A stretch of 64,000 nt of DNA, from contig VCJN01001031.1 in NCBI GenBank assembly GCA_006384855.1, positions 1-64,000 on the forward strand, given 5' to 3'. Below, one piece after another: positions 1 through 64,000 of the stretch (positions are counted from its first letter, which is position 1; every line of letters starts with the position of its first letter). The notes beneath the pieces were generated by a model. It did not search any database. It was not told the origin of the DNA and was given only the letters and a program-made list of their open reading frames with translations. The stretch is from Tetraselmis striata (lineage: Eukaryota; Chlorophyta; Chlorodendrophyceae; Chlorodendrales; Chlorodendraceae). Made by a program: the position numbers and the translations under genes.

Positions 1-1737
1 GCTCATCTCGGCAGCCGCCACCCGAGAGCAACGCGGTGATCTTCGCGACGCATTACCCTCCGCCTACGCCTCACCATCGAAGACGACCCCACCAACCCCA
101 ACGCCTACCGCATGTCCCCCCCCCCCCCCCCCCCCACCTCCCGGCCCATGACGGCGAGCAGTCAGACGGCCCGCAGACCCGGGTGGCTCCTCGGCGCACA
201 CGCCATCCGTGGAATCGGCATCCGCTTCGTCGATGTCTCCCTAAACGCATATGGCGGCGGTAGCCTGCACACATACACCCGCCCAGACAGCTACGACGCC
301 GAGCGCGCCCTCTTCATCCGGGCAACAATGGCACAACTTACGGACAAGTCCCGCCCCCAGAAAAGCAAAGCTCTCTGCCCTCCGGCGTACAAAAGGCGAG
401 CGCCGGGCCCCGACGTCCGAGTGGCTGAGCCGGCCGAGGCCAAGGCCATGGCCCATGCGGTGGCCGGTGCCGGAACGTCAGCCGCGGTCGTAGCCACAGC
501 GCGGGTCAAAGCCCCTCCCCCCCCCCCCCCCCCCCCCCCGAGAAACCGGGACTATCGAGTCCTCCGCTCAACACAGCCCGAGGTCAACGGCAGACCCTCC
601 CGCGGACCCGACCGTCCGCATCTCCACCCAACCACAACGCCCACCCATCGTGGCACGGCATCCCCGTGGCGGCAAGTCCCCAGACCGAGGCCGTAACCAC
701 GCGCCTCGGCAGAAGCAAACGGCCCACAAGCGCACACGGTGTCCATGACCCCTTCATCGGCAAAAACCCGCAGAGTAAACCTATCTCCCAGTCCGCAACT
801 GCACCCCAGAGGATATCTTCGGCCGAGACACCTCCCCAGAAGCCGACCTCCGCAAAGAGCTCATCTCGGCAGCCGCCACCCGAGAGCAACGCGGTGATCT
901 TCGCGACGCATACCCTCCGCCTACGCCTCACCATCGAAGACGAACGACCCCACCAACCCCAACGCCTACCGCATGTCCCCCCCCCCCCCCCCCCCACCTC
1001 CCGGCCCATGACGGCGAGCAGTCAGACGGCCCGCAGACCCGGGTGGCTCCTCGGCGCACACGCCATCCGTGGAATCGGCATCCGCTTCGTCGATGTCTCC
1101 CTAAACGCATATGGCGGCGTTAGCATGCACACATACACCCGCCCAGACAGCTACGACGCCGAGCGCGCCCTCTTCATCCGGGCAACAATGGCACAACTTA
1201 CGGACAAGTCCCGCCCCCAGAAAAGCGAAGCTCTCTGCCCTCCGGCGTACAAAAGGCGAGCGCCGGGCCCCGACGTCCGAGTGGCTGAGCCGGCCGAGGC
1301 CAAGGCCATGGCCCCGGCGGTGGCCGGTGCCGGAACGTCAGCCGCGGTCGTAGCCACAGCGCGGGTCAGAGCCCCCCCCCCCCCCCCCCCCCCCCGAGAA
1401 ACCGGGACTATCGAGTCCTCCGCTCAACACAGCCCGAGGTCAACGGCAGACCCTCCCGCGGACCCGACCGTCCGCATCTCCACCCAACCACAACGCCCAC
1501 CCATCGTGGCACGGCATCCCCGTGGCGGCAAGTCCCCAGACCGAGGCCGTAACCACGCGCCTCGGCAGAAGCAAACGGCCCACAAGCGCACACGGTGTCC
1601 ATGACCCCTTCATCGGCAAAAACCCGCAGAGTAAACCTATCTCCCAGTCCGCACCTGCACCCCAGAGGATAGCTTCGGCCGAGACACCTCCCTAGAAGCC
1701 GACCTCCGCAAAGAGCTCATCTCGGCAGCCGCCACCC
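1..1737 (+). repeat. Tandem duplication (~857 bp units) of a LINE ORF1-like segment
   Basis: Two near-identical units occupy 1-858 and 859-1714, and a third begins at 1715 but leaves the repeat after about 23 bases. Each unit carries the same proline- and arginine-rich reading frame (112-696 in unit 1; part of 666-1604 in unit 2) and two poly-C runs (116-135 and 517-539 in unit 1). The units differ by scattered substitutions and by C-run length. Because the third unit continues into a plausible ORF1 C-terminus (1635-1967), the array looks like an internal duplication of a LINE ORF1-like gene. The LINE assignment is inferred from reverse-transcriptase remnants just downstream; no ORF1 domain is recognised. 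Confidence 0.7.
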
Positions 1738-1967
1738 TGCTCACCCGACGCTCCCCCCGCACGCACCCCCGCGTCATCTCTAGGATTTCTGCCCTAGGCG
1801 CGGCCGGCCCACTACACCCCATCACACGCACACCCTCGCCAGATCCCCATGCGGAGGACAAACATATGGCAGACCACCCAGAAACCTTTGAAGAGCATTA
1901 CCCGGACCTCGAAGAAGAGGTCGAAGGAAACGAAAGCGAGGCCATGGACGACAACGAGGGGCTTTAA
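1635..1967 (+). pseudogene. C-terminal remnant of a LINE ORF1-like protein
   Basis: The frame is open for 110 codons from 1635 to the TAA at 1965-1967. It runs through the end of the tandem repeat into unique sequence and finishes in a strongly acidic tail rich in Glu and Asp. Upstream in the same frame are stops at 1602-1604 and 1632-1634, so the gene is broken or rearranged by the duplication. No zinc knuckle or other ORF1 motif is visible. It is called ORF1-like only because it precedes LINE reverse-transcriptase remnants on the same strand by about 400 bases. Confidence 0.45.
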
Positions 1968-2376
1968 CTCCTCCGCCGCGCCCTCCCCCCAAACCTATCT
2001 CCCCCCACCATCGCACGCGCGCCTAGCTACCGTACCAACCGCCCAGCACCGACGGAACAGCCTCCCGGACCTCACGCACCCGCGATAACATGCCCGCCTA
2101 CCCCCAATTACAACCACCACTCGACGAGCACTATTTGCTCCCTGTTGCTCGCCGACACCGAGACAAGCATCACACCGCAACCAACAACTTCCCTATCTAA
2201 CAACGGCCGCGGTGGCGCCAGCTTCGGGATGGGGACCCCCGCACGATACTCCCTACAGCGGGCGGGACGCTCCGGCTGCCTAGTCCAACTAGGTCTACTC
2301 TGCGGGACACTTATGCCTTAGTCGGAATAGTAACATGGCACCGCTCTAGCCCAACGCCCACCTGTGCGGCGGGTCG
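1968..2376. other. No gene seen; LINE interior spacer
   Basis: No credible reading frame. The stretch separates the ORF1-like remnant from the RT remnant and is probably what is left of a deleted LINE interior. Confidence 0.4.
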
Positions 2377-3181
2377 ATGCTGCGACTAGCGGGCCGACAA
2401 CCAACGGACTGCCTAGGGCTCTATGCCGAACTCGGCGCGGAAGACGGTAGTGAAGCCGCGAAGCCGGTGATAGTAGACATGCGGGCCAGCCTCCTCGGCA
2501 ACGTCCTCGGCCCCGTCCTGTTCGCCGCCGTCGCTGCCCGGGTGTATACTCGCATCGCCGCGGCTGCCCCAAGTAACTCGATTTTGGCAGCCTTCTCTGA
2601 CGACGCCAACATGCTTGGCATCACTGGTGACGGACATGCGCTTGCTACGTGATCGCCCCCGTCTGCTGTTGCCGCCGTTGGATTAAGCGCCACCATTCGC
2701 AAACGACAGGCGTATTGTCAGCTTGGCCCCTCGTCCCCGCTTTGCGTCCTTCCTTTTGGACATTTGTTGCATGGTGCTGCAGCCTCCTCGTCCGAAATCA
2801 AGTTGCTTGCTTGGTGCCCAAGTGGGCTCGTCTGCTTTCGCCCTGGACATGATGGACAAACTGACAAAAACTTTCACCCATTTGGCTCCCGGCTTATCGG
2901 TTTGGCGGACCACTTCGACTCCCACACCGCTACTCGTTTGTTGCAAGTTTGCGGCCCCCGTTTCGGCCACCACCTCCGCTCTACGCCTCGGGGCTTGGGT
3001 CGCTCTGAGGGATATGGGGAGACTATTACGTCCTCCCTCGAAAATGCAGATGCCGCCGCGTTTTAAATGCTCGCCGGCGTTTGGTGTGTTAGCCTCGACC
3101 TCTTGGACACGCCCTCCATGCGCACGCAGCTGTCCCTCCCGGTCCAGTTCGGCAGAGAAGGAAGCACCGACGGGTCCGTGA
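2377..3181 (+). pseudogene. LINE reverse transcriptase fragment (palm and thumb)
   Basis: The first frame (2377-2652) has a LINE-type block, GNVLGPVLFA, followed by FSDDA at about 2593-2607, which fits the polymerase [YF]xDD catalytic box. Downstream, shifted frames (2723-3181 and others) encode thumb and C-terminal sequence ending in LSLPVQFG, the end of the conserved block of LINE polymerases. The same protein is encoded on the opposite strand at 3604-4999 with better continuity, confirming the family. Several frame changes and a stop near 3064 make this copy dead. It lacks the N-terminal endonuclease and fingers. Confidence 0.7.
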
Positions 3182-3218
3182 GGATCTGGACACCCACGCC
3201 TAGGGCGGACTTCACGTC

Positions 3219-3578
3219 GTGGCAAACGTCGGAAAGGCAATGGGGCGCCCACTCGTATGCAGCGTGATTGGGGTCGCCCCAAGAGCAACGTGCGCGTGCC
3301 ACGTGATCAGCTTACGCGCGATCGCCCAAGCTAAAGGAGTGAATTCCACGCCAACTTCCTCAGAACGGGCAAGCATGCCTTGTACCGAGAAAGAAGCAAA
3401 AAGCACAAGGGCATGGCTCGCCAAGGGAGAGGACATGAGCCGCCGGAAGGCCAAATGGGCGGCAAGCGGCAAGGCGGAACAAGGTATCGTATTACTTAGG
3501 GGAACGCTCACAGACTACTTCACCAAGGCAACCCTCATTTGGAGGATAAGTCATCAGGAACGTTGTCACATCGCGTAA
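3219..3578 (+). pseudogene. Possible downstream remnant of the plus-strand LINE
   Basis: A 119-codon open frame, rich in Lys, Arg, Ser and Ala, follows the thumb remnant and ends at 3578, where the opposite-strand LINE copy takes over within about 30 bases. No motif is recognised. It may be the degraded C-terminus of the same LINE ORF2, or chance coding potential. Confidence 0.25.
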
Positions 3579-3603
3579 GAGGCGCCCCCGGAAGCGGTTA
3601 TTG

Positions 3604-4999
3604 TCAGGGCCGCTTGTAGGCATACGCGCAACAAGCTTTGCGAAGCGGACCGTGTGAATGCGGTGGCTCAAGGTTTTTGGACTTTCCGCATAGAGTGCAA
3701 GGGGAAGTCCGAGTAATGCGGGATAGCTTGGAGGTCGGCCGCCGAGCGCATCGCAGACGCCGGCTCAGTCCCAGCGGCCATGCAGCCGGCACGGGCAACG
3801 TGAGAGCGCTTGCAGGGGAGCAACTTTAGGGCAAAGGCCAACGGCCCCGCTAGATCCTCGAGCATTGCGTCTCCACACTCGTCAACAACACGGGTATGAG
3901 CAGCGCGAAGCTCGACAGCCCACATCGGCGCCGACACGTTGGCGCCGGCATCGGGCTCCAACGCTGGTGTGGCCAAAGCCTGGTGAATCGAGGACGCCCC
4001 AACAAGGTAGAGGCTATGAGGGTTGGATACGCCTGACGGCTCGGAAAGGAACGCGCCAGCGTCGCTCAGGGTGGCGTGTTGAGCACGGAGGAAAGTCACT
4101 GCTTGGCCAACCGCTAGGGCGGCATCGCCGAAGTGGGAGGCATCTGCGATAACCACATTATCGCCGATGCCAAGGCCCCCAAATTGGATCGGGAGGGACA
4201 GCTGCGTGCGCATGGAGGGCGTATCCACGAGGTCGGGGTTAACGCCCCAAATGCCGGCGAGCGTTGAAAACGCGGCGGCGTCTGCATCTTCAAGGAAGGA
4301 CGTAACAATGTCGCCATACCCCTCACGAGCGCCCAAGCCCCGAGGAGGCGTAAAGCGGAGGTGGTGGCCGAAACGACGGCCGCAAACTTGCAGCAAACGA
4401 GTAGCAGTGTGGGAGTCGAAGTGGTCGGCCAAACCGGTAAGCCGTGAAAGTTTTCGACCGTTTTGTCCAAATGGGCGTCCCGGGCGAAAGTGGCCGAGCC
4501 ACCAGGGGCACCAAGCACCTTGATTCCGGACGAGGAGGCTGCAACACCATGCAACAAATGCCCAAAAGGAAGGGCGCGGAACGGGGATGAAGAGCCAAGC
4601 TGACAGTACGCTTGTCGTTTGCGATTCGTGACGCTTAACCCAACGGCGGCAAAAGTTGACGGGGCCACTCACGTAGCAAGCACAAGTCCGTCACCAGTGC
4701 CGACCAGGTTGCTTGGCGTCGTCAGAGAAGACTGCCAACATTGAGTGACGACCGGCGGCAGCCAGGGCTATGCGAGCATACACTCGGGCAGCGACGGCGG
4801 CGAACATGATGAGGCCGAGGACGCAACCCTGGCGGACCCCTCGACGGCTTGGAATCCGGAGAGAGGGACCGGGTTGGGAGCCGTCGAAAACGTTCATATT
4901 GGACTCTTGACCATAAAGCATGATCGCACAACGCAACAGAGGCTGCCAAATTGGGTCCTCGAGCAGTTTTTTTTTTCGCCCCCGGGACAGGACTGGCAC
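3604..4999 (-). pseudogene. LINE reverse transcriptase, C-terminal two thirds, antisense copy
   Basis: Reading right to left, 4999-4691 carries the palm: RQGCVLG, then AVFSDDA as the catalytic box. After a frame change, 4672-3668 is open for 334 codons and covers the thumb with LSLPIQFGGLGI. The last frame (3798-3604) ends with CTLCGKS followed by spaced His and Cys residues, which resembles the Cys/His finger at the end of many LINE ORF2 proteins. At least two frameshifts separate these parts. The copy is inverted relative to 2377-3181, and the two are close in sequence. The N-terminal endonuclease is not seen. Confidence 0.75.
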
Positions 5000-5735
5000 C
5001 AGTGAAACCCTTGCAGCGTCTCTACGACGGCCGTTTAGGCAGCAATCCAGTTACGGAAAGCCCTGGGTAGGCGACGCTCCGTTATAGTCATCAAGCAAAT
5101 TGCCGAAGCATTTCGCAAGACTAATTGGAGGCCAGTGACGGAATTTCCAACACTGTTGGATCACCGTCTAAAACACTGCCATCAAAATACCCGGCACTGA
5201 CCACGAAAGGTCCGCCCTACCCGTTTGGGCGTCGGCCCATTCGAGTAATGCGAGTTGGGGCAAGCCCCAACCCGCGGAGCAAAGCATTTCGGGAGTGCGA
5301 TACATGTGCAACAAAAAAGGCAATGTGAGGGAGGGCCTGACGCCATAGCTGGAAAATTTTCCCATTCCCAGTAAAATCCAGGGCGCCGTGAAGGGAGGGG
5401 GGGACCCCGCCCAAAGTAAAGGCAGTTAAGACCTCGAGCAGTGTGCGGAACATTTCGGAACATCACGATTGCTTCAAGTTCTGCGCACATTTTTTTATTA
5501 AAAGCACTGATGTAAGAAATATCTTACATACGGGTACCAGTAGTCGCTACTGTATGTATGGGACTAGGGGGCCCCAGCTCCGCCCGGCCACTTGCGCGCC
5601 ACCGTTTATAATACACGGCGTCTAATGATTACATGAGCTAGACGCAACATTCAAGAAATCTAATCGCGGCGCGGCGCTTATTGCTACGCCGCCACCCCTG
5701 GTAGCCCCACGTCTCCCTGCCGCGAACGCCCCCCG
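5000..5735. other. Degraded LINE flank; no intact gene
   Basis: On the minus strand, scattered stop-interrupted frames continue the LINE polymerase upstream (for example TERRLPRAFRNWIAA near 5030-5075). No frame stays open long enough to call. Right of about 5480 there is nothing recognisable up to the EIF1AD gene. Confidence 0.4.
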
Positions 5736-5756
5736 CCCCCCCCCCCCCCCCCCCCC
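5736..5756. repeat. Poly-C run, 21 bases
   Basis: An uninterrupted C run just upstream of the EIF1AD start codon, with further C-rich sequence on both sides. Confidence 0.95.
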
Positions 5757-5804
5757 TCGCCCCCCCTCTGTTGTGCAACCAGCACAGTAAGTGCCAAAAT
5801 CAGA

Positions 5805-6761
5805 ATGAGCCGCCGAGGAAAGCACGTCACGACCAGCGGTGCGCACCAGCGGGACGGCTGCGAGGAGGGGCTTTGGTGGTGGTGCGGGGGGAAGGGGGGG
5901 GGGGGGGGGGGGGGGCGCACAAGCTTGGTCGGTATTACTCTGTCGCGCGGCGACGCCGTCCATGCATACACGCCGGGGCTGTGCAGGGCGGGCGCTGACG
6001 GTGGCCTGTGGTCGTGGCGTGCATGCATACAGCAATGCAAGATAATATAAAAGCGCCGGCGGAAGGCCAGGCCATCGTTCGCGCGTTGCATCCGCGGGGC
6101 GGCAACATATTCGAGGTTGAGCACCCGGACAGGCGGAAGACGCTGGTGTTGCTGCCGTCCAGGTGCGCAGCAGTAGCGCCGCGGCGGTGTTGTTGCTGGC
6201 AACGTGGACCTGCGCAGTAGCGGGATGGCCCGGAGACTGATTCGGGAACGGGGCGTTGGTTGGCGGCGGTAGCAGATTCCAAAAAAAGCTGTGGGTGAAG
6301 AACGGGGGGTACCTCATCATTGAGGAGTCAGCGGAGGCGGAGGTGGAGGGCAACAAGATTACAGGTAACATCGTTGCAGTGCTATTTCCACAAGATGTGA
6401 AGGACTTGAAGCGGGGAGAGGGCGTATGGCCACCTGAGTTCAACGAGGAGCACCAGGTGTGCGGCGCCTGCAGTACCACCGCAGCAAATCCCACTCGCCC
6501 CCATTCTGCAATCCAGGGTGGTGGTGGGACCCCTTGTTGACCTGTTCACACAAGTCACGTGACTTACGCTGCTCGTACCGGGGGTGCGCGGGGAACTTGC
6601 AGGAGGGAACAGGAAAGGGGGAGGCGAGAGACAAGGAAGTCCAGGGCAATGGTTTGGATGATAGCAGCGAGGACGATGGCTTGCCGCCGCTGGAACCCAA
6701 CAACAACAGGCGGGTGGTGTACTACAGCGAATCGGACTCGGGCTCAAACAGCGATGGGTAG
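5805..6761 (+). CDS. EIF1AD: EIF1AD-like S1/eIF1A-fold RNA-binding protein (4 exons)
   Basis: Exons 5805-5838, 6033-6162, 6276-6456 and 6603-6761 join in frame to 167 codons; the human protein is of very similar length. Every intron has a GT donor (GTGCGC, GTGCGC, GTGTGC) and an AG acceptor, and all phases agree. The N-terminus MSRRGKHV is basic, as in EIF1AD. Residues of about 20-100 form the OB fold with GQAIVRALHPRGGNIFEV, LLPSRFQKKLWVKNGGYLI and an FWP-like GVWPPEF. The acidic serine-rich tail has NNRRVVYYSESDS, like the animal C-terminus. EIF1AD is a nuclear protein related to translation factor eIF1A; in animals it is linked to stress sensitivity and late 40S biogenesis. The first acceptor could instead be 9 bases further on, also in frame. 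Intron 1 contains a 22-base G run. Ordinary eIF1A is less likely because of the tail and the FWP-type end. Confidence 0.93.
5894..5915. repeat. Poly-G run, 22 bases, in EIF1AD intron 1
   Basis: A pure G run on the sense strand about 55 bases after the splice donor at 5839. Confidence 0.95.
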
Positions 6762-7058
6762 GCGCCACCTGTGCCGATTGCGGGCAGTCGCGACATCATT
6801 ACACTGGGGCATGCGATCTGGCACCAGCATCGATTGACGGATCGGCGGACAAGCACTCCGTGCCATCGGCGGTCGTCATACATACTGCATCCGGCCTGCC
6901 ATGCCCTTTCCTTCTGATTCTGCGCAGTGGGCGCTTTTTTGGCAGCTCTGGCAGTTGATGCAGGCGCCGCATGATAAGTGAAGCAGCTGTGATTCGAGTT
7001 CTCCCAATGGGGGGAAAGTTTGCACCCGCCCGGAAGACGTGCTAAGCTCACGATATGG

Positions 7059-7063
7059 TGTAA
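7059..7063 (+). terminator. Putative poly(A) signal TGTAA of EIF1AD
   Basis: TGTAA is the usual polyadenylation signal in chlamydomonadalean algae. This one lies about 300 bases after the EIF1AD stop, and no earlier copy is evident. Confidence 0.5.
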
Positions 7064-7190
7064 TCCTTAATGCACCAAACAGTAGACGATAACCCCGTGA
7101 CTTCAAATAGAAGCCATTGATGTGTCATTCTTGTGATGTATATGCATTTACGTCCGCGGAGGAGTACGGGGTGGGCCGGGGGGGTGGGCC

Positions 7191-7212
7191 GGGGGGGGGG
7201 GGGGGGGGGGGG
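7191..7212. repeat. Poly-G run, 22 bases
   Basis: A pure G run in the intergenic region, preceded by shorter G runs. Confidence 0.95.
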
Positions 7213-9644
7213 TGTCTTAACCCTTAAAACCCTAAGCTGCGGATACCCGGAGCAATATTCCGCACCGCATTACATGTACTGTGTAATAATTAGGTTTTAT
7301 GATGCAAGCGGGATCACCGAAACCGCGTTTTGGTTCTCCATGTATTATGCAGCAACTGCAGGCACTGTTATTCATTTTGGAACCCTCCCCCCCCACGACA
7401 GACACAAGCACACAAAGAGCAGAAACCTATAAATTTATGCGCAGAATATTTCCGAATATAGCGCGGACTCTCCAACAAGTCCAGGAGGGAGTAAAAGCAA
7501 ACCAGCAAAACAATTTGTTTTTTTAGTGACTTGCGAAACCCAATTAAACGTTGCTGCACTGTAGTGGCATACTAGCTCCGTAGTACCATTTCCGTTGTAA
7601 CTTTACCGTTAAAAGCTTGCGATGTTACTGCTGCCCCTGCTCCACCACAACAGCCTATTACATGTGCTACATATCCCCGATACAGTGTGCACGTAATAGT
7701 TGTAAAGTATATAACTGCAGCAGATGATGCGGCAACCAAAGATGGCCCCAATGTAGTGCACAAGAATGCCAATTTGCAACATACCCACACGTTGCCCGTT
7801 TAGCCCCGTTGCCTTGCACACCACATTGACCAGCAGCGTGCCGCCCGCGCCGGTCAACACACTGATCCCATATGCATGTGACATTACTAACAATCTCATG
7901 CTCTGGCCAGCAATGCCCCCTACTTTTCTTCCGCCCCCGGGACAGGACCGGCAACAGTGTAACCCTTGTGCGCGGATGGGCACAAGACATGGCAGACGCG
8001 GAAGCATGCACGGGCCGGGCCCTGCCGGGAGCCGGTACTTGGGGATGACTATTCCGTTGCCTCAGCGGTCGCAGGTCGGCGCGGCATCTAAATCCTTGAC
8101 ACCCAGTGTCCCGACATCAGCACCCACACAGTGTCTAGTTGCCATGTCCTGACACTGCTCAAGTGTGGATCTGCGGGCACAAGTATTGAATTGGGGTGGG
8201 GTGATGCCCATTTTCCACCTTGAGCTCTTGACATTCAAGGTATCTGTCTCCCTCTAAAACAATTAGAGTAGGGAGGCGTCGCAGTGCAGGTCATTCCGCC
8301 CGCCGCGTCATTTATAATAATACACTGCGGATGGTACTATTTTAACTGGACCTTACGGACTTGGGATGGCATATCAGAATGACCTTATCCACTTTATCCT
8401 AGTCTGCACATTCTTGGCATGTACTCGGTAAGGAGAAGCCGTCCAAGTGCGCTCACCATGGAACAGTGACTTGTTGACCCGCCAATACATTCATAGCAAG
8501 TTATGAGCAGCCTGTCAACTATCGCCACCGCCTAACCATTGCCCTGCTGAGCCGGCGATGTTTCCTAGGCGGCCCTTCGGCGAGCACTTCAATGCGCTAT
8601 GAATCCGGTGCCCATAATAACACATGCAATGCCTAGGTGCTGTACAGGAAGTTGAAGCAATTCCCCAGACATTGATGTGACGGTGTCAAGACTCGTACTG
8701 GGGAGAGTGAGAGAGAGAGAGGGAGAAAGCTTACATGGAGGTGTAGGTGGTTTGAGGGCATCACGGCATCCCAATTGTGTAGTACATTGGGTAGTATTGC
8801 GAAGCCTTTACTGTACCTCGGGTACCAACGCGGGCTGTAGATACCACACCTGAGAAAGTGGTCGCTTTCCGCCCCCTATCTGTAGTCCTGTACACAGTAC
8901 TTTGCGAAGAAATTGGCGGTAACCGACCCCTAAAAGGCTTATAATGATGCATTCTTCAAGGTGCATCGGCACCCATAAGCCCGTTACTCGTACCGCCGTG
9001 TGTTATTGGATTGGGCTGCCGGGGAGGGGTGGTGGGATAATGTGTGCACATCATGCTGGCGGCATTTTATTATGTGGCAGGGAAGCAAACCGAATCGTTT
9101 CATAGTATGAAGGCGGGGGTCCCAAATAACATTGCATTTCCAAATAACACCCGGGACAGCGCCAATGTATTAGACAGATTAAGACCTGGATAGCAAAAGA
9201 TATGCAAAAGATATAACAGTGTTTGTATTTTCCGATGATGAAAATTCTTTTCTTTTGTTAGCCATGCACATAAGTAACTAGCATGAGCAAGGGCACACAC
9301 AGAGACGCTACAATTGCCTACATCGTCGCCAGCTGATGACAGCTTAGTGTCATCACATACTAATGCCAAGTCTACCTTTGGACGGCTCAAGTGCCAGCGC
9401 CGGACGGCATGCTGTGCAACTCCTCACTAGTGTGACCCGCCTCATCAAGCTGGCCCGCCCCGAGTAATGGCTCCACCGCAGCAACCGGCTCCATCGACGT
9501 CCAGATTCTTTGGTCATGTAGATGCAAAACGCGAAACGTATAGTAAATATAACATAATGTTAACAAGGAAGACTGGCGGCCCCCTATGGTGTGGGTCTGA
9601 AACAGAAGAAAAATCACCTCTTCAATTAGAGTATATCTGTTAGG
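7213..9644. other. Intergenic region without a recognised gene
   Basis: Base composition is more balanced than in the flanking genes. On the minus strand, 7925-8011 resembles the LINE segment near 4970-5000 (shared frame PVLSRGRKK), so it is probably a small LINE scrap. To its left a hydrophobic minus-strand frame (about 7776-7905) is not recognised. A GA-rich microsatellite lies at about 8703-8730. A 20-odd base motif with core GGAGGTGTAGGTGGTT occurs near 8735 and again near 10415. Nothing else can be supported. Confidence 0.4.
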
Positions 9645-9649
9645 TTACA
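9645..9649 (-). terminator. Putative poly(A) signal TGTAA of the patatin-like gene
   Basis: TGTAA read on the minus strand, about 340 bases beyond the stop at 9985. This matches the signal seen for the other two host genes. Confidence 0.45.
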
Positions 9650-9984
9650 TCTAGCGCTTTAGTCAGTGATTGTGTGGCAGCGGCTCCACTCGTCCGTGTT
9701 GATAGCTCAAAAACCTTGCACTCCCTCTGGTCATTATAGTGCCGCTGCGCCCCACGGTTCCTGTGCTCCTCTGCGGAGACCCGCAGTCGGCGCACACCCT
9801 AGTAGCCGTACGCATGCCTGTGTCACCTGCTCGCCGCCCATGTGGCGGAGTGCCGCTCTCGCACGCTGCCTGCTGCGTGGCTGCCGCCTAGAAAAACACA
9901 AAACGCTTCGGCCGCTTCTTCGAGATGATGGCCGACGCCCTCTGCGGGTGCGGTGCAGCCACACAGCAACACGCCCCACCTCAG

Positions 9985-10206
9985 CTACAGCGCGGCATCG
10001 CCGGGCAAGCGATGCGCCGTGGCGGCGAACCGAGGCCACACCTCCTTGGCTATGATGCGCTGCGCGTTGAAATCCCCAAGGGAGAACAGGCTGACGCCGC
10101 TCTTGGGGCAGCGGACCACTGTCACACCCCTGTGGTAATGGATATTGCGCGCTCAGACGCTGCAAAGCACTGCGCCGCATCTCTGCACAGGGCAGGGAGC
10201 CGGCGT

Positions 10207-10237
<31 letters not shown>

Positions 10238-12974
10238 CGCGCACAGTTCATTCCCGCAGATGTTGTCGTTGCCGCTGAAGGGAGAGCTCCGGCCGATCAG
10301 ATGCACCAGCGCTGGTGGCTCTGGCTTCCCCTGTGGGGCCGGGCGGGGTCAGTCCAGGGCCCTGATTGCCACCTTCATTCCGCTTTCCCCTCTTCTAAGA
10401 AAGCGAGGCGTTACACGGAGGTGTAGGTGGTTGGAGCGCTGTCCCCTAGCTTTGGTTTTGTGTCAAGGAATCTGAAAACCAACGGTAAACAGATTGTACC
10501 AAACAAAAAATAAACAAATCGATCGCTGCATATTTGGTTCGAATGACATATGATTTACATAGTACCATATATCTTGAACACATTTTCCTCCCCCCCCCCT
10601 CCCCCCCCCCCCCCCCCCGGCACCTCCGCCCCCCCCGCCCCCCTTGTTCTCTTTCCGCCAGCCACCTCCAGCACAGCTGCACACAAACACTTTGCCACAG
10701 GCGGCGCTGGCGGGGTGCCGCTGAGATGAGCATCGTTGTGACGCTCGCTGCTGATGGGGGGGGGGGGGGGGGGGCAGTGGGCGGTAAAGCGCCCCACCGA
10801 TTTCGACCGCAGGAAGTCGCGCCATTGCTTGAGCCCAATGCGGTCGACTTTTCCGCCATCTCTGCCGCACAGAGGCCGCAGAATCAGCGCCCCCCTCCTC
10901 CCCCCCCCCCCCCCGCCCCCCCCCAACCCTCATCCACGCCCTTTTTGCGCCATCAGGCATGCGCCTGTCGATGTGCCGTTATTGGCTCGCAGGGCATGCG
11001 TGGCCTCGGCCGGGAGCGGCGCTCACTTGAAGGGGCCGCCGCCCTGGCCTGGGATGCGCACCGGTGCGAACAGCACCGGGATGGCGGCAGAGGCGACGAC
11101 GGCCTCCGGCAGCGCCCCTGAGTTGATGACGCGGTGTGAGCCGTCGCGGCACACCACGCCGCATGCAAATTCGGTGGGCAGCTCCTCAAATGTGGGCGGC
11201 AAGAGCTGCGCACGGCGGGGGAGGGGGGGGAGGGGGGGACACCAGCGTACGTCAGCCACGTCATGAACTTGCTCCCACTTGCTCGCATTGTCGCGCGGCT
11301 GCATCGTCTTTATTTCAGAGCAGTTGCTTTGCATCTAACCAGGAGGCCAACAACAGCAATATAGTTGCGCGACAGACCCATAATCTCATAATGCTATCAA
11401 CCCAGCATATTATTTGACCCCAGGGACTGGTGGCGAGTTTCAGAAATAGTCACGGAAGGATGGACGCCGGGATCAAATTATAGCTATTTAGTTACGTTAA
11501 TTCGTATAAGATACCATTCAATGGCATGGTGATTTTTCTGGTGTGATCGGCCTAGTTGACCATAACAATAATGGCTTTTATATAATTATGTACGTTTTAC
11601 TACCAATACAACATTACGTTGCATCATGTGAGATCCTGTTCCTGGACAATCAAAGGCTGTTCGGAATCCACAACCTCTGGCGTGCGGTGTCCTACATGCA
11701 GCAGGGCAGGCACAGGCAGGATTGTGCGGTGGTTGGGAAGGAGGAAGGGGGACCTCTTTGAGGCGGTTGATGGCGGGCTTCATCGACAGGAGGCCGCCCT
11801 CCCATGGCCAGGCCAGCCGAAGCAGTTTGTAAGGCGGGTCCTTGGACAGTAGAAACGCCACCTGCGGGCGACTGCTGCGAGTCAGGGGCGGCCCTTCGGG
11901 GCGCCAACAGCACCCAAGATGTCCGCTTGGGGAGCTTCCAGGTCAGGGGTATATAGGAAGCTGTTTTGATGTCTTGCGGATTTGTGTGTGTTTGTGTGTG
12001 TTGGCGGGGGGGGGGGGGGGGGGGATGCCTCTTTCGGTGTATAGCCCGCCGCATACAAGCTCCCTGTGAGCGCGCCAGCGCTGGTGCCCATGATCGCCTT
12101 GACTTTGAACCCATTCTATAGCAGCAGACGCGGCGCAGTGGGGCTGATCAGGGGCGGCAATGATCAGAGGGGGTGCACTTGTGGCTGATTGCCGGGGGAA
12201 GGCGGATGTAGGGCGGCGCGCACCTCCTCAACAGCCTCCAGGAAGCCGGAATGGTTCGCAAATGACAGGAAGCCGCTTGACAGGACAACGTCCACGTCGC
12301 CGGTCCCTGGTGTGTGCAGTGCGGATGTGTCATATCTGGGAGCTCACGCTGTTCAGGCCAGCGGGGAAGGTGGGGCGGGAGGGCGGGATGGTTGTGTGTG
12401 TGGGGGGAGGGAGGGGGGGGGGGGGGGGGGGGGGGGGCGCACCGCGCGTGTGCCTGTTAACCTTCTGCCGAGGGATATCTGTTCCCGGGAGGACCAGCAA
12501 CTTCCCGGACGCGCACGCGATGGAGGCAAAGACATGGAGGGGGAAGTATCCGGCCCCCTGCACGGAGGTGGAGACGGAGGCACGATGTGGAGATACTCGT
12601 GAAGTACCCGTTCAGGATGCGGTGCGCGCTTGGAAAGGTACTGGTGCTCGGGTATATAGTGATACGTGCTCGAGGGGAATAAGGATTGTATCCGCGCAAT
12701 CGACTGCGATTCTGATGTACTGTAGTATGCTGATGGTTAACCCTCTTCCTACGGCGTGTCCGATGGACAGGGTCACATTCTGCACAGCGGGGGGCGGGGG
12801 GGGCTCTTGCGTCTATCGGAAAGTTACCGTCGCTTTGGAGGCCGGCGGGCGAACCTTAGTGCTTGGCCTCGCGTTGTTCCGCTCGGTGTAGCGGCAGCAA
12901 GGTGGATCGGCCAGAAGGCCGCCCCGGAGCGCGACGGCCGCCGCGCCACACAGGTTATGCAGCAGCGCGGGCAT
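9985..12974 (-). CDS. Patatin-like phospholipase / lipid acyl hydrolase (9 exons)
   Basis: Exons (right to left) 12974-12855, 12557-12443, 12306-12224, 12115-12029, 11861-11754, 11205-11027, 10861-10798, 10330-10245 and 10129-9985 join with matching phases to 328 codons. Patatins hydrolyse acyl chains from membrane or storage lipids with a Ser-Asp dyad. Here the nucleophile elbow is GTSAG (116-120, Ser118) and the second catalytic site is DGG (Asp232), followed by KVDRIGLKQW. Family blocks include LPEAVVASAAIPVLF, VHLIGRSSPFSG and CPKSGVSLFSLGDF. The oxyanion loop reads LSSGFLSF, not the classical GGGxR. Donors are GT except after exon 4, where AG|GC gives a GC-AG intron. Most introns hold long G/C runs, two of them directly behind the donor. 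The N-terminal 40 residues are Ala/Leu-rich and may be a targeting peptide, but this is unproven. Confidence 0.92.
10207..10237. repeat. Poly-G run, 31 bases, in patatin intron 8
   Basis: On the sense (minus) strand this is a C run that starts only a few bases after the splice donor at 10244. It is the longest homopolymer in the window. Confidence 0.95.
12413..12437. repeat. Poly-G run, 25 bases, in patatin intron 2
   Basis: On the sense strand it is a C run beginning immediately after the donor GTGCG at 12442. Confidence 0.95.
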
Positions 12975-13719
12975 TGCGGCGGAGGGCAGGTTCGGGTAAG
13001 CACTGACGGGCGCGTGGCGCGTGGCGTGCTCGCACCCACGGCGGGGTTGGGCTGGACAGCTGTGCAGTTTGCCTGATGATATCGAGGTTGCTGGGAATAT
13101 CGACTACAATAGCGACTACCGCCATCGACTAGCGCTACCGCCATGCGTGCCGGCGGGCGCTATTGGTGGTCCCCACCGGCGGGATGCCGCTCCGACTCCT
13201 CCGCTCCGCTCCGGATCCGAGGCGGACTGCGGCTGATGGGGTTAATCGTTACACGACGAGAAAGAGTCGGGCGAAGGTAAAGTACAGGTAACCGTCGACC
13301 ACACCCGGCATAGATGATGATTGAAAAACGTATATTCTAATCTCCATAATATGTACGGGTACTACCGCGTACCCGTAACTCCACAATATTTCGACCCTTA
13401 TTTTGGAGATACCGGCGGGTACTCGGTCCGGTCAAGCCTAAACCCCCAGATTTCGGAAGCTGCCCAGACCAAGGAATAAACGAATTCTTCATCTGTGAGC
13501 ACTTGTACTGGACGTATCGCACCCCGTTCGACAGCAGCTCCCGGCGAGTGCTGTTCAAATCCGGTGAGTTTGCGCGCAGCGCCTAAGCTTTTTGGGGGGG
13601 CTGTCGCGAGCAACTTATGTTCAGTATAATGTAGTGCTTGTCAAACACTAGGTACCGTAGGGCACCTAATGCGAACGCAATGGCTACATCATACCAGTGC
13701 AATTGAAGGCTGCTAACGG

Positions 13720-14928
13720 CTAGCTAGCGGAACTGACAAAGGTTGAGATGTTTTTCCCCATCACTGCCTTGTGAATGTTACCCTCAGCAATGTTGACGTT
13801 GTACGTGTTGTTGCTGCTGGCTTGACATTCACCAATCCATTCAAGCAGCGCACTTCTAGTAGCCACCGTACTACTAGGCAATTGCAAAACATCTTCATCG
13901 GGGCACCACTTGGCCGCCAACTTGCAGAGGAGGGCCTTGTTTTGTTTGCCGCGGACGAGCGGTGTGACGGGCTTGATGCGCTTCACCATTGGCCAAGTTT
14001 CGAGCTGTGCCTTTTGTGGTCACACCAAGTCAGTTGTACGGTTTCCTGAGTTGCCATGGTAGCGTCTCACACCCTCCACGTTCTCAGAAGCCATGGCATG
14101 TGAGGCGAGCGCTCCAATGCGCTCCTCATCGAGCGCTGCGGTCTTATTGACCAAATAGCGCTTCAAGCTTTCCTTGTCCTGCGTGGTTCGGGCGTTGAGA
14201 GCATCGAGCTGTGCAAGCATCCAACGCACTTGGGCCACTGTATGCTGCTCTAGCATGGCGGAGGTGCGCGCACGCCGTGCCTTCAAAGCATCCCGCACAA
14301 TAGAGGCAGCAACATTGGCTTCCAAGTGTTGCATCTCTCTTCGCAGCCTCTGAGCCTCGCTGAATGCCCGGCGCTCACGCATCTGCAACATAAATAGAAC
14401 AACGTTTATTTCTGATACATATTATAAGGTTATCAAGCTGTTTGCTTTTATTGCATATGAAAAGATGTGGGTCTCACTATCTACCTGCGCACACTGCCTC
14501 TCAAAGGTAGCAATGAAGCCGTGGCGATCAAACGCCCCGCCAACAACTTTTGCACGGCTGCGTTCTGCGTTCTCTTGCCGCAAATTCTTCACGATATCCT
14601 TCCACTCCGACTGAGTGCAAGGCGGTTGGGAAATGCTGTTATACCTGTACATACGGAAGTTCACGCGCCCTGAGTTGACGCAGCTGAGGCCTCCAATCTG
14701 GCTCTTCAGTTTGGAGAGCATGCGCTCGGTCCACATCGATGAAATCGAAACGATTCCAAGATACGCGTCGTAGAACTCATCTAGAACTGGATGTAAGCCG
14801 ACGCCCATGCGGGCGATCCTAACGCTGATTTCAGCAACTGCCGATTCTGCAAGCGGAATGGCATGGCTGGCTCTGTCGATGCTCTCTTCAACAACCGCCA
14901 GCAGCTCGGGGTGCTCCCATAACCCCAT
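13720..14928 (-). pseudogene. Coiled-coil-rich protein inside a TIR element, one in-frame stop
   Basis: Exon 1 runs 14928-14485 and exon 2 from 14382 leftwards; the 102-base intron has donor GTAGAT and acceptor TTGCAG with phase 0 on both sides. Exon 2 is open to a TGA at 14022-14020 and the same frame then continues to 13720, giving about 368 codons in all with one internal stop. The TGA could be a mutated TGG. The middle third is rich in Arg, Glu, Ala and Leu with heptad-like spacing (for example EAQRLRREMQHLEANV), predicting a long coiled coil. No catalytic motif is recognised. Composition is less GC-rich than the host genes. Its place between the arms of a TIR element suggests an element-encoded protein, perhaps the end of a transposase, but nothing in the sequence proves that. 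Confidence 0.5.
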
Positions 14929-15493
14929 AGACCATGCGTGCCTTCTGCGTTACTCCGAGGGCTCCACTGAGGCACACCAGCAGCGCATTACTTGCAATTT
15001 TGTCCACATACCTTGCCAGTCAGGTGCCCATCACGCCTGAGGTTCTCCATCCCGGCAATTGGGTCTCAATAACTGACAAGCTGTGCAGGCGGGAACCGAA
15101 CAATGTACCAGTATGCGGCATCTACGCAAAAGCAACTCGGCATATATTCCAAAATTTACTCTAATTATCTCCAAAATGCCGGGCCGCCGCATTGCCGTAA
15201 CAGCTGCCATTGCGAAGCAAACCACCGTAGCACCCCTACTCTCTCGCTACTGATCGGTGGGATGGGCACGCAGTCGAAGCTAGCCGCAGCCTCGGGAGGC
15301 TCTTCATGGGCCGCGGGCTGCACTGTTGCCGCGTGGCAGCGGCCACGGTGCTTGTGAACTCGTCGCGGAAAATATATGGGTTGAGGTTGGATTTGATGAA
15401 TGGATTCATCAAAGATAGCCAGGCTAGACCCGATGAGGCACTAGATAGAGGTACAAAGTGGGTGGTTAATAAGCTCAATGCACTTGTCATGCA

Positions 15494-15817
15494 TTACAAT
15501 ACTGCTCTAGCGAAAGGGGGAGGTACATGCTTTACGAACGCTTGCTGAGAAAGATGAGGCAGCAGCTCGAGCATCTCGCCCGTAAATGACTGCTTTGCCG
15601 CTGCAATTAAGAATATTACTACTGCTGCCCCAAACTTGTAAATTTTGTCCCCGCTGCTTTGCCGTTGCAAGTGTAAAATCTTGCTGTTGCTGCCCCAAAC
15701 TTGCCCATTTTGCCCCCAGTTTGGCGTCTCGCCCAGTGTTGTCGCCTCCTCTGCACCGGGTGCGGAGGTGGGAGAAGATGCCGGGCTGCGCTCTGCCTGT
15801 TGCGCCGGCTCCGCCAT
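15494..15817 (-). CDS. Hypothetical frame in the second extra block of the TIR element
   Basis: A 107-codon minus-strand frame covers 15817-15494. It includes two imperfect copies of a roughly 66-base repeat (15590-15720) whose shared core on the plus strand is CTGCTGCCCCAAACTTG. The downstream part reads like ordinary protein (GEMLELLPHLSQQAFVKH). The block is absent from the small relative of this element. A plus-strand frame (about 15373-15548) overlaps it and looks equally protein-like, so strand is uncertain and no function is proposed. Confidence 0.25.
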   Translation of the reverse strand: MAEPAQQAERSPASSPTSAPGAEEATTLGETPNWGQNGQVWGSNSKILHLQRQSSGDKIYKFGAAVVIFLIAAAKQSFTGEMLELLPHLSQQAFVKHVPPPFARAVL

Positions 15818-16203
15818 GGTTGCACCGCCCTACCGCTCACGCGCGGTCGCAACGCGTCCATGCCGTTCACTGCCCGTGAGGCAGTCTACATACATGGCCC
15901 TAGGTCGAGCACGAGTGGCACGGGCTGGCGCGGGCGGGTGCGGATGGGCGTCGACGGGACGGGGTAGAAGGCGCGGGCAAACCGCACGCGCCGTTTGGGG
16001 ATTACGTTTTGGAGAGCGCCCGATTATGGAGGTGGCGCCGCTCTCCAAAACGTAATCACCAAAATTTCGGCCCTTTTGGATTATGAAGCTTATGCCGAGT
16101 CGGGGTATGAGGCCTCCAATCTCCCAAAAGTACCGCTTTGGTATCCTAATCAGGCAACCGCCTTTTGGATATCGCGTTTTGGAGTCTATGCCGAGTGTGG
16201 TCT

Positions 16204-16904
16204 TCCTATACAATATAAAGTTAAAGTAAGCGACATAATATTGAAATATATGGTGAACCCTTGTAATTGAGCATCGTCATCCCCTCATCCGGTATCATCA
16301 TCGCTAAGAGCTCCACTACACGTCATGGTAGCGAGGCAAGGCCCCATATTGGCCTGCTAGACGGAAAATGCCCTATGGTCGTGCCTTGTCAAAAAACCTA
16401 GGGCCCGGGTGACTCCCTCCAGCCTTGTGCGTATGTACATGTATTATCGGGCGGTCGGGCACTGAGTCAGCCGGTGATATGGGGTGATGCCGGTGGGGTG
16501 CTGAAGGGAGGTACTGGTAGGTCGGGGTCGGTGAAATATGCATGTGGGCCCTTGTTTGGTCACCAAGCTCACCGGTCCGCCGCACGGCCCACCACGGCGC
16601 GGAAGAACCTTCTCATAGCACCCCCACACCTATTGTATGAGTGGTAGAGGGTTGCGGGGCACGATGGTGCCTTCGGCCGGCCGCGGTGGCGAGGCACTAT
16701 GGGATTGGGCGAAAGCGATAATATGTGCATCGCCGATCGAGCGCCCACGCAACCCCATGTGTAACGCAACTCGAACGCACCTGGCCGCGCACGGTGAACA
16801 ACGCAAAAAGCCTACAATCGAGCCATACTATCATGATCATGGGTCCGGGGTTAGTTTCCAACATCTCTGATAGTATATAATCGTGTGTTGGGTGGTCGGT
16901 TATG
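16204..16904. other. No gene seen
   Basis: Mixed sequence between the TIR element and YR-type repeats. Only short overlapping frames are present and none has a recognisable domain. Confidence 0.4.
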
Positions 16905-18563
16905 ATCTAAACATGTTTATGGGGTTTCCCAACAATTTAACTGCCCTAGTGCGATCCGTACGGTCGGTTGATGGTTGTAACCGGTTAATTTACCGGTGCG
17001 GGTACCATCGGGTTTCGGTGCGGGCTGCCCCATCGCCCGCGAGCCCTACGCTCCCGCTCAGGGTGCTACTTAGGACAGCCACCAGCATCTCGCCTGCCAT
17101 TTTCTAGCTCGCTGCCGCCTTCGACATCGGCTTTGCGTAATTGTGCGCCCGAGAGTCGAAGAGGTTGATTAAGTCCGCACCGAGGTTCCTTTTCCCGGTA
17201 GTAGTGAGTCATCGTGCCACATACATGCGTTGCATCATCGGCAGCGACAGACATCCCTCGGTAACGTGGTTTTCCCTATTCGTGCGCCCGAGTTCGTTTT
17301 TCGTTTTTGCCATGGCTTCGCAAGCTCGCAGCTGGGACGTTTTCGGGTGGAGAATAATGCGCACAATATGGAATGGAGCTGGGGGTCCCCGTTGGGGGCG
17401 TGATAGCCCCAAAACCCGAATAAGCCGAGTCGCAGCACGGGCCTTCATGGGCTCCCGCAGTGGAGCACCCTCTCGCAGTAGTCAACTACTATTGATTTTA
17501 TTAGGTGAGGTGGACGCGCTCGCGGCACCATGGCCGCTGCTCGTCACGGTTGTCAACGACGACAACTTCGCCTACCGCAACAATTCGGCGCGGACTACGG
17601 AGGAGGACGTCCGTGTCGTCGGGACGGCCGCTTGCCGTCCTGCAAGAAGCTTCAACCCGGCCCGCGTGTCCTCTCAACAAGGCGTCGTGGCATCGACGGT
17701 CGATGCACGTCGTGGTTTTTCGAAACTACCCGCGTAATTGTTCCGTTACGGGGATGGCGCCGATCATGCGCATGTGTTTGGAGGGGGCTCGTTGCCCTCC
17801 TCTTAACCGTGCCGCAGCAACGTTTGCTGTGGTCGCAGTGCGCGGCGTATGCACGGCTCGGTCCGGCGCGTCTTCATCGCCTCCTACTGCAACCTAGTCG
17901 TCAGAGTCAAGGACCACGACAACATGCAATTGCCCGCGGGGGGCCAGCTCTTACTACCATTGGCATGCTCCACTTCTCGTGGTAACGGTAACTACCCCTG
18001 TCCGACTTCAGGTTCGGAACTTAGGCGGCCGTCGCTGATGAAGCAGCGGCGGCCGCCTCTCCATTACCCTCGCCCCGACAGCACTGGCATCGTTACGGGC
18101 CGGCGTAGGTTGTCCGAGCCTCAACGCCGGCCAACCCGTTCCCGACGTCATGACATCCCATCTTTGACGACACGAGCTGCCCGCCGGGAGGCAGCTCCAC
18201 TGCTGAACGCGACCTACGCATTTTATGGCGTCATCGTCTTAGTGCGACCCGTACGGCCTGTTGGTGGTTTCAACCATTTAATTTACCGTTACCATCATTC
18301 GGGTTTCAGTATGGGCTGCCCCATGGCTCCCAGTCGGCGAGCCCTGCGCTCCCGGTCGTGGTACTGCTTAAGACAGCCGCAAGCAGCTCGCCTGCCATCG
18401 TCCAGGTCCGCCCGTTTCCGCCTCCACCTTGCGGGCTCCTCCTCCGCCCCCCCCCCTTCCCTTTCGCTGAACCTTCCTAGCCATATAACCCATAAATTGG
18501 CGCTTTTCTGTGTACGACAGCCTCCGCATCATTTTGGCAGAACCAGACTCGATTGCACGTTAT
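16905..18563 (+). repeat. Older degenerate YR-type retroelement remnant
   Basis: Two diverged direct repeats of about 190 bases (about 16950-17105 and 18235-18415) share GGGCTGCCCCAT and TCGCCTGCCAT blocks. The left one is preceded by TCTAAACATGTTTATGGGGTTTCCC, the terminal motif of the intact element at 18564. Just before 18564 lies GGCAGAACCAGACTCGATTG, which matches the B repeat of that element. So the segment looks like a decayed relative standing directly upstream, perhaps once sharing an end with it. Frames inside (for example 17141-17737) have no recognisable domain. Confidence 0.5.
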
Positions 18564-18732
18564 GATCTAAACTAGTTTATGGGGTTTCCCTCCTTGCCCT
18601 AACCGCTTTTTAGCTACAAGTGCTGCTCAGTGGTACGGGACCTAGGCATCTGTTGTTGCGCCCTTTTTGGGTGCAGCACGAGTAGACATAAAAGCAGCCA
18701 GAACAGCTGAGCCTGCCATCTTCCAGTTTTCG
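18564..18732 (+). repeat. A1 repeat of the gag/YR element
   Basis: A 169-base repeat starting GATCTAAACTAGTTTATGGG, matched by A2 at 21455-21623 with one mismatch. Confidence 0.9.
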
Positions 18733-18857
18733 TGGAACGCAGCGATGTAAAAACTGTCTCGTAACCAGTTGCGAGCAAGGTCACCCCAGGTTGTTCAAGA
18801 CCACACCCGGCTCGCCATCCGAGTGTGATATTCTCGTCCGTACGTCCGTGCGTTACT

Positions 18858-19711
18858 ATGTCAGATGGAGAAGAACCCGTCGTTGAGCCGACGCTCAAGT
18901 CGTTGCAAGCAGATGTGCGTGCATTGGCTACGGTTGTAGCTCAATTGACGCCTCGTGAGCGTGTTGTTGATGGAGAAGGGGCACATGGCTCTCGCTCCGG
19001 GCAGCGCATCGCGGGACAGCCGACAGGCAGCGGGGGAGCCGCAGAGCGCCCCGACTTGCTAGAGCTAGCCCAGAGCGGCCGTGTCGGAGCAAAATCCGTG
19101 AGTGCCGAGGATGACTACCTCGCGGTGCCAAAATTACTGCAGAGAGCAGAGTCTGGTTATGAGGCCGTTCGACCGGTCAGCCGAGTGCCTGGACTCTTTC
19201 CCTGAGCACCGACCTAACGAACGAGTACCTCAAGCAGGATGACCGGCGTCTGCCGGCCCAGGAGGAGTATTTGTGGATGTCGTGTTTCGGGGCCCACATG
19301 GCCGCGCTTTTCGTGGCTCTCGACGAGCTACTGCCCTACGTCCCTGCCACCAACCAGGACTTCACCCCCTACCTCGCAAGAGCTCGGAACCACGCCGAGG
19401 CCATCGACAAGGCGTTTCGGTTTCGTTTGGCCTTCCTGCGGAGGCTAAATGAGATCAAGCGTGTCCACGGTGACCAAGGTGTTCTGGATGTGCTGCGAGC
19501 CCAGCATTTTCAGCCTGCTTCGGAGCATCTGGGTTCCGCGATCTTTGGGGACCTCATGCGGGACTACGAGCGCCATGTCTTCCAGGCGACCGTTGCCAGC
19601 AGCGCGAAAGCAACCGCTACTGCTCGAGTGGTGGCTGCAGCTGCCGGTCGCGGGCGTGGGCGAGGACGTGGTGGTGGACGTGGGCGTGGCCGCGAAGGTG
19701 AGCACGATTGA
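18858..19711 (+). pseudogene. Gag-like protein of the YR element (frameshifted)
   Basis: The ATG at 18858 opens a frame to 19205 with an acidic start (MSDGEEPVVEP). A second frame, open from about 19170 to 19711, carries the better conserved-looking part with TLSLSTDLTNEYLKQDDRR, a long helical section and an Arg-Gly-rich tail (RGRGRGRGGGRGRGR). Such RG-rich ends commonly bind RNA in Gag-like proteins that lack zinc knuckles. The switch lies near 19165-19200 and needs a one-base change, so the copy is broken or contains a sequencing error. It precedes the recombinase on the same strand. Confidence 0.65.
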
Positions 19712-19868
19712 CGGTGTGGGGCGCCTTTCGTCGGAGCTGCTGGAGCTTTGCGAGGCCACCTTTCGGTGACCGCCGCAAGACGCACCCTTGCAGCTCAACG
19801 GCGAGATGAGCGCCCCGTGTTAGGGCCTGACCCCCCCCACCTTACAGACTTCCTTTAGACCTTCCTCG

Positions 19869-21374
19869 GTGCGTCGCTTCTCACAGCTACAGCCGAGTGC
19901 GGCTCAACCATCCGCACACCTGCACATGGCGGCTCAACTAACCGCCTCCCGTACCATTCCACCACTGCGTCCGTCGGTTGTTACACTACGTGTTACAACT
20001 GGTTCGCAACGACCAAGTTTCGCGCGGATACGTTACGCGCGAGACAGGCGCTACGAGCGCGAAGGGCGCGCAGGGCGGCCCTCTTACCTGAACCTAGCCC
20101 CGCAAACCCGTACCGATGCTACTGCAAACCCGTCGAGCAGCTACCGGCCAACCGCCGGGAACCTAACTGCTGCTGCCGAGTACTTTGCGAACAGTAGTCG
20201 TACCGGTGGAACTCTGTCAGTTAAACGACGCACTTACGTAATTGACGAGCCCGAAGCTGTCGCTCCCTGGGCTGCTTCATTGCGAGCTCGGCTGTAGGAC
20301 GCGTTCGGCTCAGACGAGCTGGGCCAGCGGACGCTCGACCTACTCTCCAGCTCCCTCAGCGCTCAGACACTCAAGAGCTACGCCGGCCGGCTGTCTCAGT
20401 TCGCGGAGTTCTGTCACGACTCCGAGAACATCAGCCCGCTAGAGGCGACTACTGCGACTGTCGTTCAATACGTTGCCTGGATCGGCGAGCGGGGGCACAT
20501 CGCCGCTAAGTCACTGCAACCTTACCTGTCTGCGATCAACACGTTCTTCGAGCTGCACGACCTCGACCCAATCGCCAAGGACAGCCTGCACTTAACTTCA
20601 GCAAGGCGTGGGCTGATGCTGCGTCAGCGCCGACTGGACGCTGCCCCTTTGCGTGTCCCTCTGCCTGCGGATGTAGCTTACCGCTTCGTCACAAAGGCCG
20701 AGCTGATTGTGTCTGCTCCCTACCCAGAGTACCACCACAAGTTCCGGGCCCTCCTGGCCTCGGTTGTCAACTTTATGTTCTTTGCCAGGGGCCTTACTGG
20801 CGTGTCCTGTCGAGTGCGAGACGTGCATGTCGACGATTACAACATCACCCTGCAAGTGTACCGCGAGAAGGGTCGCGCTGGCCGACGGGGACCCGACGAC
20901 CTGCGCGTACTTCTCCTTCCGGTGTCCGAGCACCCTCGAGTGGCACGTCTCTTGCACCACTTCATCGACAACGTCCAAGCTGTCCCCCTGGTTACTGTTG
21001 ACTTGGCTACATCAAACTTCTGGGCTGTCACTGCGGCCGAGCAGTCAAAACCTTGGACTGCGGCTACAATATCAGACTGGCTCTCTGCAGCCATCAGTCT
21101 AGTCAACGCTGCCCCCCCTGCTAGCACTTCCTGGACTTCACACAGTCTTCGCAAGGGCGCAGCTTCTGCAGCAAACGCCATCGGAGTGCCATTGTCCCAC
21201 ATTCCCTACCAAGGCGGTTGGGCCACTAACTCTGACGTCGTTCTGGACTACATCGTCCCCAACGTTCTTCCTTCACCTGGCGCATGGTTCTTCTTTGGAC
21301 ACATCGCCCCCCTCCGCCACTTCCAAGTCCAACAGGACTCCGCAGCGGTGGCCTTCCCGGTGCCTCCTTCATGA
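19869..21374 (+). pseudogene. Tyrosine recombinase of the YR element (one internal stop)
   Basis: One frame runs from 19869 to the TGA at 21372-21374, broken only by TAG at 20295-20297; about 500 codons in total. The part after the stop holds a full tyrosine-recombinase domain: an N-terminal core-binding section (LSAQTLKSYAGRLSQFAEFC), the first catalytic Arg in FFARGLTGVS, the HxxR box in SHSLRKGAASAAN, a Trp in GGWATNS at the second His/Trp position and the nucleophile Tyr in VLDYIVP. This enzyme would integrate a circular DNA copy by site-specific recombination. The 143 codons before the TAG are basic and Ser/Thr-rich and could be a linker or a separate ORF. A Crypton origin is less likely because of the split direct repeats and the Gag-like gene. 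Confidence 0.85.
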
Positions 21375-21428
21375 CTTGGCGCTACCTCTTCTCCGTCAAT
21401 CCACCGCTCTCTCCGTTCGCTCAAGACT

Positions 21429-21623
21429 GGCAAAACCAGACTCAACTTTGAAATGATCTAAACTAGTTTATGGGGTTTCCCTCCTTGCCCTAACCGCTTT
21501 TTAGCTACAAGTGCTGCTCAGTGGTACGGGAACTAGGCATCTGTTGTTGCGCCCTTTTTGGGTGCAGCACGAGTAGACATAAAAGCAGCCAGAACAGCTG
21601 AGCCTGCCATCTTCCAGTTTTCG
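21429..21623 (+). repeat. B1 plus A2 repeats of the gag/YR element
   Basis: B1 (21429-21454, GGCAAAACCAGACTCAACTT and on) abuts A2 (21455-21623) with no gap. B1 is repeated exactly as B2 at 21735-21760. Confidence 0.9.
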
Positions 21624-21734
21624 CTGCGTTCCACGCAGCGCCCCCCCCTGACTCCGTTTTCCCTCCACGCTTTCGCTAAACCATCCTGCCAATTTCGGCT
21701 CTTGACCGTGTAAAACAGCCTGCGCGACCTTTTT

Positions 21735-21760
21735 GGCAAAACCAGACTCAACTTTGAAAT
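21735..21760 (+). repeat. B2 repeat, right end of the gag/YR element
   Basis: A 26-base exact copy of B1; the element ends here. The next 60 bases (about 21762-21825) recur inverted at about 28590-28650, so they belong to another dispersed repeat. Confidence 0.85.
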
Positions 21761-21887
21761 TTGAAATAAGGGCAAACGACAAAGGTGGACCCGCCCCGGG
21801 GGGCCAGACGACAAAAGTGGACGCTACCCAAGCAGCGGGTTTTAATCGAAATTTGTACTTGTACTGCTTCCCTGCTGTAAACGTAGG

Positions 21888-21935
21888 TGTGAGGATATAT
21901 CCTATACCCTCACTAGCCCTAATCATCATAGCACA
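21888..21935 (+). repeat. 5' LTR (about 48-52 bp)
   Basis: TG...CA repeat with TGTG/CACA ends; the next four bases (TTAG) also match the 3' copy, so the end is uncertain by a few bases. An imperfect palindrome around GGATATATCC lies inside. Confidence 0.8.
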
Positions 21936-22038
21936 TTAGCATCATAGCATCATTGATTCGTGGAAGATACTCAAACGAGGTCAAATCCACTCACAATATA
22001 CTAATATACCATATGCTTTCCGCCAGGAGTCTCCTGCA

Positions 22039-22614
22039 ATGTCAGGACTACCTGGTCGAGGATATGGTCGAGGCTCTAGACCTCCAAGGCAATCATATAC
22101 TGCAGGACATGGTCATGGAGGCCGGACTGCAGGCCGGGGTCGCACTCAAAGCCAGGCGAACCCCAGGCAACTACGATACAACCCAGAATATCTCTGGATT
22201 CACCCTGATGGTAGGCCAGTCTGCTCATATTGCAATGGTTCTGGTCACAATTTTTTGGCTTGCAAATGGAGACAGCAAGAGGCAGGAGATCCTGCCCAGC
22301 CATCAAAGAAACACTATAATGATCAAATGCTGAAGCGCCAGTCAGCCTGGAAACGGACACACCCTAACCAGGACTGGGCTCAAGCATGCCGTGAGGCTTA
22401 TGATAACCTGAGCATACATCTAGGCTTTCAGCCAGGCTCAGCGGATCTGCTGAATACAGCAGTGACACCCAACATGCTTCCAAAGCGTGAGGGTGGTGGT
22501 GGTGGCCGTGGTGATGGTCGAGGCCGCCGAGGCGGCCGAGGAGGCCGCTCTGGAAGAGGCGGCGGTAGAACCGCTGGCCGTAACCAGGGTGGCCGTGGTG
22601 GAGAGCACCCATAG
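22039..22614 (+). CDS. Zinc-knuckle, RG-rich Gag-like protein
   Basis: A 191-codon frame starting MSGLPGRGYGRG. It has RG-rich ends and one CCHC zinc knuckle, CSYCNGSGHNFLAC (Cx2Cx4Hx4C), in the middle. It should be the nucleocapsid part of Gag, which binds the element RNA. A capsid domain of normal size is not visible in the roughly 150 bases between the LTR and this frame, so the ORF is either a reduced Gag or what remains after an internal deletion. The next coding frame starts about 470 bases downstream. Confidence 0.75.
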   Translation: MSGLPGRGYGRGSRPPRQSYTAGHGHGGRTAGRGRTQSQANPRQLRYNPEYLWIHPDGRPVCSYCNGSGHNFLACKWRQQEAGDPAQPSKKHYNDQMLKRQSAWKRTHPNQDWAQACREAYDNLSIHLGFQPGSADLLNTAVTPNMLPKREGGGGGRGDGRGRRGGRGGRSGRGGGRTAGRNQGGRGGEHP

Positions 22615-23088
22615 GCCATAATTTAATACTTTAACCCACAGCAGTGGAGATCATGACGTCCGCAGCGCTCCCAAGAAGAGCGTGTCTGCTGAGGCACCGA
22701 CCCAGCAAACTGCAAACAAATCTGCAGTGTAATAGAAAGCATTGGCATCTAGCATCCTGACTAAGTAGAACATGTAAATATCTTTGCTATGTTTTGTGCC
22801 AATGCATGTCTCCTACTGTATGATTAAATGTTGCCATAGAGTGCATAAGCTCGCCGTAGTAATGCACTGAATTGACAGCAGCTTTGATTCGCGGTGATGT
22901 GGATTGTGGCCGTTCAGTTGATCTGTGCCAGGGGACGCTCTGGAGTGATCCTGAACGTGAGCCTGCTCCTGTCGCTTGCGGCAGGTTCACCAACAATCAG
23001 AGTTCATCAAAGTCGGCCGACGAACACATCCCTCTGATCATATCGCTGTAATAGCTGAACTTATACACTACTGTATGATTGAATATTA

Positions 23089-23793
23089 ATGGGCAAAACA
23101 CCAAAACAAGCCCTTACAGAGGATGTGGGACCACTGCGTAGAAAACGTAGGGTCGATGACACTCAGGATACACCTGTTGTGCATCATGTACTGGAGACAC
23201 AAAAGCGCAGAAGACGCAAACACAATAAACATCACTTTGCCACTGGTCAAAAAGGCAGCTCTCCTCGAGCGCCGCAAATGGAACCAGTTGAGCAATTAAT
23301 ATATCAGCAAAAGCCGCCAACCACGGTGGATAATGCTGTGCAAACGGAAACTCTCGAGTTCCGGGATATGCAGACTCAGGTTGAGGAGCTCATATCTGAC
23401 TATAATAACAGTATGACCAGGGCAATGAGTCCTAAGTCTGATCATAATGATGCAACAGCAACCATAACAGCAGGTACAACACCCCAGCATGACACCTACC
23501 CATCGTTCAATCAGAATGCTTGGGAGGAATTGAACATGATATGGGGGCCGTTCACCCTTGATGGGGCGGCAACTGCTGAAACTACAAAGGTGATGGACAG
23601 CTATTGTTCCCCAACTAACTCTTTCTTTGATGCTGACATTACTAACCATCATATGTGGCTCAATCCACCATTTGAGAAAATCTCTGATTTTATTGCCAGC
23701 TTCGAAAGAAAGCGCAGGCAGAACCCATACAATATCTGTGCAGTAATTGCAGTGCCCAAATGGAAAAACAATAAAAAGTTCAGCATATTCTGA
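23089..23793 (+). CDS. Methyltransferase-like domain, start of Gag-Pol
   Basis: A 234-codon frame with a basic N-terminus (KRRRRKHNK). From about residue 145 it carries a domain resembling phage/Dam-type adenine methyltransferases: IWGPFTLDGAA (151-161), MWLNPPFEKI (189-198, NPPF as motif IV) and ICAVIAVPKW. The frame stops at 23793, but the domain continues in the next frame with YRKIHHYPKGAYLYD. The equivalent protein of the chromovirus at 54081-55271 is uninterrupted there. The shift occurs at TAAAAAG (23772-23778), so it is either a mutation or a -1 frameshift site. Whether the domain is catalytic is unknown. DIRS-type elements carry a comparable domain. Confidence 0.7.
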   Translation: MGKTPKQALTEDVGPLRRKRRVDDTQDTPVVHHVLETQKRRRRKHNKHHFATGQKGSSPRAPQMEPVEQLIYQQKPPTTVDNAVQTETLEFRDMQTQVEELISDYNNSMTRAMSPKSDHNDATATITAGTTPQHDTYPSFNQNAWEELNMIWGPFTLDGAATAETTKVMDSYCSPTNSFFDADITNHHMWLNPPFEKISDFIASFERKRRQNPYNICAVIAVPKWKNNKKFSIF

Positions 23794-26162
23794 ACACCTA
23801 CCGTAAGATCCACCATTATCCAAAGGGTGCATACTTGTATGACATCCCTGATCCCAAAAACCATAAAGAGCGGATACCAATGGGTCCGACTCCATTTTCA
23901 GTCGATGTATATTTGGCTGATCATACTGTGGAGGACAGAGTGCGTGATAAAGCGCACAACATAACAACACAATATCAAATCCCCACAGCAAATTTTACCT
24001 CTCAGACTGTTGAAACAGATCTGTTGAAAGCAAAGGCTAAAATCAAGGCCAATAATGATATCCTGTCTGATCAAGTTGAAATACTGATTGACAGTGCTGC
24101 CCAGCGAGAATTCATCTCGTGGGATATTGTACAAAAATATGACTTGCCGGTGAAATTGCTGGATCAAGCAATAAAAATACAACTGGCAGATGGCACATCA
24201 TATAAAATCTCTCGACACTATGTAACATTAACGCTTCATTTTGAGGCTGGTTATACCACAGAGGCTAATTTTATTTGCCTCCCCAGTAACAATAACTGGG
24301 ATGTCATATTAGGCATTCCATGGCTCAGAAAAAACAACCCAGATATCCACTGGGATGATGGAACTATACATGAAAGACAAACAGATGCTACACTGTTTGG
24401 CTGTGAGATCCAACCCAGACCAGCAGTAGTTAGCATACTGTCGGCAAATCAGATGGCTAAGCTGCTACACATCTCTGCTGAACCAATCAAAAATGCAGAG
24501 GCGGCATCATTCTTTATAGCCACTCTGAAAGAAGACTTTATTCCTACCCAGACATCACAAATGAAAACGGATGATCTGCAGGTACACACTGACTTTGGCC
24601 CACAATATGATGAAAAAATATTGAATATAATCAAACAATATGGCCATGATAAAGATACTTTGACTGACCTGCCACCGAGCAGAGGGAAGTTTGATCATAG
24701 TATACCAATTATACCTGATGCTAACCCGCCAAAAGGGCACATTTATAAAATGTCTCCTGCGGAGCTAACTGAGTTGAAAAAACAACTAACACAGTACCTG
24801 GAGAAAAACTGGATCCGACCCAGTTATTCGCCATTTGCAGCTCCGGTACTCTTTGCCAGAAAATCTGATGGCACTCTCCGGATGTGCATTGACTATAGAT
24901 CACTGAACAAAATAACACTGGGTACACAATATCCCTTGCCCAGAATTGATACTATATTGGACCGTATTGCCACTGGCAAATGCTGGACCTGCTTAGACTT
25001 GTCCAAAGCATATCATCAGATCCGAGTGAAAGAGGAAGATGTCTATAAGACATCCTTCATCACTCAGTTGGGTCAATTTGAGATGAGAGTCCTGCCGTTT
25101 GGGCTGAAAACAGCACCAGGAGGATTCCAATCATATATTAACGCAGTGTTCAATGGCACTGCTGATCACACACACCAAGACACAAATATCCTTGATGATT
25201 TTGTGATCTGCTATCTTGATGATATAATCATATTCAGTGACACTCCGGAGCAACATATTGACCATATTGATCAGGTACTTGCGAGACTGCACAAACACCA
25301 TTTGTACCTGAATCCCCGGAAATCACAATGGGGCAAAAAGCAAATAATATATCTGGGTCACCGTATAACGGAAAAGGGTAAATTCCCTGACCCTGAAAAA
25401 ATAAAAGCAGTCACAGAATGGCCGGTACCAAAATCTGTCACAGATGTCAGGGCCTTCTTAGGCTTTGTAGGATATTATCGATCATTTATTGAGGACTTTG
25501 CTGCAATAGCAAAGCCCCTATTTGATCTGACAAAAAATAATATATTTCCGGCCTGGACTGACACCCACCAACATGCTTTTGATCGCCTAAAATATAAAAT
25601 GACACACGCCCCGATTCTAATGAATCCCATCACTGGCCCGGACGCAGAGTTCGTGGTCACAACTGATGCCAGCAAATATGCTGTGGGCGCGGTGCTCATG
25701 CAAAAAGACCCCAATGCCGGACAGCTGCGTCCTGTAGCTTACCTGGCAAAGGTCTTGAGGGGTGCGCAACTGCGCTATTCCACCTATGATACTGAATTTT
25801 TGGGAGTAGTGATTGCTCTCCAACATTGGCGACATTATTTGAAAGGGTGTAAACATTTTACCGTAGTCACTGACCATACCACCCTCCGTCATCTGCCGAC
25901 ACAAGAAAAGCTCAGCAGAAAACATGCTGGCTGGTCCCAAATTATATCACCATATATGGACAACATGGACATTGTCTATAAAAAGGGATCTCAAAATATG
26001 GCAGATGCACTGAGCAGGAGACCAGATCTAAAAGATCTGAAGGCATCATTGGATGCATACTATATGCAGACCTTTGAAGAGGATCTGGAGCACATCACTG
26101 AATGGCTCAATCTTACCACTGTCTCGATACAGTTGGATAAACAATTCCTCAACAATATATAA
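23779..26162 (+). CDS. Pol: protease, reverse transcriptase, RNase H
   Basis: The frame is open from about 23778 (first ATG 23838) to TAA at 26160-26162. It begins with the end of the methyltransferase-like domain. The aspartic protease site is LIDSAAQREF (DSAA in place of the usual DSGA). The RT has LRMCIDYRSLN, LDLSKAYHQIRV, MRVLPFGLKTAP and CYLDDIIIF (YLDD catalytic box). RNase H shows VVTTDASKYAVGAVL, DTEFLGVVIAL and VVTDHTTLRHL. Together these make and mature the element DNA. The TAA separates it from the integrase frame, which follows in the same phase ten bases later; in most relatives Pol is one polyprotein, so the stop is probably a mutation. Confidence 0.92.
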
Positions 26163-26171
26163 TTAAAATAT

Positions 26172-27650
26172 ATGCAGGACCCAAAATTGAACAAAGACAA
26201 GCTACCCCCTGGAGTACGATATGACCACTATACTGAATTGTATATGGTAGCTGATAAAATATATATTCCTGCAGATGATGAGCTCAAAAAGAGCATCATC
26301 AAAGAACATCATGATATTAAGACGGCTGGCCATAACGGTATTCTCAGAACTGAGAAATTGATCAAAAGAAATTTTTGCTGGCCGCACATGCACCAAAACA
26401 TAAAAACATATATCCGAAACTGTAAAGTCTGTAAGCTGACAAAGCAGCATACACAGGCTCCAGCAGCGGCTTTACAACCACTGCCAACACCTACTGTACC
26501 ATGGGAATATTTCAGTCTTGACTTTATCACAAATTTACCATCAGTGGATGGTTATGACTGTATTGCCACTTTTGTGGATTTATTCACAAAGCAGGCTCAC
26601 TTTGTACCCTGCCAAAAAGCCATCACGGCTCCTGAATTGGCACAATTATACATTAAAAACATATACAAACTCCACGGTCTCAGTACTTGCATGGTAGGAG
26701 ACCGGGACACAAAATATACATCATCATATTTCCAAGAACTGTTCAAACAGCTTGGTACAACATTGAACCTCAGTACTGCTTATCATCCGCAGACTGATGG
26801 ACAGACTGAAATATTGAACAAAATAATTGAGCAGTTGCTGCGAGCTTTCTGCTACAATAACCAGCAGGACTGGGTGAACTACCTGTCACTCGCTGAGTTC
26901 AATTACAATAACACAGAATCATCAACAACAAAGTTTACTCCATTCCAGGCAATATATGGCTTCCATCCTCGGTTGCCCATAGATATTGTAAACCCCAAAA
27001 CTGGAGTGAGAGAGACAACAATAGACATTCTGTCGAAAATTCAGGATATACACAATCTGGTGCATGAAAACATTATAATTGCCAAAGAATACCAAAGGCA
27101 TTACCATGATAAAAACAATAAACAGCCGATCACATTTCAAATCGGTGATAAAATAATGATAAAAACAGACGATATGATTATACGCGGACAAAAATGTCCC
27201 AAGCTCAAACAACGATATGTAGGACCATATGAGGTCATCGAACAGGTGAATCCTCAGGCCTACAAAATACAATTACCACCTGAGCTTGAGTGCCACCCAG
27301 TATTTCATGTCTCCAAGCTGAGACCCTGGGACACCGTATCTGCACAAACTGATATTCCTGATGCCTTGATTGGCAGACAGACACGCAGAACGGATGATCC
27401 GATCATTGCGGACATCACTGACTGTAAATTGGCACTATATCCCAGACTGTATGCAAAGGGCAAAGCCTTGCTATTTAAAGTAAGGTTCCACAATTTCCCC
27501 GCAACCGGAGATGACTGGATGCCCTACGAAACAATGCGGTATTCACCGCTAATGCAGCATTATATGCTGTCGGAACAATACAAACATATCTCGACCTCAC
27601 CAGCATACATTGCTGCTAAGGCGAGCTACCCGCAACGGTTCCCACCGTGA
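26172..27650 (+). CDS. Integrase with chromo-like C-terminus
   Basis: A 492-codon frame. The HHCC zinc-binding domain is seen as EHHDIKTAGHNG followed by CKVCKLTKQH. The DDE core has SLDFITNLPS, VGDRDTKYTS and the region after YHPQTDGQTEILNK. The GPY/F module reads RYVGPYEVIEQVNPQAYKI. The C-terminus (LFKVRFHNFPATGDDWMPYE and following) looks like a diverged chromodomain, which in chromoviruses directs integration to marked chromatin. The frame follows Pol after a single TAA and ends about 35 bases before the 3' LTR. Confidence 0.92.
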   Translation: MQDPKLNKDKLPPGVRYDHYTELYMVADKIYIPADDELKKSIIKEHHDIKTAGHNGILRTEKLIKRNFCWPHMHQNIKTYIRNCKVCKLTKQHTQAPAAALQPLPTPTVPWEYFSLDFITNLPSVDGYDCIATFVDLFTKQAHFVPCQKAITAPELAQLYIKNIYKLHGLSTCMVGDRDTKYTSSYFQELFKQLGTTLNLSTAYHPQTDGQTEILNKIIEQLLRAFCYNNQQDWVNYLSLAEFNYNNTESSTTKFTPFQAIYGFHPRLPIDIVNPKTGVRETTIDILSKIQDIHNLVHENIIIAKEYQRHYHDKNNKQPITFQIGDKIMIKTDDMIIRGQKCPKLKQRYVGPYEVIEQVNPQAYKIQLPPELECHPVFHVSKLRPWDTVSAQTDIPDALIGRQTRRTDDPIIADITDCKLALYPRLYAKGKALLFKVRFHNFPATGDDWMPYETMRYSPLMQHYMLSEQYKHISTSPAYIAAKASYPQRFPP

Positions 27651-27685
27651 ATCTGTTGACTCAGATTCATCAGAGCGGGGTGGAA

Positions 27686-27733
27686 TGTGAGGATATATCC
27701 TATACCCTCACTAGCCCTAATCATCATAGCACA
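27686..27733 (+). repeat. 3' LTR (about 48-52 bp)
   Basis: Identical to the 5' LTR over its whole length and preceded by a purine-rich tract. Identity of the two LTRs fits a recent insertion. Confidence 0.8.
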
Positions 27734-27738
27734 TTAGG

Positions 27739-29370
27739 CGCGTAGCGCGCGCCCGTCGGATGACGGGCTGCCCCCGCGCCCTGTCGGCCGCATCGCGCCG
27801 CCTGATATATCAGGCACGGCGCCTGCTGGCCTGTAATCAGATCATACTTGACCACCACCATAGCGGAATAGCCACCACCAGCGCACATTCCCTCACAGAA
27901 GGGCAAGGATTAGTATCATACTAATTACAGTAACAGGATTAGTATTACTATTATAATATAGGGTCTGCGCGTACCTGTACTCATACTAACGCCGTCGGTA
28001 CCCGTACGCCCCGCTTTCGAATTTACAAGCAGGCGACTTTGACCCGATTGCTGGCCTGGCGGCGGGATCGTCCATTCGTCTGCTCGGCGCACCATGGTCG
28101 CCGAGTCAGTGGCGCTGACTCGCAAAAGCCAAACGCCCGTTATTGAACCGTAGCCTTTGGTAAAGGCGCTTCACCATGTCGTCGCCGTCGGACAGCGACG
28201 ACGACTTCCAGGCCGTGTGGCTGGGCTGTAAGCCGGCAAAGCTGTGGTGTTGTATCGGGCCGGCTCATCGTGTCGTTGCTAAATCGCGGGATCGCGTCGG
28301 CCGCCGGGCGCCGCGCGCGACATTATTCGCCGCTGCGCGGCCGGTACCAGTACGGGGACCGTACCCTACCGATACTGTTCAAATTTGATTTGACGCGAGG
28401 AGTCATCGCAGGGACTACCGGTATAATACGGGTACTCGTACCGACAGGGTCGGGATGTGAACAACCCTGAGAACCCTGCCGGTATATGGCAGGATAGAGC
28501 CAGGGTTTTTGGTGCCCGTACACGACATGAAAATAGGCTTGATTCATCCGTGGATTTTCGCAGTAATATTCTAGTCGTAAGTCTCGCTGGGTCCACTGCT
28601 TTTGTCGCCTGGCCCCCCGGGGCGGGTCCACCTTTGTCGTTTGCCCTTGAAATAAAGGGCGGAGATTCGAGGGAGTGCCAAAAGAGTAATCTCAGATTAC
28701 AAAAAGGGGACCGCCGAAAGTGGGAGCATGAATCACAAAGTATAGTTACCCCGTCGACATGCTGTTCCGCTGGGAGTTCATATCGCATAAATACGGGATT
28801 TTTAGGGGGGGTGCGGGCCGGGGGGGGGGGGGGGGGGGGGGGCGGGGGCTCCGTCGCCACCAACGTACTCGTTTCTGCCACAATCACTGGCAGCACTTGG
28901 CCTGGGGTGATAGTCGGGAGCCAAACCAACAGCCGTCTCGATTGCGGCCCGCGGTCTACTCGACCAGGAGAGTAAGCAGCGCGGTGCGGACTGCCCGTGG
29001 CACTTGCCGGCAGCACTCTTATCGCAGCAGCGGGTGGCCGCCGCTGCCTGTTGCCCCGCTGCCGCGGTGCGTCTTCATCTCCCGCTGCTAGGTTGGTGCC
29101 GCGACCAGTGGCGCTGCTGATACCCGGGTATTCGCCTCGTCCCTCGTGGCCGTGCACACGCCGAGCGGGCGCCTCCTTGCGCTGTTGCCCCCGGGCGGTT
29201 TCCCCTCCGCTCCGTGCCAGGGGCACCTACGCACATAACGTCAGTATAGGCGGGCGTGCTTCGCAGAAAGAAAAGCAGCGGCAAGGCAGAGGGAGGTGGG
29301 GACGGAAGAGCGAGACGAAGGGAGGGGGCATTTCATTAATGTGTTGTAAATATCAACACCGGCATTGCAG
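27739..29370. other. Repeat-rich region upstream of the armadillo-like gene
   Basis: Contains GC-rich inverted scraps (27738-27850), short TA-rich repeats with GGTACCCGTAC-type motifs (27950-28480), and an inverted copy (about 28590-28650) of the 60 bases that follow the YR element at 21762. A 23-base G run lies at 28820-28842. A frame starting MSSPSDSDDDFQAVW at 28176 could be the first exon of a gene, but no downstream splice partner is convincing. Missing 5' exons of the armadillo-like gene may lie here. Confidence 0.35.
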
Positions 29371-32300
29371 GGTGCCCTGTTTGGTGTATGCCCAGGCGGC
29401 ATCTGGTGTCTTGTACGAGCTGCTGGCCGCATCAACTGGCCCGGATCTCAGGTATGTTGACCGCCGCCACTGCAGGTTAAGGCAGGTGCTGCTAGTGGCG
29501 GCATGCTCACGTGCCCACCCAGCCCACCAAGCCTGATGGGGGAGGCTAGATCCGCGGCGACGTCGGTCCACCTGCGCGTGGGGGGCAGTGCCGCTGGGGA
29601 CGACTCCACCGGGAAGCAACCGCTGGCATCCCTGAGCGGCGCTGTGCAACCTGCTGCGGCGGATCCCTTGCCCATGGACGCACTCGCATCCGTAAACGGC
29701 ATGCAGAGCTTCTTTGACGCGCTCAGGCGCACCTCCAGTGTGAGCAACCTACCGGCGTCTGCAGAGGACTTCGCAGAGGAGAACCCTCCCGGACTTTTGA
29801 ACACGATTGCAGACCAAGGGTCGACAGCTTGGATGGGGATGCCAGACGACGTGGTAGGGTTTGCGACCGCCAGCAAGCAAGAGCAGAATAATCCCGGGCG
29901 CAAGCAGAGCAGCCGCGTGGGCCGCTCGTCCAGCTTGCCGGCACCGCCTACTAGCTCGAGTGGCAAAGTGGAAGACTCATGCTCAGGAAGGGATGCCAGC
30001 GGGGGCTTCATGGACTACCACGACCAGCTCGCTGACCTCAGGAGCGAGTTGCATGTGCGGCCACTGGCGCTGACGGCATGCGTTGCGGGTAGGGAGGCGC
30101 GGTATGGGCGGAGGCGGGTGAGGGTAGAAGCCATCCTGAGCGTCTGTGCTGCATTGTTCCAGGAGGCAGACGAAACCGATGGCAGGCCCAAGATGCGCGG
30201 GAGCCACGCAAGGCCGGAGCTGGATGACGGCTGGCTACAGTCCGCCATCCAGAGGGTGCGCCCACCCCCTCCCCAGCCAGCCAGCCCCACTTTATCCCCT
30301 GCTACAGCTGTACCATGTAGCAGCTCTTCGATGGCCCCCTAAACTGTGTGGCGGTTTGTGGATGATGAAGAGCGGCGCAGACGAGAGCGTCGCGGGCGGC
30401 GTCAGCGGCGACCCAGACTCAGTGGAGAAAGAAGAGTTGAGCTTCTGGACGACGCTTGATGAGGAGGAGGATAGCAATGTGGGCTCCAACCATGCCGCGC
30501 TGCCGCCTGCAACGCGAGCTGCGCCGTGTGAGGCGTCTTCCCTAACGACAGGCAGCAGCGGCCACGCAGGGGACTGCATGCCCGCCGAGAACCGTGCCAC
30601 CCAGGTTGGGGGCCACAGCCTCTGCCCCGCGCAGCCGAGCGGCAGCGCCGCCCCGGGCTCCGTGCAGGGCATGCTCGAGCCCTGGCTCGCCCTGGAGTGC
30701 ATCGACACCTCGCGCGTGGATTCCGAACCCAGCAGCGACGATGACAGCTCCGTCGACCTGGACGCAGGTGTGACGGGCTGCCCTTGGTGCTCTGCCGCCT
30801 CTCAGACTTGTTGCCGCTGTGACGCATATGACACCGCAGCGCTCTCATCATCTCTGACGGCTGCATGCTGCGTCCGCAGTGCACTCCTATGACGATACGC
30901 CGTGGCCTCCACTGGAGGTCGCGATCACGCGGGAAGAGCTCGATTTTGACACCAGCCCACGGCCTCAGGTGAGCACCGCCTATCACCGATAGGCGTGCAG
31001 CAGAAAGGGGTGAGTGGGCACGCCAGAGTTGGGGGGAGGGGTTTCTCTTTGATCTGACCCCCTGACTCACTCGCCGCTCCCCTCATACGCGCGACCATGA
31101 GGTCGGGGTGTCTCAGCCCAGCAGCGCCCCTGCAAGGAGGTCCCACCGGCACCAGCGGTCACACACGGCCGACATGGACTCCGGGTGGGACGGGTTTTCC
31201 CGGACCTCGGACGCCATGTTCGGCAACACACACCTGCACGACATGTCAGCCTCAGCCACAGCTGACAACCTTATCCACTTGGCGCCGACTGGCATCCCTC
31301 CGGGTGGCCCGGCCCCAGGTACGTGCCCCCACTCAGACGGTGGAGCATCCGACCCCTCACTGCCTCGGCGCGCTGATTGTAGGCGATGTGCATGTCATGC
31401 CCCCAGGCACCTTGCCGTCGGCTATGGACCCGCACGCTGCGTTCTGGGCGCAGCAGCTCCGGATATCCGCGTTGGCGCTGTCGCCGCGCGCAGACGCCGC
31501 TAGCGCGTCAAACCCATCCTTCGCGGATCTGCGGGCCAGGGCGCAGGACGAGATCAAGCTCAACGCCATGCTGGCGGCGGTGGCCACTGGTGCGACCCTC
31601 CCTCCCTCCCCCCCCCCCCCCCCCCCAAACACACACACACAGACCGCCAACCATCTTGATGCAGCGCTGATTTTCAGCTTCTGTAACCACACCATGGGTT
31701 CGCTTTGCACTATTGTTTGCTGGAGGTAGAGACAGACAGAGAGAGAGAGGGAGAGCAATTTGACTGCTTTGAATGTATTTCTGGGAATCTATCAGAATAC
31801 CACGCGAATTGGCGATCTCCGTTCCTTTCGTGATTTCATTTGGACGTCAAGCCTAAACCAGCGGGAACTGAAAGACCGCCAATGTTGCAGTTGCGCATTA
31901 GCGCTCTGGAGCTTGCATGAGGCGGTGGTCCAATTTTTTTTTGGCATAGATTGACCTACGATGCGACGGTCAATGCATCGACAATGCGACGTGGATGGTG
32001 TTTCGGGGGGGGGGGGGGGGGGGGGGGGGGGGGAGGGGGGCGTTCCGGCGTTTGCGGCGTTCCGGCCGTGGTACCATGATACTTTACGTTGGGTTGCTCC
32101 AGCACAACTTACAGCACGCACGATCTGACTTGATGGTTCGATATGGTAAAATTAGGTAACCAAAATAAGTTCCGACCCGTGAACTCACTCAATTGTAGTG
32201 GCAGTAGGCGGTGTTGGCGATTCCACCTGTGACTTGCGCGCGGCTGCGTTCTGCGCGTGCATCAGGTGGCACACGAGAGGACGTCCTTGCTGCCGCAGAC

Positions 32301-35300
32301 ACAAACCCAGGCGCGCCGGATGCGGGGACACCCTCCCCGCCCGCCCCGCTAGGGGAGAAGCCCGCGGCGGCACTGCGGCACGAAGCCTACGTGCTGTTGA
32401 AGGTAGCTGCGCCCGCGTGCCTGTTGGACGAGTGGGGCGGCGCTCAGCGCGTGGCCTGCGCCCGATGACGTGCTGCATTACCGCTGTGTGCCCCCAGGTG
32501 CTGCGTAACAACCCTGCCGAATGCCCCATCAAGCTACGCCAGTTGATCGCCTTGGCGGAGCAGCCCACTGGGGCGGAGGCCGTTGCCAAGGAGGGTGGGC
32601 TGGATGTGGTGGTGATGGTCATGAGCTCAGACTGGGCCAACCGTATGGTCGCTACCATGTGCGCTGAGCTGCTGCGCTCGCTGCTGCCGGGCGGGGTGGC
32701 GATGGCGCGGCGGAAGCTGCTGAAGCGGCTGCCGCAGCTGGAGGCCGGAGCGCTTTCGGGAGTGGATGGCGTGCTGCTGGGCGACAGCGGCGCCTCCGCC
32801 GCCAGCTCCGCCTGCCCCCCGAGCAGCGCGGCTCCAGACTCTGTGGTGCGGCATTCCATCAACCTGAAGAAGAAGCACATAAAGAAACTGCGCAAGCGGT
32901 CATCTGCCATCGCATGGTGAGGCGCCTCCCTGCGCTGCGCATCCTACATGTCCGTTTGCGCGTATGTGTGTGTGTTTGGGGAGGGGCGGGTGATGCTGAG
33001 GCAGGTCCCTTAGCCATACAGTCATGCACGGGTCTAGAGAAAAGAACATGACACGATGGTTGGTCATACAATATGACCATGCCTAGCCATTTGGGACGGC
33101 ATCCGTATTTTTGCTTCCGACTAAATGGCTCTGGAAATGGCACCTCCCTGTGGCGCTCGTAGGGCCTGCCATGCCCTGGTGCGTGTGATGCAGCGCTTCC
33201 AGGCTGAGGAAGCCGTCCAGGACAAGGGCAGCTCCGCGCTGTGGGGCGTGCTCAGCCCGCCAAATGAGCCGCAGGTGTGGCGGCAGCGCGCGGCAGCCCG
33301 CCTGCCACAGGGGTGCACTGCGACGCATCTGCAGGAAAGGATGCACTTGCTGATGTGGCATGTGCTGATGTGTGTGGCCCCAGTCGGCGACTCACCGCGA
33401 GATCGAAAGTTACATTCAGCGCGTGACGGCCATGGAGGTGCTAGAGGCCGGAGGCGTCTTTGTGTTGATCAACAACCTGAAGCTCCACGCAAAATACGCA
33501 AATGTTGCGTACAGCGCTGTTGGCGCTCTGCTAGCCATTGCGCAGGTCTGTCCGCCAGCCTCTTCGCTGTGCACATGCAGTGATCCCTGCCGTTCTTCCT
33601 GTGCCCGACTCGCGATTGCGCAGAACACCAATGGTAGCGCTCTGTATTTTACCCATTGTCGGAGGAGCGCAACCACGCTTAGGGTTCTCATATACTAGAG
33701 ATATTATCTACTGGTTTTCACCCCCTGCCCCCCCCCCCCCCCCCCCCCCCCCCTTTACCCTCTGTAAAGAGAGAAAAGGTAACTTAGCCTGGAAATTGAT
33801 AGGTAAGACCACACTCGGCATAGATTCCAAAACGTAATCCCCATAATCTGTACGGGTACTCCCGCCTACCCGTAACTCCATAATTTCGGCCCTTTTGGAG
33901 AGATACTGGGCATCTCCGCAAGAGCGACTCGGCATAGATTCCAAAATTTACTCACCAAAATGCCGGGCCGCGGCCCGGGCCGCCGCAATGCCGCAACTGC
34001 CGGGCCGCGGCCCGGGCCGCCGCATTGCCGCTACAGCATCCATAGCGTAGCAAACCACCGTAGCACCCGTACTCGCTCGCTACTGATCGGTGGGATGGGC
34101 ACGCAGTCGAAGCTACCCACAGCCTCGGGGGGGTCTTTATGGGCTGCGGGCTGCACTGTTGCCGTGGCAGCGGCCACGTTGGTCGTGCACTCGTCGCGGA
34201 CAAGGTGCCGTGCTGTGGGTCAAGGCGATAGGTAGGTGCGACTCGTTCCATGCGGGCGCGGTGGCAGTCGCCACGGTCCCCATGGCGGCACCGCCCTACC
34301 ACTCACGCGCGGTTGCAGCCCGTCCAGGCCGTTGACTGCCCGTAAGGCAGTCTACAGGGCCCTAGGTCGAGCACGAGTGGCGGGATCTGGCACGGGCCGG
34401 CGCGGGTGGGTGCGGACCTGTGCGGATGGGCCCCGGCGGTACGGGGCAAGAAGCCCGGAAGGCGTGGGCACACCGCACGCGCCTTTTGGGGATTTCGTTT
34501 TGGAGAGCTGCGCCACCTCCATAATCGGGCCCGATTATGGAGGTGGCGCAGCTCTCCAAAACGAAATCCCCAAAATTTCGGCCATTTTGGATTATGGAGG
34601 TTATGCCGAGTCGGGGTCGGAGGGCTCAAATCTCCAAAACGTACCGCTTTGGTATCCTAATCAGGCAACCGCCTTTTGGATATCGCGTTTTGGAATCTAT
34701 GCCGAGTGTGGTCTAATAGGAAATGAGAAATACACCCCGAATGTAGCACCGAAGACGTGAAAAGATGATGGTGCAAAACAGTGACCCATTTTTTGGTGAG
34801 CCGGATCAAATGACACTTTATCAATCCGCCGTTGTTTGCGTGTGATCCACAGCTCGGGCCGCAGGCGCGCTACGCCATCGACAAGCAGAAAGGCCGGGAG
34901 GCCATCCAGTCCGCCATGATTGAGCACCCTGCCATAGGCTACGGCGGGCGGTTTGCCTCCCTGGCAGAGTGGCTGGACTCTGAAATCGTCGACCCAGGTG
35001 CGGCGTTGGTGCCTTCCCGTGTGCCGCATGAGCGCGTGCGCTCAGTCATGGTGTGCCGTGTTGGGCGGTCAAACCTAGTCGAAATTAATTGCTGTCACAT
35101 CATGAAACTTCCAATATATTCAGGAGGTCACAACCCTGACATGACTTCTCGAAACCCTAAGTTCTGCGTACATCTACAATCAGCCCCGTGTAAAACCCTA
35201 GCACATTGCGGCTTGTATCGGAAGGGGCGGCACTCGTACCCGCACTCCAGCGGTATAATGTGATTTTATGAGTTGGTCAACTGCATGGAAAGTGTCCCCG

Positions 35301-35922
35301 ATACAACTCCCAGTACACAACGTTTCACTCTCACCAGGTACCTGAACCCCTCCGGGAGGGGCTTGCCTGCAATAGTCGCAATAGCCACCAAAATGTTCGG
35401 TTGGTCCGTACCGCCTTAACTGAGTGAGTTCCGTTTCTTGAGTTCCCCTTCTTGAGTCGCCCGGTACATGTGGTTCCTTTTGAGGAGACACACGTGTTGC
35501 AGTGTGTTCACTGGGCATGTTGCTTGGAGGCAGGGCTGGGGGCTTGTTACACCGTGGCCGCTATTTCGGATGAGGTTATTCCGACTGCTGATTCTTTTGA
35601 ATTTTCTAAATTGTTTTAGGGTTTTGGAAACACTTTGAAACCCTAGCTTCGTGTGACCGCCCCTACCCCGTGCACAGGGTACATGACGCCACCCGAGGAG
35701 AGTGCCGATGAGCCAAAGCGGCGCCCGCTCATGACCCTCAGCATGAAACGGCCCAAATACCGGCGCGCGCCAGTTCTGCCGCCAGGCGCCTCTGTGCTGC
35801 CAGAGTCCCAGTCCGACCTCACCGACCTTAAGCACATCCGCATGCACGAGGACGGCTCCTCGCGGCGCTCAACCAAAGACGAGAAAATATGGAACCGGAT
35901 GGTGAATTTTGTGCGCCGCTGA
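29371..35922 (+). CDS. Large armadillo/HEAT-like repeat protein (12 exons, 5' end unresolved)
   Basis: Exons 29371-29451, 29523-30255, 30308-30767, 30880-30968, 31102-31318, 31383-31589, 32299-32402, 32498-32916, 33163-33274, 33384-33545, 34853-34997 and 35678-35922 splice with consistent phases to about 990 codons ending in TGA. All donors are GT (mostly GTGCG or GTGAG) and all acceptors AG. The first part is Ser/Ala-rich and acidic, probably disordered (SEPSSDDDSSVDLDA). From exon 8 helical repeats of armadillo type appear: LIALAEQPTGAEAVAKEGGL, LVRVMQRFQAEEAVQDKG and NVAYSAVGALLAIAQ. A basic patch (NLKKKHIKKLRKR) may be a nuclear signal. Such proteins act as binding scaffolds; no specific function is claimed. 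Intron 10 contains a TIR element and a poly-C run; the intron after exon 6 has a 29-base G run. Confidence 0.8.
32005..32033. repeat. Poly-G run, 29 bases, in an intron of the armadillo-like gene
   Basis: A pure G run followed by one A and more G. A C run with CA repeats (31608-31640) lies near the donor of the same intron. Confidence 0.95.
33728..33753. repeat. Poly-C run, 26 bases, in intron 10 of the armadillo-like gene
   Basis: Lies about 50 bases left of the TIR element in the same intron. Confidence 0.95.
33806..34714. mobile_element. Non-autonomous TIR element (909 bp) in an intron
   Basis: Perfect 29-base terminal inverted repeats (33806-33834 and 34686-34714) start AGACCACACTCGGCATAGAT. 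ATAGG occurs just outside both ends (33799-33803 and 34716-34720), a possible 5-base target duplication with one or two bases between it and the TIR. Inside are GGGCCGCGGCCC-type repeats (33962-34020), a 92-base perfect palindrome (34484-34575) and no coding frame of note. It is a deletion-type relative of the element at 13297-16203. It lies between exons 10 and 11 of the armadillo-like gene and would be spliced out. Confidence 0.85.
34484..34575. repeat. 92-base perfect palindrome
   Basis: Two 46-base arms meet at TCGGGCCCGA with no spacer; it could form a cruciform or hairpin. The related element at 16.0 kb has one arm partly deleted. Confidence 0.9.
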
Positions 35923-36058
35923 TAGCCTGGGAATAGATAGCCCGCATGCCGGTCGCAGCCTGTCAAGCACGCGCGTACAAGAGGCTTTCATGCTCCATCC
36001 AATAAGAAAGGCATCGCCCAGGTATACCGCCGAAACACGCGCCTTCAACCGTTGTATA

Positions 36059-36063
36059 TGTAA
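36059..36063 (+). terminator. Putative poly(A) signal TGTAA of the armadillo-like gene
   Basis: TGTAA lies 137 bases after the stop at 35922, the first such motif downstream. Confidence 0.5.
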
Positions 36064-36323
36064 TTCTTTCTCGGTGGCGATGCGCCATGATGGGCGTACA
36101 GTGCACATGACGTGTCGGAGGTACAGTTTTTTAATTCGACGGTTACGACTACGCGCGACCGCTATTCAGGATTACTTGCGCGTCATTTCGTTGTACCAGT
36201 ACTAGTAGCGCCTGTGTCTAACCCTATGTGATATGATGATATGTTTACTACGAGTAGTTGGGGTTTTATTGCCCTTGTCATCTACTTGGCAGGCGCGGTA
36301 CGGCACAAATACGTTGCTGATAT

Positions 36324-36537
36324 GTTCTAAACTTGTTTATGTGGTTTCTCTACCTGTACGAGATAGCCCTGGCGCGGCGCCCGTAGCGCGTGTGTGCGCA
36401 CGATTGCGGGGGCCGGTCAGAGCCACCACCTGCCTTCGCACGATTGCGGGGGCCGGTCAGAGCCACCACCTGCCTTCACGGCGGACCGACCGGTCACTCT
36501 CCTTTGCTGTGGCACGCTCCATCGAGCGCACCACAGC
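36324..36537 (+). repeat. A1 repeat of the RT-bearing element
   Basis: Matches A2 (44669-44846) apart from a 40-base internal tandem duplication and a four-base gap. The first bases resemble those of the gag/YR element. Confidence 0.88.
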
Positions 36538-36784
36538 AAAGTCGCGGCAATTTTGCCGCGCAGGTGCCGGTCTTCCGCCATCGTACCATGTACGGTGAGC
36601 GACGCCTTTCGGGGCCCCCCCTGGGAGAAACCCGTTAGGGTTTGTGTGATTAATGTACGCGCGCCGCTTGCGACGTGCTAACTACTACCCGCGAACGAGA
36701 TGCTGATTACTCGCCCAACGCGAGGAGAGGACGAAGCTGCAGCGCTTCCCCATTCAGTGGAACAAGGTCCAAGACCTTCGACCA

Positions 36785-38620
36785 GTGTCGACCAACAGTA
36801 ACCCCTGGCTTCCCTTTCCCGTGTGGGCATGGCTCGATCTGTACTGGCCCCTACTCGGCGTAGGTCTCGCGATGCGCTCTGATTGGGGCGTATGCATGCC
36901 GGCGTATGCCCGTCGTCTAGTACAGATTCGAGTACAAAGTGACAGTACACTGCCAGTGGCCAAGCCAGCGCCCAGTGGCACATGGCTACTCCCACGCCGC
37001 GGCACTCCTACTGTGCCGCGCACCGTGGACCCTGACGCCGACGCGGAGAGGGGCAGCAGAGCGACAGGGCGCTCTGCTCGCCCCCCTCGCGACATCCATC
37101 GCGCCAATTCCTGTACTCCCGACTCCCCCTTTATGAGACATCGCGTCCGTCGTAATCTCGGCAACTGGCAAGCCGCTGGCGCAAATCGCAGTGTTCTCAA
37201 CTGGATATCCCGAGGTGTACGCGTTCCTTTCTTGGACGGGCTTGCCCCACCTTCTTTTCATCAGGGGGTGTCAATGGGGGATGCTACTCCTGCTCAACTG
37301 GAGTTTATGGACGGTGAATTGGCTCGCTTCCTGGCCGTTGGGGCCTGGGAGCGAGGCTACTGCGCAAAATGGGTGTCCCGGCTGTTCCTGGTTCCTAAGC
37401 CTGGAACAAACAAATGGAGGCTCATCATTGACCTTCGCCCCCTTAACCGCTATTGCGAGACGCGCGATCTTTCGTTTGAGACGCTTTCGCATTTACGCAA
37501 TCTGGCGCGCCCTGGGGACTACATGTTGCAGATGGACCTGCAGGACGGGTTTTACGCGGTTGGAATCGCCCCTGAGGACAGGGATTTTTTCACTGTCGAT
37601 TACCGCGGCACTATGTACCGACTGGCTGGCCTTCCCATGGGCTGGTCTCTGTCCCCCTATTACTTCTGCCAATTCACCAACGTCCTCACTAGGGCATTGC
37701 GTCGTAACCCGGCTGAAGCAGATGGCACGCCTATTTTCCAGCGACGATTTGGCCTGCGCATGTTGCCCTACATGGACGATTTCCTGTTTCTAGCTCGGAC
37801 TCAGGCTGAGGCCATCTGGCAACGTGACTACATCGAACGCCACCTCTCGGGCTTTGGTCTGCTGCGCAACCCCAACAAGGGCGTGTGGGAGCCCACTCAA
37901 AAGCTCGTGCACCTGGGGTTAGAAATTGACACATCGGGGTCACCTACTCTTCGTGCGCCCGCTGAGAAACTCGCCAGCATTGCTCGCGCGGCCAAACGCC
38001 TAATCCAACGAGCAAAACGCGATCGTCGGTGGTTGCCAGCTCGCGAGTTGGCCGCTCTCGCGGGAAAATGCCAGTTTCTCTACTTGGCCATTGCCCCTGC
38101 CCGTTTCTACCTTCGTGAGCTGCATGATGTGCTCAAGACGCGCGACTCTTGGTCCGGCCGCGTCAAGCTTACCCGCCAGCTCGAACGCGATCTGCAATGG
38201 TGGGTGGGTGTGCCCACCCAACACAACGGCCGCCCCATTAACCGCCCCGTCGAAACCGGATACCTACACGTCGACAGTTCGGCTTACGGCTGGGGTGCCG
38301 TTTTGAATGAGCACCATGAAGCTCGGGGTTTTTGGTACGACGATGACCGCAATGCGCACATTACCCTGAAAGAGCTCAAAGCCGTCCGCTTGGCTATCGA
38401 GTCCTTCCTCCCCATGCTCCAAAACCGCCACATCCGCTTGCACGAGGATAACCAAGCAGTTGTCGGCGTCCTCACTAACCTCACCTCCCGCTCCCCACGC
38501 CTCATGGCTGAGCTACGCAAAACGTGGTACCTCATGGACACGCACGGCATCACCCTTTCCGTGCGCTACATCCGTTCTGCGGCGAATATCTGGGCTGACC
38601 GCCTTAGTCGCGGGTTGATT
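36785..38620 (+). CDS. DIRS/PAT-type reverse transcriptase and RNase H
   Basis: The open frame starts by 36785; in-frame ATG codons at 36872 and 37130 are possible starts. RT motifs in order: LVPKPGTNKWRLIIDLRPLN, LQMDLQDGFYAVGI, RLAGLPMGWSLSPYYFC and MLPYMDDFLFLA (YMDD, catalytic Asp pair), followed by VHLGLEID. RNase H shows YLHVDSSAYGWGAVLN, ITLKELKAVRLAIE and LHEDNQAVVGVL, ending ANIWADRLSRG. The LPMGWSLSP and MDDFL forms are typical of DIRS-order polymerases, not Ty3. The frame continues to 39148, but after about 38620 the real protein switches frame into the methyltransferase-like domain, so one base has been gained or lost. Confidence 0.92.
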
Positions 38621-38961
38621 GCGACGACTGGCAGTTCAACCCTCGTCGATTCGCCTCGCTCACTGCTAAATGGGGCGCCTGCACCATCGACCGCTTCGCG
38701 ACTTCTGAAAACGCCCTCCTGCCCCGCTACAACGCCCGCTGGCGTGACCCACGGTGCGAGGCCGTCGACGCCCTGCGCCTCTCCGACGCTGCATGGCGTT
38801 GCGAACGTAACTGGTGTAACCCTCCGCGGAACCTCATCGGCGATCTATTCTCCAAACTTGAGTCCAGCGGTGCCCCAGCCATCGTCATTGTTCCCTACTG
38901 GCCTGACAAAGCTTGGTACCAGCTCCTCTCGGAGATGTGCTCCGACATGCGCTCTTGGAAG

Positions 38962-39775
38962 GGAAAAAGGGCGATTATTGAGTCAAAATGGGCACATTTC
39001 TGGACTCAAAATTGCACCCCCCTTAACTCAATATTGTACCCCTTTTGGGGGGTGCAAATTTGAGTCCAGCCTAACACTGTACGAATGTACTGTGAAACTG
39101 GCTTCCTTTTCTTGCCAACACTGTACGAGGTACTGTTCAGTGAAATGAACCTTCACTATGTACTACACGCCTGTCCACCGCCCTTTGACGAGATGCGTCG
39201 CTACCCTTCCACGCCAACCGTTTTTTCTGGCCTCGAATGCTACGCCGCCACTGTGCTTCCCACTCATCTACCCCTCGCAAGCTCCCTCGCGCTTGTATTC
39301 TTTGAGGCATCTTAACGCTTCTCGGTGCACAAAAGCATGGCAGACCGTCCTCGCAGAGCGAAACGCACATCTGCCCGCTTGCACAGTTCTGTGCGTGGCG
39401 GGGACATCTGCGGCTGCACTTGGCTTTGACCCAACGAGCAAGGCTCTCGACACACTGCTAGTGACCCCCATGGCGCAAGATTCTCCGCAGATGCACTTGC
39501 GTTCCGACAGGAGGGCGTCTCAGGCGCCAATACCCACGACTCAGCCCATGAGGCCCATGCAGCCGGGCGGTGGGCAACATGGAAGCGGACCGCTATGGCC
39601 CGGGGCCGGAGATTCGCAGCCTTCGCCTCACGGCGAGCCTCAGCCTGACCCCCCAAGCCTCAAGGTGTGCCACCTTTGGTCCCTCTCCCAGGAGCGACTC
39701 CAACGGTACGCGGACTCGCATCTTCGCTTGCATCTCTCATCAGGGCGCCGTGGGCGGCGTTAAGCGCACCTCGCC
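38962..39775. other. Left part of the 5.5 kb insertion; no recognised gene
   Basis: After the terminal repeats (to about 39070) there are overlapping frames such as 39158-39763 without any known domain. The last part resembles the end of the 593-base unit. Confidence 0.35.
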
Positions 39776-41570
39776 GTCGCGCATCTCGACATGTGTGCGA
39801 GACAGCGGGAACCATGGCGGCGGCGAGAGACGCGGCACTGGAACCCGGAGGCCCACATTGGGGACGACGGGTACGCCCTCCCGGACGTCAAAGCAGCGGT
39901 GGCTGAAGACGTCAAAGCAGCGGTGACTGACGAGCAAGAGATGCGGAGGGTGGAGAGAATTTAAAGGTAGAGGGTGGGATTACCAGCATCTCCGCAGTGG
40001 GGGCATATGAGCGCTCGCATCTCTCGCGTACAAACCCGTGAACTATCGCTCCTAGCTCTTGTAACGCTGCCCTGTGCAAGGATCCCTTTGTCGTTGTCAC
40101 GTCGCCTTGGTTCACTCACCTGAATTTGCTCCTACCGCTGCTGGCGGCCTACAAGGCGGAAATCTGTTGCGTGCAGATTCCGAGCACCTACTTGACGCAA
40201 GGGCCCCGCCCGCAAATGAACTACCTCCACAGTCTGTTGAAAGCGGGTCGTGCACTTCTCATCGCGTCAAAGCACCCAAGAAACCCCGACACCAACAGAC
40301 GCGCCTTGTGGTTGGTCGTCGGACGAGATTCGGCGACTTTAAGGGCGCATCTCTCGGAGCACCTCGGCAAGCAACGTGGGTTCGTGTATGCGAGACGGCG
40401 AGAACCATGACGGCGGCGAAAGAGATGCGGCACTGGAACCCGGAGGCCCACATTGGGGACGACGGGTACGTCCTCCCGGACGTCAAAGCAACGGTGGCTG
40501 AAGCCACCGCTGGCACGACTGACGGGCAAGAGATGCGGAGGGTGGAGAGAATTTAAAGGTAGAGGGTGGGATTACCCGCCGCATCTCCGCAGTGGGGGCG
40601 TATGAGCGCTCGCATCTCTCGCGTGCAAACCCGTGTACTGTCGCTCCTTGCTCTTGTAACGCTGCCCTGTGCAAGGAGCCCTTTGTCGTTGTCATGTCGC
40701 CTTGGTTCACTCACCTGAATGCTCCTACCGCTGCTGGCGGCCTACAAGGCGGAAATCTGTTGCGTGCAGATTCCGAGCACCTACTTGACGCAAGGGCCCC
40801 GCCTGCAAATGAACTACCTCCACAGTCTGTTGAAAGCGGGTCGTGTACTTCTCATCGCGCCAAAGCACCCAAGAAACCCCGACACCAACAGACACGCCTT
40901 GTGGTTGGTCGTCGGACGAGATTCGGCGACTTTAAGGGCGCATCTCTCGGAGCACCTCGGCAAGCAACGTGGGTTCGTGTATGCGAGACGGCGAGAACCA
41001 TGACGGCGGCGAAAGAGACGCGGCACTGGAACCCGGAGGCCCACATTGGGGACGACAGGTACGTCCTCCCGGACGTCAAAGCAGCGGTGGCTGAAGCCAC
41101 CGCTGGCACGACTGGCGAGCAAGAGATGCGGAGGGTGGAGGGATCGAATTGACCGCCGTAAAGGGTGGGATTACCCGCATCTCCGCAGTGGGGGCAGGTG
41201 AACGCCCGCATCTCTCGTGTACAAACCCGTGTACTGTCGCCCCTAGCTCTTGTAACGCTGCCCTAGGCAAGGAGCCCTTTGTCGTTGCCATGTCGCCTTG
41301 GTTCACTCACCTGAATGCTCCTATAGCTGCTGGCGGCCTCCAAGGCGGTAATCTATCGCGTGCAGATTCCGCCGAGCACCTACACGACGCAAAGGCCCCT
41401 GCCGCGAATGGACTACCTCGACAGCATGTTGACAGCGGGTCGTGTACTTCTCATCGCGCCAAAGCACCCAAGAAACCCCGACAGCAACGGACGCGCCTTG
41501 TGGTTGGTCGTCGGAAGAGATTCGGCGACTTCTCTCGGAGCACCTCGGCAAGCAACGTGGGTTCGTGTCT
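39776..41570 (+). repeat. Tandem array, about 593-bp unit, three copies
   Basis: The marker ATGCGGAGGGTGGAG occurs at 39941, 40533 and 41126, giving units of 592 and 593 bases; a partial unit precedes and a truncated one ends the array. Units 1 and 2 each keep a plus-strand frame of 94 codons (40126-40410, 40719-41003) with few amino-acid differences; unit 3 keeps part (41360 on). The frame reads EICCVQIPSTYLTQG then LLKAGRALLIASKHPRNPD and RALWLVVGRD. Just upstream is VVVTSPWFTHLN, in the right place for a methyltransferase motif IV (SPWF). That reading is tentative. Confidence 0.8.
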
Positions 41571-41736
41571 GGTCCGTGACAATGGATTCATGCAGCTTGA
41601 AATTCGTTGCCATAGCTCCCTGGACAATACCTCATTAATCATAATCAACTATCACAACAAATCATTCTCAACCGCAGATAAGAGTTTAATCGACTCTTGT
41701 CCGTCGATTTCACAAACCGCACTTCCTTTGCTAGCG

Positions 41737-41866
41737 CGGCCGGGGTAGCGGGGCGCCAACGCGCCGCGGCCGGGGCACCGGGGCGCCAACGCGCCGCGGC
41801 CGGGGCAGCGGGGCGCCAACGCGCCGCGGCCGGGGCAGCGGGGCGCCAACGCGCCAACGCGCGGCG
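41737..41866. repeat. 30-bp GC-rich minisatellite, about 4 copies
   Basis: The unit is close to GCGGCCGGGGCAGCGGGGCG plus CCAACGCGCC. Its reverse complement matches the minisatellite at 51596-51914. Both strands stay open in frame through the array. Confidence 0.9.
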
Positions 41867-41889
41867 ACCGGCGCATGTTGGTGATTCAT

Positions 41890-42985
41890 GCAGCCCCGCA
41901 TACTTAATGGTTTGCAGCCATCTAGGCAATCAAAGCATGCTTAAAGGCAGCATCTGCGGTGCAGCGCTGCAGCACTCTGCGGCGTGCCGCCAGCAAATAT
42001 AACGTATTATCCCTACTGCCCTGCAATCTGTATGGTATCGACAAGCAGGTGCGTATTCATATCCCTTCTATGCCATGCAGCCCCGCATACTAATAAATGG
42101 TTTGCAGCCATCTAGGCAATTGAAGCATGCCTTAAGGCAGCATCTGCGGTGCAGCGCTGCAGCAATCTGCGGCGTGCCACCAGCAAATATCAGGCATTAG
42201 ACCTACTGCCTTGCAATCTGCATAGTATCGTCAAGTAGGTGCGTGTTCATATCCCTTCTATGCCATGCAGCCCCGCATACTAATAAATGGTTTGCAGCCA
42301 TCCAGTCAATTAAAACATGCCTTAAGGCAGCATCTGCGGTGCAGCGCTGCAGCAATCTGCGGCGTGCCGCGAGCAAATATCAGGCATTAGCCCTACTGCC
42401 TTGCAGTCCGTATAGTATCGTCAAGCCGGTGCGTGTTCACATCCCTTTCATGCCATGCAGCCCCGCATACGAAATGGTTTGCAGCCATGTAGGCAAATGG
42501 CTGCAGCAATCTGCGGCGTGCCGCCAGCAAATATGAGGTATTAGCCCTACTGCCTTGCAGTCCGTATAGTATCGTCAAGCCGGTGCGTGTTCACATCCCT
42601 TCTATGCCATGCAGCCCCGCATACTAATAAATGGTTTGCAGCCATCTAGACAATTAAAGCATGCCTTAAGGCAGCATCTGCGGTGCAGCGCTGCAGCAAT
42701 CTGCGGCGTGCCGCCAGCAAATATCATGCATTAGCCCTACTGCCTTGCAATCTGCATAGTATCGTCAAGCAGGTGCGTGTTCACATCCCTTCTATGCCAT
42801 GCAGCCCCGCATACGAAATGGTTTGCAGCCATCTAGGCAATAGAAGCATGCCTAAAGGCAGCATCTGCGGTGCAGCGCTGCAGCAATCTGCGGCGTGCCG
42901 CGAGCAAATATCAGGCATTAGTGTTACTGCCTTGCAATCTGTATAGTATTGTAAAGCATATGGGCAATTAAATCCCCTTTTTGTC
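41890..42985. repeat. Satellite array, about 190-bp unit, six copies
   Basis: The marker GCAGCCCCGCATAC starts at 41890, 42077, 42267, 42457, 42611 and 42801, so spacings are 187, 190, 190, 154 and 190. The fourth unit has a 36-base deletion. Units share CATCTGCGGTGCAGCGCTGC and TCTGCGGCGTGCC blocks. Short frames recur but none is convincing. Confidence 0.9.
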
Positions 42986-43319
42986 ATAAAAATCCTCATA
43001 CTGGAAGGTTGCCGAGCCGGCTCTTTACCCCCCACCGTCTTGGTCGATGACCGCTACTACCAGGTCGTAGCGGCGCCGCGTCAGGCGGGCGGGTCCTCTA
43101 AGCCCGCATCTCAACCACCGCCACCGGGGTCCGGCGGAGATGGCTCCCAAAACGGCGCTGCAGCAGGTCTCTTGATAGAGCTTCGAGCAGTTCCGTCCCT
43201 CCCCCGAGCAGGCTTGGTCCCTCGGAGACTGCCAAGCCGCCGAGTGAGCCTCAGCCTTCGAGTGCGACGAAGCGCCCGCACGGTGCGTTGAGCACGGGAG
43301 GCAAGATCAGCTTGTCGCC

Positions 43320-44110
43320 CATTAAGCTGCGCAAAAAGCATTCCAAGAAGCGCGGGCCGAGTCCTCCTTCAAGATGGCGATAGAGTTGGAGGACGACGAC
43401 CCCTTCCAGACGCCTAAGCCGAAACGCGAAACCACGTCAAGCCGACAGGCGCCTTCGGGTGCCGCTGGTGGGAGTCGCAGGGCCCACATCTTCCCGTGGC
43501 GGTGCCGCACTGCCGCATCTCCGCCTCCCCGACCCGCATTTCCGCCTATGGAGGCAAGAGCAGCAGCTTGTAGCCCAATAAGCTGCGCAAGAAGCATTCC
43601 AAGAAGCGTGGGCCGAGTCCTCCTTTAAGATGGCGATAGAGTTGGAGGACGACGACCCCTTCCAGACGCCTAAGCCGAAACGCGAAGCCACGTCAAGCCG
43701 TCAGGCGCCTTCGGGTGCCGCTGGTGGGAGTCGCAGGGCCACATCTTCCCGTGGCGGTGCCGCACTGCCGCATCTCCGCCTCCCCGACCCGCATCTCCGC
43801 CTATGGAGGCAAGAGCAGCAGCTTGTCGCCCATTAAGCTGCGCAAGAAGCATTCCAAGAAGCGTGGGCCGACTCCTCCTTTAAGATGGCGAAAGAGTTGG
43901 AGGACGACGACCCCTTCCAGACGCCTAAGCCGAAACGCGAAGCCCCGTCAAGCCGTCAGGCGCCTTCGGGTGCCGCTGGTGGGAGTCGCACGGCCACATC
44001 TTCACGTGGCGGTGCCGCATCTCCGCCTCCCCGACCCGCATCTCCGCCTAAGGAGCCCTCATCTCGGGACGCGAAGCCCGCACCGCCGCCTGCGCCGACA
44101 TATCGCCCCA
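43320..44110 (+). repeat. Coding-like tandem array, about 255-bp unit, three copies
   Basis: Copies of the frame starting MAIELEDDDPFQTPKPKR begin at 43374, 43630 and 43885 (spacing 256 and 255). Between them runs the segment LSPIKLRKKHSKKRGP in another frame. One unit in each phase keeps an open frame, so the array could be a duplicated exon of a basic, Pro/Ser-rich protein. Confidence 0.85.
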
Positions 44111-44193
44111 ACGCCGCGTCGCTGTCAGCAGGTTTCAGAGGTAGCATCTCGTTGCGACGAACACAATCTCTGAGGTCGGCGATAGACTCGTAG
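43885..44193 (+). CDS. Low-complexity protein, last copy of the 255-bp repeat
   Basis: A 102-codon frame starting MAKELEDDDPFQTPKPKR, then Ser/Ala/Gly/Pro-rich sequence and an ending LRRTQSLRSAIDS. It has an acidic patch next to a basic one but no domain. It is the only copy of the repeat that runs on into unique sequence, so it may be the true 3' end of a gene whose middle was triplicated. Expression is unknown. Confidence 0.35.
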   Translation: MAKELEDDDPFQTPKPKREAPSSRQAPSGAAGGSRTATSSRGGAASPPPRPASPPKEPSSRDAKPAPPPAPTYRPNAASLSAGFRGSISLRRTQSLRSAIDS

Positions 44194-44640
44194 GCCGGGG
44201 GCGTCTTCTCTGCGCGAGTGAGGCTCGATTTCCAGGCTTGAAACGCTTGAAACGCAGTCGCCATGCCCTCGCGTCCGCAATCTTCCAAGGTGAGGCGGAT
44301 AGTACTTTACGCGACTGAGGGCGCGAAGAGGACACGCCGATGTGCCATTTATAGTACTCTCGTATAGTATTGCATTGCACCTGAAATGTGACCGAAAAAT
44401 GGGTACATATCCCAGCCTAAGCGATCACGTGGGGGGCACATTTTTGAGTCCAGGAATTGGACCGTTTTGACTCAAAAATGTGTATGCCATGTACCCTCTT
44501 GGAAGCCGCGCCACGACCTCTTCATTCCTGGCCGTACCGGCGACCGCCTTCCTGTGGGCGCACCCCGCTGGCCTGTCGTCGCCTTCAACATTCCCGCCCG
44601 TGACCCCCGCCCGTGGCCTGCTGCGCCCGGCATTTTCTAG

Positions 44641-44846
44641 TCGGCAAACCAGACGATCCTTGTGAAATGTTCTAAACTAGTTTATGTGGTTTCTCTACCT
44701 GTACGAGATAGCCATGGCGCGGCGCCCGTAGCGCGTGTGTGCGCGCGCACGATTGCGGGGGCCGGTCAGAGCCACCACCTGCCTTCACGGCGGACCGACC
44801 GGTCACTCTCCTTTGTTGTGGCACGCTCCATCGAGCGCACCACAGC
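44641..44846 (+). repeat. B1 plus A2 repeats of the RT-bearing element
   Basis: B1 (TCGGCAAACCAGACGATCCT and on, 44641-44668) directly follows the TAG of the methyltransferase-like frame and abuts A2 (44669-44846). Confidence 0.88.
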
Positions 44847-44926
44847 CCGCCCAACCCTCCCTGGCTGTGGGATCGTATGCCTGCAAATTCCTGAATATCA
44901 CAACCTGTAACCAGACCTGGCATTCT

Positions 44927-44954
44927 TCGGCAAACCAGACGATCCTTGTGAAAT
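44927..44954 (+). repeat. B2 repeat, right end of the RT-bearing element
   Basis: An exact copy of B1, including the bases GT that follow it. The spacer A2-B2 is 80 bases. Confidence 0.85.
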
Positions 44955-46614
44955 GTCCGGTGCTAGTATGCCGTACCGCCCGAGGAGCTGCATCGACCCC
45001 GCAGCGCCTCGAGGACCAGCATCGACATTGTACTCTCGTACAACACCACCCGCGTGCGGTTCCCGATGCAGCCATCCCGGGTAGCGCTACTCCCGCATAT
45101 TGCTTCGGTGTGTCCCCACCACCAGGGGGCTTGTCTATCCCCATCTTCCTTTGTCGCGGCGCACCCACCATGGGATCGCGCCGCGACCGAGGTCGTGTCT
45201 TTGTGACACGCAAGGTCTCTGGTTTTACAAGCCATACAGAAGTGATGCCCCGAGCCCGGCTCGAGGACATGTCTCGCTGGCCGGGAAGCGGTCGACGATA
45301 GTCTAGAGGGCACCGTACTCCGGCTCTTCGCGCCGACAACCATTGTCCCACACGGACAACCGTTCGACTGACTCGGGGGGAATACTCTTCCCGCCTCGCG
45401 ACACAAGAGCCCCCCATGCCGCCGGCCTTCGGCTTGCCGGTGAAGAAGACCGCCATTTCCGGGCAGGAACAATTCCTACGCCGGTTGGACCTGCGGCTTC
45501 AACGGTACTCCGCGCCACAACCAAGCTGCCCCTCACAGCCCAATGAACACAGCTGGTCGGCGGCAACCACTGTATTCCACCTCCGGGCACTCGCACTGGT
45601 TGGTGCCATAAGGCCGCCCCTGCACCACGTGCCCCCTGGTTGCCTCCGCGGCATGGTCATGCAGTTGGCGGGCGCCAACGGGCCGCTGCTGCACGTTGTG
45701 CCTCAATTGCCTTCGCAGCAGGCCGGCGCCAACGGGCCGTCGTTGCACCATGTGCCTCGGCTGCTTCCGCGGCCTGCGCATGCAGTTGATCGACGCCGGC
45801 AGATCGTCCTTGCGCCATGTGCCCCGATTGCCTCCACGCACGCAGCTGGTCGGCGCCAACAAGCCGCCTCTGCACAAGATGCCTCGGTTGCTTTCATACA
45901 CTCTGAGATTCAGATGTGACATACGGGTGACGAAGCACTACTACTAGCGACTATTATTTATCCGTGAAGGCTGCTGCTGGTGGCGGCACGTCCATCCAGA
46001 TACGTGCGAGTACATCCGGCGTTATTGCCGGCGGGCGATAAATCCTTTTTGTCATCATTCTGGTAGTCGTACTAGCCCGGTGGATTGTTACATGGCACTG
46101 ACGTATAAGGTACAAGGTTGTCCGTGTAGTACCGGGTAGTACGCGATATATTTATTGAGCCGGTGCCGGGTATCTAGTACGAACCCGGGCACGATGACGA
46201 GTGGTCCTGTGGATAACTACGACTATTAGTACATGGGAGCGCAAATCGCAGCCGTACGTATTTGGTAACACTGGGGAATTTTGTGTACATTATAGCTAGT
46301 ACTGCTGAACGGGCCTGCCAGCCGTCCGATCAAAGGTCATCACATGGGCGGTTTGGCTGCCATGTTTTGCCAAAGAGTGCTCACGTTACATAAATATTCG
46401 CGAGGGGGAGGGCGGGGGCAGGCAGCGGCTTGCCGAAGAATGTTTGAATTACAATATTCGCGACAGCTGCCATCGGGGAATGTGGCCCCCCGGGGGGGGG
46501 GGGGGAAGGCGGGCGGGCGTGGTCCCCCCACCCCCCCCCGCCGCCCCCCCCCCCCCCCCCCCCCCCCGCCGCTCCTGCCGGGGGAGTGAGGGGAGGGGGG
46601 TAAGGGGGCGGGGG
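44955..46614. other. Region without a clear gene; tandem repeat at 45.56-45.90 kb
   Basis: 44955-45540 has overlapping long frames on both strands, none with a domain. About 45560-45895 is a degenerate repeat of about 60 bases built around GGCGCCAACGGGCCG and GCACCATGTGCC blocks, about five copies. 45900-46340 is AT-richer and empty. C and G runs lie at 46493-46505 and 46540-46567. Confidence 0.4.
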
Positions 46615-47246
46615 CTACTGCTTGTTCTTGTTCTTGCGTGCCCGGGGGACCCTCCGCTTCGACGATCTCGCTGCCTCCGCCTCCGCCTCCGCCTCCGCCT
46701 CCGCCTCCGCCTCCGCCTCCGCCTGCGCCTGCGCCTGCGCCTCCGACTCCGCCTCCGACTCCGCGACCGTCAGTTTCTTACCTCGGCGTTTCTTCACTGG
46801 CCGCTTCCGCTTCTTGTCATCCGTCAGTGTCTTCACCACCCCGGGAGGCTGTATGTGCCGTCGACGACGCCGCCATGAGCTTCCTTACCTTCGCGTCGGG
46901 ACGCCCCCTTGTGCCCAGACACCCACAACAAGCCACAATCGTTTCGCCTTTAAGCGGCTGAGGATGCGGCCTCCTCGGCCACCACGAGTTGCGCCGCTGG
47001 GACTGTGGAAGCCTTGGCGTTGAGGTGGGCCTTACGGCGCTCCCGGACGAACCTGCGCGCGGCACAAGTTAGCCACGAGTGGGTGCGTGCTAATGTGGAG
47101 GATGGAGTGTTTTGTTGCGCGCCCACCTTGTCACGCGTTTCCTCATGTCTTTCTCGTCCTCCTCGATGCCGGCGGCGCGGACACGCGAGACAACAAGGCT
47201 CGCCGCCCACTTTTGCCCGGGGGGGCGAGGTCGGCCATGGCGCTGT
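46615..47246 (-). CDS. Hypothetical basic protein with Glu-Ala repeat tail (3 exons seen)
   Basis: A phase-consistent model is exon A ending at 47127, exon B 47052-46983 and exon C 46848-46615 (stop TAG). Donors are GTGGGC and GTGGCC; acceptors are GCGCAG and ATACAG. The product reads EEDEKDMRKRVTR, FVRERRKAHLNAKAST, then KTLTDDKKRKRPVKKRRGKK (a likely nuclear signal) and a long alternating Glu-Ala/Gln-Ala stretch from a CCTCCG microsatellite, ending ARKNKNKQ. Without the last splice, exon B would run to TAA at 46950. The family is unknown and upstream exons are not resolved. Confidence 0.45.
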
Positions 47247-47675
47247 GAGCGGTGAAGGGGGGGGGGGGGGGGCGAGGTGGAGAAACTAACACCCAGTCGA
47301 CGACCGCCTTCCGCAGCAGTCAACGACACATCGGAGGCGAGGAGCAGCGCGCCACTACTATTTATATGCACGTATTGTCAAGAGCTAGTCGGTGCGGCAT
47401 TGTGTCGGTGTAATTTCGCAATGTTTATTGTTGAAGTAGCACGGCGTCATGGATACGGCGAGTGAATCCGGGATAATGTGTGCGGTAGGGCGCGCGTATA
47501 TGTGCGCGACGAATGTGCGCGCGCAGCGTTGTGCGGCGGTGTGCGGCGGTGTGCACCGATGTTAATATAGTGTGAATATTATATCGGCCGTAGACGATCA
47601 GGTCTGGCAGCACCGCCCGTGCTTGTAAATAAGCGACAATGGATCTAGTCTCCCGCTAGTCTGTGCACCGCCAGT
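47247..47675. other. No gene seen
   Basis: G run at about 47257-47272, then mixed sequence with GTGCGGCG and GTGCGCG repeats near 47490-47560. Any 5' exon of the minus-strand gene to the left is not evident. Confidence 0.35.
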
Positions 47676-48830
47676 GCACTCCGCAAGCCTCGCCTCCATC
47701 CGCGTCGGAACCGGTAGTAAGTGTTGTTGTGTGCGCACATCGTGACAACATTACACGGTGGCAATTGCAATTATTAGCGGTGGATAATGTGAAGGCGTTT
47801 TCGAAATCGATAGAGAATGAGGCGGTGCTGGCGGAGTGCATTGGCGGTGCATAGAATAGCGTGTTGCTGGGGTTTTGGCTGCATCGGACGCCGTATTCCC
47901 ACCCATCCGGCACGGAATGTCCGGTTTTCACACATTTGTGTGTTAATAAAGTGTGAATATTACGCGTCTTTTACGCCGGGTGGATGGGCATCCGGCGTCC
48001 GATGCACCCCAATTATTTGCAGCACGCTACTCTACGCACCCCCAACGCACTCCGCAAGCCTCGCCTCCATCCGCGTCGGAACCGGTAGTAAGTGTTGTTG
48101 TGTGCGCACATCGTGACAACATTACACGGTGGCAATTGCAATTATTAGCGGTGGATAATGTGAAGGCGTTTTCGAAATCGATAGAGAATGAGGCGGTGCT
48201 GGCGGAGTGCATTGGCGGTGCATAGAATAGCGTGTTGCTGGGGTTTTGGCTGCATCGGACGCCGTATTCCCACCCATCCGGCACGGAATGTCCGGTTTTC
48301 ACACATTTGTGTGTTAATAAAGTGTGATTATTACGCGTCTTTTACGCCGGGTGGATGGGCATCCGGCGTCCGATGCACCCCAATTATTTGCAGCACGCTA
48401 CTCTACGCACCCTCAACGCACTCCGCAAGCCTCGCCTCCATCCGCGTCGGAACCGGTAGTAAGTGTTGTTGTGTGCGCACATCGTGACAACATTACACGG
48501 TGGCAATTGCAATTATTAGCGGTGGATAATGTGAAGGCGTTTTGGAAATCGACAGAGAATGAGGCGGTGCTGGCGGAGTGCATTGGCGGTGCATAGAATA
48601 GCGTGTTGCTGGGGTTTTGGCTGCATCGGACGCCGTATTCCCACCCATCCGGCACGGAATGTCCGGTTTTCACACATTTGCGTGTGAATATATATTTAGT
48701 GTGAATATTACGTACGCGTCTTTTACGCTGGGTGGATGGGCATCCGGCGTCCGATGCATCCCGAATCTCACCAACACGCTACTCTACGCACCCCCAACGC
48801 ACTCCGCCAGCCCCGCCTCTTTCCGCGCAG
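47676..48830 (+). repeat. Satellite array, 371-bp unit, three copies plus a partial
   Basis: Units start with GCACTCCGCAAGCCTCGCCT at 47676, 48047 and 48418; a fourth, diverged start lies near 48796. Copies are almost identical. Each contains a 90-codon plus-strand frame (47953-48225, 48324-48596) with SASEPVVSVVVCAHRDN and NEAVLAECIGGA, conserved between copies. Each also has an inverted pair, TGCATCGGACGCCG and its partner CGGCGTCCGATGCA about 100 bases on, so a unit can fold back. No match to a known protein is claimed. Confidence 0.92.
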
Positions 48831-48915
48831 GTCCTACGTTCCATTGTATGTATATACATACGTACATGTACTGCTCCGAAACCAGCCCAAACTTAATGAG
48901 TGCACAAGTGTAAAT

Positions 48916-49062
48916 GGGGGGGGGGGGGGGGGGGGGTGGGGGGGGGGGGATGTGGCGGCGGGGCATCCACTCACACATACCCCGGCGATGCATGACAGAT
49001 ATTACATGCCGTGGCGGGTCGGCGGGCCGACCCGGCGGGGGGGGGGGGGGGGGGGGGGGGGG
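48916..49062. repeat. Cluster of poly-G runs
   Basis: G runs at 48916-48936, 48938-48949 and 49037-49062 within 150 bases. Confidence 0.95.
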
Positions 49063-49192
49063 CGTCTATTCAACTACACGTGCGACAGTGTCGTTTCGTG
49101 GAGCAGTATATGTGCCCGGCCTCATTTATACCGCCCCCTACCTGCGCTGCATGGTCCACCCCTACGAATTACTTAGCACAAACCGCCATTAC

Positions 49193-49588
49193 TTAATAGG
49201 AACCTAGCACAGCCAGGCTCATATGCCCGCTTTGCCGATCAACTTCTACGCACTTTCCGTCCCTTAACCGCCGGACATGGGGGTTAAGCCGCCAGCCTCG
49301 GCAGTTGCTTAGCCAGACTTGGCATCCCGTACCGTGTCCATGGCTTCGCAGCTCTGCCACCGGCACACGCCGAGTCCGGCGCTTGCTGCCGCGGGGTTGC
49401 GCACGCATGCACGCACGGTAATACGCCGCCGACGCCGCCACGCTTACTTCCACCACCTTCGCCAGCCGCAGCTTCGCACGCCGTTCCGCCGACATACGAA
49501 ACGCACGAACCCCCCCCCCCCCCCCCCCCCCCCCCGTCCCCGCGTCATGTATATTATATTCGAGGCGACTATGCGGGGCGCAGCACAC
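49193..49588 (-). CDS. Hypothetical protein fragment
   Basis: A 131-codon minus-strand frame. The part after a 26-base C/G run (49510-49535) reads like true protein: FRMSAERRAKLRLAKVVEVS, then a Cys-containing basic stretch (GTGCQVWLSNCRGWRLNPH) to a stop at 49193. A TGTAA on the same strand lies about 190 bases further on. It could be the last exon of an unrecognised gene whose preceding intron contains the homopolymer. Confidence 0.3.
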   Translation of the reverse strand: MCCAPHSRLEYNIHDAGTGGGGGGGGVRAFRMSAERRAKLRLAKVVEVSVAASAAYYRACMRAQPRGSKRRTRRVPVAELRSHGHGTGCQVWLSNCRGWRLNPHVRRLRDGKCVEVDRQSGHMSLAVLGSY

Positions 49589-49596
49589 GCCGCGGC

Positions 49597-50436
49597 TTGG
49601 GTCGTGGAGCGGCAGGCGGCGGGAGCCCTAATGGCCGGGCAGTATTCACACCCACACAGGCACCGCCGCTCACCTCCGACGCGGATGAACCGCCTCCCAA
49701 AGGAAACATGCCGGTTGGTGGTAATCCCAGCAGGCGTGGGATGCCGGCGCCGGTACTGGTGCGACGGAGCTGTCGCGTCAGGAACCGCACCGCATGTGGA
49801 GCAACACATGGCGGTGCCGGCCCCACCTACCTCTAGGGCCACCTCCTCACAACACCCCGCCACGACGGCGTCGGCCACCGCCGACGGCGCCGTTGCGGGG
49901 GGGACGCCCTGCCAGGCGACGATGATGCGCCTGGTGCGCCGCGTCAGGAGGCGGAGGAGGCCGTGGTCGAGGCGACTGATCGGGCTGAGGGGGTTGTCGA
50001 GGCGAGCGTGGCTGCGCTCGCGCCACCCGCCCCGCAGCCACCTGCGGGACATGCCGACTTGCTCGTCGCCATGTTGACCGGAGCACTACGAGCAGTGGCG
50101 GGAGGCGGCCACATGCACTAACAAGTGCGTGTCCTGGCCGGACGCCCGTCATGCGTGGACTGCGGCCAACGGACGGACTGGGAGTGTTGCTGCGACGGCA
50201 CCCCGGCTTTGTGCGGCCCCAAGTACCCATGCATGGCGACCCATCAGCGGGCAGTCCCCTGCCCGACCACGGCCACGGTGAGGGCGGAGTTCCGCCATGT
50301 CAAGGACGCGTTCCACGACGCGACTCGCGCCGCCGTGTGTGAGGCTTCCGAGAAGGCACGCGCGGCTGGTAGGGTGCGCAGGGTGAGGCGGCGGACGGCC
50401 CAGGAGCTGAAGGAGAGCGAGACATGCCGTCAGTGA
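49597..50436 (+). CDS. Hypothetical Cys-rich protein, probably two exons or frameshifted
   Basis: The frame 50125-50436 is the best part: a dense Cys cluster (CVDCGQRTDWECCCDGT, then CGPKYPCMATHQRAVPC) that could bind zinc, followed by a basic helical end (KARAAGRVRRVRRRTAQ). Upstream frames (49597-49836 and a shifted continuation to about 50118) have RNRTACGATHGG and an acidic Ala-rich section. The joins are not clear. Just downstream another Cys-rich segment is tandemly repeated. No family is recognised. Confidence 0.35.
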
Positions 50437-50480
50437 GGTCGGGCGCAATGTCATTGGGTGGGGCACACGGACGTGTAACA

Positions 50481-51019
50481 CTTGCACTTTGCGCGTACTG
50501 CTGGGTTACATCCAAGCGGTGTCACACTATGCAACCGGAAAAGCTGCGTTGCTACTGCAAACGATGCTACGCCTCACTCGGTAGCAACCGCTGCCCCGCC
50601 TATCCCACAGCCGCTGCCCCCCCCCCCCCCCCCCCTCGCGCACCGTCCTGCGACCTCGCGTGGATCCACGCCACCAGCAGCTTGCACTTGCACTTTGCGC
50701 GTACTGCTGGGTTACATCCAGGCTGCGTCACACTATGCAACCGGAAAGGCTGCGTTGCTACTGTAAACGATGCGACGCCTCACTCTGTAGCAACCGCTGC
50801 CGCGCCTATCCCACAGCCGCTGCCCCCCCCCCCCCCCCCCCCCCCGCGCGCGGGATCCCCGCCATCAGCAGCTTGCACTTGCACTTTACGCGTACTGCTG
50901 GGTTACATCCAGGCGGCGTCACACCGGAAAGGCTGCGTTGCTACTGCAAACGATGCTACGCCTCACTCGGTAGCAACCGCTGCCCCGCCCATCCCACTCG
51001 GGATGCTGAGAGCAGCTAA
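50481..51019 (+). repeat. Tandem Cys-rich coding-like repeat, three copies
   Basis: Three units start near 50481, 50692 and 50880 with TTGCACTT and CGTACTGCTGGGTTACATCC. In one frame each unit encodes CAYCWVTS, then LRCYCKRCYASLGSNRCPAYP and, in the first two, a Pro run from poly-C. The Cys spacing (CxC and CxxC) suggests zinc binding. The third unit lacks about 13 bases. The frame changes between units, so a continuous protein needs splicing or is lost. Confidence 0.7.
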
Positions 51020-51312
51020 AGGGCACCGGGGGCGGGGCAAGAGGGAGCAGGGCCAATGATTGTGGAAGAGCGGGGACCCGCTTGCATGCTATCGTATTAT
51101 ATCTTGCACAATATCTGTTGCTGCACTCATATCTCACATCACTAGCTTAGCTATAGTGATTCCCCCCCCCCCCCCCCCCCCCCCGCACCGCGTACGCACA
51201 AGCCTGGGTATACGCATCAACTGCCCGCCGGGATGAGAAACTGGTATTGGTAGTGTGTCTGTGGGGTGGAGGGGGGGCAAAAGAGCTGCCAATTGCTGCC
51301 AAGTTGGTGCGT
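51020..51312. other. No gene seen
   Basis: Mixed sequence with a C run of about 25 bases (51161-51184). Confidence 0.4.
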
Positions 51313-53403
51313 TACATTGGGGCAGGCGCTGGGCAGACAATTGGGGCTCGCTTCAGAGCATTGTCTAGTGCCTATGCGGCTGCGCCGCCTCCGCCGCATG
51401 CAGACTCTGCGGGGTCACCAGCACCGCCACCTCAGTCATGCGGCCCTGCATCCCGCACCCCGCCGCCGCCAGCCAGATCAGAGGTATCCAGAAGCCAGTG
51501 CTGGGGTTGTTGCGGCATGACCGCATAGTTTTCAGCGGCTGCCGTCCACAGCTTGTAATGCACCCCTTTCCGCCGATTCCGCTGTATGCGCTGTCTTGGC
51601 GCCGCGCTGCCCCGGTCGCCGCGCCTTGGCGCCGCGCTGCCCCGGCCGCCGCGCCTTGGCGCCGCGCTGCCCCGGCCGCCGCGCCTTGGCGCCGCGCTGC
51701 CCCGGCCGCCGCGCCTTGGCGCCGCGCTGCCCCGGCCGCCGCGCCTTGGCGCCGCGCTGCCCCGGCCGCCGCGCCTTGGCGCCGCGCTGCCCCGGCTGCC
51801 GCGCCTTGGCGCCGCGCTGCCCCGGCCGCCGCGCCTTGGCGCCGCGCTGCCCCGGCCATCCCACTCGCGTTGGCGCCGCGCTGCCCCGGCCGCCGCGCCT
51901 TGGCGCCGCGCTGGGTATCGAGTCCTCCCCTCCCTAGTGAGCGCGTCCACCTGCGCCTTGCGCTCGGGGCCGTCCTCCTCCGTCACCACATTCTGCAACC
52001 CCCACCGCGTGACGAACCACGCAGCTCCTTGCAGGCGCTTGTACATGTGCCCAAGCACCGCCAGTCGCGACACCGAACGCACCACCGCTGGGGACGCGAG
52101 CTCCTTCTCGGGCATGATCGCCTTCACCCGGGCCTCCTCGAGCAGCGGACCGGCGTTAAGAATGGAAAACGTTTCCATGTGGTGCAAGCAGTCCTCCATG
52201 ACCCCGCCGGACTGCACCGTCACCTTGCCTGACCTTGCAGTCATGGAGGGGAATGCCGTCACGCCCACGCCCACGCCCACGCCCGGGGAGGGGGGGGGGG
52301 GGGGTTAACCTTTCGATTCTTGGACACTGCAAACGAAGGGCGCAACCCGCGTTCAAAGTTGCTGGGTATCGGGACTAAAGCCTGGCGCGGGTCTTCCTGC
52401 TTCATAGCTCGGAATCCAATGTGGCCCTGCACGGTGACAAATTTCCTCCAGAAGTCTCTTCCCAAGCCAAAAAAAAACAGGTGGAACGGCGCGAGGGGGA
52501 AGAGGTTGACCATGCTGACATAGCCCAGGACCACATGCACATGGCACACGCCATGGCAGCTAGTGTTCTACTTGGCCTCCGCCAGCCGGGTTGTGTTGAA
52601 CGCACGCCGGGCAAGGTGCGTGATTCACTGGACAAGTCATCGCCTTCATGGACGGTTACCAAGCGAGCCTCCCCGTCCGCATCCACAGGGGGGTGCTCCT
52701 GGGCAGCCGCCATAGCCTCCACAACCTGCCACGCCGACCGGGCGGGTGCGTGTGATTCCATACAACCGCAGTTGAGTGGTGCCACCAGCACGCATGCCGG
52801 GCCCACTCACCTCTGAACGCAGAAGGTCCACAATGCCCCCGTCCTCGAAAACAGCGCGCCACTGGGTCGCCCCGCCGTAGTCCTCCAACACCCACTCGGT
52901 AACGACGCCGGTTATCACGCCGTAGTGCCATACTCCCCGGAACTTCTTGGCGATGACCTTCATGTAGAAGTCGCCGGGATCGCCTTTCCATATCACGCCC
53001 TCATCGCGGGTTCCACGCCCGCCGGCGGCCACGCAGGCGCGTCGATGTCCATACCGTCTTCGCCAACGGGGTCCTCCCCCACGCCCATCACATCGTCCAC
53101 CTTCGAGCCGCCGTCGTCCGGGACCGGCGCCGGCGGGCCGTTTCCGACGGCTGCAGCTACTCATGCTGCCGCCCCTGTTGTTGTTGCTGCTGCTGCTGCC
53201 GCCCCTGCTGCTGCTGCTTGTGATAAGGCGGCCTTGCGGCGCAACTTAGCCGCACGCTTCAACGAGTGGCTACAGTTCGGGAATTTTAGGAAGTGCCGGT
53301 CTCGCGCCATCTTATCACATGTGCCCGTCACGTTGCCCCGGCAGTGCTTGCATGAGTACACGCCATCCTTCGACACACTCGCTATCCATCCCTTTGCCGG
53401 CAT
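51313..53403 (-). pseudogene. BED-finger and Tudor-like multi-exon gene, possibly a transposase
   Basis: Right to left: ATG at 53403 opens a frame with a BED-type finger (GVYSCKHCRGNVTG, MARDRHFLKFPNCSHS) and a poly-Ala tract to TGA 53163-53161. The same frame continues acidic (SKVDDVMGVGEDPVGED). A shifted frame then holds a Tudor-like module, VIAKKFRGVWHYGVITG and WRAVFEDGGIVDLLRSE, ending at donor GTGAGT (52810). Further exons: VVEAMAAAQEHPP (about 52717), MVNLFPLAPFHLFFFGLGRD (about 52540-52305) and MTARSGKVTVQSGGVMEDC to ALTREG (about 52245-51935), then KGVHYKLWTAAAENYAVMPQ after a minisatellite. TGTAA lies near 51313. BED fingers are typical of hAT-like transposases; that assignment is an inference. 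Confidence 0.5.
51596..51914. repeat. 30-bp GC-rich minisatellite, about 11 copies, inside an open frame
   Basis: The unit is TTGGCGCCGCGCTGCCCCGG plus CCGCCGCGCC. Nine regular units are followed by a short break and two more. All six frames stay open or nearly so, producing long spurious ORFs. On the minus strand it lies in frame between two coding parts (51432-52280 is open throughout) and would add ten-residue repeats such as RRGGRGSAAP. Confidence 0.95.
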
Positions 53404-54020
53404 GCCTGCTGCCGCGCGCGGGGGGCGGGGGGGGGGGGGGGGTTGAGAGTTGGGGTGGATGTAACCCACCACCGGCAGGCAACACAGATGCGAGTGCGCG
53501 GCTGTCCGCGCTTGGTTCAACGGTGAGCGGCGGTGACCGTGAGGCGACCCCGTACTTCAATGCGCGTGCTGGGGCGTTACACAATCATCAGCAGTTAGGG
53601 CGGCTGCATAAAAACGCGCACCTACGAACACCACCTACCGCCTACCACCTACCGTACCACCTACATCCGCCCACACCTCCGCCCGTCGTGCCGCACATCG
53701 CCGCACACCGCGGGGTCAGCGGTCAACGATGTGCGGTCAGCGATGTGCGGCGATGTGCAATGAGTGCGTACATCCGCATGTACTTAGCCCGGGTGCTCCG
53801 CGTCGGCGGGCGACACGCGAGCCCGCGTGCGCATATCAATTTGATGAAATTATGGAAACGAGAAATTCATTTAGTACTTTACAGGTCGCGCGCGATAGTC
53901 GTCGCTACTGGGTATGAAATCCACGTCCCTCGTCCGTCCCGTATCGTCCCCGTATGTCGTCGTTCGTCACCAGTAGGGCACATTTACGTCACATCTGAAT
54001 CTCACAGTGATAGCCCCAGG
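53404..54020. other. No gene seen
   Basis: Contains a G run (53426-53442) and short GATGTGCGG repeats near 53725-53755. No coding region is supported. Confidence 0.4.
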
Positions 54021-54080
54021 CAACGTTTGCCTGATATCCATTTATGTCTAGTCGTAATGTGCAGGACTGTGATGCCAGGG

Positions 54081-55271
54081 TCATACGGCCGTCTGCCATA
54101 ATAATACGTATTTTACTTTGTAAACCCGCCCGCCTGCGGTATTAAATTTGCGCAGGCGGGCGAAGGCCTCGTCAATAAAACACAGTGTAGCGCCGGAATC
54201 TAGGAGCATAGTGAGCGGGGGTAAATCTGGGTGATCGGGTAGTTTGGGTTTTAGTAGTAGTAAGTCCTGATCGGACATTGACGTTATGAAAGCTTTATCA
54301 GTTTCAAAACGGGGTTGGTGGGTTTTCTTAAAGGTTTTATTGGGGATATATGACTTACCTTTAGACTCAAGCTCAAGAGCCTTGATGTGTTCAGAGCGCA
54401 TACTGTCGTTGTGCGCCGTGGCCGCCTGCTCGTCGACAGTGTTGTCGGCGAGGTAAACATCCGCGATCCAGTTGGTTGGTGGCATAGGCAGGTCATCAGT
54501 GGCAGTTGTGGCAGTGCGGAACAGATAAGTGCCGGAGGGGTATGAGTGGATGAGGCGGTACTTAGACAAGATGGGACGCCAGGATTTTCCGAGGTCGCTA
54601 TTCCAGCGGGGTAAAACAATAATAGCCCGGGTGTTGTACGGGGACTCTTGACGCTGAGCTTCGAAGTGCTCGAGTATAGGCAGGGCAGATTCATCATACG
54701 GGGGGTGGATAAACACGGTATGGCCGACAGCCGATGTAGCAGTAAACGGATTATCGCGCGAACAAAAATTCGGGCAGACCGCGTCAAATGCCGAAGCGCA
54801 AGCGTCAAGGGTAACTGGGCCGTAACTGAAATTAAGGCGGGCAAACTCATCACGGTCAAAGGCGGTGGAGTCGGGTGGGCAGGCAGGTGGTCGGGCAGGT
54901 TTGGTTTTAGTGGCAGTGTGGGGGCGGCGCTGGGAATATTGCCGGACAGCAGCGCGTTTTTCAATCGCGGACAATTTGGCAGTGGCCGTGTCGGCTGGGA
55001 TGGCAAAGTCGGCAATAGCAAGCAAGAACCGACACAGCTCGCGCGAAGGCAACGAGTGTGTCGACTCGACAGGCAACGGGCATGAAGAGGAGGCCCCGTC
55101 ATGCGCAGACACCGGCACGCATGGCTCGGCCGCACTCTCAGGAGTTATCTCGTTCACTGGGGGCAAGCCAATAGGCATAGTCTCAGGGATGGGGGACAGA
55201 CTCGGCCAGTTAGAAAGATCATTGATTGATTTACATATCGACATCGAATCTAACTGGCCCCAAACCATCAT
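54081..55271 (-). CDS. Chromovirus methyltransferase-like domain and protease, copy 1
   Basis: A 396-codon frame. Residues of about 138-250 match the methyltransferase-like domain of the element at 23089: NFSYGPVTLDACAS (147-160), VFIHPPYDES (186-195, HPPY as motif IV), RAIIVLPRWN and IHSYPSGTYLF. The aspartic protease follows with LLDSGATLCFIDEAFARL (DSGA, 358-361). Here the domain is uninterrupted, showing that it is a normal part of the polyprotein between Gag and protease. After residue 380 the frame is spoiled by a few inserted bases relative to copy 2 (near 54125), then the element ends. Enzymatic activity cannot be judged from sequence. Confidence 0.8.
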   Translation of the reverse strand: MMVWGQLDSMSICKSINDLSNWPSLSPIPETMPIGLPPVNEITPESAAEPCVPVSAHDGASSSCPLPVESTHSLPSRELCRFLLAIADFAIPADTATAKLSAIEKRAAVRQYSQRRPHTATKTKPARPPACPPDSTAFDRDEFARLNFSYGPVTLDACASAFDAVCPNFCSRDNPFTATSAVGHTVFIHPPYDESALPILEHFEAQRQESPYNTRAIIVLPRWNSDLGKSWRPILSKYRLIHSYPSGTYLFRTATTATDDLPMPPTNWIADVYLADNTVDEQAATAHNDSMRSEHIKALELESKGKSYIPNKTFKKTHQPRFETDKAFITSMSDQDLLLLKPKLPDHPDLPPLTMLLDSGATLCFIDEAFARLRKFNTAGGRVYKVKYVLLWQTAV

Positions 55272-55375
55272 TGACCGACATGGCGGTTCAAGTTTAGCTT
55301 AGTGATACCTTTAGCTGCCTTGTTGGCAGCCACAGTCTGGCGCCAAGCCTGCTTGTCAGCCTCGCTCGTCGACGA

Positions 55376-56343
55376 GCATTTCATGATGGAGTGGCCCATT
55401 CGGCCGCAGCCATCGCATTATCCGTCATAGCGGTCATAGCCAGAAAGGCGGGGGGTGGCGGGTGTAGGGGCGAGATGGGGGGGAGGGGGGGGGGGGGGGG
55501 GGTGGATGGGCATGCGGAGGGAAACGGGCCAGCACCCGGGCGGATGTAGCGGTGCGGGGGGGCATCGGCAGTATATTTGCGTTTGCCGTTGGCGGCAGCG
55601 GCGAACTCGAGATCAATGTCCTCAAGGTGGCGGCAGATGGTGGAGTAGTAGTCGATCGGCTCGTCAGCGCGACGGCTCGCAGCCTCGAGGGCGACTTGAG
55701 CTGAGTGGGGTAGGCACGCTTGGATGACGCCAACGACGGTGAACTCGTCGTACCGACGATGTACCGGGAGCAGGTCGAAGGTGCGCCGCAGGTGTTGGGC
55801 GAGCTTGATGGCGGTGCCCGGCAGGTGGGGGTGGTTAGGGGCGATGCGGAGGGCAGTGGCGTAACGCATGATGACGCCAGGCAGGTTGGAGTTGGAGTGG
55901 AAGCATGCCACGAGCTTGGACTGGAAGTCGTCGATGTCTGCGAAGATGGTGGAGACGCTCACGCCGAGCGCGACTTCGCGGGACACGGGGGGGTTGTCGG
56001 CAGTTAGGCCGCGATAGGCCATGCCAGCGTCCGGCTCTAGAGGGAACTGGCGGAGTATCCATGCCTCAAGAGCAGGGGTCCAGTAGATGCCGGCGATGAG
56101 CTCACGGAGTTCTGTAAAAAAGGCGATGAGTTGGCGGACTTCACGGCGGTCGCCGAGAATGCGGGAGGCGTTGATGATGTCTCGAGTCGGGACGCGGGTT
56201 TTAGTTTTGGCGAGCTCCACCTGGATGACGCGGGCAACATGGGTGTCGATCTCCATGGCCTCGAAGCCAGCGGCAGCAACGGCAGCGGCGGCGCCGTGGT
56301 CAGCCATAGTAGCGGCGGCGGCGGCGCGGCGGGTGACGGGCAT
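55376..56343 (-). CDS. Chromovirus Gag with zinc knuckle, copy 1
   Basis: A 320-codon frame starts MPVTRRAAAAATMADHGAAA at 56343. The helical capsid-like part includes VRQLIAFFTELRELIAGIYW, LVACFHSNSNLPGVIMRYA and AQHLRRTFDLLPVHRRYDEF, in keeping with retrotransposon Gag. The frame passes through a Pro-rich poly-C tract and then goes out of phase: the CCHC knuckle CDGCGRMGHSIMKC (55376-55417) lies in another frame, and the codon before it is TAA where copy 2 has AAG. So this copy has a homopolymer frameshift and a stop. Gag packages the element RNA. Confidence 0.85.
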
Positions 56344-56454
56344 ACGCAGTGGAAACGCAGCGGGGGATCTTTAACCAGAGCTCAGCGAAACCAATGTAAG
56401 CTTTAGGCGAGAGACTTTAACATAGGCAAGGAAAAGGTTTGCAGCAAAGGAAAC

Positions 56455-56830
56455 TGTTACAGTTTGCCAAGGCATACACGGCTTTTGTATCACTATCCGT
56501 TTGGCAGTCGGTTTGCATGTAGGCATTTAGGTTCATGTATGCAATCTAGGCTTGCTGTCATCATGGGTCATCGGGTTGCTATGGCTGGTGAACGCATGGC
56601 ATGTGGCGAGCATGTGGCAAGCATGTGGCAAGCATGTGACAGGCACGTGGCAAGCATGTGGCGAGCATGTGACGGGCATGTGGCAAGCATATGTGTCTGG
56701 GTGGATGAGGAGCTTGGTTGCGTGTTGTTGTGTTAGTGTAAGGGAGTGAGTGATATGAGTATGACGGTATGGGTGTGTGGGTATAGGTAGGTATAGGTGG
56801 GTATATAGGTAGGTACAGATAACGCTAACA
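56455..56830 (-). repeat. Chromovirus LTR shared by copies 1 and 2 (376 bp)
   Basis: Begins TGTTA and ends TAACA, the same length as the LTR at 62616. An internal stretch of about 90 bases is made of GCATGTGGCAAGCATGTGG-type repeats. The purine-rich GGGGCCGGGATGGAA lies just outside on the element side, as a polypurine tract should. Confidence 0.88.
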
Positions 56831-58237
56831 TTCCATCCCGGCCCCAAAAGGTAGCCTACGGGATACGTAAAGGAAAGCGGGCGGGGTATATTTGGCAGAC
56901 ATGATTAGATAATCATGTTGCGTAAGCAGAAGGCGGAGGGAAGGTGTGTTACGGGCATAGACATGCAGCATATCGACATTTTTGAGGTTGGCATAGGGTT
57001 CCCATGAGTCGTGGGAATCGTCGTAGCCGGACCAATGCACAAGGAAAACTACGGCAGGGCCGCGGGCATGGTGTGGCGAGTGTTGGTCAATGCGGTGGTC
57101 GCGAATGGCATCGACGATATATTCGTCTTGCGGGGGCTCAATGCGGCTAGGTATGTTATCGACGGGAGTGTCTGGGGATTCACAGCGGAGCAGGCGAGAG
57201 ATGTGGAACACGGGGTGGCGGACCATGCTGGTGGGCAGGCGAAGTTGGTAGGCTTGCGAGGAAATTTTGCGGACGATCGGATACGGGCCGATGTAACGTT
57301 GGCGGAATCTGCGAACTGGTTGGTTGCGGAGCAGGAGGTGTTGTGTGGAAAGCCACACTCTGTCGCCCTCGGTGAATTCGTCGGGACGAGTTCTACGGTT
57401 GGCATATGCTATTTGGTATGCGTCGGCGAGTTTTAGTTCTTTTGTGATTACGGCATGGGTATGTTGTATCCGTGCAACGATATCAATGTGATCCGCGGGG
57501 TTGACCGGTTGAAACAAGAGGTGTGCGGGTGTAAGCGGGTTCATGCCGTAGCATGCCTCGAACGGGATGCGTTTAATTGCGGAGTGATAGGCGTTGTTAT
57601 AACTGAATTCGGCGAGAGACAAATTATTGAGCCATTCAGTGTGGTTTTGGTGCACGAAAGAGCGGAGGATTTGTTCAATGGTGCGGTGCGTACGTTCGGT
57701 TTGTCCGTCTGTTTGGGGGTGGTATGAGGAACTGATAATTAATTTCGTACGCAAAGAGCGGAACACATTTTGCCAGAAGGTGGAGGTGAAGCGGGGATCG
57801 CGGTCGGATATGATGGTGCGGCAAAGGCCGTGGTGGCGAAAAATATTATCGATAAACAAGCGAGCGAGTTGGGGGGCGTCTATATGAATACTGCATGGAA
57901 TGAAGTGGGCTTGCTTAATAAAAGTGCAGACAAACGTGGCGATAGTGTCGAAGCCATTTTGCGCAGGGAGGCCGGTGATAAAGTCCTTGGAAATAACTTC
58001 CCAGGGTCGTGTGCCTTTGGGTAGAGGTGACAAAGAGCCAATGGGGCGTTGGGTGGAATTTTTTATGCGTTGGCAGGTCGGGCAGGTGCGGCAGTAATGT
58101 TTTATGGTTTTGCGTATGTTGGGCCACCATAATGTTTTAGAGATGTTGGCGAGCGTGCGTTCTGCATCGAGGTGACAGGCCGCGTCGTGGAATTCCCGGA
58201 TAATTAAGTTAAGCAGGGGTGTATCTGATGTTGGCAA
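56825..58237 (-). CDS. Chromovirus integrase with chromodomain, copy 2
   Basis: A 470-codon frame. The HHCC domain reads REFHDAACHLDAERTL then CRTCPTCQRIK. The DDE core shows ISKDFITGLPAQ, IISDRDPRFTSTFW and YHPQTDGQTERTHRTIEQIL. The GPY/F module is RYIGPYPIVRKISSQAYQL. The C-terminus is a clear chromodomain: EYIVDAIRDHRI, VVFLVHWSGYDDSHDSWEPY and ANLKNV, which would bind modified histone tails and guide insertion. The stop at 56825 lies just inside the LTR. The frame lacks only the junction to RNase H, which is out of phase. Confidence 0.93.
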   Translation of the reverse strand: MPTSDTPLLNLIIREFHDAACHLDAERTLANISKTLWWPNIRKTIKHYCRTCPTCQRIKNSTQRPIGSLSPLPKGTRPWEVISKDFITGLPAQNGFDTIATFVCTFIKQAHFIPCSIHIDAPQLARLFIDNIFRHHGLCRTIISDRDPRFTSTFWQNVFRSLRTKLIISSSYHPQTDGQTERTHRTIEQILRSFVHQNHTEWLNNLSLAEFSYNNAYHSAIKRIPFEACYGMNPLTPAHLLFQPVNPADHIDIVARIQHTHAVITKELKLADAYQIAYANRRTRPDEFTEGDRVWLSTQHLLLRNQPVRRFRQRYIGPYPIVRKISSQAYQLRLPTSMVRHPVFHISRLLRCESPDTPVDNIPSRIEPPQDEYIVDAIRDHRIDQHSPHHARGPAVVFLVHWSGYDDSHDSWEPYANLKNVDMLHVYARNTPSLRLLLTQHDYLIMSAKYTPPAFLYVSRRLPFGAGMEC

Positions 58238-58417
58238 TCAGACCTTATCAGCCATCCAGTACAACTTGTCGTTGGTATCGAACGTAACGCCAATGGGGAT
58301 GCGATTGCCATAATAATGTGTGTCGGTTGTGTAGCCGTGGCAGATGCGAACAAGTAATTCAAGATTGACTTGTAGGTGGCACATGGTCGAGAGGAAATCA
58401 TGCATGTCCTCCAGATC

Positions 58418-59137
58418 TTAATCAAGAAGTTGAGTGTCGTGTTCAGTTGAGGCATGGTGTAAGTCTGGACGGCGGGACAGGGCATCAGCATCGTTTTGGG
58501 ATCCTTTGCGATACAATATTTGTAGGACGGGTTTACCGGTGCGGGGGTGATTAGCAAGGTATGGGGAAATAACACTAAGCCACAGGGAGTGACGGCGGCC
58601 TAGCGCGGGCTGATCGGGTAAGTGGCGGAGTGTTGCGTGGTCGGTGATGACAGTTATGCGGCAGCTGCCTTCGATATAGCAGCGCCATTCGTTCAATGCG
58701 CAGACTACACCTAAAAGTTCTTGATCATAGGTGAGGTATCGAGTATTGGCAGGTTGTAAAACTTTAGCATAGTAAGCGCATGGTCTGAGGTGGCCGGCGG
58801 AGTCCTTCTGCAGTAACACAGCACCTAGGGCATATTTGGAAGCATCTGTTGAGACTTCAAACTCGGCGTCTGGGGCTGTTGCAGGAGTCATTAAGACCGG
58901 GGCTGAGCATAGTGACTGTTTAAGAGCATTAAAGGCGACATGCTCGCGTTCCCCCCAAGTAAACTTTTTAGTTTTGCGGCAAATATCATAGAGAGGGGCC
59001 GCCATGTGGGAAGTATTTGTGGACATACTTGCGATAGAAATTGCAGAATCCAAGGAACTGTTGTATTTGTTGTACGGTTTTAGGTGGGGCCCAGTCGCGA
59101 ACTGCAGCAATTTTATTTTCGGAGGGGCGTGTGCCAT
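58418..59137 (-). pseudogene. Chromovirus RNase H segment, copy 2
   Basis: The frame from about 59020 to 58418 has FEVSTDASKYALGAVLLQKD, YDQELLGVVCALNEW and VITDHATLRHLPDQ, the standard Ty3 RNase H motifs, and ends GSQNDADALSRRPDL. A one-base change near 59010 separates it from RT and another near 58420 separates it from the linker to integrase. Confidence 0.85.
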
Positions 59138-59792
59138 GTTGGCTAACCATATGACCTAAATATTCTAGCTCATTTTTGGCGAAGAAGCATTTGGGCAATC
59201 GCAGCCGTATGTCGTTATCGGCGAGGAGGCTGAGTGTGGCATTAAGGTGAATCAAATGGTCATCGAGTGAGTTGCTAAAGACTAGTACATCGTCAAGATA
59301 AACAAGGATAAATGTGTTTTTGTGCGGTTGAAGGACGTTATTCATCCATCGTTGGAACGCCGAGGGGGCATTGGACAGGCCGAATGGCATAACCAGAAAT
59401 TCGAACTGGCCGAACTGAGTTTTGAACGATGTTTTCTGAACGTCGGAGTCTTTGATGCGGAGTTGGTGATAGCCTAGGGCAAGGTCAAGAGCTGAGTAAA
59501 CTGCAGCGCCGGAGAGCATATCGAGTAGCATGTCAGCGTGTGGGATTGGGAATTCTATTCGGCGCGTATATTTATTTAGTTGGCGATAATCAATGCACAT
59601 GCGCAGGCCGCCATTGCCCTTTCGGGCGAATAGGACGGGTGCAGCGTAAGGCGAGAACGACTCTCTAATAAAGCCTTTGTCTAGAAAGTCATTTAACTGC
59701 TTTTTTAAACTCATCCAACTCGGCAGGGGATAGGCGATATATTTTGCCGGGTGGCACTTGGGCATCGGGGAGTAGGGGTATTTCGAAATCAA
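58986..59792 (-). pseudogene. Chromovirus reverse transcriptase segment, copy 2
   Basis: The motifs run APVLFARKGNGGLRMCIDYR, ALDLALGYHQLRI, FLVMPFGLSNAPSAFQ and LVYLDDVLVFS (YLDD catalytic pair), then LEYLGHMVSQHG. The frame is complete over fingers, palm and connection but is out of phase with the protease at an A-run near 59705 and with RNase H near 59010. Confidence 0.9.
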
Positions 59793-60447
59793 AGCCCGGG
59801 CGGGATTGTGGGAGGCAGTCCAATGGTTGGCAAATACTTTTATGTTTAAGTAGGAGGGAACGGATTTGTTGGGTATATTCGGCAGACTGGTCAGTAGTAA
59901 TACTGGCTATATCATTCTCTACGGAAAGGGCAGTAGTGTGTTCTGTGGCGTTGTACTCGCGCAGCACGGCACAAAAGAACACAGTGTCGGGATCTTTTTT
60001 AAGTATCTCACGAGCCATAGTGTTGGCGTGAACCACATCGACGTTACTTGAGCGAGGTTCAATAGGGCATGTCACGGTGTGCCCGTCGGAGAACGTGAGT
60101 GAACCGGTGGTCCAATTAATATTTGGGTTATGGTTTTTGAGAAAGGAAAGGCCGAGGACGGCGTCGAAGTTATTCTGTAAGGAGGTTACAACAAACTCAA
60201 CGTTTGCCTGATATCCATTTATGTCTAGTCGTAATGTGCAGGACTGTGATGCCAGGGTCATACGGCCGTCTGCCATAATAATACGTATTTTATTTTGTAG
60301 CGGTGCGGTATTAAATTTGCGCAGGCGGGCGAAGGCCTCGTCAATAAAACACAGTGTAGCGCCGGAATCTAGGAGCATAGTGAGCGGGGGTAAATCTGGG
60401 TGGTCGGGTAGTTTGGGTTTTAGCAGTAGTAAGTCGTGATCGGACAT
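59689..60447 (-). pseudogene. Chromovirus protease segment, copy 2
   Basis: The frame begins at a Met shortly before PPLTMLLDSGATLCFIDEAF (DSGA active site) and includes VVTSLQNNFDAVLGLSFLKNH, typical of Ty3 proteases, then the linker to RT (KIYRLSPAELDEFKK). It shows the sequence that copy 1 loses after 54125. Confidence 0.88.
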
Positions 60448-61408
60448 TGACGTTATGAAAGCTTTATCAGTTTCAAAACGGGGTTGGTGGGTTTTCTTAA
60501 AGGTCTTATTGGGTATATATGACTTACCTTTAGACTCAAGCTCAAGAGCCTTGATGTGTTCACATACTGTCGTTGTGCGCCGTGGCCGCCTTGTTCGTCG
60601 ACAGTGTTGTCGGCGAGGTAAACATCCACGATCTAGTTGGTTGGTGGCACGGGCAAGTCATCAGTGGCAGTTGTGGCAGTGTGGAACAGATAAGTGCCGG
60701 CGGGGTATGAGTGGATGAGGCGGTACTTAGACAAGATGGGGCGCCAGGATTTTCCGAGGTCCTATTCCAGCGGGGTAAGACAATAATAGCCCGGATGTTA
60801 TACGGGGACTCCTGACGCTGAGCTTCGAAGTGCTCGAGTATAGGCAGGGCAGATTCATCATACGGGGGGTGGCATAAACATGCATGGCCGACAGCCGATG
60901 TAGCAGTAAACGGATTGTCGCGTTAACAAAAATTCGGGCAGACCGCGTCAAATGCCGAAGCACAAGCGTCAAGGGTAACTGGGCCGTAACTGAAATTAAG
61001 ACGGGCAAACTCATCACGGTCAAAGGCTGTGGAGTCGGGTGGGCAGGTAGGTGGTCGGGCAGGTTTGGTTTTAGTGGCAGTGTGGGGGCGGCGCCGGAAA
61101 TATCGCCGGCAGCAGCGCGTTTTTCAATCGCGGACAATTTGGCAGTGGCCGTGTCGGCTGAGATGGCAAAGTCGGCAGTAGCAAGCATGAACCGGCACAG
61201 CTCGCGCGAAGGCAACGAGTGTGTCGACTCGACAGGCAACAGGTCTGAAGAGGAGGCTCCCGTCACGCGCAGGCACCGGCACGCAGGGCTCGGCCGCACT
61301 CTCTGGAGTTAGCTCGTTCACTGGGGGCAAGCCAATAGGCATAGTCTTATGGATGGGGGACAGACTCGGCCAGTAAGAAAGATCATCGATTGATTTACAT
61401 TTCGACAT
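60448..61408 (-). pseudogene. Methyltransferase-like domain, copy 2 (frameshifted)
   Basis: Nucleotide alignment with 54280-55270 is nearly complete, but one-base indels split the frame (for example 60727-61299 is in the wrong phase for the domain). A stop appears where copy 1 has Trp near 60636 (TAG on the minus strand for the ADVYLAD-adjacent region). Confidence 0.75.
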
Positions 61409-61540
61409 CGAATCTAGACTGGCCCCAAACCGTCATTGACCGGCAGGGCGGTTCAAGTTCAGCTTAGTGATACCTTAAGCTGCCTTGTTGGCAGCCACTG
61501 TCTGGCGCCAAGCCTGCTTGTCAGCCTCGCTCGTCGACGA

Positions 61541-62540
61541 GCATTTCATGATGGAGTGGCCCATTCGGCCGCAGCCATCGCACTTGCCGTCATAGCGGTC
61601 ATAGCCAGAAAGGCGAAGGGTGGCGGGTGTGGGGGCGAGATGGGGGGAGGGGGGGTGGATGGGCCTGCGGGGGGGAACGGGCCAGCACCCGGGCGGATGT
61701 AGCGGTGTGGGGGGGCATCGGCAGTATATTTGCGTTTGCCGTTGGCGGCAGCGGCGAACTCGAGATCAATGGCCGCAAGGTGGCGGCAGATGGTGGAGTA
61801 GGAGTCGATCGGCTCGTCAGCGCGACGGCTCGCAGCCTCGAGGGCGACTTGAGCCGAGTGGGGTAGGCACGCTTGGGTGACGCCAACGACGGTGAATTCG
61901 TCGTACCGACGATGTACCGGGAGCAGGTCGAAGGTGCGCCGCAGGTGTTGGGCGAGCTTGATGGCGGTGCCCGGCAGGTGGGGGTGGTTAGGGGCGATGC
62001 GGAGGGCAGTGGCGTAACGCATGATGACGCCAGGCAGGTTGGAGTTGGAGTGGAAGCATGCCACGAGCTTGGACTGGAAGTCGTCGATGTCCTGCGAAGA
62101 TGGTGGAGACGCTCACGCCGGGCGCGACTTCGCGGGACACGGGGGGGTTGTCGGCAGTTAGGCCCGCGATAGGCCATGCCAGCGTCCGACTCTGGAGGGA
62201 ACTGGCGGAGTATCCATGCCTCAAGAGCAGGGGGTCCAGTAGATGCCGGCGATGAGCTCACGGAGTTCTGTAAAAAAGGCGATGAGTTGGCGGACTTCCA
62301 CGGCGGTCGCCGAGGATGCGGGAGGCGTTGATGATGTCTCGAGTCGGGACGGCGGGTTTAGTTTTGGCGAGCTCCACCTGGATGACGCGGGCAACATGGG
62401 TGTCGATTTCCATGGCCTCGAAGCCAGCGGCAGCACGGCAGCGGCGGCGGCGGCGTGGTCAGCCATAGTAGCGGCGGCGGCGGCGCGGCGGGTGGACGGG
62501 CATACGCAGTGGAAACGCAGCGGTAGGATCTTTAACCAGA
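61541..62540 (-). pseudogene. Chromovirus Gag, copy 2 (frameshifted)
   Basis: Aligns with copy 1 gag throughout, but extra single bases (for example near 62090, 62163, 62230 and 62300) shift the frame at least four times. It keeps an intact zinc-knuckle context, GKCDGCGRMGHSIMKC (61541-61588), where copy 1 has a stop. Confidence 0.8.
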
Positions 62541-62615
62541 GCTCAGCGAAACCAATGTAAGCTTTAGGCGAGAGACTGTAACATAGGCAAGGAAAAGGTT
62601 TGCAGCAAAGGAAAT

Positions 62616-62991
62616 TGTTACATGTTTGCCAAAGCATACACGGCTTTTTGTACCACTATCCGTTTGGCTGTCGGTTTGCATGTAGGCATTTAGGTTCATG
62701 TATGCAATCTAGGCTTGCTGTCATCATGGGGTCATCGGGTTGCTATGGCTGGTGAAAGCATGGCATGTGGCGAGCATGTGGCAAGCATGTGGCAAGCATG
62801 TGACAGGCACGTGGCAAGCATGTGGCGAGCATGTGACAGGCATGTGGCAAGCATATGTGTGTGGGCGGATGAGCAGCTTGGTTGCGTGTTGTTGTGTTAG
62901 TATAAGGGAGTGAGTGTATGAGTATGACGGTATAGGTGTGTGGGTATAGGTAGGTATAGGTGGTATATAGGTAGGTAAGATAACGCTAACA
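62616..62991 (-). repeat. Chromovirus LTR shared by copies 2 and 3 (376 bp)
   Basis: Same length and ends (TGTTA/TAACA) as the LTR at 56455, with only scattered differences. Confidence 0.88.
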
Positions 62992-64000
62992 TTCCATCCC
63001 GGCCCAAAAAGTAGCCTACGGGATACGTAAAGGAAAGCGGGCGGGGTATTTGGCAGACAGATATGATAATCATGTTGCGTAAGCAGAAGGCGGAGGGAAG
63101 GTGTGTTACGGGCATAGACATGCAGCATATCGACATTTTTGAGGTTGGCATAGGGTTCCCATGAGTCGTGGGAATCGTCGTAGCCGGACCAATGCACAAG
63201 GAAAACTAAGCAGGGCCGCGGGCATGGTGTGGCGAGTGTTGGTCAATGCGGTGGTCGCGAATGGCATCGACGATATATTCGTCTTGCGGGGGCTCAATGC
63301 GGCCAGGTATGTCATCGGCGGGAGTGTCTGGGGATTCACAGCGGAGCAGGCGAGAGATGTGGAACACGGGGTGGCAGACCATGCTGGTGGGCAGGCGAAG
63401 TTGGTAGGCCTGCGAGGAAATTTTGCGGACGATCGGATACGGGCCGATGTAACGTGGCGGAATTTGCGAACTGGTTGGTTGCGGAGCAGGAGGTGTTGTG
63501 TGGAAAGCCACACTCTGTCGCCCTCGGTGAATTCGTCGGGACGAGTTTACGGTTGGCATATGCTATTTGGTATGCGTCGGCGAGTTTTAGTTCTTCTGTG
63601 ATTACGGCATGGGTATGTTGTATCCGTGGAACGATATCAATGTGATCGCGGGGTTGACCGGTTGAAACAAGAGGTGTGCGGGTGTAAGCGGGTTCATGCC
63701 GTAGCATGCCTCGAACGGGGTGCGTTTAATTGCGGAGTGATAGGCGTTGTTATAACTGAATTCGGCGAGAGACAAATTATTGAGCCATTCAGTGTGGTTT
63801 TGGTGCACGAAAGAGCGGAGGATTTGTTCAATGGTGCGGTGCGTACGTTCGGTTTGTCCGTCTGTTTGGGGGTGGTATGAGGAACTGATATTTAATTTCG
63901 TACGCAAAGAGCGGAACACATTTTGCCAGAAGGTCGAGGTGAAGCGGGGATCGCGGTCGGATATGATGGTGCGGCAAAGGCCGTGGTGGCGAAAATGTTA
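62992..64000 (-). mobile_element. Chromovirus copy 3, integrase end, runs off the window
   Basis: Matches copy 2 from its 3' LTR through the chromodomain and integrase core (63919-63602 keeps SSYHPQTDGQTERTHRTIEQ). Several one-base indels break the frame, for example around 63210, 63460 and 63545. The polymerase and gag parts would lie beyond position 64000. Confidence 0.85.

Follow-up and report, generated by a model that had tools for sequence, protein, structure and literature searches.

The window, a 64,000-nt stretch of one contig of the green alga Tetraselmis striata, contains two elements with split direct repeats, E1 and E2, which carry a tyrosine recombinase (YR) and RT-RNase H (RH) respectively. 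Their features are listed below.

16903..18560, + strand: 1.65-kb relative that starts like E1 (TGATCTAAAC) and has a B-like end; E1 and E2 genes are apparently lacking, and E1 lies directly behind it
18561..21760, + strand: E1, damaged copy, in the order A1-ORF1(gag)-YR-B1A2-B2; begins near TGATCTAAAC and terminates near GAAA
18562..18732, + strand: E1 repeat A1, 171 nt, with a 99% identical partner A2 at 21453-21623
18858..19711, + strand: E1 ORF1, putative Gag, with an RG-rich C-terminus; frame broken in this copy
19824..21374, + strand: E1 tyrosine recombinase ORF, which reaches 482 aa in a copy whose frame is open; here it is interrupted by a stop at 20295-20297
21428..21760, + strand: E1 B1-A2-B2 block, containing a circle-type B/A junction
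36324..44954, + strand: E2, in the order A1-RT-RH-MT-[insertion]-B1A2-B2
36324..36540, + strand: E2 repeat A1, with an additional internal duplication of ~40 bp in this copy
36707..39148, + strand: E2 RT-RH frame, spanning 813 aa between stops; the part beyond 38961 is insertion sequence
38962..44495, + strand: foreign insertion in E2, 5,534 bp, with the 10-bp target duplication CTCTTGGAAG
44496..44640, + strand: terminal part of the E2 RT-RH-MT reading frame, with its stop immediately ahead of B1
44641..44954, + strand: E2 B1-A2-B2 block, with a junction common to E1

The B end of E1 was located at 21428 and 21734. This copy is damaged, its gag being split over two frames and its YR frame carrying an internal stop. 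A Pfam search matched the YR frame (20298-21374) to Phage_int_SAM; this N-terminal SAM domain scored above the cut-off, while the match to PF00589 was weak (E 0.005) and below it. The recombinase could also be aligned to the HxxR...W...Y catalytic region of Cre (E 0.0012). No RT match was present inside the unit. An earlier note on this DNA had described it as A1-gag-YR-B1A2-B2 without RT, and the repeats, the YR match and the absence of RT were all found. RT was likewise absent from all 20 E1 copies retrieved from the genome, 17 of which are complete. In 12 of these 20 copies ORF1 has an uninterrupted stop-to-stop frame of 313 codons or more, and in five both frames are cleanly open. ORF1 gave no relevant Pfam match and contains no recognised Gag domain, and its similarity to the ORF of equivalent position in a full-length relative, E3, was not significant (E 0.041); it is called Gag solely for its RG-rich tail and its position.

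In E2 the A repeats form a pair at 36318/44663 and the B end occurs at 44641/44927. Pfam matches to RVT_1 and RNase H were obtained within the frame 36707-39148. The window copy is frameshifted near 38608, which places the methyltransferase (MT) part (from 38608) in a different frame, and this C-terminal MT frame had no Pfam match. P0122, the complete protein predicted for the family, showed a weak match to the Dam family PF05869 (E 0.007, below the Pfam cut-off). PF05869 is also precomputed for several relatives of the E2 RT. Searches for gag and YR in E2 gave no match. The reading of E2 as A1-RT-RNase H-B1A2-B2 without gag or YR thus holds. The region 38962-44495 was considered as a component of E2 and rejected, because its target duplication marks it as inserted DNA. 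Without it E2 measures 3,087 bp, in line with the 3.1 kb anticipated, and a copy on another contig (C2868:35123-38171) measures about 3,049 bp. The same long spacing as in the window was seen on contigs C1006 and C1208, both of which share the window's flank, and a further long spacing (9293) on contig C943. The 5′ ends of E2 led directly into the RT region in 30 of 30 cases, with the standard RT frame retained in 15 of these.

A genome-wide pattern search found 768 5′ junctions and 947 gag/YR boundaries of E1, and 196 5′ and 161 3′ junctions of E2, 86 of the latter being letter-perfect; reversed-pattern controls gave 0 in all four counts. A pattern for the E2-type B1A2 junction, counted independently of E2 bodies, found 152. 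Among the matches listed, the E1 spacing was 995-1040 bp in 42 of 42 pairs (27 of 69 5′ places had no partner there) and the E2 5′-3′ spacing was 2406-2594 bp in 53 of 57 pairs (43 of 100 5′ places had no partner there, four of these 43 sharing a contig with a 3′ junction from the list). E1 and E2 are two high-copy, uniform families, and the window copies are damaged members of them. As the genome-wide counts are high and the spacing among the listed pairs is fixed, chance or local deletion is ruled out as their origin. The genome search proposed in the earlier note therefore returned many copies of each half with constant internal limits, E1 lacking RT in 20/20 and E2 keeping its spacing in 53/57 of the pairs listed.

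The only clearly significant DNA match between E1 and E2 is a stretch of about 31 nt at the B/A junction, TGAAATG[A/T]TCTAAACTAGTTTATG[G/T]GGTTTC (31 nt, 94% identity); the repeats otherwise differ. The terminal motifs that had been noticed as common to both elements are thus confirmed, and the match extends further than had been noted. The two families also have the same insertion-site preference, roughly DNWW^Y: W occupied -2 and Y occupied +1 in all 17 E1 and all 16 E2 sites. No target duplication beyond chance was found in 33 flank pairs of E1 and E2: 24 had no match and nine had matches of 1-4 bases, with maxima of 4 for E1 and 3 for E2, each in a single copy, and the mean equalled that of shuffled pairs. 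PAT elements are likewise not known to duplicate their target. Lack of a target duplication is described for DIRS1-like elements in two surveys (PMC4157794, PMC3266345), where PAT-type YR retrotransposons (PAT, TOC3-like, kangaroo), known from green algae, are given split direct repeats A1-B1A2-B2, YR and RT-RH-MT. Taken jointly, E1 and E2 have the split direct repeats A1-B1A2-B2, the tyrosine recombinase and an RT-RNase H of DIRS/PAT lineage. However, gag, RT-RH-MT and YR lie within one unit in PAT-type elements, whereas here they are distributed over two families.

The same genome contains a full-length relative, E3 (P0138/P0139; loci L061 and L062), in which RT-RH-MT is followed by YR in one unit, probably of about 4.9 kb. 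E3 resembles E1 and E2 in its RT (62% identity) and YR (40%) but differs in forming one unit and in its 5′ terminal sequence, which was unrelated to that of E1 or E2 in the one copy read; a comparison of E1 with the 5′ part of E3 gave no significant match. A supposed YR-less form of E3 proved wrong: the 849-aa frame is the RT-RH-MT ORF only, and at both loci YR follows in another frame. The E2 RT groups with families whose proteins also bear YR. Paired RT and YR trees, which carried long-branch warnings, did not single out the nearest full-length family of either the E2 RT or the E1 YR, and a scan of IMG/VR found no relatives of RT or YR. Gag, RT and YR occurred together with E1/E2 ends in no copy examined. 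A full-length unit carrying these A/B repeats, which the earlier note held would speak against a bipartite system, was therefore absent from everything examined, as the 5′ end of E3 (one copy read) differs. The bipartite system proposed there is supported by these uniform, complementary halves and by the lack of a same-repeat full-length unit among the copies examined.

Selection was estimated by comparing every copy with one copy per family after removal of out-of-frame codons. Between E1 sub-lineages, at dS 0.20-0.33, dN/dS (w) was 0.11-0.16 for YR and 0.10-0.15 for gag. For the E2 RT, at low divergence, it was 0.11-0.40 in 23 of 26 usable rows; the remaining three (L020, L024, L036) lay at 0.68-1.02, at a dS of only about 0.006. 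In a distant E1 relative gag adjoins YR and has w 0.17 at dS 0.73, and the selection signal is absent from its YR (w 0.83 over 141 codons at dS 0.88, near saturation). Rows with few usable codons were left out (codons, w): for gag, the window copy (115, 1.07), L043 (94, 1.05), L045 (65, 0.36), L048 (25, 0.32), L056 (58, 1.43) and L057 (76, 0.89); for YR, L045 (55, 0.00) and L049 (28, 0.42); and for RT, L009-L011 (20 codons, dS 0). Gag, YR and, at lower divergence, RT are shown to be under purifying selection.

It is probable, on balance, that a PAT-type tyrosine-recombinase retrotransposon has been split into two replicons, E1 and E2, of which E1 would supply the putative Gag and YR and E2 the RT-RH-MT. 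We put at about even the chance that this is an obligate bipartite retrotransposon, in which each replicon lacks one essential enzyme, the recombination junction is shared and selection maintains both. The dependence of E2 on the recombinase of E1 is well supported, and E1 would in turn depend on the RT of E2.

This last dependence could be replaced by a one-sided one, in which E1, with gag and YR, takes its RT from E3 or other families and E2 parasitises the recombinase and Gag of E1. RT-bearing E3 and several other families are present in the genome, and E1 is commoner than E2 by about 4:1, as expected of a host-parasite pair. However, a pure parasite would have no need of RT, so the open and selected RT frame of E2 (15/30 open, with the low dN/dS in 23/26 usable rows) counts against one; E2 is also uniform, with its 86/161 letter-perfect 3′ junctions, and E1 has no significant match to the E3 5′ part by which the RT of E3 might be recruited. 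One-sided dependence is therefore rather unlikely. A lower probability still is given to a rare or unassembled gag-RT-YR master with E1/E2 ends that repeatedly yields both halves. E3 is a full-length family of like kind, and the assembly, at 2,903 contigs, is fragmented, with pairs drawn from the matches listed. Against such a master, identical junctions occur in hundreds of copies, also across sub-lineages, and an E1-type gag adjoins YR even in the relative at gag dS 0.73. The differing E1 and E2 repeats outside the junction also count against a recent common master, because its halves would have whole repeats in common.

Cryptons are YR DNA transposons that are not known to have split direct repeats, and they can move by YR alone. 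Like them, E1 has YR without RT, and it might be a DNA-only element with no need of RT, E2 being the sole retroelement and borrowing its YR. But E1 has the A1-B1A2-B2 split direct repeats typical of YR elements that retrotranspose, its gag position holds a second ORF under selection, and A1 and A2 are closer within one copy than between copies (0.0126 vs 0.0171, permutation p 5e-5, 18 copies), a modest effect. This origin of E1 is thus improbable. That both families are dead relics, with apparent selection inherited from a full-length ancestor, is very improbable indeed: the window copies are damaged, but both frames are cleanly open in 5/20 retrieved E1 copies, over half of the E2 3′ junctions are perfect and selection continues between RT-less sub-lineages.

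Under the split reading, both E1 and E2 would be transcribed and the Gag (ORF1) of E1 would package the RNAs of both. The RT of E2 would copy its own RNA and presumably that of E1, and B1A2 would be used in joining the ends into circles with an identical B/A junction. The YR of E1 would then integrate both types of circle, without target duplication and at sites of one kind (roughly DNWW^Y), and neither half would be mobile alone. Among YR retroelements, a possible helper/non-autonomous relation via common split repeats is described in a report on VIPER and SIRE, SIRE being a short truncated element comprising the A2-B2 part of VIPER (PMC6681497). That relation is one-sided, whereas E1 and E2 both code and their contents are complementary.

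Among the papers listed in literature searches of a library that covers a minority of subscription journals, none was, judged by title and abstract, about a bipartite retrotransposon. Non-autonomous retroelements usually depend on a master that is complete; if a stable pair exists with neither half complete, segmentation would be possible for the genome of a retrotransposon. In the two surveys, screens starting from YR required RT and MT within 10 kb (PMC3266345, PMC4157794). Such YR-first screens may miss halves or score them as broken, and therefore further split elements may be overlooked. An obligate bipartite element, if true, would be the transposon counterpart of a segmented virus, and a culturable alga would then be at hand for testing the cis-preference of RT, how specific packaging is and how selfish elements cooperate.

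The earlier note's split-repeat layout, A1-body-B1A2-B2, was found in both window elements, E1 and E2, whose bodies hold different coding content.

18564-21760: E1; an ORF with an RG-rich tail (ORF1, putative Gag), plus a tyrosine recombinase (YR)
36324-44954: E2; reverse transcriptase (RT) and RNase H (RH) by Pfam, then a region C-terminal to them

In Pfam the E1 recombinase matches the phage-integrase N-terminal domain, and the catalytic domain weakly; the HxxR...W...Y part of Cre aligns with it at E 0.0012. The region after the E2 RT-RH has a weak Pfam match to Dam methyltransferase (MT) in the family's predicted protein. Two papers (PMC4157794, PMC3266345) place gag, RT-MT and YR of PAT elements within one unit, whereas here the domains are split over E1 (putative gag, YR) and E2 (RT-RH and the candidate MT). 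Both window copies are damaged, and E2 contains a foreign insertion of 5,534 bp (38962-44495) with a 10-bp target duplication, CTCTTGGAAG. This insertion has imperfect inverted repeats close to its ends and repeat blocks at spacings of about 593, 190 and 255 bp.

The assembly (224 Mb, 2,903 contigs) was searched with junction patterns, allowing 2-3 mismatches. Across the whole assembly the E1 5' junction was counted 768 times and the E1 gag/YR boundary 947 times; the E2 5' junction was counted 196 times, its RT-end/B1A2 junction 161 times (86 letter-perfect) and the E2-type B1A2 junction after any preceding sequence 152 times. The reversed-pattern control gave 0 for every one of these. Among the matches listed, the E1 5' junction and gag/YR boundary lie 995-1040 bp apart in 42/42 pairs (drawn from 69 of 100 listed 5' places, 27 of the 69 being unpaired, and all 100 listed boundary places), which leaves no space for an RT between them. 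The E2 5'-3' spacing is likewise 2406-2594 bp in 53 of 57 pairs among the matches listed (100 listed 5' places, 43 unpaired, and 82 of 100 listed 3' places), which leaves no space for gag and YR. The search returned many copies of each half with the same internal limits, which the earlier note had named, together with the absence of a full-length unit, as support for a bipartite system.

The remaining four E2 pairs measure 2865, 8057 and 8067 (contigs C1208 and C1006) and 9293 bp (C943). The window's long E2 spacing recurs in C1006 and C1208, both with the window's flank; the flank of the window E2 is common to the two, and that of the window E1 is also in C1208 (G000 contigs C819, C1208 and C1006). 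These two contigs look like duplicates, haplotigs or a segmental duplication of the window locus. The E2 copy at C943:18494-27839, with its junctions 9.3 kb apart, probably holds another large insertion.

Twenty further E1 copies were fetched besides that of the window: 17 show the window copy's layout in full, 3 are without the 3' end, and no RT was found inside any of the 20. A1 leads directly to the RT region in 30/30 E2 5' ends, the window and its two duplicates included. E1 and E2 are each a family, not only window copies. Predicted proteins of Tetraselmis striata (Tetstr1) reach 98% identity to E1 YR and E2 RT, which marks this green alga, or one very closely related to it, as the host. 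A JGI-source YR (92%) and gag piece (98%), P0001 and P0329, each list one 5,779-base contig, which suggests that E1 is probably present in another sample.

Several neighbours were seen. Directly in front of E1 is a 1.65-kb element (16903-18560) that begins in the manner of E1, with TGATCTAAAC, and ends in a B-like sequence; among 1,926 candidates, 38 scored places other than the window and its duplicate C1208 carry relatives with 78-82% identity. It may possibly be a satellite of the E1/E2 system. A Ty3/gypsy-like retroelement occupies 23775-27650, with protease, RT and RNase H in 23775-26162 (Pfam) followed by a frame that by eye looks like integrase. On C292 (L033) about 305 bp separate the end of an E1 copy from the E2 copy that follows it, both pointing the same way, and gene model P0144, in which E1 gag and YR are joined to E2 RT, may derive from such a neighbourhood. 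On C75 two E2 copies (L035/L036) stand head to head, their starts about 500 bp apart.

When one E1 copy was compared at word size 7 with the 5' and 3' parts of one E2 copy, clearly significant similarity was confined to the B/A junction and its pieces (31 nt, 94%, E 1e-7), the other matches being of 11-12 nt (E 0.5-2). B1 joined to A2, in the complete copies read, is the sequence expected of a circle junction. Insertion sites were compared where left and right flanks were both available, for 17 E1 and 16 E2 copies. All 33 have A or T at -2, C or T at +1 and no C at -4, the chance of a 33/33 being about 4e-10 given the flanks' own base composition; a bigger left-flank set (21 E1, 28 E2) gave the same picture. 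Left and right flanks have no bases in common in 24/33 and 1-4 in 9/33 (mean 0.48 vs 0.45 in shuffled pairs), so these insertions give no indication of a target duplication. The simplest reading would be that both elements are integrated by one recombinase, encoded only by E1.

Units with RT and YR together do occur in this genome. In one such family, E3, RT-RH and YR lie within a single gene model (P0139), several genomic copies match both parts, and at two loci (L061, L062) YR comes immediately after RT-RH-MT, in a different frame. Repeat spacing in contig C158 suggests a unit of about 4.9 kb. Its 5' boundary, set where 39 other scored copies start matching (query 34-50), differs in sequence from E1 and E2; the first ~1 kb of E3 showed no significant similarity to E1. 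Several further gene models contain parts of an RT together with parts of a YR. In trees the placement of E2 RT and E1 YR among full-length lineages is poorly supported, with long-branch warnings for YR. Descent of E1 and E2 from one unit would be compatible with these trees, which are not proof of it.

dN/dS was calculated against a single reference copy, L052 for E1 and L012 for E2. Between E1 sub-lineages it is 0.11-0.16 for YR (L044, L051, L053, L058; dS 0.20-0.28) and 0.10-0.15 for gag (the same four and L049; dS 0.20-0.33); younger copies give 0.17-0.33 for YR. For E2 RT, 23 of the 26 usable rows give 0.11-0.40; the other three, which contain very few changes, give 0.68-1.02. Of the 20 fetched E1 copies, 12 have an open gag frame (313 codons or more between stops) and 12 an open YR frame (505 codons or more); eight have both, and in five of the eight no stretch is shifted. 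In E2, 15/30 have an RT frame uninterrupted over the fetched 466 codons, and the full RT-RH-MT frame P0122 represents a cluster of 77 predicted proteins. From these values and open frames, both halves seem to have been maintained in working form, each lacking the genes of the other.

A divergent E1-like element lies at L050:5649-7413, its matched gag and YR pieces having 49% and 45% protein identity. Gag adjoins YR there with no RT between (5900-7413). Its gag has dN/dS 0.17 at dS 0.73; its YR piece (0.83, 141 codons, dS 0.88) says nothing for selection.

Among the papers listed in literature searches, titles and starts of abstracts yielded no described bipartite retrotransposon; SIRE is given as VIPER's truncated derivative in PMC6681497. 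The best supported step of the proposed mechanism is that E2 depends on a recombinase supplied in trans that shares the specificity of E1. ORF1 would package E1 and E2 RNAs alike and the E2 RT would copy E1 RNA. A1 and A2 are more alike within E1 copies than between them, a modest effect that fits regeneration of the repeats through reverse transcription.
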